Assembly (NCBI GenBank): GCA_947475715.1
Contig: CANJNY010000032.1
Span: forward strand, 1 to 43,174
Length of the DNA: 43,174 nucleotides
DNA from: Prolixibacteraceae bacterium
GTDB taxonomy: Bacteria; Bacteroidota; Bacteroidia; Bacteroidales; Prolixibacteraceae
Direction: 5' to 3'
In this document: positions 1 to 43,174 of the stretch, one piece after another
Layout of the letters: each line of letters begins with the position of its first letter
Position numbering within the stretch: position 1 is the stretch's first letter
The notes under the pieces: generated by a model
What the model saw: only the letters and a program-made list of their open reading frames with translations
What the model was told of the DNA's origin: nothing
Database searches by the model: none
Program-made: the position numbers and the translations under genes

Positions 1-2
1 GG

Positions 3-2033
3 GGACATGGTGCCTATCAGGCGCCCGACTGGAGTGCCGATTGGTTGCATAAAGAGGCAGTTTTTATGCTTGACAAATTAGCATTAAAAACCGACAGCCT
101 GCCATATAATAAGGTAAGCCACCAGCGACAGGCCGCCTTAAAGATCCGGTTACAGGAGGATATCCGGCAGAACACCTATCAGGAATCAACAAAAACGTTG
201 ACAGTTTCTGACCTAAGGGCTGAAGCCATCGCGGGTAATACCCTGTTTTACAGTGGACTTTTCACCAATAATCCGGCAATGGCGAATCTTCGTAATGCTT
301 ATGCACTGCCTGTGAATTCACTTAAAGATCCCCAGCGTGTTCGTCAGCTGAACGCCTTTTTCTTCTGGATTTCGTGGGCATGTGTTACCCAACGTCCCGG
401 GAAGGAGATATCCTATACCAATAACTGGCCTGCTGAAGAGTTGGTCGGAAACCGTCCAACAGGTGAACTTCTGCTGTGGACAGGTTTCAGTGTGATGATG
501 CTTTTAGCCGGAATTGGATTAATGGTTTGGTATTACGCAAGGAAGCGGGATGAAAAAGAGGAAGAGTTTCCAAAAGTAAATCCACAGTTAAAAGCCACCC
601 ACTCCCCTTCTCAAAAAGCCACCTTAAAATATTTCTGGATTGTTTCGATCCTGCTGCTTGTTCAGGTTATCATGGGTGTGATTACCGCCCATTACGGTGT
701 CGAAGGTCATGCTTTTTACGGTATTCCATTAGGCGACTGGCTTCCCTATTCCATTTCACGCACCTGGCATGTTCAGATTGCAATTTTCTGGATCGCTACC
801 TCATGGCTTGCCACCGGATTATATTATGCCCCTGCTATCTCGGGTGTTGAACCCCGCTTTCAGCGTTTAGGTGTAAACTTTTTATTTTCCGCTTTACTCG
901 TTATTGTTGCCGGATCATTAGCCGGACAGTGGATGGGTGTAATGCAGAAACTCGGTTTGATCCAGAACTTCTGGTTTGGTCATCAGGGTTACGAATATGT
1001 TGACCTTGGACGTTTCTGGCAGATCTTCCTGCTTGTTGGTCTGGTTATCTGGCTGGTATTGATGGGGCGTGCCATCTGGCCTGCACTGAAACAAAAATCG
1101 GAAAGCCGGAATCTTCTTGCCATGTTCCTGATCTCTTCGGTTGCCATTGCCGGGTTTTACGGAGCCGGTCTGATGTGGGGCCGTCATACCAACCTGGCTG
1201 TTGCAGAATACTGGCGCTGGTGGGTTGTTCACCTTTGGGTTGAAGGTTTTTTTGAAGTCTTTGCAGCTGTAATTACCGCATTCCTTTTTGTCCGTTTGAA
1301 TATTGTCAAGGCTGCCACTGCCACTACAGCGGTGTTATTTTCAACGGTTGTTTTCCTTGCCGGTGGTATTCTTGGAACGTTCCATCACCTCTACTTTACC
1401 GGGACTCCCACCGCAATCATGGCTCTGGGGGCTACATTCAGTGCACTTGAGGTCGTACCACTCGTTCTGATGGGTTTTGAAGCATATGACAATCTAAAAA
1501 TCAGCAAAATGGCAGCCTGGAGTAAAGCGTATAAATGGCCGATCTATTGCTTTATCGCGGTTGCTTTTTGGAATTTAGTAGGAGCCGGGATCTTCGGATT
1601 TCTGATTAATCCACCGATTGCCCTCTATTACATGCAAGGATTAAATACCACTGCAGTTCATGGTCATACCGCATTATTCGGAGTTTATGGAATGTTGGGT
1701 ATCGGACTGATGTTATTTGTTTTGCGTGATATGGACAAAGAGGTCATCTGGAAAGATAAATGGATTAAATTTGCCTTTTGGTCAATCAATGTTGGTTTGG
1801 CGACAATGGTCCTTTTCAGTGTCTTCCCGATTGGACTTTTGCAGACTCTGGCCAGCGTAAAGGATGGCTTGTGGTTTGCCCGTTCAGCTGAATTTATGCA
1901 AACACCACTTATGGCTACTCTAAAATGGATGCGTGTCTTTGGAGATACCATTTTTGCCGCCGGAACATTGGCACTGGTGTGGTTCATCTTCGGACTCAAA
2001 GGGGGTTGGAGCCATGAGAAGAAGAATGATTAA
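3..2033 (+). CDS. norB: Quinol-dependent nitric oxide reductase (qNOR), 5'-truncated by window edge
   Basis: This gene codes for a polytopic inner-membrane heme-copper oxidase relative that reduces two NO to N2O with electrons from quinol. The frame is open to the left edge: codons from position 3 read GHGAYQAPDWSADWLHKEA, a conserved part of the qNOR N-terminal region. The TTG at 45 is therefore not the true start, and roughly the first 80-90 residues lie outside the window (full-length qNOR is about 750). Numbering from position 45, candidate metal and heme ligands are His396 in VVHLWVEGFFEVF, His447-His448 in GTFHHLYFTG, and His539/His541 in AVHGHTALFG. The Glu residues after His396 match the NOR-type FeB site rather than that of an oxygen-reducing oxidase. 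More than ten hydrophobic segments follow the N-terminal periplasmic part. It is followed by a hairpin and a PepSY-family gene on the same strand. It is probably used for NO detoxification or partial denitrification. The family call is firm. Confidence 0.95.
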   Translation, partial: GHGAYQAPDWSADWLHKEAVFMLDKLALKTDSLPYNKVSHQRQAALKIRLQEDIRQNTYQESTKTLTVSDLRAEAIAGNTLFYSGLFTNNPAMANLRNAYALPVNSLKDPQRVRQLNAFFFWISWACVTQRPGKEISYTNNWPAEELVGNRPTGELLLWTGFSVMMLLAGIGLMVWYYARKRDEKEEEFPKVNPQLKATHSPSQKATLKYFWIVSILLLVQVIMGVITAHYGVEGHAFYGIPLGDWLPYSISRTWHVQIAIFWIATSWLATGLYYAPAISGVEPRFQRLGVNFLFSALLVIVAGSLAGQWMGVMQKLGLIQNFWFGHQGYEYVDLGRFWQIFLLVGLVIWLVLMGRAIWPALKQKSESRNLLAMFLISSVAIAGFYGAGLMWGRHTNLAVAEYWRWWVVHLWVEGFFEVFAAVITAFLFVRLNIVKAATATTAVLFSTVVFLAGGILGTFHHLYFTGTPTAIMALGATFSALEVVPLVLMGFEAYDNLKISKMAAWSKAYKWPIYCFIAVAFWNLVGAGIFGFLINPPIALYYMQGLNTTAVHGHTALFGVYGMLGIGLMLFVLRDMDKEVIWKDKWIKFAFWSINVGLATMVLFSVFPIGLLQTLASVKDGLWFARSAEFMQTPLMATLKWMRVFGDTIFAAGTLALVWFIFGLKGGWSHEKKND

Positions 2034-2060
2034 TGGATAGTGGTTAATGGTTAATTATTA

Positions 2061-2130
2061 GGCGGCTGGCAAATGGCGGCTGGCAAATGGCAAAATCAAG
2101 CCAGTGGCAAATTGCCAGCCGCCAGCTGCT
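2061..2130 (+). terminator. Tandem 14-mer and hairpin after norB
   Basis: A 14-bp unit (GGCGGCTGGCAAAT) is repeated in tandem at 2061-2088. Its reverse complement TTGCCAGCCGCC at 2112-2123 can pair perfectly with either copy (12-bp stem), followed by a short T run from 2130. It may act as a terminator or mRNA stabiliser between norB and the PepSY gene. Confidence 0.55.
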
Positions 2131-2170
2131 TTTTCAATCATTATTCCACATAAAATTGTTATAATTTCAC

Positions 2171-3688
2171 ATGGATCGCAAAAAACTTATCACGACATTC
2201 AAAAAGCTTCACAAATGGCCCGGGGTTATCATCACCCTATTTGCGATTCACTTTGCGATTTCAGGTATTATTATGAATCACCGGAGCCTCCTCTCGGGGG
2301 TTGACCTTTCGCGGAAATGGCTGCCGCGAAGTTATGAATATCAAAACTGGAACCAGGCTGCCGTGCGGGGTGGCTTAAGTCTGAACGGCGATTCCCTTAT
2401 TTTCTTTGGAAATATTGGCACCTGGATTAAAACACCCGGCGGATATTTAGATTATAATCAGGGTTTTCCTTCAGGGATTGATAACCGAAAGATAAATCAG
2501 CTGATCCGATATAAAAATCAACTCATTGCCGCAACCCAGTTTGGGCTGTTCCAAAGGAGCATAAATTCAAAATCATGGGAAGTAGTCCCGATGGCAATTC
2601 AGGAACAACGATTGGTAGATCTATTTATTAAACAGGATACTCTGGTAATTTTAAGCAGGGATTTCCTGATAAAGAGTACCGACTTAATCCATTTTGAAAC
2701 CACCAACCTCCCACCGCCTGAAGGTTATACCCAAAGTGCCGGGATGTTTAATACCCTTTGGGAACTTCACAGTGGCGAACTTTTTGGGACAGTAGGAAAA
2801 CTGCTAGTTGATATCCTTGGAATTGTGACAATACTGCTCTCTGTCACCGGTTTGCTTCACTTTTTCCTGCCCGGACTCATCAAACGCAGAAAAAGAGATA
2901 CCGGATCTTCAGGAAACCTCCCTTCCACCTTCAAACTAAATTTAAAATGGCATAATCTTGTGGGATATGTGTTTGCCATTTTTCTGATCATTAACACCAC
3001 AGCCGGGATCTTTTTACGTCCGCCGCTTTTAATTCCGATTATCACTAAAAGGGTGGGGATCATCCCCGGATCACACCTTGACACGAATAATCCCTGGCAT
3101 GATAAACTCCGAAAAGGGGTCTGGAATCAACAAGCCGGGATTTACATCTTCTCTACGGCCGATGGTTTTTATACTTCAGACGCAAGACTGAATACCATCC
3201 TGGTGCGCAGCAATTCACAACCCCCTGTCAGCCTGATGGGTTGTAATGTGCTTGAGTGTGTTGATGCCACGAAATACCTGGTCGGTTCATTTTCGGGATT
3301 ATTCCTCTGGGATTCAGCCACAGGAGAGACCTTAGATTTCTTTACCGGCAGAGGTTATGAAGCGCCTGTTGGAATGTCGAGGCCGGTTTCGGCCAATATG
3401 GTGGCAGGATATATCAGGGATCACCAACAACGGGAGTGGATTTTTGATTATAACCATGGGATATCGGAGAAAAATAGCAGCCAAACATGGGAGATGCCAG
3501 AAAACGTAAAAATAAAATCACCGATATCGCTCTGGAACTTTGCACTTGAGATTCATACCGGTCGGGTTTTGGAACCTTTTTTGGGGATGCTTTACCTGTT
3601 ATATATTCCCTTTGCGGGATTGTGTGTTTTGATGGTTTTGATCAGCGGATTTATGGTTTGGCTATTAAGATTTAAAAGGGAAAAATAG
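2171..3688 (+). CDS. PepSY-associated TM-helix family membrane protein
   Basis: This is a 505-residue membrane protein of the PepSY-associated TM (PepSY_TM) type. Four hydrophobic segments are visible: about 17-38 (WPGVIITLFAIHFAISGI), about 213-236, about 263-283 and about 476-499. Two large extracytoplasmic loops lie between segments 1-2 and 3-4. The loops contain short recurring strands such as QFGLFQRSINSKSWEVV and SGLFLWDSATGETLDF, which resemble beta-propeller blades. ATG at 2171 is chosen because it gives the usual short basic N-terminus MDRKKLITTFKKLHKWPG. Proteins of this family occur beside redox and metal genes, and some are thought to be heme- or iron-linked reductase partners, but the biochemical role is not settled. 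It lies about 140 bp after the nitric oxide reductase on the same strand, so a linked role in NO metabolism is possible but unproven. The family is likely; the function is not known. Confidence 0.8.
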   Translation: MDRKKLITTFKKLHKWPGVIITLFAIHFAISGIIMNHRSLLSGVDLSRKWLPRSYEYQNWNQAAVRGGLSLNGDSLIFFGNIGTWIKTPGGYLDYNQGFPSGIDNRKINQLIRYKNQLIAATQFGLFQRSINSKSWEVVPMAIQEQRLVDLFIKQDTLVILSRDFLIKSTDLIHFETTNLPPPEGYTQSAGMFNTLWELHSGELFGTVGKLLVDILGIVTILLSVTGLLHFFLPGLIKRRKRDTGSSGNLPSTFKLNLKWHNLVGYVFAIFLIINTTAGIFLRPPLLIPIITKRVGIIPGSHLDTNNPWHDKLRKGVWNQQAGIYIFSTADGFYTSDARLNTILVRSNSQPPVSLMGCNVLECVDATKYLVGSFSGLFLWDSATGETLDFFTGRGYEAPVGMSRPVSANMVAGYIRDHQQREWIFDYNHGISEKNSSQTWEMPENVKIKSPISLWNFALEIHTGRVLEPFLGMLYLLYIPFAGLCVLMVLISGFMVWLLRFKREK

Positions 3689-4011
3689 GTTTTAAAAAAC
3701 TGCTTCAAGGTCATTTTGCAATAGCCGGAAGACCTCTTAAAGTCCGTGATCGAAATCCGGCAAAGGTGCCTCACCCCAATCGGACGGAATGGCGCTAAAG
3801 CGCGAAGAGGCGATTGGGCGAAGTGGCGATAGGGCGATAGGGCGATGGGGCGAAAAATCCCGAAAGGCACGAAGTGGAGGTGCGGCGAAAAATCCTGTAG
3901 TGATTGAATTTGAATCGAAGATCAGCGAAGCTAATATCCCGGGAAAGCAAATCCATCGTTACCAACCCGGAAGAGGTGACATGATTCTGGCAAATGCAGG
4001 ATCTATTCTCT

Positions 4012-4059
4012 AAGTGAGAGGCTGACTTGTTCAGGCAAGAATAAGTCAGCCCCTCACTT
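4012..4059. terminator. 17-bp hairpin upstream of the first Rpn-type gene
   Basis: AAGTGAGAGGCTGACTT (4012-4028) pairs with AAGTCAGCCCCTCACTT (4043-4059) with one mismatch across a 14-nt loop. The right arm is the first unit of a 16-bp tandem array that continues to 4092. There is no T run, so it may be a repeat remnant rather than a functional terminator. Confidence 0.4.
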
Positions 4060-4171
4060 AGTCAGCTCCTCACTTAGTCACCCGCTCACTGACAAATATC
4101 CCCGCGATCGAAATTTATTATTTTTAATTGCCCATATTTCAATTCCGGTTACTCCCCGCTCTTTTTAGTCG

Positions 4172-4179
4172 TATATTTG
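4172..4179 (+). promoter_or_regulatory. Candidate -7 box for the Rpn-type gene
   Basis: TATATTTG matches the Bacteroidota -7 consensus TAnnTTTG and lies 20 bp before the ATG at 4200. No good TTTG -33 box is seen at the expected distance, so the call is tentative. Confidence 0.4.
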
Positions 4180-4199
4180 TAGTAACAACAATTTATGAC

Positions 4200-5171
4200 A
4201 TGCGTTATCTCGACCCCAAAAATGATTTGACCTTTAAGCGGATTTTTGGCGAACATCCCCATCTACTTAAAAGCTTCCTCAACGCCGTAATGCCATTGAG
4301 TGAGGACAATAAAATTGTTTCGCTCGAATACCTGCCTGCCGAACTGGTCCCCGAAATCCCGATCTTTAAAAATTCAATCGTCGATGTGCGGTGCATGGAC
4401 GAAAAAGGGCAGCAATTCATCGTGGAGATGCAGATGCTCTGGACCGACGGTTTCAAAAGCCGTGTCCTTTTCAACGCCTCAAAAGCCTATATCAAACAGG
4501 TAGGCAAAGGGATTCAGTACAAGGGATTGCAACCTGTTTACTCGCTGAATATCATCAACGAAAATTTTGACAAAAAGTCAGAGAATTACCTGCACCATTA
4601 TAAGATTATCCATACCCAGGAGAGTGAAAAAGTCATCGAAGGGCTTGAATTCATCTTTATTGAACTTCCAAAATTCAAGTCAAAGCAATTTACCAACAAG
4701 CGGTTACAGGTGTTATGGCTGCGCTTTTTATCGGAGATCAGCGATCAGCAGGAAGAAATATCTTCCGATTTTCTGGATGTTCCTGAACTTAAGGAAGCCT
4801 CTGAGCTGATTTTGGAGAGTGGTTTAACCAAAGGGGAACTGGAGACTTATGACAAATACTGGGATTACATCAGCACCGAAAAAACGATGATGGCCGATTC
4901 TTTTGATACCGGCATGGTACAGGGTGAAGAACGGGGGATTATAAAAGGGATTAGTCAGGGTATTAAACAAGGAATTGAACAAGGTATTAAACAAGGTATT
5001 GAACAGGGTATTGAACAAGGTATTGAACAAGGTATTAAAGAGGGACTTGAACAAGGTATTGAACAGGAAAAATTAATCCTGGCAAAAAATGCACTAAAAA
5101 TGGGTTTGCCGATAACGGACATTTCAAAACTCACAGGTCTTTCGGCGCAGGATATCGAAGAATTGTATTAA
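4200..5171 (+). CDS. PD-(D/E)XK nuclease family transposase / Rpn-type protein, copy 1
   Basis: A 323-residue protein of the Rpn / PD-(D/E)XK nuclease family transposase group. The N-terminal MRYLDPKNDLTFKRIFGE is the usual family opening. Nuclease-core residues are Asp62 (SIVDVRC) and Glu76-x-Gln78 (FIVEMQM), the D...ExQ signature. The start at 4200 is preferred over an upstream in-frame ATG at 4128 because the second copy starts at the same place and the extra residues are not family-like. Near the C-terminus, 11 four-residue units (GIxQ/GIEQ, codons 246-289, 4935-5066) form a 12-bp tandem repeat, followed by a conserved tail ending in LTGLSAQDIEELY. Known Rpn proteins promote RecA-independent recombination, and some have been described as toxic anti-phage nucleases inhibited by a C-terminal product made from an internal start. 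In-frame internal ATGs here are at 4887, 4890 and 4914. The second copy faces it near the right edge. Confidence 0.88.
   Translation: MRYLDPKNDLTFKRIFGEHPHLLKSFLNAVMPLSEDNKIVSLEYLPAELVPEIPIFKNSIVDVRCMDEKGQQFIVEMQMLWTDGFKSRVLFNASKAYIKQVGKGIQYKGLQPVYSLNIINENFDKKSENYLHHYKIIHTQESEKVIEGLEFIFIELPKFKSKQFTNKRLQVLWLRFLSEISDQQEEISSDFLDVPELKEASELILESGLTKGELETYDKYWDYISTEKTMMADSFDTGMVQGEERGIIKGISQGIKQGIEQGIKQGIEQGIEQGIEQGIKEGLEQGIEQEKLILAKNALKMGLPITDISKLTGLSAQDIEELY
4935..5066 (+). repeat. 12-bp coding minisatellite (11 units)
   Basis: Eleven tandem 12-bp units around GGTATTGAACAA encode GIIK-GISQ-GIKQ and eight further GI/GL-xx tetrads. The paralogous gene has only four units at 42372-42419, so the array has gained or lost exactly seven units since duplication. 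Confidence 0.9.
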
Positions 5172-5339
5172 AATAAAATGAATGAAAAAGGGATACAACT
5201 AATAGTAACTTGACAAACCGGAACGGGTGGTATGATTAGTGCAAAACCCAGATATTCATCCTCATCCCAACCCGGAACGGGTGACATCTTGGAAACAGAG
5301 GATCAGAAAACCAACTAATTTTTAAATAACAGAAAGAAA

Positions 5340-5365
5340 CCCGGCCATCTTTTCATCCGGTCGGG
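5340..5365 (-). terminator. Terminator at the end of the PUL (after the last GH30)
   Basis: CCCGGCC (5340-5346) pairs with GGTCGGG (5359-5365), one position being a wobble. Read on the minus strand the hairpin is followed by TTTCTTTC. It lies about 37 bp beyond the stop of the final PUL gene and so fits a rho-independent terminator. Confidence 0.6.
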
Positions 5366-5401
5366 CTTCACTTTCAAAACGAACAATCAAAAACTAAACA
5401 A

Positions 5402-6835
5402 TTACCATACATAAGTCGCAACAGCATCTTTCTCAAGGGAGAGCGAAACCGTGTTATTTTCAAGTGAGATATTAAAATCGATCTTCATTCCCCGGTTATT
5501 CTGAACAATCAGCACGATTTTTCCATCGGGCGTTTTAAATGCCACATTAGGCAGTGCCTCATTGGTATTTGAGCCAATGCGGACCGAACCAGGCCGAACC
5601 AGCTTTGCAGCATGAGCTAAAATATAATAGGCCGGATTACGGGTTACTGCATTTCCATCGATGGTTATCGTTCCCAAACATTCGGTGCACCCTCCCGGGG
5701 TATGGGGATTATTTTTTGGATCGGATGCCAGGTTCCATTCCAGCACATTACGGCACCAGTTTCGGGTCCCTCCGATAATAAGTGTTCTCACATGCCAGGC
5801 CAGATCGCCTGCCAGATTTCCGGGGGCACCCACCCACTGTTCTGTAAAATATAGGTTCTTATCGGGATGAGCATTGTGAACCGGTGTCAATGCCTCGATC
5901 TTTCCGCCATAAAGATGAAATGCCGAACCATCCACATATTTGGCAGCCTCCGGATCATTCAAAATTGTTAGCGGATAATCGGGTTTGTCGGCATTATGGT
6001 CATAAACGATAATTTTTGCGTTAACACCTGAAGCGGCAAAAATAGGACCCAGACTTTGTTTGATAAACTGCCTCTGCTCTTCTGCCGGCATAAACATGCT
6101 CGGATTATTTCCCGGATGAAGGGGTTCATTCTGAATTGTTATCGCATCAATAGTTATCCCCTCACACTTCATCTGTTGAATATATTTTACGAAATACCTC
6201 GCATAAGTATCGTAATATTGAGTTTTTAAGCTTCCCCCCTTTGAATTTTTATTGGTCTTCATCCATGTTGGAGGCGACCATGGTGAACCCAGAATTTTGA
6301 TATCCGGATTAATCGCCAGAATCTCCTTTAGAACAGGGATCAGATCGGTCTTATCGGGCGCCAGCGAAAACTGCGCCAGTGTGCTGTCTGTTTCCCCGGC
6401 AGGGAGATCATCATACGAAAAAACCCGGTCATCGAGATCAGAGGCTCCGATACTGATCCGCAAATAACTGATTCCGATATTATTTCCATCGGTGGCAAAT
6501 AATTCTCTGAGGATTGCCTGCCTGCTTGTGGCATCCATGCGATGTAATAACATGGCACTGCCACCCGTGAGACAATTCCCAAAACCGTCTATTGTCTGAT
6601 ATGTTTGACTTGGATCGATAACAATCTCGGGATCATGACTTACCTTCGATTTAGCGACAAAGCTGAATTTTGAAGACTGAAACAAAACCTTTGATTCAGG
6701 ACTTGTTATCCAGGCTGTTCCGGCTGAATTTGATTTTTCTTGATTCCGCTCATTGCCGGAATTCTTCGCTGCCGTAACCGATCCAACGAAATCCAATGAG
6801 GAAAAAAGAAGGATGAATGCAATTAAAGTTTTCAT
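5402..6835 (-). CDS. GH30 family glucosidase/glucanase (secreted)
   Basis: A 477-residue glycoside hydrolase family 30 enzyme (clan GH-A), close to the usual family length. Residues 1 to about 22 form a Sec signal peptide with no lipobox Cys, so it is likely periplasmic or released. The (beta/alpha)8 barrel spans roughly 70-410 and a short beta-domain follows. The acid/base is Glu237 in ITIQNEPLHPG and the nucleophile is Glu332 in LYFTEQWVG. The N-terminal part carries the family sequence QTIDGFGNCLTGGSA. GH30 enzymes of Bacteroidota PULs are typically beta-1,6-glucanases or beta-glucosidases (subfamilies 3 and 1), so removal of beta-1,6 side glucose from laminarin is the likely job. The exact subfamily cannot be fixed by eye. 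It starts 31 bp after the GH81 gene and is the last PUL gene, with a terminator behind it. A paralogue at 11776-13218 has the same catalytic motifs but a lipoprotein leader. Confidence 0.9.
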   Translation of the reverse strand: MKTLIAFILLFSSLDFVGSVTAAKNSGNERNQEKSNSAGTAWITSPESKVLFQSSKFSFVAKSKVSHDPEIVIDPSQTYQTIDGFGNCLTGGSAMLLHRMDATSRQAILRELFATDGNNIGISYLRISIGASDLDDRVFSYDDLPAGETDSTLAQFSLAPDKTDLIPVLKEILAINPDIKILGSPWSPPTWMKTNKNSKGGSLKTQYYDTYARYFVKYIQQMKCEGITIDAITIQNEPLHPGNNPSMFMPAEEQRQFIKQSLGPIFAASGVNAKIIVYDHNADKPDYPLTILNDPEAAKYVDGSAFHLYGGKIEALTPVHNAHPDKNLYFTEQWVGAPGNLAGDLAWHVRTLIIGGTRNWCRNVLEWNLASDPKNNPHTPGGCTECLGTITIDGNAVTRNPAYYILAHAAKLVRPGSVRIGSNTNEALPNVAFKTPDGKIVLIVQNNRGMKIDFNISLENNTVSLSLEKDAVATYVW

Positions 6836-6866
6836 TTGAAAATAATTTATTATAAGTCGGCCAAAA

Positions 6867-9800
6867 TTATTGTTTTATAAATTTCCGTGTGATAAATCCG
6901 GTTTTATAATCGATTTTAAGGGTGTAAATACCATTCGACAACCAACCTACATTTATTTGATAATCAGTTAATTTACCATTTAAAATCAATTTTCCGCTCA
7001 TATCAAAAATGCTATAATTCAAAACAGTTGGTTGTGAGTTCAGATATAAAATGGTCGAAACCGGATTTGGATGAATCGAGAACTGATCCTCCGGAAGATC
7101 AATGATGCCGGTAGTTCCCCCATCCTGTGTAACTGTAATTATTTGGTTAGCGACTCCGGTAGCTGAAACTGTCAGATTTGCGGTCCTTGAGGCGATTGTA
7201 GGATTTTCAGTTGCGGTTAAAGTAATCGTTCCATTTCCAGAACCAGCTGCCAGGCTTGTGGTCAACCAGCCCTGATCGCTGGATATAGTCCAGCTGATAT
7301 TGGAAGAGATATCAACTATTTTAGTGCTGTTGGCCTGTGATCCGACAGTCAATGCTGACGATGAGCAACTCAAAATCGCTGCTGCACCATCCTGGGTGAT
7401 GGTTATTGTTTTTGATGCGACTCCTGCTCCTGCTACCATTACGGTGGCAGTCCTTGGGGTTATCGCAGGATTTACGCCGCAAGTCAGGGTAACTGTCGAA
7501 TTGCCGGAACCACTTTGATCGCTTAGGGTTAACCATGGTTGGTTACTTGCAACCGTCCAGCTGACATTCGAAGTTATGTCGAATGTTTTTGTACTGTTTG
7601 CCGGAGCCCCGATAGCCAGGATCGCTGTTGACACGGTTAATGTACCTGCAACACTATTTATCAGGTTAATATCGTCGAACAGGAAAGTTGAACTGGCAGA
7701 ACCATCCCCGACGACTCCGAAGTCAAACATAAATGTTAACTTATTAAAAATATTTGAAGTATTTCCGGCAAAATTCCAGGTTAATATTTCCCAGGAGTTG
7801 GCAAGGGTAGTCTTTGCCGACACTTCGGCTGTTGGAACCTTATCCCCTTCGAGTTTAAAAAGAACCGGGATCCCTGCGCGGGAGGAATAAACTTTCATTG
7901 AAAAGGTGGTTGCTGCGGTAAAATCAATCTTAGTATCCAGAGTCAAATAGCTTCCTGCCCATGTTGCACCACCGTTTCTGATGATTTGGGCCACTTTTAA
8001 GCTGGTATTAATCCCTGAGGCATGAGGGTTGGGAATCACGTTGGCAACTCCCCCGTTAAAATCGCTCCAGCTAAAGGTTCCGGTTTCAAAATCAATTGGA
8101 AGTGTAAGTGGTTTGGGAGCCGCTGCCTGGGTAACGACCACCGTTTTTGCAGGTAAACCTCCGCCCGAAATTGTCACAACGGCAACCCGCTCTGCATTGG
8201 CGGAGTTTGCCTGTGCAGTAAGTGTAAGTTGTTTACTTCCGGTACCACCTGAATCACTGATCGAAAGCCAGGGCTGATCGGATGCTGCACTCCAACTTAC
8301 ATTGGAACTGATATAAAGGGTTTGAATGCTGCCGGCAGTGATTCCAATCGTTACATCGGTATTCGAAACAACAAGATACGAAAACCCACCGGCATCCTGG
8401 GTAACCTTAATCATCTGGTCGGCTATGCCACTAGCCGAAACCTTTATGTTAGCAGTCCTGGGAGTTATCGTCCCGTTTTCCAGGGCAGTGACTGTTATTG
8501 TACCATTCCCAAAACCGGTGCCATTATTCAGGGCAAGCCAATTTTGATCACTAACAGCAATCCAGCTGATATTTGAAATAACATCAAACATTTTTTTACT
8601 TCCCGACATCATCGTTACCGCCAGCGAGTTTGTTGATACAGCCAAAGAGGGGGTTGCAATACCTTTGTAAGTAAACGATATCTTACCTATATTAAAACCC
8701 CCATTGTCAAATGCAAGCTTTATAATATGCTGACCTGCAGGCAAAATAACACCTGGAACCGCTTTGGAAGCCCACGAGCTCCAGTTTGAATCGGTGTACC
8801 CAACGTTAATATTGGAAGCAACTGTTGAACCATCCACTTCAATATGGAATGGGCCCCCTCCGGAACCAATTCCCGAGGTATATCGAATTGACAGGTCGTA
8901 AGCGCCAGCCTGTGAAATATTTGCGGTATAAGTAAGCCACTCACCACTTTCGATGTAACTGACCGTATTTCCTTCACCCGCAGTTGCATTGGCATCAACA
9001 TATTCGGGAGTCCGGAATGTGCCCGCCTCATTGGCGGTATTCACATCAAAGTAGGTGATATTCTGACCAATTCCCCCCTCATAAGCGTCATAATTTCCTG
9101 GTTCGATAACCTGAGAAGGAATTGAGACTGCCGCTCCACCATAAGGAACTCTCGAACCCACAATAACTGTCACCACATTTGACAATTGTAATGCTGCGCC
9201 TACATATACTTTGGCCGAAAACCCGTGTACCTTAGCTGACAGAGAGGAAGCCGTAACGGAATAGGGGGCTGTAGCCGAGGTGCCAATAAGTGTCGTTCCA
9301 TCATAGAACTCAACCTTGGTAATTCCCGATCCGTTTGTTGCCGCCGAAAGGGTTACACTTCCATTGGAGGCCACCTGGTTAGCCGAAGCTGTCAGACTTA
9401 CCGTAACCGGGATGTCCTTACTACTCTTCATTGTTCTGGCAGGAATGGCCATCGAGAAACCATCCGACCAGGTAACCGTAATTTCACTGGCGCCATAATT
9501 ATGGGCCACATAAGTTTTATCGCCATTCTTATTAAAGAGTGCCGCAATGGGATAATTTGCAGTAACCGAGGCATCAACAGGGCCGGAACCGTTCAGGCTG
9601 TGCAACCAATGGTAGGTTTGTGCATCGGAACAACCCCCTTTGGGTTTATATCCGGGAAAGTCATCATAAAGTGATATGGCACTTTGCGGATCTGCCAGAG
9701 CCGCATAGGACCAGTAAATATCGTACCAGAGATTGTCATTGGATGTTTTTGCAAGCACACCGGTTTTTGTTTTCATGTCGTTCCACAAATCGCGCACGTA

Positions 9801-11681
9801 CGAAATATTATGACCCAGATAGAGTGAGGCTCCGGTGAGGGGGAACATTTCGATTCCATACATGGCAGCAATATCGCCGGTCCAGAATGTACCGTTATCA
9901 TACCCGTCGCTCCAGAGGCGCGAACACATCAATTGTGAATAATTCGAACTGAAATTCCGCTTATTCATATTAAACCAATACTCTTCGATGCCGGTTTGTT
10001 CGGTGGTATAAAGGTAAATCCCCAAATCTCGAACTGCTGTATTACCGGTAAGTTCCCCCCAGGTTATCAGGGATGCATTGAAATTCATCGCCTCCGAGGA
10101 GGATTCCTGGTTGTTGCCGTGAGGCTCGGTATTGAGCAGTCCGGCAGCAAAACTATGACCGGCATAGGGGTTGAAATTTCGCAGGAATGGAAATTTCAGA
10201 TCTGTTTTATCCCAGTTGGCTGCATCCTTGACGAGCATATTCACCATCGGGCCCCAGTTTGCTGCCCATCCCGGCTGAAACTGTTCCACAGTTGCAGCAG
10301 CACTGATAAAATAGCCATAATGAAAATGGTGATCATTGAGGTTGGCATCGGCCGAGTATCCGGCAGGGTACCCAATCAGGGTGGTCCACATCGTGTTATA
10401 GTAAAACAGGAAGGCATTTTCGCCTGCCTCTGCTTTAAACCAGTTTTCCAGTCGCGTTTTTACGGTATTGATAATCTGATCGCGGGCCTGAGTGTTTCCG
10501 ATCTGATCGGCAATTTTGGCGACCTGAACAAGACGGTTCATCGCCAAACCTTCGTTGTACGAATCGGTCCAGAGTGCAAGCCCCTCCCCTTTTACAAGAT
10601 CTATTTTTGCGTTTAGTGCAGCAGGATCAAATCCCGGACTATATTTGGAAGTATTTGGAAGTGTGGACAAGATCCCTTTGAATTTGTTTTCAATGGTGAA
10701 AGTATTGGATGGCAACATCTTCATCGCTCCACGCGAGGTATTATATGAATAAGCTCCGGGTTGCGGAGAACCCGAACCTAAATGTGCCCACTGATGGGGC
10801 AATAATCCCAATAAAACTGCGGTTCCGGATCCCTCTTTAACATCGGCAGTCACTGAAAAATCAGACCGGACTGTTGAGCTGTTATTGTCATAAGTCCAGT
10901 TTACCGAAGTATTCGACGGGAAAACATAGGCATATTGTTTGAAATCGTTTGCAACGGTTGCCGCCTCTCCACCTGTCGGGAGCATAACCACTGAATAATA
11001 GTTTTTCCCGGCAAGGGATGAGGTATACGTTTTATCCGATTGAATCCATGTTGAGCCGACCGGAGCATAAACGGCAAAATTGGCGCCGCTCAACGAATTT
11101 GTAATAAGTATCATTTCGTTCTGAACAGAAACTACACCAATATTTACGGTAACTGAAGCAATGTCGGAGTTTCCTTTTGTGCAATAAACAAAAGGCATTC
11201 CCATCCCAATGGTGGCGTTGAAATTGTGTCCTGCGCTATTCCACGATGTGGTAACTGTCCAATCGGAATAATCCGAAACGGTCGGATAGGTTCCGGCAAT
11301 ACCGCTTACCCCTAAGATCAGCGGTTGGTCCGGACTCATGGGTTGGCGGGTATCATTTGCCCCTCCGCCTAAAAAAGTATAGCTAAGAATCAACCCCGAA
11401 GGACCACCTTTAAGTGACAAAGGGTAGTTATATAAGTTGGCGCCATTGGTTGCATCATTATTGGTCAGTAATCCTGTCCACCAATCGCTGGTTGCAACCG
11501 GCTTGGTCAATGCCGCTCCTGATAATCTTGGGGTGCCTGCAGGATTTACATTTCTTCCTGCGCCATCAGCCGGGGGCAATTGCATGGTGTAGCTTCCGCT
11601 TCCCACCGGCATGATCTGGCCGGAAAGGTGGAGCGAAACAAGGAAAACCAGGGGCAAAAAAAGCGTATATAATTTGTACAT
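6867..11681 (-). CDS. Modular GH81 endo-beta-1,3-glucanase with Ig, CBM6, BACON repeats, CBM-like module and T9SS signal
   Basis: A 1604-residue secreted multidomain enzyme. A signal peptide (about 1-22) precedes a GH81 catalytic region (about 30-740), recognised by VATSDWWTGLLTN, LPHQWAHL, the active-site Asp450 in NLNDHHFHYGYF and Glu526/Glu530 in NNQESSSEAMN. Next come a bacterial Ig-like domain (about 760-840), a CBM6-type domain (about 858-1004, with DAYEGG and YIESGEWLTYTANI), two BACON domains (about 1014-1095 and 1100-1184), a jelly-roll CBM-like module (about 1192-1340), two more BACON domains (about 1347-1430 and 1434-1519), and a type IX secretion sorting domain (about 1534-1604, FSIHPNPVS ... 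GIYTLKI ... KFIKQ). GH81 enzymes cut beta-1,3-glucan internally. The sorting domain implies export across the outer membrane and likely surface attachment. The CBM-like module resembles the C-terminus of the PKD lipoprotein at 25066-26184. It lies between two GH30 genes. Confidence 0.93.
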   Translation of the reverse strand: MYKLYTLFLPLVFLVSLHLSGQIMPVGSGSYTMQLPPADGAGRNVNPAGTPRLSGAALTKPVATSDWWTGLLTNNDATNGANLYNYPLSLKGGPSGLILSYTFLGGGANDTRQPMSPDQPLILGVSGIAGTYPTVSDYSDWTVTTSWNSAGHNFNATIGMGMPFVYCTKGNSDIASVTVNIGVVSVQNEMILITNSLSGANFAVYAPVGSTWIQSDKTYTSSLAGKNYYSVVMLPTGGEAATVANDFKQYAYVFPSNTSVNWTYDNNSSTVRSDFSVTADVKEGSGTAVLLGLLPHQWAHLGSGSPQPGAYSYNTSRGAMKMLPSNTFTIENKFKGILSTLPNTSKYSPGFDPAALNAKIDLVKGEGLALWTDSYNEGLAMNRLVQVAKIADQIGNTQARDQIINTVKTRLENWFKAEAGENAFLFYYNTMWTTLIGYPAGYSADANLNDHHFHYGYFISAAATVEQFQPGWAANWGPMVNMLVKDAANWDKTDLKFPFLRNFNPYAGHSFAAGLLNTEPHGNNQESSSEAMNFNASLITWGELTGNTAVRDLGIYLYTTEQTGIEEYWFNMNKRNFSSNYSQLMCSRLWSDGYDNGTFWTGDIAAMYGIEMFPLTGASLYLGHNISYVRDLWNDMKTKTGVLAKTSNDNLWYDIYWSYAALADPQSAISLYDDFPGYKPKGGCSDAQTYHWLHSLNGSGPVDASVTANYPIAALFNKNGDKTYVAHNYGASEITVTWSDGFSMAIPARTMKSSKDIPVTVSLTASANQVASNGSVTLSAATNGSGITKVEFYDGTTLIGTSATAPYSVTASSLSAKVHGFSAKVYVGAALQLSNVVTVIVGSRVPYGGAAVSIPSQVIEPGNYDAYEGGIGQNITYFDVNTANEAGTFRTPEYVDANATAGEGNTVSYIESGEWLTYTANISQAGAYDLSIRYTSGIGSGGGPFHIEVDGSTVASNINVGYTDSNWSSWASKAVPGVILPAGQHIIKLAFDNGGFNIGKISFTYKGIATPSLAVSTNSLAVTMMSGSKKMFDVISNISWIAVSDQNWLALNNGTGFGNGTITVTALENGTITPRTANIKVSASGIADQMIKVTQDAGGFSYLVVSNTDVTIGITAGSIQTLYISSNVSWSAASDQPWLSISDSGGTGSKQLTLTAQANSANAERVAVVTISGGGLPAKTVVVTQAAAPKPLTLPIDFETGTFSWSDFNGGVANVIPNPHASGINTSLKVAQIIRNGGATWAGSYLTLDTKIDFTAATTFSMKVYSSRAGIPVLFKLEGDKVPTAEVSAKTTLANSWEILTWNFAGNTSNIFNKLTFMFDFGVVGDGSASSTFLFDDINLINSVAGTLTVSTAILAIGAPANSTKTFDITSNVSWTVASNQPWLTLSDQSGSGNSTVTLTCGVNPAITPRTATVMVAGAGVASKTITITQDGAAAILSCSSSALTVGSQANSTKIVDISSNISWTISSDQGWLTTSLAAGSGNGTITLTATENPTIASRTANLTVSATGVANQIITVTQDGGTTGIIDLPEDQFSIHPNPVSTILYLNSQPTVLNYSIFDMSGKLILNGKLTDYQINVGWLSNGIYTLKIDYKTGFITRKFIKQ

Positions 11682-11775
11682 TCCTGTGGAATTAAATGCT
11701 TGGATAGTATATCAGGTAACCCTGTGATTCAGGAGGCCAAAAAAAAGAAAATTCAGATCAAAAGGTCCGGCAATA

Positions 11776-13218
11776 CTATAACCAGATAAAAGTTCCGACA
11801 GCCCCGCCGTTCAGGGAGGTCGTAACCCAACGGCCATTGAATTTGATATTGAATAATTCGCTGGTTGCGCCATCATTTTCAACAATCAAAACCTTCTTTC
11901 CATCTAAAGTTTTAAATGCTACATTATTGAAATTACTGGTCACATTACTGGCAATTCTGACCGAACCTGAAGGGACAAATTTTGAGGCATGAGCGACAAT
12001 GTAATACCCCACATTCCGAATAAAATTATCACTGCTAATCACCGTTACAGCACCCTTGCAGGTATTGCAGCCACCCGGAGTATGGGGTTCAAAGGCTCCA
12101 TTATTCGCCAGGTTCCATTCAAGTGCCACCTTACCCCAATTCCGTGTTGAGCCAATAATAATATTTTTCAGATGCCATTTTAGATCGCCACCGAAATCGC
12201 CTGTTGAGGAGGTATATTGCTCAGTGAAGTAGACATTCTTATCGGGAAAGGCAAGGTGAACCGAAGACATGGCACTAATGTCGCCACCATAAAGATGAAA
12301 AGCAGAACCATCAATAAAAGGATTTGCCGCAGCATCATTTAAGATGGCAATCGGGTAGCCAGGCTGATCACAGTTATGATCGTAAATAACAATTTTCGTG
12401 GTAATATTTGCACGCTGAAATGCCGGACCCAGATTATTTTTAATAAACTCAGCTTGCTGAACAGCAGACATTAGCATACTTGGATTATTTCCACCGTATA
12501 ATGGTTCATTCTGGGGGGTAATTGCCGTAATTGTAATCCCCTGTTCCTTCATTTTCTGAATATAGGTAACAAAGTAATTGGCATAGACAGTAGAATAGGC
12601 AGATTGCAGGCTCCCCCCGATAAAACTGTTATTATCCTTCATCCAAACCGGAGCAGACCAGGGAGTGGCAATAATTTTGATAGCCGGATTAATGACCAGA
12701 ATCTCTTTTAATAGCGGGATTAAATCGGTCATATCGGGAGCCAGGCTAAACTGAGAAAGATTCAGGTCAGTTTGTCCAAATGGCACATCATCGTATGAGA
12801 ATGGGGCATTGTTCAAATCGGATGCACCCAGACTAAGCCGGAGGTAACTAATTGAAATCGAACTAATAGAAATTCCAAAAAGTTCCTGTAGCAATTGCTG
12901 CTTTACTACAGGAGCCAGCGAATTAATTACCTGTGCACTACCACCGGTAAGGGTGAATCCAAACCCATCGATACTTTGAAAGGTTTGTGAATCATCAACT
13001 TCGATGGTTGGATAAATATTGGCTGCTGTTCCAAAACCTAACACGGTGGTTTGCTTCTGAAGAGTAACCGATTGATCCCCTTTAGTGAGCCAGAAATCCA
13101 CTTCATTCTTTATTGGCGGTGGTGGCGGCACAGGAGCAGGACCATCGCCCCCTTTTGTGCAATTTAAAATGGTCGCAGCCGTAGCAATCAGCAGGATAAA
13201 ATTCCTAATTATTTTCAT
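11776..13218 (-). CDS. GH30 family glucosidase/glucanase (lipoprotein)
   Basis: A 480-residue GH30 enzyme. The N-terminus MKIIRNFILLIATAATILNC ends at a lipobox Cys20, followed by a Pro-rich linker (PAPVPPPPP), so it is a membrane-anchored lipoprotein. The acid/base is Glu238 in ITPQNEPLYGG and the nucleophile is Glu333 in VYFTEQYTS. It shares SIDGFGFTLTGGSAQ and the C-terminal PHTPGGC motif with the GH30 at 5402-6835 and is clearly a paralogue. A beta-1,6-glucanase or beta-glucosidase role on branched beta-1,3-glucan is inferred from the PUL context. It is separated from the upstream transporter gene by a 332-bp repeat-bearing gap and from the downstream GH81 gene by 94 bp. The different leader suggests that the two GH30 enzymes work in different places or on different chain lengths. 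Confidence 0.9.
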   Translation of the reverse strand: MKIIRNFILLIATAATILNCTKGGDGPAPVPPPPPIKNEVDFWLTKGDQSVTLQKQTTVLGFGTAANIYPTIEVDDSQTFQSIDGFGFTLTGGSAQVINSLAPVVKQQLLQELFGISISSISISYLRLSLGASDLNNAPFSYDDVPFGQTDLNLSQFSLAPDMTDLIPLLKEILVINPAIKIIATPWSAPVWMKDNNSFIGGSLQSAYSTVYANYFVTYIQKMKEQGITITAITPQNEPLYGGNNPSMLMSAVQQAEFIKNNLGPAFQRANITTKIVIYDHNCDQPGYPIAILNDAAANPFIDGSAFHLYGGDISAMSSVHLAFPDKNVYFTEQYTSSTGDFGGDLKWHLKNIIIGSTRNWGKVALEWNLANNGAFEPHTPGGCNTCKGAVTVISSDNFIRNVGYYIVAHASKFVPSGSVRIASNVTSNFNNVAFKTLDGKKVLIVENDGATSELFNIKFNGRWVTTSLNGGAVGTFIWL

Positions 13219-13274
13219 TCTGGTTATTATATCTGAAAATTTAGTTTAATACTAAAATAGTTGTAAGTATAAGA

Positions 13275-13450
13275 AGGATTTAATGCAGTATTTCCATAAT
13301 GGACTGATTTCTTAATGATCCAAAATAAAAAAATGCCACGAAATCACTAAAACACTAAATTCCACTAAAATATATCTAACAACTATCTTTCGTGCCTTTT
13401 TGGTCCCGCTTTGCGGGATGGTGTTTTAGTGGCGAAAAGAGTTTTTTCAA
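13275..13450 (-). repeat. Diverged inverted repeat, arm A (between the GPH transporter and GH30)
   Basis: Most of the 332-bp gap 13219-13550 is one arm of a repeat. Read on the minus strand it goes CTTTTCGCCACTAAAACACC ... TTTTATTTTGG ... ATTAAGAAATCAGTCCAT, and the same order of blocks is found on the plus strand at 14973-15215. It also contains an internal hairpin, CCCGCTTTGCGGGA. I see no gene in this gap. Confidence 0.65.
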
Positions 13451-13550
13451 CTTTAGGGTTTAATACTAAATACGACATCTTTTTATTCTTAATACCTATC
13501 TGAAAATACAGAGCCACTTAATTTGTTATTAAATATACTTAAATTTCCGG

Positions 13551-14912
13551 TTATCCCTCTGCCTCAAGCGCCCTTCTGGCATCCAGATCACTTTTCATCA
13601 ATTCGGTGGTCCTGGAGTCGATCTTATAAAAGATCATAAACAAAGCACACGACATATATAAGATTCCGGGAATAACGGAGACCAGCAGCTTTATTCCGGT
13701 AATTGCAGTTGCGGTTTGTTCGGTATTGGCAACAAAATTTGTCATAGCCAGAATCCAGCCTGCAATAGCCGCCCCAATGCCCCAGCCGGCTTTCTGAGCA
13801 AATACGGCAGCCGAGAAATACAATCCTGTAGCCCGGCGACCTGTTGTCCATTCACCATAATCAGCCGAATCGGCAATCATGGTCCAAAGCAATGGAACTG
13901 CCGGCGCATAAGCCATCTTGGCTATAATATTGAAAACATAGATTGTAGTCAGATTGGTAATGCCGGGCAAATAAATAAGCATGAAAAAAAATCCTGAAAT
14001 TAACGAGCTTCCAATAAAGACATTTCTGTTTCCAAATCGTTTGGCCAACGGTTTTGATAACGGCAAAGCCACTATCAGTGCCACAGTTCCGAGCACATTA
14101 AACAACTGAACGTTATTTTCGCGCCCAAGGTAGTATTTGAAATAATAAGCAATCGCCGCATTTTGCATGGCAAACATGATAAATGAGATGATCCCTACCA
14201 GTGCCAGGATGACCCAGGCCTTATTGCTGAACAAGTTACGGATGTCTTCTTTTAGTGAATCCTTCTGAGCTTTTGGTGGCTGAACCCGCTCTTTGGTTGT
14301 TTTGAATGTGATGAAAAAGAAAACCAGACTTAAGCCTGCAAATAAAAATACGGTGTATTGAAATCCCTGAGCCTTATCACCACCGCCAAAAAATTCGGCA
14401 ATAGTAAGGGCCAGGCCTGTCACTACAAACTGTCCGGTAAATCCGGCAATAAAACGGTAAGTGTTCAGTCCTGCACGTTCGTAGGTGTCATCAGTCATCA
14501 CGGCACCCAGAGCGGAATAGGGTAAATTTATGGCTGCATAAGCTGTCATTAAAAGCACATAAGTAGCCCCGGCATAAAGGATCTTTCCGGCTTCCCCAAA
14601 ATTTGGGGTTGTAAAAGTTAAAACGGCCAAAATTGCATAAGGAATGGCCCCATACAAGATATAGGGACGAAATTTTCCCCAGCGGGTATTGGTACGGTCG
14701 GCGATAATACCAATAACGGGATCGATAGCCATATCCCAGAATCTGGCCACCAGCATAATTGTTCCTGCAGCAGCCGCTGAAATTCCATAGATATCAGTAT
14801 AAAAGAACAGGAGCCAGAAACCAACCATATCCCAAACAAAGTGCGATGCGGTATCACCCAGACTATATCCTATTTTTTCCCTGACTGAAAGTTTGGTTAC
14901 AATTTCATTCAT
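13551..14912 (-). CDS. GPH-family (MFS) sugar:cation symporter 1
   Basis: A 453-residue, 12-TM transporter of the glycoside-pentoside-hexuronide:cation symporter family, the expected length. The family N-terminal pattern is clear: LSVREKIGYSLGDTASHFVWD, then a TM1-TM2 region with ISAAAAGTIMLVARFWDMAIDP, and the loop sequence GIIADRTNTRWGKFRPYIL. It sits in the inner membrane and imports sugars or glycosides with Na+ or H+. In this PUL a glucose, laminaribiose or short beta-1,3-oligoglucoside substrate is likely, but this is inferred from context only. Diverged inverted repeats occupy the gaps on both sides, so it may have its own regulation or a separate origin from the rest of the operon. 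A second GPH transporter at 16341-17804 is of a different subtype. Confidence 0.88.
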   Translation of the reverse strand: MNEIVTKLSVREKIGYSLGDTASHFVWDMVGFWLLFFYTDIYGISAAAAGTIMLVARFWDMAIDPVIGIIADRTNTRWGKFRPYILYGAIPYAILAVLTFTTPNFGEAGKILYAGATYVLLMTAYAAINLPYSALGAVMTDDTYERAGLNTYRFIAGFTGQFVVTGLALTIAEFFGGGDKAQGFQYTVFLFAGLSLVFFFITFKTTKERVQPPKAQKDSLKEDIRNLFSNKAWVILALVGIISFIMFAMQNAAIAYYFKYYLGRENNVQLFNVLGTVALIVALPLSKPLAKRFGNRNVFIGSSLISGFFFMLIYLPGITNLTTIYVFNIIAKMAYAPAVPLLWTMIADSADYGEWTTGRRATGLYFSAAVFAQKAGWGIGAAIAGWILAMTNFVANTEQTATAITGIKLLVSVIPGILYMSCALFMIFYKIDSRTTELMKSDLDARRALEAEG

Positions 14913-14972
14913 CGTTGGCAGTTATTAAGTAATTGGAATAAAAGAATTCATATTTAGAATTATACCCTTAAG

Positions 14973-15215
14973 TTGAAAAAAATCTTTTCGCCACTAAAGC
15001 ATCAACACTCTATATTAAAACCAAGGGCATTCATTGGTTGTATTTTGGTGGGATTTCGTGTTTTGGTGGCTCCTATACAACTCTTTGATTTTTTATTGTT
15101 GTCTGTTTTGAGGTTGGAGTCGTACAACTCCAGATTACTTGGTGGCATTGTTTTTATTTTGGCTTATTAAGAAATCAGTTCATATTGGAAATACAACATT
15201 AAACCCTTCGTATTA
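14973..15215 (+). repeat. Diverged inverted repeat, arm B (upstream of the GPH transporter)
   Basis: This arm occupies most of the 392-bp gap 14913-15304. It matches the reverse complement of 13275-13450 in blocks: TCTTTTCGCCACTAAA, then TTTTATTTTGG, then ATTAAGAAATCAGTTCAT and GGAAATAC..CATTAAA. It has an extra stretch of about 70 bp near 15070-15140 that includes a small hairpin TGGAGT...ACTCCA. A 65-codon frame inside it is not supported as a gene. Confidence 0.65.
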
Positions 15216-15304
15216 ATTAGTTATAGTAAGTACTGATGAAGTATGTAATAGTTTAAAGATTAATCAGATGAACCAGATAGTGAAATTCACGAAAAAGATC
15301 ACGA

Positions 15305-16303
15305 TCAAAACTCCTTATATTTTTGTTTTACCACATCAAAAGACATTTTCTTGTTCCGTTCAATATTCAATATACCCCAATACTCCTCGTTGGCTGCACC
15401 ATCGAAGGGAACTCCACTACTGTTTGGAGCCCATCCACCCGGATCATGTGTATTATTGTCGCCCGATTTCCACCACTCATCTGCAAATTCAAATAAGGCA
15501 ACTCCGGAACAAATAGTACGAAACCTCAAAATATCGTCCAGAATATTTCGGACTGCATCAGCCTGTGCCTTTTGATTTTCTCCCTGATCATAACCATTCA
15601 TTTTTGCAGTCATATAACTGTCGGCACCTGCCTCTGAAAGATACATTGGTTTTGAACTTATCGCACTCCAGGCGGCAAAAATACCTTCGGGATTATCCCA
15701 ACGGTAGACGTTCATCCCCCAGATATCAATATCGGGACATAATGCAACGATATTCGCCTCAGGCAGCTCCCCATGCGCAGTTGCTACAGGATGAGAAGGA
15801 TCAATTTTATGGATCATACCGGCGGCCTTGTTTAAGGCGGTATACCAGTTTTTAAGATCACCTCCAAACCACTCGGGATGGTAATTGTATTCATTACCAA
15901 GTTCCCAGAACAGGATGGCATCGTGATCTTTAAACGTTTTCACATAATCGATAAATGATCCTGAAAGAATATCATATTTCCCCTGCTGATTGTACCCAAA
16001 ACCAATAATCACCTTCAGACCTGAAGCATTAATCTGATCGAGAATAGCTTTATCCGGAATCGGGGAATAAACCCTGATCGTGTTAATTCCCGCCTCTTTC
16101 ATCAGAGCCAGATCTTGCGTTAAGCCGGCAAAACTGACGCTGCTGCTCCCTTTAGGTACCGGGTGATAGCAAATCCCCTTAATCGGATACGGGAATTTGT
16201 TGACCAATATTTGCCTTCCTGAGATTGTAACTTCATCGGCTTTTATACTGTTCAGGCATAAAAGCAAAAGGATGGAAACCAGAATTAAAGAATGATGCCT
16301 CAT
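15305..16303 (-). CDS. Clan GH-A glycoside hydrolase of uncertain family (GH2/GH5/GH158-like TIM barrel)
   Basis: A 332-residue secreted enzyme with a signal peptide at about 1-22 (ILVSILLLLCLNSIKA). The single (beta/alpha)8 barrel begins with GRQILVNKFPYPIKGICYHP, followed by LALMKEAGINTIRVYSP. The proposed acid/base is Glu138 in LFWELGNEYNYHPEW and the nucleophile is Glu224 in KPMYLSEAGADSY, the two-Glu arrangement of clan GH-A retaining enzymes. The sequence recalls GH2 TIM-barrel domains without the beta-sandwich domains, and also the glucan-active families GH17, GH72 and GH158. I cannot choose by eye. Given its place between two sugar transporters in a beta-1,3-glucan PUL, an endo-beta-1,3-glucanase, transglycosylase or beta-glucosidase role is the best inference. 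It starts 37 bp after the GPH gene at 16341-17804. Confidence 0.75.
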   Translation of the reverse strand: MRHHSLILVSILLLLCLNSIKADEVTISGRQILVNKFPYPIKGICYHPVPKGSSSVSFAGLTQDLALMKEAGINTIRVYSPIPDKAILDQINASGLKVIIGFGYNQQGKYDILSGSFIDYVKTFKDHDAILFWELGNEYNYHPEWFGGDLKNWYTALNKAAGMIHKIDPSHPVATAHGELPEANIVALCPDIDIWGMNVYRWDNPEGIFAAWSAISSKPMYLSEAGADSYMTAKMNGYDQGENQKAQADAVRNILDDILRFRTICSGVALFEFADEWWKSGDNNTHDPGGWAPNSSGVPFDGAANEEYWGILNIERNKKMSFDVVKQKYKEF

Positions 16304-16340
16304 ATCACGGGATCAATTAATGGGAATAAAATGCGATGAA

Positions 16341-17804
16341 TTAAAGGATTGTTGCCTCTTCAATTTCATCCGGCCGAAGAATTTTACCCCGCCGAAGGAT
16401 CAATGCTTCCCTTATCTGGTGAGATCTTTCCTCAGTGACATCATATTTCCACATCACAAGAATAGCCAGTATACCAGTGATCACAGGAATTACAATATCA
16501 GCAATACGCAGATTAGTAATCGATTCTGCTGATTGCACGGTTGCATTCTGGTCAAATCCAACCCAGTTTAAAACTGCGCCACTTGTGAGAAGTGCAATGG
16601 CCGTTCCAAGCTTTACCATCCACCAGTAAACTGCACCAAAGGTCCCTTCACGACGGGTGCCATTATTCAATTCGTCTAAATCGCATACGTCAGCAGTCAT
16701 CGACATCATCAATGTAAACAACCCGCCAATTCCGAACGAAAGAAATGGTATGGGTAAAAACATCATAAATGGATTTGCCGGATTGAATCCCCACCATTTC
16801 AAAATATAACCCACCATTGAGATTAAGGTCGCCACGACAAAGGCATTTTTCTTGCCAATTTTTTGGGAAATAAAGGTGATCACCGGAATTACAAGAATGG
16901 CAGTTGCCACGGCGCTGATCGTTCCAAACCAGGCCGGCCATTGTCCGGCAGCACTTGTGTCACCCTTAAAGAGGTAAAAAATAATAATGAAGAATGCAAA
17001 TTGTGCAATAGTTTGAAAGCCATTAAAAATCAAAAATGTTGCCGCGCATAACTTGAGAAAAGGTTTGCAGGTTACGGCTTGTTTGATCGTTGCAATAAAT
17101 TCTTTCGAGTTGGCTGCAATATCTTTCAATGACAACTTCGACTTTCCGTTAACTTCGGACCGGTCCATCTCCTTACAGTATAAAGCGGGAAATATTCCAA
17201 GAATCATGCATAATGCGCCAACCCATATTGAAAGGTTTCGTGCCCCTTCGGGAGCGGTCTGGTAAAATCGCTGGTCGTAAATAATTACCCAAAACCATGG
17301 GGCGATCATCCAGGCTATTTGTCCCATCCATTGTGAGACGGCCATCAACCTGGTCCGTTCATGATAATCAGAACTCATCTCATAACCCAAACCGATAAGT
17401 GGAGCAGCAAAGATGGTATATCCCACATAAAAAAGCATCGATAAACTCAGGAAGTAGAAGAAATTATACATCTGGGAATTTTCAGGATACAATTGCCACA
17501 TCACCATAAAGGTTAAGCCCGAAATAATACTGCCCACAAAAATATAAGGCTTTCTTCTGCCCCACCGTGAACGGGTATTATCGGAGATATAACCCATGAT
17601 CGGATCAATAATTGCATCCAGCAGACGGGGTAGCGCCGCAAGTAATCCGGCAAGCAAAGGATTCATTTTTAATGCCAAAACCAGAATAATCATGAATACT
17701 CCCAACGCAGCAGGAAGTAACTGGTTAGCAAGGCTGCCTGAACCAAAAGCAAGTTTTTGTCCGAAAGGGACCACATCTTCCGGAGCTGTTTTAAAATGAG
17801 CCAT
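16341..17804 (-). CDS. GPH-family (MFS) sugar:cation symporter 2
   Basis: A 487-residue, 12-TM GPH-type carrier. Diagnostic parts are VPFGQKLAFGSGSLANQLLPAA at the N-terminus, LPRLLDAIIDPIMGYISDNT and SRWGRRKPYI in the TM2-TM3 loop region, and GYEMSSDYHERTRLMA in the TM4-TM5 region. Its start lies 10 bp after the stop of the GH149-like phosphorylase gene, which suggests translational coupling and a shared substrate: the carrier would deliver beta-1,3-gluco-oligosaccharides to the cytoplasm for phosphorolysis. That substrate assignment is inference. It differs clearly from the GPH carrier at 13551-14912 (other loop sequences and a longer C-terminal tail ending EIEEATIL), so the two are not recent duplicates. 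Confidence 0.88.
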   Translation of the reverse strand: MAHFKTAPEDVVPFGQKLAFGSGSLANQLLPAALGVFMIILVLALKMNPLLAGLLAALPRLLDAIIDPIMGYISDNTRSRWGRRKPYIFVGSIISGLTFMVMWQLYPENSQMYNFFYFLSLSMLFYVGYTIFAAPLIGLGYEMSSDYHERTRLMAVSQWMGQIAWMIAPWFWVIIYDQRFYQTAPEGARNLSIWVGALCMILGIFPALYCKEMDRSEVNGKSKLSLKDIAANSKEFIATIKQAVTCKPFLKLCAATFLIFNGFQTIAQFAFFIIIFYLFKGDTSAAGQWPAWFGTISAVATAILVIPVITFISQKIGKKNAFVVATLISMVGYILKWWGFNPANPFMMFLPIPFLSFGIGGLFTLMMSMTADVCDLDELNNGTRREGTFGAVYWWMVKLGTAIALLTSGAVLNWVGFDQNATVQSAESITNLRIADIVIPVITGILAILVMWKYDVTEERSHQIREALILRRGKILRPDEIEEATIL

Positions 17805-17814
17805 TCGTTTAGTT

Positions 17815-20800
17815 TTAGTTAAAAGTTAAATCTCTGAACAAGACTTCCAGCTTCACAATTTCACCTGTTCGTTGGAAAATCAGTTTACTTAAATCGCGGT
17901 TAATGATATGACCTGGAATCAAAATCTGTTTTCCATCATTGAGTGTAACAGTTATTTTGTCCTCGTCAGATGCGGCATAAACAACCGGAATCTGGCAAAA
18001 CGTAAAACCAAACTGACCTTCTTGAAGGGCTATTTGCCGGCTATGCCCATTGAGATCGAAAAAATCGAATACACTTTCCTGCTTTAACAACTCGTTGGAA
18101 TTGAATAATGAGGAGTGGAATACTATTTCTCCGTTTTGGATATGAATTCCGATTTCGCGCATTCGGACCACGAAGTCCTCCTTCACTTGTCCGGTCATGC
18201 CCGGCTGCTGGGCACCGGCATTTGCGGGGGTATGCGAATAGGCATCCGTAGGAAAGGCGCCATAAAGTTCCGGCGATTTATACAAACCGATACCTGCCTT
18301 AATTTCGTTATAATGATCTTTTATTTTGCCAATGGTATCCTGATCTGCACCTTCATCCACTGCTCTGAAGTAGCACTCCTGTGTGGCAAGCAAAAGTTTA
18401 GAAACCATGTGCCAGTAAATACTTCCTAATCCCTCGTAACCGTAGAATGCTCCGGAGCGGCCGGTAAACGACTGATGATCAAAAAGTTCCAGGAACATCG
18501 CAAGAATCCAATCTTTTTCTTCGGAAAGTAGTGTCGCATACGTTGTTGTATCCAGCTGGTTCAACGCATTCTCCAGCATCCCCACATTTCGGAATTTCCC
18601 GTTAAAATGGCAGTTACCCAAATTATCACGGCTTAAAATAGATAAATCATGATCTAAGATTAGCTGGCTAAGCAATTTCGATTCATCGATCCTGACTGCC
18701 GGAATATTATTTTTCTGTGTGAATAATGGTAATTGTCGGTCGGGATAAAGCAGATAGCTATATTGATCACTACGGAACATACTACTGACTTTAAGAGCGT
18801 TAAGCACATCAAGACTCTCCTGAACCGATAAATAGCCGGAACTTAACACAGCCACCTGCCCTTCGAGCATTTCGTACAGATAGCGAATCGAAATACTTTT
18901 ATCCGAGAACGAGATCAGGTTATAGGCATGATAAAGTCCGTCCGCCCGCTTGTTTACTCTAATGGATTGATCCAAATACTTAATTCCCAACTGCATAAAA
19001 TCAACCAGCGTTTTAACCTGAATGATCTTTTTCTCCCCTGAGAAAGAATTTTGATAAATAGCATTTCTGTAACTTGTTCCTGCTTCACCAAGATAAGCGG
19101 TAAAACGATCTCTTTCGGTATTTGAAAAACCCGACTCGATCAGGGGTGTATTTTCGGAAAAAAGGGTAAATATCTTATCAAATAAGGATTTAACTTCCTC
19201 TGAAATAGTTAGTTCCTGAATAGCTGATTTACTGAAACGGTCAGACCAAAACTTCAGGAACCGACGTAAATAATAGAGAGTAACCATTGAGGTGCCATTC
19301 CCCACGAGGGCATTATTGGCATCGTTCCACTCCGGGCGCTGGGTATTGAGCCAGATTCCCGCTTCAGGAATAAAATTGGTAAGCTTAGCCAATAAGGTAA
19401 TCAGGATTTTCTCGGTCAGATTAACCCGGTAAATCCCGCCATTATGATCTCTTAGTAATCGGCCGTCTGCACCGGTTTGTTTGGTAAGTTCCTTGATCTT
19501 ATCATTTAAAGGAAAATCAAACTCAATGGTATCTTTGGGATTTTTTTTGATTTCAGCATATGGCTTTATCCGGTATGGAACATTTGCAAAGACAAACAGC
19601 TCCTTCTTCAGCAAGGAATCGAGTCTGGCCGGATGGAAATCGACAGACAATTCAAGGAATTTCAGAAGGTAAATAATCTGATGATCACCCCAATAGCCAA
19701 TATAAGCCCACGGATCGTGCGGATCAGGAGATTCCCAGTCGATCCCTTCGCGGGTTATCCGGTATGGATTATAACCGTCGGCGGTGGTTGCATTAACGAA
19801 TTTGCTGATCATCCCTTCAAGAAATTCGGGATAGGATAGGCCGAGTGCTTCCCAGTTTTGAAAAATATCGCGCCAGTTTCCCTGATAGTTCAATTTCACG
19901 GAGCCGTCTTCATTTTTCGTTTCAATCGAAAATTGATTCCATGGGCGACTTGGATCGCCATGACGGCGGCTAAAAGTGAGCGACAGATATTCGTAACAAA
20001 TCCGGATCAGGTCAGGATTTAATTGGCTTTCAGCCTTTTCAATCAGTTCAGGATAATTAATTTCGACAGGCAACTGGTCGAGCCAGATTTTGCTGTTCCG
20101 GCTAACCTCTTTATTGATTTGCGAGACAAAAAGTCTGAAATCATCGGTGTTAACAAGGTAATTATTAGTGAAGATTCCACCCCTCATAACATTGAAAAGG
20201 GTGTTTGAGAAATGGCGGGCAGAAATCAATTCGTCATTTCCAAGCTGTATTCCGTCGCTTTTCGAACCGATTTTGATCAGGTTTATAGTTCCCAGATCAA
20301 TATCAGCGTTAACCAGTTGTTCAATTTCTTTGGTATTTTGTAACGTGTGGTGAAGGTTTGCAACATCACCACTTCCCTGATTGATTTCAGCAACGAGCAT
20401 CCATTCTTTTCTGTCCCCTTTTTCAAGCTCCAGATTCTGACTCATGTAATAGGCACCCCGGCGTGCCCTGATATCGGTTTCGGTTTGAACAGGTTCTCCC
20501 TTTTTGAAGTTTTCAACCTGATTGTTTGATAAAAGAATCTTCGTCTCATCGTTACACCCGTACGACCAAACGGTTGTAGCTTTAAGCGATTCGCTTGGTT
20601 CGGGGCGGTCAATGGGGATGGAGCTCAATAAATATAAGCCAAGCTTTGTATCTTCAAGCAGCTCACACTTTTTATAGGCGTCGAGCAAATTGCTGTAGGT
20701 ATTCTGAAAATCGTAATCGCTGCCATAAGGAAGAATATTTTTTATCCCATCGAGGATATCAATGGTTAAGGCATCCTTGTTAAGATTGTTTACCACTGAT

Positions 20801-21285
20801 TTTTTGATAAACCCGAATTTCTCGCTAGTGTACCAGCCGTATTGGAATCCGACTCCCAGATCAAGATTAATCTCCTCGAAGATAATTTTATTGCCGTAAA
20901 TACTTTTGTAGAGGTTTCTTTCAATGGCATAAATCTTCTCCGACTCGGTTGTAAATGGTTCCCAGAGGTATGTTTTTGCATCTTTACCAACCAAAAGATT
21001 TGTTTTGCTACCGGTCTGATCACGGTAATCATGAATTTTATCAACGGTATAATAGGGGAACAAGGCATTATTGCGATCTTTTCTTCCGGCTGACAACGAA
21101 CCATTACTTGAAATGTACATCCAGTGATCTGAATCACTCAGGATAGTCATAAAGAAATCAGGCATCTTATTATAGTTGATAATCTTATAGAATTTTTCGT
21201 TTTGAATTTCTATAAATTCACCTTTAACTTCCTGGCTGTTGCAGTTTACCACTGCATTTCCCAAATAGATTGTTTTTTGGTTCAT
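17815..21285 (-). CDS. GH149-like beta-1,3-oligoglucan phosphorylase (GH94-related)
   Basis: A 1156-residue protein without signal peptide or TM segments, hence cytoplasmic. It has the features of the inverting phosphorylase group (GH94/GH149/GH161): an N-terminal beta-sandwich with MPDFFMTILSDSDHWMYISS followed by NGSLSAGRKDRNNALFPYYT, a central (alpha/alpha)6 barrel with WAYIGYWGDHQIIYLLKF (Asp534, a candidate catalytic acid), and the C-terminal blocks GRSGAFYGYEGLGSIYWHM and SHTPANAGAQQPGMTGQVKE typical of the phosphate and sugar sites. The length fits GH149 better than classical GH94 (about 800-900). Known GH149 enzymes reversibly convert beta-1,3-oligoglucan plus phosphate to alpha-glucose-1-phosphate and a shorter chain. 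It sits 9 bp after a GH16 laminarinase gene and 10 bp before a sugar transporter gene, in full agreement. GH161 or a GH94 laminaribiose phosphorylase are alternatives. Confidence 0.83.
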   Translation of the reverse strand: MNQKTIYLGNAVVNCNSQEVKGEFIEIQNEKFYKIINYNKMPDFFMTILSDSDHWMYISSNGSLSAGRKDRNNALFPYYTVDKIHDYRDQTGSKTNLLVGKDAKTYLWEPFTTESEKIYAIERNLYKSIYGNKIIFEEINLDLGVGFQYGWYTSEKFGFIKKSVVNNLNKDALTIDILDGIKNILPYGSDYDFQNTYSNLLDAYKKCELLEDTKLGLYLLSSIPIDRPEPSESLKATTVWSYGCNDETKILLSNNQVENFKKGEPVQTETDIRARRGAYYMSQNLELEKGDRKEWMLVAEINQGSGDVANLHHTLQNTKEIEQLVNADIDLGTINLIKIGSKSDGIQLGNDELISARHFSNTLFNVMRGGIFTNNYLVNTDDFRLFVSQINKEVSRNSKIWLDQLPVEINYPELIEKAESQLNPDLIRICYEYLSLTFSRRHGDPSRPWNQFSIETKNEDGSVKLNYQGNWRDIFQNWEALGLSYPEFLEGMISKFVNATTADGYNPYRITREGIDWESPDPHDPWAYIGYWGDHQIIYLLKFLELSVDFHPARLDSLLKKELFVFANVPYRIKPYAEIKKNPKDTIEFDFPLNDKIKELTKQTGADGRLLRDHNGGIYRVNLTEKILITLLAKLTNFIPEAGIWLNTQRPEWNDANNALVGNGTSMVTLYYLRRFLKFWSDRFSKSAIQELTISEEVKSLFDKIFTLFSENTPLIESGFSNTERDRFTAYLGEAGTSYRNAIYQNSFSGEKKIIQVKTLVDFMQLGIKYLDQSIRVNKRADGLYHAYNLISFSDKSISIRYLYEMLEGQVAVLSSGYLSVQESLDVLNALKVSSMFRSDQYSYLLYPDRQLPLFTQKNNIPAVRIDESKLLSQLILDHDLSILSRDNLGNCHFNGKFRNVGMLENALNQLDTTTYATLLSEEKDWILAMFLELFDHQSFTGRSGAFYGYEGLGSIYWHMVSKLLLATQECYFRAVDEGADQDTIGKIKDHYNEIKAGIGLYKSPELYGAFPTDAYSHTPANAGAQQPGMTGQVKEDFVVRMREIGIHIQNGEIVFHSSLFNSNELLKQESVFDFFDLNGHSRQIALQEGQFGFTFCQIPVVYAASDEDKITVTLNDGKQILIPGHIINRDLSKLIFQRTGEIVKLEVLFRDLTFN

Positions 21286-21294
21286 TAATTTAAT

Positions 21295-22584
21295 TTATTT
21301 TTTCTGATAAATCCTGACATAATCCACTTCCAATGTCTGAGGAAATGCCGTGTCGTCAATTCCTTTAACACTACCCCAGGCGCCACCGATGGCAATATTT
21401 AATATCAGATAGAAGGGTTTGTTGTAGGGCCATTTGGTTTCACCTGAACCCTCATTTTTGTAAGTGAAATAACACGTGTCGTCAACAAAGACTTTGATTA
21501 TTTCCGAAGACCATTCCAAAATATAGCTGTGGAAATTCTCCGTAGCGTCAGGTGAGTTAATGATACCTGTTTTTTGATTTCCATGCTGCCACTGATAATC
21601 TTTGGAGTGAGCCGAAGCATGAATAACATTTGGGTCGTGCCCGACATGTTCCATAATATCTATTTCACCAACGTCGGGCCAGTTGCCATCCTTGAATGAC
21701 CAACCGCCGGGCATCATCCAGATTGCAGGCCAGGTTCCGCGTCCTTTGGGTAATTTGGCGCGAACTTCGATACGTCCGTATTGCCATGCAGCTTTTGAAT
21801 TTAATCGTGCTGAAGTATATTTTTTACCCTCCAGATCTTCTTTAATTGCAGTTATAGCCAACTTACCATTTTCGACCCACGCATTTTGCTTTCGGCCAAC
21901 CGTATAGTGCTGTTCTTCATAGTTTCCCCAGCTGGCTGAATTACCTTCGATATCATAAATCCATTTAGTCGAATCAGGCAATCCCTCACCATTAAATTCA
22001 TCACTCCAGACAAGCTGCCAATTACCCTCGGATTTAGAATAACTGATATTTTGGAATGCCTTATCATCCTTGACCAGGGTGAAAGTCAATTTATCAATAC
22101 TTACCGCCCCCTTTTCGATATGAAGTTTAAGATAACGTGAAGAGGCCGTCAGAAGGGTACCTTCCTTTTGTACAAACTCTTTGGAATTGTTATCTTTCCC
22201 TCCAACAATCAGGTTTCCGCTGACATTATATGTTTTTCCATCCTTATTGTCGAAATAATCCTCAATCCAACAGACGGCTTCCTTATCCAGAGTATTTTTT
22301 GCATACAGCCGGATCGTGTATCTCCCCGATAAAGGGAGATTTATTTTATAAAAAAGCCATGCGTCAGCCTCTTTTGTCTGAACAGTGACCACATTCTTCT
22401 TCTCATTCACAACCGAGATATTCCCTGAATTACTGATAAACGACTCGGCCTCAACCGTTATGGTCGGCACGTCATCCTTGCGCTCTTTTTGTCCTGTGCA
22501 ACTCTCGCTAAGAGTTGACAGAGTTACCAGTATTAAGGCGTACAGCGTGACAGCGACACAATTATGTATTTTTCGATAAAGCAT
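21295..22584 (-). CDS. GH16 beta-1,3-glucanase (laminarinase) with N-terminal CBM-like domain, lipoprotein
   Basis: A 429-residue lipoprotein with its lipobox Cys at residue 29 (STLSESC). Residues about 40-178 form a CBM6/CBM35-like beta-sandwich (TITVEAESFISNSGNISVV ... AVSIDKLTFTLV). Residues about 192-429 are a GH16 catalytic domain. It opens with WQLVWSDEFNGEGLPDSTKW, carries the active-site motif GEIDIMEHVGHD (Glu307 nucleophile, Asp309, Glu312 acid/base), and closes with QTLEVDYVRIYQ. The motif with the extra Met (ExDxME) is that of laminarinase-type GH16 (subfamily 3), cutting beta-1,3 or mixed beta-1,3/1,4 glucan. As a lipoprotein it may act on the cell surface or in the periplasm. 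The gene directly precedes the phosphorylase gene. Confidence 0.92.
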   Translation of the reverse strand: MLYRKIHNCVAVTLYALILVTLSTLSESCTGQKERKDDVPTITVEAESFISNSGNISVVNEKKNVVTVQTKEADAWLFYKINLPLSGRYTIRLYAKNTLDKEAVCWIEDYFDNKDGKTYNVSGNLIVGGKDNNSKEFVQKEGTLLTASSRYLKLHIEKGAVSIDKLTFTLVKDDKAFQNISYSKSEGNWQLVWSDEFNGEGLPDSTKWIYDIEGNSASWGNYEEQHYTVGRKQNAWVENGKLAITAIKEDLEGKKYTSARLNSKAAWQYGRIEVRAKLPKGRGTWPAIWMMPGGWSFKDGNWPDVGEIDIMEHVGHDPNVIHASAHSKDYQWQHGNQKTGIINSPDATENFHSYILEWSSEIIKVFVDDTCYFTYKNEGSGETKWPYNKPFYLILNIAIGGAWGSVKGIDDTAFPQTLEVDYVRIYQKK

Positions 22585-22634
22585 AAAAAGAGGTTCTAGT
22601 ATGATATTTCAAATAATAAATGAAAATTATTTAG

Positions 22635-23846
22635 TTATTGAAAGACTCTAACATAATCAACGAACATTCGTTGAGGAAATGGTGTATTTGCATCCGGTGG
22701 ACCAGGCCAGTCTCCTCCGGTAGCTAAATTGAAAATAAAAAACTGATCTGCATTAAAGGGGTAGTTTGCCTGACCTGTATCGGCACTGGTCACGGTATTG
22801 AATAATTGATCATCACAATAACATTTAATAGTATCCTGCGACCAGACCATGCTGAAAACATGAAATTGCTGCGAGAAATTACCCGATGACAAAACATAAT
22901 CGGCCCCCTTCGAACCATGGCTTCCATCTCCATTTTTCCAATGCATGGTGGCCTTTACAAGACCAGGAGCCGAACCTACCAATTCCATAATATCCATTTC
23001 GCCGCAAGCTGGCCATCCAATTGATGAGATATTGGCTCCCAACATCCACAACGCTGGCCACATTCCTTTTGCTACGGGCAATTTTGCCCGGATATCAATC
23101 CGCCCAAATTTGAAACTTTTCTTATTCTGGGTGGTTAGTCTGGCTGACGAGTAGTTGTAGCCGACCATTAATTCCTTACGTGCTTCAATGATCAGATTTC
23201 CTCCTGATAGAAATGAGTTTTTGAGGCTATTGGTATAATATTCCAGTTCATGATTTCCCCATCCTGCTACTCCATTTCCGATTTCCTGATTCCATGTTCC
23301 TGCCTCCAGGGCTGCTCCGGCAAATTCATCACTCCAGGTAAGGGTATATCCGGGGTAGGATAAGGGAGTGGTATACCCTGTATTTTCAGTTGGAAGATAG
23401 GTGCCATCTTCGGTTTGAATCGTCCCCTTTGCCGAAGTGGTGGTAAGGGTACAGTTTTTAGGATTACTTAACTGAATAGTGAACTGCAAATTGGGTTGCC
23501 GAAGATCGGCAGGATCTCCTTTAATCTGAACCTCAATGATTGCCTGTGTTTTATTGGCCGGAATGGTTATTGTACCCGAGGCTGAAACAAAGTCCTTTGC
23601 CGAGGTTGCAGTTCCGTCAACCAGTGAGTAATCCAGCGTTACTGCATTTGTGGTACTTTTATTACTATTCAGATAAAACTGCATTGTAGTATTTGCAGCC
23701 GACCTTGGCTGACTGACATCTAAAATAGTTATGGCAGGAATGACTGCTGGAGGAATGACCGGAGTATCGCCGGTTTTTTTGCAGCCAATTACCCCATAGC
23801 AGAAAATACCGATGAATAGGGTTGAGAATATCCTGGAGTGTACCAT
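22635..23846 (-). CDS. GH16 beta-1,3-glucanase with Calx-beta-like domain, lipoprotein
   Basis: A 403-residue lipoprotein. The start at 23846 (MVHSRIFSTLFIGIFCYG) is preferred over an in-frame upstream ATG at 23891 because it puts a normal signal peptide directly before the lipobox Cys22 (VIGC). Residues about 38-135 resemble a Calx-beta domain (ATSAKDFVSASGTITIPANK ... IQTEDG). Residues about 150-403 are GH16: YTLTWSDEFAGAALEAGTW, the active-site motif GEMDIMELVGSAPG (Glu283, Asp285, Glu288) and RMFVDYVRVFQ at the end. It is a second laminarinase, probably exposed at the surface through the lipid anchor and spacer domain. It is the first gene after the strong hairpin at 24027-24066, so its expression and that of later genes may depend on readthrough. 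Confidence 0.92.
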   Translation of the reverse strand: MVHSRIFSTLFIGIFCYGVIGCKKTGDTPVIPPAVIPAITILDVSQPRSAANTTMQFYLNSNKSTTNAVTLDYSLVDGTATSAKDFVSASGTITIPANKTQAIIEVQIKGDPADLRQPNLQFTIQLSNPKNCTLTTTSAKGTIQTEDGTYLPTENTGYTTPLSYPGYTLTWSDEFAGAALEAGTWNQEIGNGVAGWGNHELEYYTNSLKNSFLSGGNLIIEARKELMVGYNYSSARLTTQNKKSFKFGRIDIRAKLPVAKGMWPALWMLGANISSIGWPACGEMDIMELVGSAPGLVKATMHWKNGDGSHGSKGADYVLSSGNFSQQFHVFSMVWSQDTIKCYCDDQLFNTVTSADTGQANYPFNADQFFIFNLATGGDWPGPPDANTPFPQRMFVDYVRVFQ

Positions 23847-24026
23847 ATAAATAATTTTGAAGAAAGTAATTGAAATTGACAGAACCGGCACACGAATCTT
23901 CTACACCGGTAAAAGCAGGTGCTGAAAGAAAATTAAAATTGATATTGGTAATGAACAAATAGCGGGAACAAAACATAGCATGACAATTGCAGCCAGAAAT
24001 AAATTGTTCTTTTGATCGTGCATTTT

Positions 24027-24066
24027 TTATAAAAACGGAGGAGAAATTCCTCCTCCGTTTTTATAA
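24027..24066. terminator. 17-bp perfect hairpin between surface-protein genes and enzyme genes
   Basis: TTATAAAAACGGAGGAG (24027-24043) pairs perfectly with CTCCTCCGTTTTTATAA (24050-24066) across a 6-nt loop, with A/T tracts on both sides. The symmetry gives a U tract in either direction. It lies 50 bp after the last SusE-like gene and 180 bp before the first GH16 gene, so it can terminate most transcripts after the SusC-SusD-binding-protein part. Confidence 0.85.
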
Positions 24067-24116
24067 CTGTTTGATGTAAATACGGGGATAATTGAGAAAT
24101 ACCCGTATTTGAATTT

Positions 24117-25055
24117 TTAATTAACCGGTACCATTTTGATATACCATGCATTCCCGGTTTCAGTTCCCTGAACCCTAAGGTACATGTAAGAAGAGGTCAA
24201 GACCATAATTTCATATTCCTTCTGAAGGGAACCGTACCCAATATAAGTGTCATTACCAGCCAAAATAATGGCTGTTTTAGTTGATGGTGTTGCAGCAGAA
24301 ATTCCTGAGCTTGATGGAGCGAAGGCAAATGGCCCTGTTCCGCCGGCATAAGGATAACAACCTTCATCGCCTGAACCAGGAATACCCGGGATAGTGGACA
24401 AAGAACCGGTTTTTGTAAATGCACCATCCGGATTCGTTACCTGAAGTGTATACGAATTGGTTGCAGAAACCTTCGCAAATGTGAACGTAGTCGTGTAAAA
24501 ACAATTACAACAAGCCACTTTTTCGTTAACGTTGGCAGCCCACCAGCTAGGTGAAGCATTGTTTGGATCCCATGGACCTACTCCAAAATGACCAGCAACA
24601 CTCTTGTCTACAACCCATGTTTTGGAAGTACTGCCAGTCAAATTTGCAATAACCGAAACATCGGGGGTAAAGGTACTCTTAACCGTTACATCCTTAGTAA
24701 TTGTGGATGAAGTACCTCCCTTACCATAAATTACGGCAGTTATCCGGTAGGTGTTTACACCCAGCGTAGTATATTTATGTGTTGCTGCACCGGTGGATAA
24801 ATATACCAAGTCCAAAGGAGAGTTTGCATCATAATCTACTTTGTACGAAAGTGCATTATCGGCAGAAACAGTTATTTTAACATCCCCTGAACCATCCCCT
24901 TCCGGATTTGCAGCATTTGCACCGGCAACTTCGGCAGTAATCTTCAGGTTTGTAGGAGCACTTAGATCCCCCATTTTATAGCTTTTTTCTCCGCAGCTAT
25001 ATAGGATTGTAAGTATTATAAATAGACCTAGAAGGCTTTTAAATATTAATTTCAT
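24117..25055 (-). CDS. PKD-domain surface glycan-binding lipoprotein (SusE/F position)
   Basis: A 312-residue lipoprotein with lipobox Cys21 (LTILYSCGEKS). Residues about 35-128 look like a PKD/Ig-like domain (APTNLKITAEV ... HKYTTLGVNTYRITAVIYG). The C-terminal part (about 135-312) starts with TGSTSKTWVVDKSVAGHFGV and is rich in Trp, Tyr and Gly. That pattern appears in uncharacterised PUL lipoproteins of laminarin loci. A run of cysteines (VACCNCFY) and a GCYPYAGG motif may form disulfides. By position (third protein after SusC) it is a surface glycan-binding protein, but binding is inferred, not read from known residues. It ends just before the large hairpin. Confidence 0.75.
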   Translation of the reverse strand: MKLIFKSLLGLFIILTILYSCGEKSYKMGDLSAPTNLKITAEVAGANAANPEGDGSGDVKITVSADNALSYKVDYDANSPLDLVYLSTGAATHKYTTLGVNTYRITAVIYGKGGTSSTITKDVTVKSTFTPDVSVIANLTGSTSKTWVVDKSVAGHFGVGPWDPNNASPSWWAANVNEKVACCNCFYTTTFTFAKVSATNSYTLQVTNPDGAFTKTGSLSTIPGIPGSGDEGCYPYAGGTGPFAFAPSSSGISAATPSTKTAIILAGNDTYIGYGSLQKEYEIMVLTSSYMYLRVQGTETGNAWYIKMVPVN

Positions 25056-25065
25056 ATCTCTTTTA

Positions 25066-26184
25066 TTAATTAGTTAATCTAAAATTATCAACATAAATAA
25101 CCTGGCCAATTCCGTCAGCTCCGTCAGCAGCATCATTAAAACGCAAAACAAGTTGAGTGAATTTTGCACCTGCAGGTATGGCTGAAATACCGCTGTAATC
25201 AAATACCAATTCCTCCCAGGCTCCGGATGTTGCAAATGGAATTTTTAATACTGCAACCCCATTTGATGGTGTTCCTCCAACAGCCCATTCCAATTCGATG
25301 TTTAGTTTTTTACCGATCAAAGCGGGATCAGGATTGTAGCCCAATACCTTGATTACTTTTCCAAGAGAAAAGTCGATAGGAGTGTTTAACGGACTGTAAG
25401 TTCCACTCCAGCCTTCCCAGCCTCTGGTTAATTTACCAACTTTAGCGGATGTATTGATACCTGTTGCATTTGGGTTATCAACAGTGGCAAAAGCCTGTCC
25501 ACCACCAAATGTACCGAAGAAGTAACTTACAAATGCGTTGTCAAATGTGATCGGTAATCCAAATGGATCGGTCACTGTAATAGAAACTGTTTTGTCCGAA
25601 GTAGCAGCACCACCGCTTAAGGCAACAACTCTTACATCGTAGTTTCCGGCATTTACATAATCATGTGAAACTTCAGCACCTGTTGCAAGAGCAGTTCCAG
25701 CTTCGTTTACTGCATCGCCAAAGTAAACCGTAAAACCATGTGCATAGTCGGCACTTGCCTTAACCTTTACATTGTGTGCTGTTTGGTTTAAAGTAACCGC
25801 AATTTTCTCAGGTGCCCGGTAGGTAACCTTTAGCGGATAAGTTGTGGTTGTCTCCTTGCCTGCAAGATCAGATGCCTTAACAGAAACAGTATAGCTTCCT
25901 TCAGGATATGAATGGGTAACACTAGCACCGGGCTTAACCACGGCAGAAGCGCCAGAACCGGTTCCATGACCAAACGCCACTTCGAATGCTGACACACCTT
26001 CACCAAGCGGGCTAATCTTAACATTCCCTGAGTTATCGGTACTGAGATCAAAAATCTTGCTCAGATTCGCGGAAGAGACAGTATTCAAAAATGCGAGATC
26101 TTTATCAATACCATCTTTCTGGGTACAACTTATAGCAACAAGCAGCAGAAATGCGATGCTGTATATAAATTTCATTTTCTTCAT
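25066..26184 (-). CDS. PKD-domain surface glycan-binding lipoprotein with C-terminal CBM-like module
   Basis: A 372-residue lipoprotein with lipobox Cys20 (LLLVAISC). Two PKD domains follow (about 45-125, with SYPEGSYTVSVKASDLAG, and about 130-205, with HDYVNAGNYDVRVVALSG). A C-terminal beta-sandwich of about 160 residues begins LPITFDNAFVSYFFGTFGGG and ends VIYVDNFRLTN. This last module matches a domain within the GH81 enzyme of the same locus: both have NPxAxGINTSxKV and WxGxYxxLxTxIDF in the same order. The gene follows susD by 23 bp and precedes the next lipoprotein gene by 10 bp. It very likely holds glucan chains at the cell surface next to SusCD. Confidence 0.82.
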   Translation of the reverse strand: MKKMKFIYSIAFLLLVAISCTQKDGIDKDLAFLNTVSSANLSKIFDLSTDNSGNVKISPLGEGVSAFEVAFGHGTGSGASAVVKPGASVTHSYPEGSYTVSVKASDLAGKETTTTYPLKVTYRAPEKIAVTLNQTAHNVKVKASADYAHGFTVYFGDAVNEAGTALATGAEVSHDYVNAGNYDVRVVALSGGAATSDKTVSITVTDPFGLPITFDNAFVSYFFGTFGGGQAFATVDNPNATGINTSAKVGKLTRGWEGWSGTYSPLNTPIDFSLGKVIKVLGYNPDPALIGKKLNIELEWAVGGTPSNGVAVLKIPFATSGAWEELVFDYSGISAIPAGAKFTQLVLRFNDAADGADGIGQVIYVDNFRLTN

Positions 26185-26207
26185 GTTTTTATATTTTTTT
26201 AAAAATA

Positions 26208-27722
26208 TTATTGATTGTATCCCGGATTCTGAACAAGTTTAGTTCCAAGTAATTCCCTGTTTGGAATCGGGAAGATCTCAGATTTTCCGGCAACAAAACC
26301 TTTTCCTGCCAGTTTGGTGGCAGCATCGCCCCAACGTACAAGATCGAAAAAGCGGAATCCTTCGCCTGCCAATTCCAATCTCCGCTCAGCTTTAATGGCT
26401 GCCAGACTAACCGGTACTGATGGTAAACCAACCCTGGTGCGTACTGCGTCCAAAAGTGCCTGAGCACGTGCCCCTGTTCCTCCGAGTGCCTCAGCTTCCA
26501 ATAGGTAAGTGTCAGCTAAACGGATTGCATAAGTATCCTGCTTGTAATTTAATACCGCATCCCCTGAACCGGTTGATACATCAGATTGCCTTGGAGTAAA
26601 TTTATTTAAGAAATACCCTGTATTTTGATATCCTTCAATATAATCGGCCTGACCTTCAAGTTGCAATGCTTTCATATCCAAAACAGTTGCTCCGAATCGT
26701 GGATCTGACTTAATAACATCGTAAAAATCCTGGGTGAATACATTGAAACTCCATCCTGAAGGTAAATCGGGTGCATTTGGACCTTTTTTAGAGTAACTTC
26801 TTGGACCAGCCATAACATTAACCGTATTTCCTTCGTCGCTTCCACTTCCCCAGTTTCCCCAGCCTGAACTTCCGGTACTACTATGACAAACCTCGAAAAT
26901 TGCTTCTGAATTGAATTTATTGCTTACAACCCAAAGGTCGCTGAATTTAGTAAGTAAACGATAACCATATTGGCTGGTACCACCCGGAGTTCCGTTTACC
27001 TCTGCCAGTTGAGCAGCAGCAAGAGCACCTTTGTTGTCATAAAGGTATACTTTCCCAAGTAAAGCCTGGCCAATACCTTTTGTCAAACGTCCACCTTCGG
27101 TTGCAACCGGAACAGTGGCAGGCAAATCAACAATGGCCTCTGTAAGATCCTTTTCGATCTGTGCATAAACTGCTGCAGGAGTTGCCTGAACAACATCATA
27201 CATATCACTTGCAGTTAGCGGTTCTAAAAGCAACGGGATATTTTTAAACATCAATACCAGGTTAAAGTAGTAATAGGCACGCAATGCTTTTGTTTCAGCA
27301 GTAAACCTTAGCTTTAATGCAGCATCCATCTTCACATTTTCAATTTTGGATAACAGGGTATTTGCCCTGAAGATCCCCTGGTAATAGTCATTCCAGAAAC
27401 TTTCCGGTACAATTAACTGAGTTAATGTAAAGGTGTTAAAACCCTGAATTCCGGCACCATCAGTTGATCCGCCACCACCTGCATACTGATCATCAGATCC
27501 TGCATTCATCATGGTAATCATATTTTCAAAACCGCCTGAATTCTTGCGCACTACATCATAAACACCAACAAGTGCTGAAAAAGCCTGATTTTGGTCTGCG
27601 TAGTAATTTGCTGTAAGGAATTGTCCTTTGGGCTGGACTTCAATAAATCCTTTTTCGCACGATACCAGTGAAATTATCCCGGCAACTGCTATAAATAAGT
27701 ATTTAATTACTTTTTCTTTCAT
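26208..27722 (-). CDS. susD: SusD/RagB-family outer-membrane nutrient-binding lipoprotein
   Basis: A 504-residue SusD homologue, the usual length, with lipobox Cys22 (GIISLVSCEKGF). The N-terminal FIEVQPKGQFLTANYYADQNQA and the TPR-like helices (RANTLLSKIENV, ETKALRAYYYFNLV) are typical. The C-terminal RagB/SusD region has YAIRLADTYLLEAEALGGTG and ERRLELAGEGFRFFDLVRWG, ending with PIPNRELLGTKLVQNPGYNQ. It caps the SusC channel and binds the incoming oligosaccharide. It starts 13 bp after susC. Substrate preference cannot be read from sequence; beta-1,3-glucan is inferred from the enzymes encoded downstream. Confidence 0.97.
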   Translation of the reverse strand: MKEKVIKYLFIAVAGIISLVSCEKGFIEVQPKGQFLTANYYADQNQAFSALVGVYDVVRKNSGGFENMITMMNAGSDDQYAGGGGSTDGAGIQGFNTFTLTQLIVPESFWNDYYQGIFRANTLLSKIENVKMDAALKLRFTAETKALRAYYYFNLVLMFKNIPLLLEPLTASDMYDVVQATPAAVYAQIEKDLTEAIVDLPATVPVATEGGRLTKGIGQALLGKVYLYDNKGALAAAQLAEVNGTPGGTSQYGYRLLTKFSDLWVVSNKFNSEAIFEVCHSSTGSSGWGNWGSGSDEGNTVNVMAGPRSYSKKGPNAPDLPSGWSFNVFTQDFYDVIKSDPRFGATVLDMKALQLEGQADYIEGYQNTGYFLNKFTPRQSDVSTGSGDAVLNYKQDTYAIRLADTYLLEAEALGGTGARAQALLDAVRTRVGLPSVPVSLAAIKAERRLELAGEGFRFFDLVRWGDAATKLAGKGFVAGKSEIFPIPNRELLGTKLVQNPGYNQ

Positions 27723-27735
27723 CTCTGTCTATTTT

Positions 27736-30700
27736 TTAAAATTGTAATTGTACACCAAGCATAATTGACCGTGCCTGAGGATAAATTCCCTTATCTATAC
27801 CAAAAACACCCCCACCAATTTCAGGATCGTAACCGGTATATTTTGTTATAGTCAATAAATTTTCGGCACTTAAATAAAGGCGCAATTTGGATAATCCGAT
27901 TTTACTGTAAATGCTACCTGGCAACGAATACCCAACCTGAACTACTTTAAGACGAACATAGTCACCGTCCTCTAAATAGAAGTCAGACATTTTACCAAAG
28001 TTTCCGTTTTTATCATCACTTGTAAGACGAGGGTAGGTGTTCGAAGTTCCATCACCTGTCCAACGGCTTAAAGCAACGGTTTGCCAGTTTGAATTATTAA
28101 TGTCCAATCGGCGTAAGCCCTGGAAAATTTTACTTCCGGCTGCTCCCTGAGCAAATACCATCAAATCAAAACCTTTATAATCAAAATTCAGTGTTAAACC
28201 GAAGGTGTATTTAGGAATATTGCTTCCCAAAAATGTTTTATCCTTATCGGTAATTACACCATCCTTATCGGTATCAACCCAGCGAAAATCACCCGGTTTA
28301 GCATTTGGCTGAATCAATCCACCTGTTGAATTGGTATTTGCAGCAATCTGAGCGGCATTCTGGAAAATTCCGGCAGTCTTGAAACCATAAAATGAGTTAT
28401 ACGACTGACCAACCTGTGTTCTGGTTACCGGTCCCATTGACTGAAAAGAGGCATCACCTGAAATAAAATTAGCATCAGAAGCAATATAGGTTACTTCATT
28501 TTTAAGGTAGGCCACATTGCCATTTGCTGAAAAATTAAGCTCACCGAAATTCTTGCGATATCCCAATTCGACTTCCAAACCGCTGTTCTTCATGTCGGCA
28601 ATATTACTAACCGGTGCGCTGGTAACACCCACATATCCCGGAATAGTTACCGGTCTTAGAATACCTGAGGTTTTTTTCTGATAATAATCAACGGTCAAAC
28701 TTAAAGAATTAAAGAACAATGCATCAAATCCAACGTTGGTCTGACTTGTTTGTTCCCATTTTAAACCCGGGTTATCCAAAGAGGCAGGAGAATAACCAGG
28801 AGTAATTGTACCTGTATTTCCGGCAGCATAATTGAACCCACCGCCAACAGTGGCAAGATATCCAAAATCACGAATAGCATCGTTTCCTACGACTCCGTAA
28901 CCCCCTCTGATTTTTAAGGTATTGATCACATCATTGGCTTTCCAGAAATCCTCTTTAGAAGCAACCCATCCTAAAGAGAAGGAAGGAAATACACCATATT
29001 TATGATCTGCTCCAAATCGTGAAGATCCGTCACGGCGATAGATACCTGTAAACAGATATTTTTCTTTGTAATTATAATTTAAACGGGCAAAGAGTGATGT
29101 GATCCGATGCTCAACATAATCCCAGGCACCACCCACTCTGTTTTTTGAATCGGGAATATTAAAGCTAAATGAAGCATCTTTATAACTGGATATTGGTAAA
29201 TCATAAAGAGTTACCCCTGAACCACCACCCATATTGTCTACATAAGCTCCCTGACCGAGTAATATATTTAAATCGTGATCAGAAATTTTCTTGCTGTAAC
29301 TAATTGTATTCTCCATATTATAATTCAGAACATTCTCATTCTGTTTATAATAGTTGTTTTTCAATACCGAATTGGTAGCGCTTAAGTACGAAACGGGAGT
29401 GAAAGCCTGGTTACCCCAATATGCCAGTTTTGAGCCAATTGATGATTTAATGATCAGGTCTTTTGTAATATTGGCTTGCAGATATGCATTCCCAACAAAA
29501 TTGTCAGACCAACCGAATGAACCTAAACGGGTTTGGATATAAGCAAGCGGGTTCGTCATTTCCTGACCAACGATAGAGGAGATCCCATAAGGATTACCAT
29601 TTGAATCCCGGATTACAGGATTTGAATTATAAGGAGCCATTGCGGCAGCAGCAGCATCAGTTATCGTTATAGGGGTAACTGGATCAAGGTTCACAGCTGA
29701 AGATAACGGACCACCGAATTCACTGTTGGTATTTCCAATACCTAATTTCTTTTGATGGGTATATCCAATAGTCTGTCCAAATGTAAATATTTTGGACATT
29801 TTGTGTGTTGAGTTTAAACGAAAATTCTTTTGAGTAAAATTAGAGATATCCGAAGCGACAATACCTTGCTGATCCTGGATACCAAATGAGAGGTAAAAGG
29901 TTGATTTTTCATTACCACCACTCATGCTTAATTCGTGCGTGTAACGTTTGGCACTATTATTAAAGATTGCTTTTTGCCAATCGGTTCCTGTGCCCAAAGC
30001 ACCCAGGTTCGAAAAAATAACATCACCACCTCCGGCAACAGATCTTTCATTTAAAAGAGCTCCATATTGAGTAGCATTCAGAAGGTTCAGAGTTTTTGAA
30101 GGACTTGAAGTGCCATAAAAACCATTGTAATTAACCGATAATTTTCCGGCAGACCCTTTTTTGGTAGTTACCATAATTACACCTGTTGCTGCTCGTGTTC
30201 CATAAATAGCGGCAGATGCGGCATCTTTGAGAACTTCGATCGATTCAATATCCGACTGATTGAGGTAGTTAATACCACCTGCATCAACAACAACACCGTC
30301 AACAACCCAGAGTGGATTATTTCCACCACCAAATGTGGTGATACCACGGACCCTGATTGTATAACCATCACCAGGCTCTCCTGAATTTGATGCGATAGTC
30401 ACACCGGCAACACGACCTTGCAATGCCTGCTCTGGCCGTCCAGGTGCAACTTTTTCAAGATCCTTTGCTTTAATGCTTGAGATTGCCCCAGTCACGACAC
30501 TCTTTTTCTGCGTGCCATAACCAACCACGACCACTTCATCAATGGCCGCCACTGTTGAAACCAGCGCTACATTGATTGATCCACGGTTATTGACACCCAC
30601 TTCCTGTGAGTTTAAACCGACAAACGAAAAGACCAGAGTTGCATTTCCGGGTACCTTAAGGGTATAATTCCCATCAATATCTGTGGTAGTACCAGTTGTT

Positions 30701-30840
30701 GTCCCTTTCACCACAACACTGACGCCCGGAATAGGCTGTCTGTCTTCGGCAGAAGTAACAACCCCTTTAACTTGTATACCTTGTCCGTAACCAAACAATG
30801 AGCATACAATAATTAGAAGAACTAAAATTGTTTTTTTCAT
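27736..30840 (-). CDS. susC: SusC/RagA-family TonB-dependent outer-membrane transporter
   Basis: A 1034-residue TonB-dependent transporter of the SusC type. A signal peptide (about 1-20, LVLLIIVCSLFGYGQG) is followed by a CarboxypepD_reg-like domain (about 22-100, VKGVVTSAEDRQPIPGVSVV ... DIDGNYTLKV), the DEVVVVGYGTQKK motif, and a plug domain (about 110-215, LQGRVAGVTIASNSGEPGDG, NPLWVVDGVVVDAGG, IESIEVLKDAASAAIYGTRA). The rest is a 22-stranded barrel ending YPQARSIMLGVQLQF. It imports oligosaccharides across the outer membrane with SusD, using TonB-ExbBD energy. It is the first gene of the main PUL transcript and is preceded by a 309-bp AT-rich control region with repeated motifs. Confidence 0.97.
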   Translation of the reverse strand: MKKTILVLLIIVCSLFGYGQGIQVKGVVTSAEDRQPIPGVSVVVKGTTTGTTTDIDGNYTLKVPGNATLVFSFVGLNSQEVGVNNRGSINVALVSTVAAIDEVVVVGYGTQKKSVVTGAISSIKAKDLEKVAPGRPEQALQGRVAGVTIASNSGEPGDGYTIRVRGITTFGGGNNPLWVVDGVVVDAGGINYLNQSDIESIEVLKDAASAAIYGTRAATGVIMVTTKKGSAGKLSVNYNGFYGTSSPSKTLNLLNATQYGALLNERSVAGGGDVIFSNLGALGTGTDWQKAIFNNSAKRYTHELSMSGGNEKSTFYLSFGIQDQQGIVASDISNFTQKNFRLNSTHKMSKIFTFGQTIGYTHQKKLGIGNTNSEFGGPLSSAVNLDPVTPITITDAAAAAMAPYNSNPVIRDSNGNPYGISSIVGQEMTNPLAYIQTRLGSFGWSDNFVGNAYLQANITKDLIIKSSIGSKLAYWGNQAFTPVSYLSATNSVLKNNYYKQNENVLNYNMENTISYSKKISDHDLNILLGQGAYVDNMGGGSGVTLYDLPISSYKDASFSFNIPDSKNRVGGAWDYVEHRITSLFARLNYNYKEKYLFTGIYRRDGSSRFGADHKYGVFPSFSLGWVASKEDFWKANDVINTLKIRGGYGVVGNDAIRDFGYLATVGGGFNYAAGNTGTITPGYSPASLDNPGLKWEQTSQTNVGFDALFFNSLSLTVDYYQKKTSGILRPVTIPGYVGVTSAPVSNIADMKNSGLEVELGYRKNFGELNFSANGNVAYLKNEVTYIASDANFISGDASFQSMGPVTRTQVGQSYNSFYGFKTAGIFQNAAQIAANTNSTGGLIQPNAKPGDFRWVDTDKDGVITDKDKTFLGSNIPKYTFGLTLNFDYKGFDLMVFAQGAAGSKIFQGLRRLDINNSNWQTVALSRWTGDGTSNTYPRLTSDDKNGNFGKMSDFYLEDGDYVRLKVVQVGYSLPGSIYSKIGLSKLRLYLSAENLLTITKYTGYDPEIGGGVFGIDKGIYPQARSIMLGVQLQF

Positions 30841-31149
30841 AAATTTAAATTGAATTTTGAATTGTTAATGAAAAATTACCTCTCATTTAATTAAAAATTT
30901 TAAGAATAATTAATGTTAATTGATGATAAATTAACTGTGATTTAAATTTCATGTCGCAAATTAAACTATAAGATTTGAATTTAAACATCACATTTATTAC
31001 AACAATAATACATCAGATAAGAAATTCCAATACATCAAAAATACATCAATAATACTATATAGAACTATATATAAATAACTTAAATAATTATATACGTAAA
31101 AAAGAATACACTCCAACTAAAAAATAAATACATCAAAAGGAAAAAACAG
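30841..31149 (-). promoter_or_regulatory. AT-rich susC upstream control region
   Basis: A 309-bp gap between the regulator gene and susC, both on the minus strand. It contains four perfect copies of AATACATCA (minus strand TGATGTATT), three of them in 11-bp phase. A TATTTTTG (minus strand, 31036-31043) matches the TAnnTTTG -7 box but has no good -33 partner and would give a leader of nearly 200 nt. No hairpin terminator is evident after the regulator gene. Confidence 0.55.
31007..31048 (-). repeat. Phased TGATGTATT repeats upstream of susC
   Basis: AATACATCA on the plus strand is found exactly at 31007-31015, 31029-31037 and 31040-31048, offset by 22 and 11 bp, which is near one DNA helical turn. 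A further exact copy is at 31127-31135. Such spacing fits binding by a multimeric regulator, possibly the SusR-like protein encoded next door. Confidence 0.55.
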
Positions 31150-34065
31150 CTATAAGTCAATGATCAGGCTTGTAAGGTTGGTATCGCGGTCAATATTTAA
31201 CTTTTTGCGAACCCGATACCGGCAAATCTCCACTCCCCGGATTGAAATATTCATTAGCGGGGCTATCTCTTTGGTAGAGATATTCATCCGCAGGTAGGCA
31301 CAAAGCCTAAGCTCTTTGGGGGTTAAAGTGGGGTATCTGGCTTTAAGCCGATTTAAAAAATCTTCATGAACCTCATCAAACGCTGTCTCGAATACCTCCC
31401 ATTGTTTGTCATGATCGACATCCTTACTGATTTTGCCAATCAGGGAGGAGACCTTGCCCCTGAGATTTTCATCTGTCAATACCACTTTAATCCGTTCCAG
31501 GTCATCCTTAATCCTGGCAAGGAATTTGTTTTTATGGATTAAATCCATGGTTTGGTTGGCCAATTCTTTATCGCGGTGAATCATCTCATTCTTGAGTTTC
31601 TCATTTTTGAGCTCAATAATCTTTTTTTCGGCAAATGCAGCCTGCTGAATATAGTCGCTTTCTTTTTGACGGTATTCCTTCAGATGCTTAATCCGCTCTT
31701 TGCGCCTGGAGATCTCGAGACGTTTTAAAAACAGCCAGACGGACAATATTGCAAACAGAATAAGAATTAAAAAATAGCCTAACAATGCAATAAACGAGCG
31801 ATACCACGGCGGGCTCACGGTAAACTGTAATTCATCACTCCGGCTCTCTACTCCAAGAGAATTTCGAGCCTTCACATTAAACCCATAATTTCCCTCGGGA
31901 AGCTGTGCAAACTCAACCGAAGGAGAACTACTCCATCCTGACCAATCGTTATTCAGGCCTGATAATTTAAAACTATACTCAACACTCGAAGGATTATCAT
32001 ATATCGGAGAGGCATAATAAAATTTAAATGCATTTTTGGCATATCCGAATTTATATTTAGTGTTTAATTTCCCTTTTTGCAAAGACCATGAATTACCATA
32101 ATAGAAGGAGCTATCCAGATTCAGGGCAACGGCTTGTGTTATAAAGGCCGAAAACTCGGGGTTATAACTGAAGTGGGCTGTGGGCGAATAGTGGGCAAAG
32201 CCATCCTCTGTACCCATAAACAGATGATCTTTTGAATATGGGTAAATTGATTCAAATCCGCTAATAAATTTGCCATTGAGTAAAACGAATGGAGTACTAA
32301 TGTGCTTATAGGACCCATCCTCCTGCATTCTGAAAACTCCTGCCCGATGCGTGGAATGAAACCATGCGATATACCAGATATTCCTGTTTTCGTCTTCGCG
32401 CAAATAGGTAAAATCAATTAAAGGATAGAGAAGCTGACTGAAATTCATGCTTTTTTCAAAGCGCTCATTTTGTGCGTTATAAAGGTACAAGCCGGTATTG
32501 GCGGCAAACACAACCTGACCCTTAATCTTAAAAACATTGAGGTTATAATTGGTTGGAAGGCCATGCATGGTTGTATAAAACTGATATGTTTTTACCTTTC
32601 CAAGTTCATTGCCAAAACTAATTTTATAAATCCCTTTGAACCCGTGGCTCATCCATAGATTCCCCTCATCGTCCTCTTCAAAGATTCGGAAAGACTCACT
32701 AAATCCTTTAATTCTGTCGACAAATTCCCATGAGTTGTTATTCTTCTTAAAAAGGATCATCCCGCTATAGGTACCACCGACCAAATAATTCGGAAACCGC
32801 TTGAGAATATGATATTTCCATCCCCCTGGAATATTGCAGATCTGTCTTGCATGCTCCCCTTCAATGGTAAAAGTCCCCTTGTTATGTCCACAAATCAAAA
32901 TGCCGTCAAAGACCCCTAATGACCAAACCTGTCCTGAGGTATTGGGAATTAACCTCAAACTCCCATTTTGGTCATTTTCATTCCAGTCCTTAACAAATAG
33001 CCCCTGATTTGTCCCAAGGTAGAGTTTCCCCTGATAGACAATTGAGGTATATCCTGCCCCGATTTCTTCGGATTGTTTTAAAAATGTGATCGGGGAATTA
33101 ATGTTGATATAGTCGATTCCATTATCGAGTCCCAGCCATAAATCGCCTGATCGGTCTGTAAACACTTTCAAAACCGTATTATTTTGCAAACCCTTTTTCC
33201 TGTTGATCATTTGCACAATCTCACCTTGCTGGTCACAAATAATCACACCATCCTGAATAGTTCCAAAAGCATAATTTCGATTCTGAATCAGGGTTGCACT
33301 AAAGATCTGATTCGTTTTAAGATATTCATTAACAGGTGATCTCCATTCAATTAATTGTTTGCCATTATAGGTAAAAAGCCCCTTGTTTAAGGTACAAATT
33401 AAAAGCTGATCCCCATCAGCCAATGGAAGTATTGCACAGATCTCATCCCCCTTTAAAATTTGGCAACCGGGTAGTTCAACCAACTTATCACTAATGAGTT
33501 CGTATAAACCTTTCTCAATATCATTGAAAAAAAGCTTATCCTTTACTTTGTAGGAATTTTGAAATCTTACCGGGGCCTTAATGACATTAATAGTTGAATC
33601 ATTTGCAAAAATAAAGGCATTAAAATAGGATTGAAATACGATCTTACCATCGAAGGAGTGGAGATTCCAGATATCATCAAAATTTTGATATTCGACAGGA
33701 ATATATTTTTTGAGAGACTTAAATTCCAATTTACCATTGTTTCGATATTCCATTTTGCCTAATTCATTATAGGCACCGACGTAAATTGTTCCATTGTCAG
33801 CAATATGAACTGAACGGGTAATCGAGGAATTTGGCATTTTATATAATTGCCAGGTTACCCCATCAAAGACCAGAAGCCCTTCATTATTTGCAAAATACAT
33901 AAATCCCTTTTGATCCTGTGCGATCCCCCAGGTCTGAGTACCCGCCTTGTATTCCCTTTTAGGATAATTACGAATAAAGGGAACACCAATATTTTTGATC
34001 TGGGAATACCCGGAATTCAAAAATATCAGGATAAGCAGAATGACAACCGGTAATCTTCTTGTCAT
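31150..34065 (-). CDS. SusR-like membrane regulator: propeller sensor, Y_Y_Y domain, TM, coiled coil, LuxR-type HTH
   Basis: A 971-residue one-component PUL regulator. A signal peptide (about 1-21) leads into a periplasmic beta-propeller region (about 25-660) with recurring blades such as WGIAQDQKGFMYFANNEGLL and FTDRSGDLWLGLDNGIDYI. Next are a triple-tyrosine (Y_Y_Y) domain (about 670-755, VEYSFKLSGLNNDWSGWS ... GNYGFNVKARNSLG), a single TM helix (about 756-780, LLGYFLILILFAILSVWLFL), a charged coiled coil (about 785-890), and a C-terminal LuxR/GerE-type HTH (about 906-971, TPKELRLCAYLRMNISTKEI ... GVEICRYRVRKKL). It has no histidine kinase or receiver domain, so it is not a hybrid two-component system. 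It probably senses a glucan fragment in the periplasm and activates susC. It has its own promoter and a terminator lies upstream of it. Confidence 0.93.
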   Translation of the reverse strand: MTRRLPVVILLILIFLNSGYSQIKNIGVPFIRNYPKREYKAGTQTWGIAQDQKGFMYFANNEGLLVFDGVTWQLYKMPNSSITRSVHIADNGTIYVGAYNELGKMEYRNNGKLEFKSLKKYIPVEYQNFDDIWNLHSFDGKIVFQSYFNAFIFANDSTINVIKAPVRFQNSYKVKDKLFFNDIEKGLYELISDKLVELPGCQILKGDEICAILPLADGDQLLICTLNKGLFTYNGKQLIEWRSPVNEYLKTNQIFSATLIQNRNYAFGTIQDGVIICDQQGEIVQMINRKKGLQNNTVLKVFTDRSGDLWLGLDNGIDYININSPITFLKQSEEIGAGYTSIVYQGKLYLGTNQGLFVKDWNENDQNGSLRLIPNTSGQVWSLGVFDGILICGHNKGTFTIEGEHARQICNIPGGWKYHILKRFPNYLVGGTYSGMILFKKNNNSWEFVDRIKGFSESFRIFEEDDEGNLWMSHGFKGIYKISFGNELGKVKTYQFYTTMHGLPTNYNLNVFKIKGQVVFAANTGLYLYNAQNERFEKSMNFSQLLYPLIDFTYLREDENRNIWYIAWFHSTHRAGVFRMQEDGSYKHISTPFVLLNGKFISGFESIYPYSKDHLFMGTEDGFAHYSPTAHFSYNPEFSAFITQAVALNLDSSFYYGNSWSLQKGKLNTKYKFGYAKNAFKFYYASPIYDNPSSVEYSFKLSGLNNDWSGWSSSPSVEFAQLPEGNYGFNVKARNSLGVESRSDELQFTVSPPWYRSFIALLGYFLILILFAILSVWLFLKRLEISRRKERIKHLKEYRQKESDYIQQAAFAEKKIIELKNEKLKNEMIHRDKELANQTMDLIHKNKFLARIKDDLERIKVVLTDENLRGKVSSLIGKISKDVDHDKQWEVFETAFDEVHEDFLNRLKARYPTLTPKELRLCAYLRMNISTKEIAPLMNISIRGVEICRYRVRKKLNIDRDTNLTSLIIDL

Positions 34066-34123
34066 ATCGGATTTGGATAGTTAGTTTAATGTGTTGAATT
34101 GTTGTTTTGTTAATGGGATACCA

Positions 34124-34131
34124 CAAATATA
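34124..34131 (-). promoter_or_regulatory. Promoter of the SusR-like regulator gene
   Basis: On the minus strand TATATTTG matches the TAnnTTTG -7 box. A GTTG (34153-34156) sits 21 bp upstream as an imperfect -33 box. Transcription would start near 34117, giving a leader of about 50 nt before the ATG at 34065. Confidence 0.6.
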
Positions 34132-34158
34132 TACATTCATTCCTAATAAAAACAACAA

Positions 34159-34189
34159 GACCCTGAAGGTTTTGAAAACCTTCAGGGTC
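34159..34189. terminator. 15-bp hairpin terminator after pepD
   Basis: GACCCTGAAGGTTTT (34159-34173) is followed by one base and its perfect reverse complement (34175-34189). It lies 19 bp after the pepD stop and upstream of the regulator promoter, so it ends the transporter-pepD transcript. Confidence 0.85.
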
Positions 34190-34207
34190 TGTACAAAATA
34201 TAAAAAT

Positions 34208-35668
34208 CTAATTCTCAGGCACGTGCTTTAAAGTCTCAACCAGAAAATCCCAAAATTTCTGAACTGAAGGGATATTAACCCGTTCGTCAGGTGAATGGGG
34301 AGAGCGCATCGTTGGTCCAAATGAAATCATATCCCAGTTTGGATAAACGGCCCCTAAAATTCCACATTCCAGTCCGGCGTGGATTCCTAAAACTGCAGGA
34401 ATTCTCCCGAATTTAGCATTATAAACCTCTTTCATTCTGGCCAGGATCTGTGAATCCATATTGGGTTTCCATCCCGGATAGTTGCCATCAAAAGCCACCA
34501 TAGCACCGCCAAGGGCAAAAACGCTGTCAACCATCTCAACAAGGTCATCCTTTGCTGAGTCGACCGAGCTGCGCAGCAGACACTTTACAAATATCACCCC
34601 TTTGCTTGATTTTATTGTTGAAAGATTTGTCGAAGTTTCCACCATTCCTGCCATACCGTCACTCATACGGATCATTCCATTGGGGCATGCGTAGGCTGAA
34701 TCAATCAGATCATCCTGAACCCTCTCTTCGATCAGCGATGCAGGAACATCAGTTTGGGTGATCGTAAAACTCAATGCCGGTTCAACGGCTCCAAGCTCAT
34801 GTTTATAGATTGCTTCATACTTTGCTACTGCGCTTTTTAAGAGTGGAATATTTTCATCAGGGATAACTACCACAGCATGCGCTTCCCGGGGAATAGCATT
34901 TCGCATTCCACCACCGCTAATTTCAGCCAGACGCGCGTCAATTTCGCGGGTAACATATTTTAAAAATCGTATAATTAACTTATTGGCATTCCCTCTTCCA
35001 AGATTGATATCAAGACCGGAATGGCCGCCTTTCAATCCTGAGATCACCAGTAAAAATGGTGTTACCCCTTCAGGAACGATCACTTCGTCATATTCAAATT
35101 CGATATCGGCATTGATCCCTCCGGCACATCCGACATAGAGTTCACCCTCCTCTTCCGAGTCCATATTCAATAAAATATCCCCCTTCAGCCAATTGGGTTG
35201 TAATCCCAGAGCACCCGTCATTCCGGTCTCTTCGTCGCAGGTAAAAAGTGCTTCTAGTGGACCATGAACGAGATCAGTTGAAGCAAGGACCGCCATTGCA
35301 GAAGCTACTCCGAGACCGTTATCAGCACCAAGGGTTGTTCCTCTGGCACGAACCCAATCTCCGTCAATCCATGCATCAATCGGATCATTCTCAAAATCGT
35401 GTACTGTTCCGTTGTTTTTTTGAGGGACCATATCCAAATGCCCCTGAAAAATAATCCCTTTGCGGTTCTCCATACCCGGTGTGGCCGGTTTACGGATCAG
35501 TATATTTCCAATGGAATCTTTTTCGGTAACCAGCCCAAGGCTCTTGCCGAAGGCCATCATAAAAGCCTGAATTTTCTCCTCTTTTTTCGAGGGACGTGGT
35601 ACCTGTGTCAGTTTATAAAAATTCTCCCAAACCGCTTTGGGTTCAAGATCAACGATTTCTTTGCTCAT
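34208..35668 (-). CDS. pepD: Aminoacyl-histidine dipeptidase (M20C, PepD)
   Basis: A 486-residue cytosolic zinc dipeptidase of the M20C family (carnosinase/PepD), the normal length. Metal and catalytic residues are in place: His77 and catalytic Asp79 (FQGHLDMVP), bridging Asp116 (TLGADNGLG), catalytic Glu146 with Glu147 (TCDEETGM), Asp170 (LNMDSEEEGE) and His458 (RSPHSPDERVN). The lid domain lies between about 205 and 385 (GGHSGLDINLGRGNA). It hydrolyses Xaa-His and other dipeptides. It begins 19 bp after the MFS gene encoded upstream, so the two are almost certainly co-transcribed, which points to dipeptide uptake followed by hydrolysis. A strong terminator follows. Confidence 0.96.
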   Translation of the reverse strand: MSKEIVDLEPKAVWENFYKLTQVPRPSKKEEKIQAFMMAFGKSLGLVTEKDSIGNILIRKPATPGMENRKGIIFQGHLDMVPQKNNGTVHDFENDPIDAWIDGDWVRARGTTLGADNGLGVASAMAVLASTDLVHGPLEALFTCDEETGMTGALGLQPNWLKGDILLNMDSEEEGELYVGCAGGINADIEFEYDEVIVPEGVTPFLLVISGLKGGHSGLDINLGRGNANKLIIRFLKYVTREIDARLAEISGGGMRNAIPREAHAVVVIPDENIPLLKSAVAKYEAIYKHELGAVEPALSFTITQTDVPASLIEERVQDDLIDSAYACPNGMIRMSDGMAGMVETSTNLSTIKSSKGVIFVKCLLRSSVDSAKDDLVEMVDSVFALGGAMVAFDGNYPGWKPNMDSQILARMKEVYNAKFGRIPAVLGIHAGLECGILGAVYPNWDMISFGPTMRSPHSPDERVNIPSVQKFWDFLVETLKHVPEN

Positions 35669-35687
35669 AACTTAATAAAATTAAATA

Positions 35688-37106
35688 TTATACAGTAGTT
35701 TTACGATGTTCGATATTTGGTAATTCCAAACCATAACCCTTTTTACGGTCTTCTGCTTTTAATAAAAAGGAGAAGATAATAGCCACCATTCCGAAACACG
35801 CGAATATGAGCATCGGAATCATATAATTATATTGTGTAATAACCTGTTCTTTACCGTCAACCAATTTATTTAGTGTACCTGTTATGCAATATTTATCCAA
35901 AACAATACCAATAAGGAGTGGGACACCCATTAATCCCCAGTTCTGAACCCAGAATGTCATTGCATAAGCCGTCCCTAATTTGCTCTCAGGAATTATCTTG
36001 GCTATTGAGGGCCACATCGCTGAAGGGACCATCGAAAAGGCGATTCCAAGGACCATTACTAATCCAATGGCAATAGGAAAGCTATTTAACGAAGGGACTG
36101 CGAACAATAAATGAACACAAACCAGGAGAATCGAGCCAATAATCATAATTGTAGCACCTCTCCCCTTCTTATCGAACATGCTTCCAAACACCGGAGTTAG
36201 CAGCAGCGCACTAAAAGGAAGTAAGGCAGGAATATAACCGGCAAAGGAGTCTGTAATCCCAAATTTCTGTACGATCATATTTGTGGCATACTTAATAAAC
36301 GGGAAAACAGCAGAATAAAAGAGTACGCAAAGGATAGTGATGTACCAAAATGCACGGTTTCTGCCGATTTCGATAATATCAGCAAATTTAAATTCTTCAT
36401 CAGCAGCTACACCGGCATTTGCATCTTCCTGATCCAACTGGCGGTCCATAAAGGTAAACAATACAAACACGAGCATCCCGATACCCAGCAGGAAAAGGGA
36501 AACAATCACCGGCATACTGATATCACCCGTTAATTTTATTAATGGAATGGGTGTGAACATGGCCAAAGCTGTTCCAATACGACCCGTCGATGTGTTAAGT
36601 CCGATTGCCAGTGCCATCTCTTTTCCGCGAAACCAACGCACTACGGCTTTGTTCGCTGCAATACCAAACATTTCGCATCCTACTCCAAAAACAGCAAATC
36701 CAAAGCCTGCCACTACAGCAGATTTTGTAGTTGGAGCAATCATTTGCCAGGATCCGATAGTTAATTCAAACATCCCATGAAAATGGCCAGAAATCGCGAG
36801 GTATTTAATAAACCCCCCAATCAGCATAATTGCAATGGCCAGAATTCCGGTAAACCGCACTCCCATTTTATCGAGAATCATTCCACTGAAAACCAGCATC
36901 AGCAGAAACACATTAAACCAGCCATAACCGCTGGTAAATAATCCATAATCCGAAGCCGACCAGGATAGATTGGCTTGTAACCGTTCCTGTAAAGGCGCCA
37001 TTGCGTCTGTCAGGTAATACATACACATCATAGTAAATGACACCAGACCCAGCATCAACCACCGTGCTGACTTAGAGTCCCGAAGAGATTTTTTTAGTTC
37101 CTGCAT
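35688..37106 (-). CDS. MFS transporter, MFSD1-like (probable dipeptide transporter)
   Basis: A 472-residue, 12-TM major facilitator. The TM2 and loop 2-3 stretch GYGWFNVFLLMLVFSGMILD followed by KMGVRFTG recalls the xWPNVxLxxxGGxxxDKxGxR region of MFSD1-like carriers. A long cytoplasmic loop after TM6 (FTFMDRQLDQEDANAGVAAD) and an extracytoplasmic insert near TM11 (YCITGTLNKLVDGKEQ) are visible. Human MFSD1 has been described as a lysosomal dipeptide transporter. Together with the co-transcribed pepD 19 bp downstream this makes a dipeptide substrate likely, but the MFSD1 link is from memory of motifs and should be treated as inference. A different anion or organic acid carrier is possible. 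Confidence 0.8.
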   Translation of the reverse strand: MQELKKSLRDSKSARWLMLGLVSFTMMCMYYLTDAMAPLQERLQANLSWSASDYGLFTSGYGWFNVFLLMLVFSGMILDKMGVRFTGILAIAIMLIGGFIKYLAISGHFHGMFELTIGSWQMIAPTTKSAVVAGFGFAVFGVGCEMFGIAANKAVVRWFRGKEMALAIGLNTSTGRIGTALAMFTPIPLIKLTGDISMPVIVSLFLLGIGMLVFVLFTFMDRQLDQEDANAGVAADEEFKFADIIEIGRNRAFWYITILCVLFYSAVFPFIKYATNMIVQKFGITDSFAGYIPALLPFSALLLTPVFGSMFDKKGRGATIMIIGSILLVCVHLLFAVPSLNSFPIAIGLVMVLGIAFSMVPSAMWPSIAKIIPESKLGTAYAMTFWVQNWGLMGVPLLIGIVLDKYCITGTLNKLVDGKEQVITQYNYMIPMLIFACFGMVAIIFSFLLKAEDRKKGYGLELPNIEHRKTTV

Positions 37107-37251
37107 TTTTATTAGGTAAAGATGTTTAAAAAGATTAATTACGTTTGATTTTTATACAATCCAAAAAAGTTTTTGGCTTCGCAATATAGTTAAAAAGTGG
37201 ATAGTTAATATTTGCGGCAGATCAGGAAAAATAAGTGAAAAATTGAAATGC

Positions 37252-37296
37252 AAATTGCAAAATTCAAATTTACAGCCTATTTGAATTTTGCAATTT
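37252..37296. terminator. 18-bp perfect hairpin after the DUF4831 gene
   Basis: AAATTGCAAAATTCAAAT (37252-37269) pairs perfectly with 37279-37296 across a 9-nt loop. A T-rich tract follows on the plus strand, and T-rich sequence also follows on the minus strand. It lies 26 bp after the DUF4831 stop. Confidence 0.75.
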
Positions 37297-37321
37297 ATTT
37301 TTTCCTTTTTCGACAATACGA

Positions 37322-38431
37322 TCAATTCCCCACCCGCTTTATAGCTCCTGTTACCGGGTGAAGTTCAATTGAATACTCTCCGTTTACCAATCCGTCAGGG
37401 AAAGGGGCAACAACTCCAAACTGAGCCATTGCAAATCGTGACTGAGCAAGTACCTCACTACCGTTTAGTAACCGGGCCACAACAGATCCCGGAATCCGGT
37501 AGAAGAGTCCATTTGTAGAGATCTCACCAGCGGCAGGAGCCGATTTCTGTTCACTATTGCGTATCAGATCCTGATTGGGATCCAATTCAAGCATAATGGG
37601 TTTACCTGAAACATTACTCTCAGGCAAAACCCCTGAGGTTGGGGAAAAGCGGAAAGCAACCAATGGTTTATTTGCTTTGGCATCCGGAACAACCTCGAAT
37701 ATATATTTATGAGTAACTTTATATGACTTTCCGATAAACAAAGCTTCATATTCTGAAATTATTTTATTTAACTCATTAACCATTACCTGATACGCCTGTC
37801 CGTCCGGAGGAAGTTTATCATATTTCGAGGCCAGGATAAGTGCTTTCCGTTTCCGAAATTTGATCACATCCTGACCTGCTTCAGCAGCTTTTTCCTCAAA
37901 TGTTTTCACTTTATCGCCCGAGTGTTTGGTAGAATCTTTTCCAACAAGGAATGAATGCATCGACAATTCGGACCAGATATCATGAGGGAGCTCTACAGAA
38001 GGGGTAAAATCGGTTGTCGACGTTTTAGTTCCCTCTCCCTTCACCGAACTATTTACACCCATTAAAACACCCTCGTCCGATAGACTGAGCATCGAAGCAA
38101 TGGCACCATTGGCTTTATGCACTTCGGTTGGATCGGGAGCACCAAAGGTTTCCAGTTTAAGGTCTGTAATTTTCCAGGTGTCACCATCAGAAGATGCGGC
38201 ATTTTTTATCCCTAAATATTTTGAGGCATACTCATAATAGGGACCATGAAAGAATTTCTCCTGAGACACATCAGCCATGATGCGGATTCCCGTACGCGGA
38301 AGGGTATAGATTACCCCACCCTGAAATACGCTCATCTCAGTTGCCCCTTTCTTTTTGTCATCTTTCGCAGATGCAGTAAAACTTCCGGCAATAAGCAGAG
38401 CGGCTAATACTAGTATTGAAAATTGTTTCAT
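37322..38431 (-). CDS. DUF4831 family secreted protein
   Basis: A 369-residue exported protein of unknown function with a clear Sec signal peptide (MKQFSILVLAALLIAGSFTASA). It matches what I know as DUF4831, a family found mostly in Bacteroidota: GGVIYTLPRTGIRIMADVSQ near the N-terminus, KFFHGPYYEYASKYLGIKNA, a central helical stretch with FRKRKALILASKYDKLPPDG, and a C-terminal FYRIPGSVVARLLNGSEVLA. No enzyme motif or lipobox is seen; periplasmic location is likely. It starts 40 bp after the Nnr gene and is probably co-transcribed with it. No function should be assigned. Confidence 0.8.
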   Translation of the reverse strand: MKQFSILVLAALLIAGSFTASAKDDKKKGATEMSVFQGGVIYTLPRTGIRIMADVSQEKFFHGPYYEYASKYLGIKNAASSDGDTWKITDLKLETFGAPDPTEVHKANGAIASMLSLSDEGVLMGVNSSVKGEGTKTSTTDFTPSVELPHDIWSELSMHSFLVGKDSTKHSGDKVKTFEEKAAEAGQDVIKFRKRKALILASKYDKLPPDGQAYQVMVNELNKIISEYEALFIGKSYKVTHKYIFEVVPDAKANKPLVAFRFSPTSGVLPESNVSGKPIMLELDPNQDLIRNSEQKSAPAAGEISTNGLFYRIPGSVVARLLNGSEVLAQSRFAMAQFGVVAPFPDGLVNGEYSIELHPVTGAIKRVGN

Positions 38432-38471
38432 TTTTATAATTTTTGGTTATTATTTCCGAAATTTTAAGAAA

Positions 38472-40022
38472 TCAAAAGTGGTTCTTTTTTTTGGCTTTCC
38501 CAAAGGAAGATTCACTTTTCAATGCAGAAAATGCCAACCCCAGATGGTCGGCTATTTCACCTGCCATTAAAGCCTCCTCGGATGAACCCACAAGCGATAA
38601 ATCACCCGAAAGCCCGTGCAGAAATACACCCAGCACAGCGGAATCATGCGCAGTGTAACCCTGTGCCAATAACCCTGTCAAAATCCCTGTAAGTACATCA
38701 CCGCTTCCTCCTGTTGCCATACCCGGATTACCTGAACTATTAAACCAGCAGCACCCATCAGGTAAAATAACCGCGGTATAGGCCCCTTTAAGGATTAAAA
38801 TAATTTTATATTTCTCACAGAACTTCCGAGCCAGGGATAACCGCTCAAAATCATTTTCAGCCTTGCCTGCCAGGCGCTCAAACTCTACCGGATGAGGCGA
38901 CAGTATCGAATCTTCCTTTAAAAGATATAGCATTTCAGGATATTCCGATAAAATATTCAGCGCATCAGCATCGATAACCAACGGCCCATTATAATTTTGC
39001 AGAAGCATCCGTAAGGCAGAGACCGTTTCAGTTGATTTTCCAATGCCCGGACCTATTCCAATCGCCTTGTAACCTGACAAAAGGGTAATCTGCGAAATTG
39101 TATTTTCAGATTTATCCGCAGCAACCATTGCCTCAGGAAGCGCAGTTTGCATAATTTGATTTCCTATCCGTGGAAGATGGACAGTTACCAGACCGACTCC
39201 CGATCTCAGACATCCTTTAGCCGCAAGAACGGCAGCCCCCATTTTCCCGTAGCTCCCTGCAACTAACAGTGCATGCCCGAAGCTCCCTTTGTGGGAAAAT
39301 TTAGCACGTCGCTTTAGAATTCCAGCCATTGTTTGCCGGTCAGAAAAGTTCCATTGCGTTTGAGTGGAAGCGATTCCATCAGGATGTAACCCAATCGGTA
39401 ATACTTCCCACTTACCGGTAAACTGCTCATTTTCTCTGAAGAAAAAACTTAATTTGGGAAATTCAAAGGTTAAGGTATAGGTTGCCTTAATGATAGCCTC
39501 CGGATCATTTGCTCTATTATCCTCCCCCATAAGTCCTGATGGAATATCAATGGAGAGTATTGGAATAGCTGAATTATTCAGGTGCTTAACCAACCTTGCC
39601 GGAAATCCCGAAAGTGGTCTGGTTAAACCGGAACCAAAAAGACCATCCACAACCATATCATAATCAGAAATAGCAGGTAGCTCGATCCCTGAATCCCAAT
39701 TTATAGTGGTAACCTGATCAACCACTTGCAATCGCTTAAGATTAATTAAAAAGCTCTCAGAAAAACGCGCTCCCAAATCAGCGATGAAAACATGAACCTT
39801 GAAATTCTTATCCTTGAGCAGTCTGGCTACTGCGAGGGCATCGCCTCCGTTATTTCCGGGGCCGGCAAAAATGGCAATCCTTAAATCGCAATTTATAGTG
39901 TTCGAAATCCAGTCAGCAACCTGCATCGAAGCACGCTCCATCAAATCAATGGGCTCAATCGGTTCGTTTACGATTGTATACTTATCCAGATCAGTAATTT
40001 GAGCTGTAATGAAAATTTTCAT
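38472..40022 (-). CDS. nnr: Bifunctional NAD(P)H-hydrate epimerase / ADP-dependent dehydratase
   Basis: A 516-residue fused metabolite-repair enzyme, the usual bacterial length. The N-terminal YjeF epimerase domain (about 1-215) has AIFAGPGNNGGDALAVARLL (residues 51-68) and DGLFGSGLTRPLSG. The C-terminal ribokinase-like dehydratase domain (about 225-505) has HKGSFGHALLVAGSYGKMGA, KAIGIGPGIGKSTE, SPHPVEFERL and the catalytic GGSGDVLTGILTGLL with Asp442. It interconverts R- and S-NAD(P)HX and dehydrates the S form with ADP, restoring NAD(P)H in the cytoplasm. It has a good Bacteroidota promoter just upstream and leads a two-gene unit with the DUF4831 gene. The assignment is firm. Confidence 0.97.
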   Translation of the reverse strand: MKIFITAQITDLDKYTIVNEPIEPIDLMERASMQVADWISNTINCDLRIAIFAGPGNNGGDALAVARLLKDKNFKVHVFIADLGARFSESFLINLKRLQVVDQVTTINWDSGIELPAISDYDMVVDGLFGSGLTRPLSGFPARLVKHLNNSAIPILSIDIPSGLMGEDNRANDPEAIIKATYTLTFEFPKLSFFFRENEQFTGKWEVLPIGLHPDGIASTQTQWNFSDRQTMAGILKRRAKFSHKGSFGHALLVAGSYGKMGAAVLAAKGCLRSGVGLVTVHLPRIGNQIMQTALPEAMVAADKSENTISQITLLSGYKAIGIGPGIGKSTETVSALRMLLQNYNGPLVIDADALNILSEYPEMLYLLKEDSILSPHPVEFERLAGKAENDFERLSLARKFCEKYKIILILKGAYTAVILPDGCCWFNSSGNPGMATGGSGDVLTGILTGLLAQGYTAHDSAVLGVFLHGLSGDLSLVGSSEEALMAGEIADHLGLAFSALKSESSFGKAKKKNHF

Positions 40023-40043
40023 CCCGGAGAGTTATTCTTTATT

Positions 40044-40074
40044 CAAAGCTACGAATAAATTGACTTAACTCAAA
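40044..40074 (-). promoter_or_regulatory. Bacteroidota-type promoter of nnr
   Basis: On the minus strand TTTG (40071-40074) is followed by a 19-bp spacer and TAGCTTTG (40044-40051), an exact match to TTTG-N19-TAnnTTTG. The start of transcription would lie only about 15 nt before the ATG at 40022. Confidence 0.7.
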
Positions 40075-40205
40075 TTATGAAAAAACATGATCACTAATTT
40101 ATCAATTATGATTACATGGTAGTGCTAAATTTCAAATTACCTGTATCTTTCAACTCGGAGGTAAAACAGGAGACGTAGCATTGTAAGGTGAATTGAAAAG
40201 TTCGT

Positions 40206-40213
40206 TATATTTG
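40206..40213 (+). promoter_or_regulatory. Candidate promoter of the POT transporter gene
   Basis: TATATTTG matches the TAnnTTTG -7 box, with ATTG at 40180-40183 as a weak -33 box (spacer 22). The ATG at 40251 lies 37 bp downstream. Confidence 0.5.
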
Positions 40214-40250
40214 CCGCAATTAGACAATTAACCCTTAAAACTATAATTTT

Positions 40251-42035
40251 ATGCTGAAAGGACATCCCAAAGGGCTCTTAGTGGCCTTCTTTGCAAATAT
40301 GGGTGAGCGGTTCGGATTTTACACAATGATGGCAATCCTGGTATTGTTTTTACAGGTGAAATTTGGATTGACAGAACAAGAGGCCGGCGGATATTACAGC
40401 TGGTTTTATTTTGGAATCTATGCCCTTGCCTTAATCGGTGGTTTACTGGCCGATGCCACAAAAAAATATAAACTGGTAATTTTTGGAGGAATCTTGATTA
40501 TGTTTTCCGGATATGTGCTGATGGCAATTCCGGGAGTATCATTAAACTTAACCCTGGTCAGTCTTTTTGTGATCGCCTTTGGAAACGGGCTTTTTAAAGG
40601 AAACCTGCAGGCTGTGGTAGGACAGTTGTACGACGATCCCAAATATGAGAAGCTAAGAGACTCTGCTTTTATGGTATTTTACATGGGTATTAATGTAGGT
40701 GCCTTTTTCGCACCCTTTGCTGCCACCGGAGTAAGAAACTGGTTTCTGAAGACCAATGGGTTTATGCACGATGGAAGTCTTCCGGCCATGTGTCACCAAT
40801 ACATCAATGGAACCTTAACCGATCCGACAAAATTTCAGGAACTTGCCAATAACGTTTCGTTGACAGGTCCGGTTTCAGATCTTTCCAAATTTGCAACCAG
40901 CTATATCAATGTATTTTCAACAGGTTATAATTATGCCTTTGGAATTGCGGCAGGCGCCATGCTCGTTTCGATGTTGATCTATGTAATCTTCAATAAGCAT
41001 CTTCCAAATAAGGAAAAAGCGGAGGCCGCCAATGCACCGCAGGTTGAAAAGAAACCGTGGGCATTTGCCTCTGCCCTGGCTGTGGGAACCATTATTTATT
41101 CGATCATCAATTATGGGTTTGGAGTTCAGGATATCGCCCTTGCAGTTGGATTATTCGGAACCTTTATAGCCTGGATCATAACAATCTCGAATAAAGATGA
41201 AAAACCCAGGATTATTGCACTGATTCTCGTTTTTATTGTGGTGATCTTCTTCTGGATGTCCTTCCATCAAAATGGTTTAACGCTTACTTTCTTTGCCCGG
41301 GATTATATTGCCAAGGAAGTTAGTGCCTTCACTTTTCTCTTTTTTGATTTAAGTTCAATGCTGGCTGTAATTGCTACAATTGCAGGTATTTTTGTGATGA
41401 TTGGGAAAAACAAAGCAATACTGACACGGCTGATTGGTGCCGGATTATTTATTGTCGGCGGGGGATTATCCTATTATTATATGAGCCAAAACGGGGTAAC
41501 GAACTCGATCGCTCCGGAAGTTTTCCAGTCGTTTAACCCTTTATTTATTGTCGCCTTGACAACCCTGGTAATGGGACTGTTTGCTTTTCTGAATAAAATC
41601 GGAAAGGAACCATCAACTCCAAAAAAGATCGGTTTTGGAATGATTATAGCTGCTTTGGGATTTTTACTGGTACTTGTTGCATCACTCAATGTGATCTCTC
41701 CCCATGAGTTAGCCGGAGCTCCTGTTCCAAACTCTTCGCGGGTCTCCCCATACTGGCTGATCAATAGCTACTTAATCCTGACTATTGCCGAGTTATTTCT
41801 AAGTCCCATGGGATTATCATTTGTATCAAAAGTGGCCCCGGCCAGGTTCCAGGGTTTGATGCAGGGTGGATGGCTTTTGGCTGCTGCAGTTGGAAATAAA
41901 CTTCTTTTTGTCGGAAGCTTCTTCTGGGGTAAAATTGAACTCTGGCAACTGTGGGCAATCTTTATTGTCTGCTGTGCCATCTCCGCCACTTTTATGTTTT
42001 CGATGATCAAAAGGTTAGAAAAGGTAACCGGTTAA
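40251..42035 (+). CDS. POT/PTR2-family proton-dependent oligopeptide transporter
   Basis: A 594-residue inner-membrane carrier of the POT (PTR2) family. The N-terminal GHPKGLLVAFFANMGERFGF corresponds to the family ExxERF motif in TM1, but the first Glu is Asn16, while Glu19-Arg20-Phe21 are kept. GGLLADATKKYKLVIFGGI matches the TM2-TM3 signature, and a later segment PYWLINSYLILTIAELFLSP followed by MGLSFVSKVAPARFQGLMQG matches the C-terminal PTR2 signature (ELFxSPxGLxxxxKxAP). It would import di- and tripeptides with protons. The gene stands alone on the plus strand, divergent from nnr, with its own promoter and terminator. The Asn substitution may belong to a Bacteroidota subfamily with altered coupling. 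Confidence 0.9.
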   Translation: MLKGHPKGLLVAFFANMGERFGFYTMMAILVLFLQVKFGLTEQEAGGYYSWFYFGIYALALIGGLLADATKKYKLVIFGGILIMFSGYVLMAIPGVSLNLTLVSLFVIAFGNGLFKGNLQAVVGQLYDDPKYEKLRDSAFMVFYMGINVGAFFAPFAATGVRNWFLKTNGFMHDGSLPAMCHQYINGTLTDPTKFQELANNVSLTGPVSDLSKFATSYINVFSTGYNYAFGIAAGAMLVSMLIYVIFNKHLPNKEKAEAANAPQVEKKPWAFASALAVGTIIYSIINYGFGVQDIALAVGLFGTFIAWIITISNKDEKPRIIALILVFIVVIFFWMSFHQNGLTLTFFARDYIAKEVSAFTFLFFDLSSMLAVIATIAGIFVMIGKNKAILTRLIGAGLFIVGGGLSYYYMSQNGVTNSIAPEVFQSFNPLFIVALTTLVMGLFAFLNKIGKEPSTPKKIGFGMIIAALGFLLVLVASLNVISPHELAGAPVPNSSRVSPYWLINSYLILTIAELFLSPMGLSFVSKVAPARFQGLMQGGWLLAAAVGNKLLFVGSFFWGKIELWQLWAIFIVCCAISATFMFSMIKRLEKVTG

Positions 42036-42044
42036 AAAAAAGGT

Positions 42045-42075
42045 GCCCTGACAGCGTTTTGAAACCTGTCAGGGC
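42045..42075 (+). terminator. Hairpin terminator after the POT gene
   Basis: GCCCTGACAG (42045-42054) pairs with CTGTCAGGGC (42066-42075), 10 bp perfect, directly after the stop codon. The arms and the loop TTTTGAAA resemble the pepD terminator at 34159-34189. Confidence 0.8.
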
Positions 42076-42200
42076 TTCTCACTATGATATCACTGACAGA
42101 AATTCTTACAAATCACTAATCAAGTTTAAGATAATTATTTTAGTGATATACAGCCTTACATCTCAAAAAGCGATTCATAATTTAAATTTAAATTTGTTAA

Positions 42201-43174
42201 AATCATAGCACCCGTTCCGGGTTGTGAACTTACTAATAGTTGTTTTCCTTTTTCATTCCTTGCATTTCAAAGCAATTCTTTGATATCCTGCTCCGAAAGA
42301 CCAGTGAGTTTTAAAATGTCCGTTATCGGCAAACCCATTTTCAGTCCATTTTTTGCCAAAATTAATTTTTCCTGTTCAATTCCTTGTTGAATACCCTGTT
42401 TAATACCTTTTATAATCCCCCGTTCTTCACCCTGTTCCATGCCGGTATCAAAAGAATCGGCCATCATCGTTTTTTCGGTACTGATATAATCCCAGTATTT
42501 GTCGTACGTCTCCAACTCCCCTTTGGTTAAAGCACTCTCCAAAATCAGGTCAGAGGCTTCCTTAAGTTCAGGAACATCCAGAAAATCGGAGGATATCCCT
42601 TCCTGCTGATCGCTGATCTCCGATAAAAAGCGTAGCCATAACACCTGTAACCGCTTGTCTGTAAATTTTTTGGACGTGAATTTAGGAAGTTCAATAAAGA
42701 TGAATTCAAGCCCTTCGATGACTTTTTCACTCTCCAGGGTATGAATAATCTTATAATGGTGCAGATAATTCTCCGACTTTTTGTCAAAATTTTCGTTGAT
42801 GATATTCAGCGAGTAAACAGGTTGCAATCCCTTGTACTTAATCCCTTTGCCTACCTGTTTGATATAGGCTTTTGAGGCGTTGAAAAGGACGCGGCTTTTG
42901 AATCCGTCGGTCCAAAGCATCTGCATCTCGACGATGAATTGTTGACCTTTTTCGTCCATGCACCGCACGTCGACGATCGAATTTTTAAATATCGGGATTT
43001 CGGGGACCAGTTCGGCAGGCAGGTATTCGAGCGAAACAATTTTATTATCCTCCGTCAGTGGCATTACGGCGTTGAGGAAGCTTTTAAGCAGATGGGGATG
43101 TTCGCCAAAAATCCGCTTAAAGGTCAAATCATTTTTGGGGTCGAGATAACGCATGTCATAAATTGTTGTTACTA
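42201..43174 (-). repeat. Inverted duplicated segment, copy 2 (runs off the window)
   Basis: This is the reverse-complement counterpart of 4180-5237. It includes the 66-bp tail after the stop codon with CGGAACGGGTGCTATGATT and continues to the window edge, so its outer boundary is unknown. Confidence 0.85.
42267..43154 (-). CDS. PD-(D/E)XK nuclease family transposase / Rpn-type protein, copy 2
   Basis: A 295-residue paralogue of the protein at 4200-5171, about 95 percent identical over the first 245 residues by direct reading (about a dozen substitutions such as S34T, Q/K and G/A changes). The catalytic Asp62, Glu76 and Gln78 are unchanged, so both copies look intact. The C-terminal tetrad repeat is short: GIIK-GIKQ-GIQQ-GIEQ (42372-42419), seven units fewer than in copy 1. 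The tail (LGLSEQDIKELL-like ending) is conserved. The orientation is opposite to copy 1, so the two face each other across the PUL. The promoter region is cut by the window edge. Family and possible roles are as for copy 1: recombination-promoting nuclease, possibly mobile or defensive. Confidence 0.88.
   Translation of the reverse strand: MRYLDPKNDLTFKRIFGEHPHLLKSFLNAVMPLTEDNKIVSLEYLPAELVPEIPIFKNSIVDVRCMDEKGQQFIVEMQMLWTDGFKSRVLFNASKAYIKQVGKGIKYKGLQPVYSLNIINENFDKKSENYLHHYKIIHTLESEKVIEGLEFIFIELPKFTSKKFTDKRLQVLWLRFLSEISDQQEGISSDFLDVPELKEASDLILESALTKGELETYDKYWDYISTEKTMMADSFDTGMEQGEERGIIKGIKQGIQQGIEQEKLILAKNGLKMGLPITDILKLTGLSEQDIKELL

Follow-up and report, generated by a model that had tools for sequence, protein, structure and literature searches.

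A putative beta-1,3/1,6-glucan locus in a Prolixibacteraceae genome, with a GH149 phosphorylase and a small exported clan GH-A enzyme as its apparent companion

The window analysed here spans an entire contig (C32, 43,174 bases) from a 5.77-Mb Prolixibacteraceae genome that is 98.9% complete in 315 contigs. Fourteen minus-strand genes at positions 5402-34065 form a SusCD-type beta-1,3/1,6-glucan PUL. In transcription order they encode a regulator, SusC, SusD, two lipoproteins, two GH16 enzymes, GH149, a GPH carrier, a 332-aa clan GH-A enzyme that we label GHA335, a second GPH carrier, a GH30, a GH81 and a second GH30. The locus thus contains what defines a PUL in Bacteroidota, namely adjacent SusC and SusD with at least two CAZymes. 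All parts listed in a preliminary description of this DNA were found, all on the one strand, at the positions below.

31150..34065, minus strand: one-component membrane regulator with signal peptide, Reg_prop propeller, Y_Y_Y and LuxR-type HTH domains (Pfam)
27736..30840, minus strand: SusC-like TonB-dependent transporter (Pfam)
26208..27722, minus strand: SusD-like glycan-binding lipoprotein (Pfam; lipobox by eye)
25066..26184, minus strand: PKD-domain lipoprotein, putative surface glycan-binding protein (Pfam; lipobox by eye)
24117..25055, minus strand: second lipoprotein, with no Pfam family, putative glycan-binding protein (lipobox by eye)
22635..23891, minus strand: GH16 lipoprotein with Calx-beta domain, putative surface endo-beta-1,3-glucanase (lipobox)
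21295..22584, minus strand: GH16 lipoprotein, closest solved relative the laminarinase 3iln (271 bits; lipobox)
17815..21285, minus strand: GH149, predicted beta-1,3-glucan phosphorylase, 1156 aa, no visible signal peptide (NF058639; 6hq6)
16341..17804, minus strand: MFS_2/GPH-type inner-membrane carrier adjoining GH149, putative oligosaccharide importer (TIGR00792, 177 bits, below the cut-off of 231)
15305..16303, minus strand: GHA335, 332-aa clan GH-A enzyme with signal peptide (predicted acid/base E138, nucleophile E224)
13551..14912, minus strand: second GPH carrier (TIGR00792, 390 bits, above cut-off)
11776..13218, minus strand: GH30 lipoprotein, closest solved relative 5ngk (265 bits; lipobox)
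6867..11681, minus strand: GH81 endo-beta-1,3-glucanase with Ig-like, CBM6 and BACON repeats and a T9SS sorting tail (6fop, 463 bits)
5402..6835, minus strand: GH30 with signal peptide, closest solved relative 5ngk (296 bits)

Lipoboxes and signal peptides of all proteins were called from hydropathy and by eye. Hydropathy placed a single hydrophobic helix in the regulator at about residues 755-785, and a Pfam search at E 0.001 found no kinase domain (HisKA/HATPase) in it. Upstream of the regulator lie genes for an M20 peptidase and an MFS protein (window 34208-37106), an order that is conserved in the relatives G089 and G092. The locus and its neighbours are flanked by two oppositely oriented genes for Rpn-family PD-(D/E)XK nucleases (4128-5171, plus strand; 42267-43154, minus strand), with DNA identity of 94.6% over 802 bp and 85% over a further 237 bp; the contig ends just beyond the second copy. 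At the contig start (3-2033, plus strand) is a COX1-type protein with a NorB cytochrome-c-like domain, resembling nitric oxide reductase. Rfam and tRNA scans of the window gave no matches.

We compared the locus with 50 of 80 named GH149 loci, those with at least 6 kb on either side of GH149, and assigned gene classes with phmmer (E up to 1e-10) using queries from the window, GH3 and GH17. The flanks make the SusCD counts in these comparisons lower bounds. The hypergeometric values from the 50-locus comparison (1e-7 and 5e-13) ignore relatedness, and counts from the named set and from the set of genomes of the window's family are not additive because the two overlap (L043/G012, L046/G093 C41, L066/G089). 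The nearest named GH149 relatives are records of Bacteroidia, Bacteroidales or Bacteroidetes bacteria. The gene order of the window is repeated in the relative G086, where it is split across two contigs with the first carrier unseen at the break, and in the second locus of G093, where GH81 is absent. Because this order recurs, and because a GPH carrier is present in 43/50 and GH16 in 42/50 of the named loci, we regard the locus as more than a chance assembly of genes.

The 1156-aa protein found no Pfam family at E 0.001 and matched the curated NCBIfam model for GH149, NF058639, at 1676 bits (cut-off 1150), covering positions 2-1132 of the 1134 in the model. Among solved structures, the GH149 enzyme 6hq6 scored 1254 bits over residues 8-1150, and the next two entries 53 and 50 bits. 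The active-site residues named for GH149 in the accessible part of PMC6771811, a WND catalytic motif, an RD motif and a histidine, have counterparts at W653-N654-D655, R472-D473 and H959. All are invariant in the 79 rows of an alignment of the window with 78 of the 80 named loci (GH149 longer than 1100 aa). By its sequence this protein is a GH149 enzyme with all reported active-site residues. Neither hydropathy nor inspection by eye found a hydrophobic stretch at its N-terminus, and the enzyme is probably cytoplasmic. GH149 also occurs in Lentisphaerae, Limisphaerales and Acidobacteria records (L053, L077, L098, L107). These are MAGs in which binning errors are possible, and the groups are not named in the portion seen of the 2018 paper on GH149 (PMC5827456).

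The two GPH carriers share 24% identity, and a recent duplication was rejected on that ground. In several flavobacterial and other GH149 loci (including L054, L061, L069, L074, L085, L095, L096, L099 and L106) the GPH carrier is one ORF of about 780 aa; GH17-MFS fusions are mentioned in the part of PMC10108472 available to us. The preliminary description had proposed that oligoglucosides enter the cytoplasm and are cut there by phosphate. This part is well supported: cytoplasmic phosphorolysis is the best reading because GH149 carries its active-site residues, shows no signal peptide and has two GPH carriers nearby.

The remaining glycoside hydrolases bear on which glucan is attacked. The two GH30s are 53% identical and both have 5ngk, which we take to be BT3312 of subfamily GH30_3, as their best solved match; the GH30 at 5402..6835 scored 423 bits against the NCBIfam model for the BT3312 endo-beta-1,6-glucanase, below its cut-off of 700. 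These matches, together with GH81, point to a beta-1,3-glucan with beta-1,6 linkages as the target. Laminarin is one candidate substrate and fungal wall glucan another, and the 5ngk-like GH30 pair with GH81 would fit any branched or insoluble beta-1,3/1,6-glucan. That the target is a fungal or oomycete wall glucan or a beta-1,6-rich glucan rather than algal laminarin is a serious possibility, to which we give somewhat less than even weight. Besides the 5ngk matches, it is favoured by the rarity of these enzymes among GH149 loci: the window's GH30 type was found in 1/50 and GH81 of its type in 2/50, and 38/50 of the other loci hold a distant GH30 type. Against it, one of the GH16s has a laminarinase as its best solved match, and GH81 and GH30_1 are reckoned laminarin enzymes in bloom data, as far as the accessible text of PMC11573768 goes.

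Between the carriers lies GHA335. Clan GH-A enzymes share a TIM barrel with an NE pair after strand 4 and a catalytic E at strand 7. The predicted model of GHA335 (pTM 0.81, mean pLDDT 79, residues 276-314 poor) has eight barrel strands with N137-E138 and E224 in these roles, and these residues are invariant in 9/9 aligned orthologues. Among the 50 Foldseek matches listed (query TM 0.59-0.69, identity 14-24%), the best were GH2 beta-galacturonidases, not glucanases, which is evidence against the phosphorolysis model; GH158 came next, and GH157 appeared at rank 40. GHA335 has the TIM barrel and the clan GH-A acid/base and nucleophile in common with GH157 (LaGH157, 9g4n), GH158 (9oro) and GH2 (6ncw), with Foldseek identities of 19-24% and profile scores of 35 bits for GH157, 52 for GH158 and 46 for GH2. 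The GH157 and GH158 entries are complexes with laminari-oligosaccharides.

GHA335 fitted none of these families in our tests. Membership in GH158 (to which we also assign 6pal) was rejected at 50 bits over residues 59-209 only, compared with 309 bits to 9oro over residues 34-438 for a GH158 from a GH149 locus; this GH158 gave 99.7% with GHA335 in hhalign. Membership in GH157 was rejected at 29 bits in a single search and 35 bits in a profile search, to 9g4n and the like-sized 9fz9, an entry that resembles 9g4n in length and scores. GH2 enzymes place sugar-binding and Ig-like domains ahead of the TIM barrel; in the 332 aa of GHA335 the TIM barrel alone was matched (PF02836), and a full GH2 was likewise rejected. 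A cytoplasmic location was ruled out by a hydrophobic N-terminus in 19/19 orthologue rows (duplicates included). A model for GH72 glucanosyltransferases gave weak matches in two relatives and in two enzymes of the other clan GH-A type (415-435 or ~1050 aa), with one of the three matches above cut-off. A DGWWK-G motif near the barrel end was seen by eye in most GHA335 orthologues, in the 430-aa type of clan GH-A enzyme and in 9fz9; the window has DEWWK.

GHA335 is a rare group, so far found only beside GH149 where the surroundings are readable. Orthologues with 66-82% identity were found in 11/140 genomes of the window's family, its own included, and in nine of these eleven it shares a contig with GH149, no more than 4 kb away. 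In G086 each of the two genes is at a contig end; in G023 GHA335 is present and no GH149 was found, the contig starting just before the carrier. A search of 395 phylum genomes, independent of GH149, detected GHA335 in three including our own, and in both of the two further genomes (family f142) GH149 directly adjoins it on the opposite strand. Among the named GH149 loci GHA335 occurs in 7/50, and other clan GH-A enzymes (a 415-435-aa or ~1050-aa type, or GH158) in 35/50. Nine of the 50 have none of the three clan GH-A classes and two have two of the three length classes. The 415-435-aa type aligned with GHA335 in hhalign at 99.9% (32% identity). One orthologue (L044:18459-20348) is a 629-aa fusion with roughly 300 additional residues at its C-terminus, and the GHA335 gene of G012 has one internal TAG.

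The preliminary description recognised no GH3 or GH17, which is true for the window, and called for a search of the rest of the genome. Neither Pfam PF00332 nor two GH17 alignments found GH17 in the genome. The PF00332 search of this genome had no positive control, so the order and then the family were searched as well: PF00332 was positive in 18 of 247 genomes of the order, and each alignment (E up to 1e-10) found GH17 in 17 of 140 family genomes. Scored candidates from the window's own genome numbered 14/21 in one alignment search and 10/10 in the other. GH3 gave a different answer, with 10 matches that exceeded the Pfam cut-off, spread over 8 other contigs and in some cases truncated at a contig end; visible signal peptides occur in five of the GH3 ORFs. 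The genome also encodes a GH1 of 483 aa in which no signal peptide is obvious, three matches above cut-off to a GH94 model (the best one cut by a contig start) and two PGM_PMM matches. The GH3, GH1 and GH94-model matches indicate that other routes exist.

In named GH149 loci that hold a carrier, GH17 is the usual companion: 35 of 43 have a cytoplasmic-type GH17 and only three lack GH17 of any kind. Within the window's family, GH149 was found in 27 of 140 genomes. Of the 17 genomes positive for GH17, 16 also have GH149; the seventeenth, G023, is 76% complete and has its GH17 piece at a contig start. Two GH17 types were distinguished, mostly without a hydrophobic N-terminus, and several relatives carry two GH17 genes between GH149 and the carrier. 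Both genes of the pair lack a signal peptide in G085, G094 and the first locus of G093; judged by type, one has and one lacks a signal peptide in G035, G062, G063, G108 and G107. In G012 the space between GH149 and the carrier contains positions 1-135 of one GH17 model and 285-337 of another. These remnants look like the scar of a single deletion, though they could be an assembly error. The head and tail pieces (L043/L199) lie at C53:73056-73629 and 70443-71414.

We placed GH17 presence, labelled by hand, on a quick GH149 tree that has SH-aLRT support only. Its rows are 23 from the family and 12 named; G095 was left out, as were the partial GH149 sequences of G123, G033, G087 and G118. The window groups with the second locus of G093 and with G086 (support 100). 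This group is nested in an 11-row set (98) in which some members keep a cytoplasmic GH17 and others lack it, and five changes are needed to explain cytoplasmic GH17 presence on the tree. GH17 appears to have been lost in the window's clade. The absence is not special to this locus, since 11 of the 27 GH149-positive family genomes gave no GH17 match, some of them outside the clade. Outside it, no GH17 was found in G089, G092, G034 and G119, nor within the locus flanks of L050, and only exported GH17 types were found in G124, L047 and L097. With the GH17 between GH149 and carrier apparently gone, GH149 is left as the only apparently cytoplasmic beta-1,3-glucan enzyme of the locus.

Taken together, the locus is probably a PUL for branched beta-1,3/1,6-glucan that ends in cytoplasmic phosphorolysis. 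Judging by their families, the surface GH16 lipoproteins and the T9SS-secreted GH81 would cleave the polymer, and SusCD would bring the fragments into the periplasm. There the GH30 pair may strip beta-1,6 linkages and GHA335 may trim or rearrange beta-1,3 pieces. The GPH carriers would take in linear beta-1,3-oligoglucosides, which GH149, acting with phosphate as the literature describes for its family, would shorten to yield glucose-1-phosphate and, at the end, glucose. Glycolysis could be supplied through phosphoglucomutase-family genes that lie elsewhere in this genome. We infer that GHA335 is an exported beta-glucan enzyme preparing oligosaccharides for import. Tentatively, and with more doubt than confidence, we suggest further that it represents an undescribed GH family working solely as the periplasmic partner of GH149 and shaping oligosaccharides for the GPH carriers and GH149, so that GH17 became dispensable and the clade's cytoplasmic use of beta-1,3-glucan became phosphorolysis-only.

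Two other fates for the glucan were weighed. GH30, GHA335 and unlinked GH3 might hydrolyse most oligosaccharides to glucose in the periplasm, leaving GH149 to salvage a minor stream of linear ones that reaches the cytoplasm. The export signals on both GH30s and on GHA335 and the 10 GH3 matches in the genome favour this, as does the linkage of GH3 to GH149 in 15/50 named loci; the window itself is without GH3, its GH30s are of beta-1,6 type by nearest relative, and two GPH carriers near GH149 suggest oligosaccharide import. We consider such a mixed fate possible, though less likely than not. GH149 might also run in reverse and build a beta-1,3-glucan store from glucose-1-phosphate. This was rejected as highly improbable, since the locus around GH149 is degradative, with SusCD, glucanases and carriers. 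The preferred reading remains cytoplasmic phosphorolysis. The preliminary description went further in claiming that phosphorolysis takes place instead of periplasmic hydrolysis, and this is not supported at the level of the genome, which encodes exported GH30s and GHA335, GH3s (some with signal peptides) and GH1. The saving of ATP that it proposed may follow from phosphorolysis.

Much carbon is stored in water as beta-1,3-glucans, and the energy that bacteria gain from them depends on whether they are hydrolysed or phosphorolysed. A locus with a phosphorylase as its only apparently cytoplasmic beta-1,3 enzyme is a good test case for this question, and the rare GHA335 is a concrete candidate for a missing step.

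The idea of cytoplasmic oligoglucan phosphorolysis has already been published for GH149 loci. In the sections seen of Kuhaudomlarp et al. 2018 (PMC5827456), most Bacteroidetes GH149 genes lie in PULs or CAZyme clusters, commonly with GH16 and/or GH17 plus GH3 and/or GH30_1, and type II clusters combine a pfam13347 inner-membrane carrier with a cytoplasmic GH17. The window resembles these loci, which hold GH149 with GH16, GH30 or GH3 and SusCD or a TonB receptor. Set against the published features, GH16 is present, GH17 and GH3 are absent and the GH30s have 5ngk as their nearest relative; GH81, two carriers and GHA335 further distinguish the window from the loci described there. For GH149, the available text of PMC11573768 suggests an intracellular or periplasmic action on oligosaccharides that have been taken up.

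Similar likenesses and differences hold for other systems, as far as the accessible portions of the reports go. Marine laminarin PULs of the types GH149-GH0-GH30_1-GH17 and GH149-GH0-GH16_3, expressed in blooms, likewise join GH149 to an unclassified GH, whose GH-A type is not given in the text seen; the former differs from the window in having GH17 (PMC10108472). The Muricauda laminarin PUL shares GH149, GH16, GH30, an MFS carrier and, in many clusters, a LuxR-annotated regulator; it has two GH17s and a GH2-annotated enzyme, whereas the window has no GH17 and the small GHA335, and some Muricauda clusters hold GH3 in place of GH149 (PMC13188888). The 1,3-glucan utilisation loci of Bacteroides share SusCD, GH16 (GH16_3 there) and a clan GH-A enzyme (a GH158 endo-glucanase there) and end in a periplasmic GH3, with no phosphorylase named in the text seen, where the window has GH149 (PMC7157763). 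In the literature covered, part of the open text and few subscription journals, we found no description of a GH149 PUL without GH17 and with a small GH-A enzyme. The combination of carriers, GH16, GH17 and GH30 in GH149 PULs has been on record since 2018; what is new here is the apparent loss of GH17 in a clade and the GHA335 companion.
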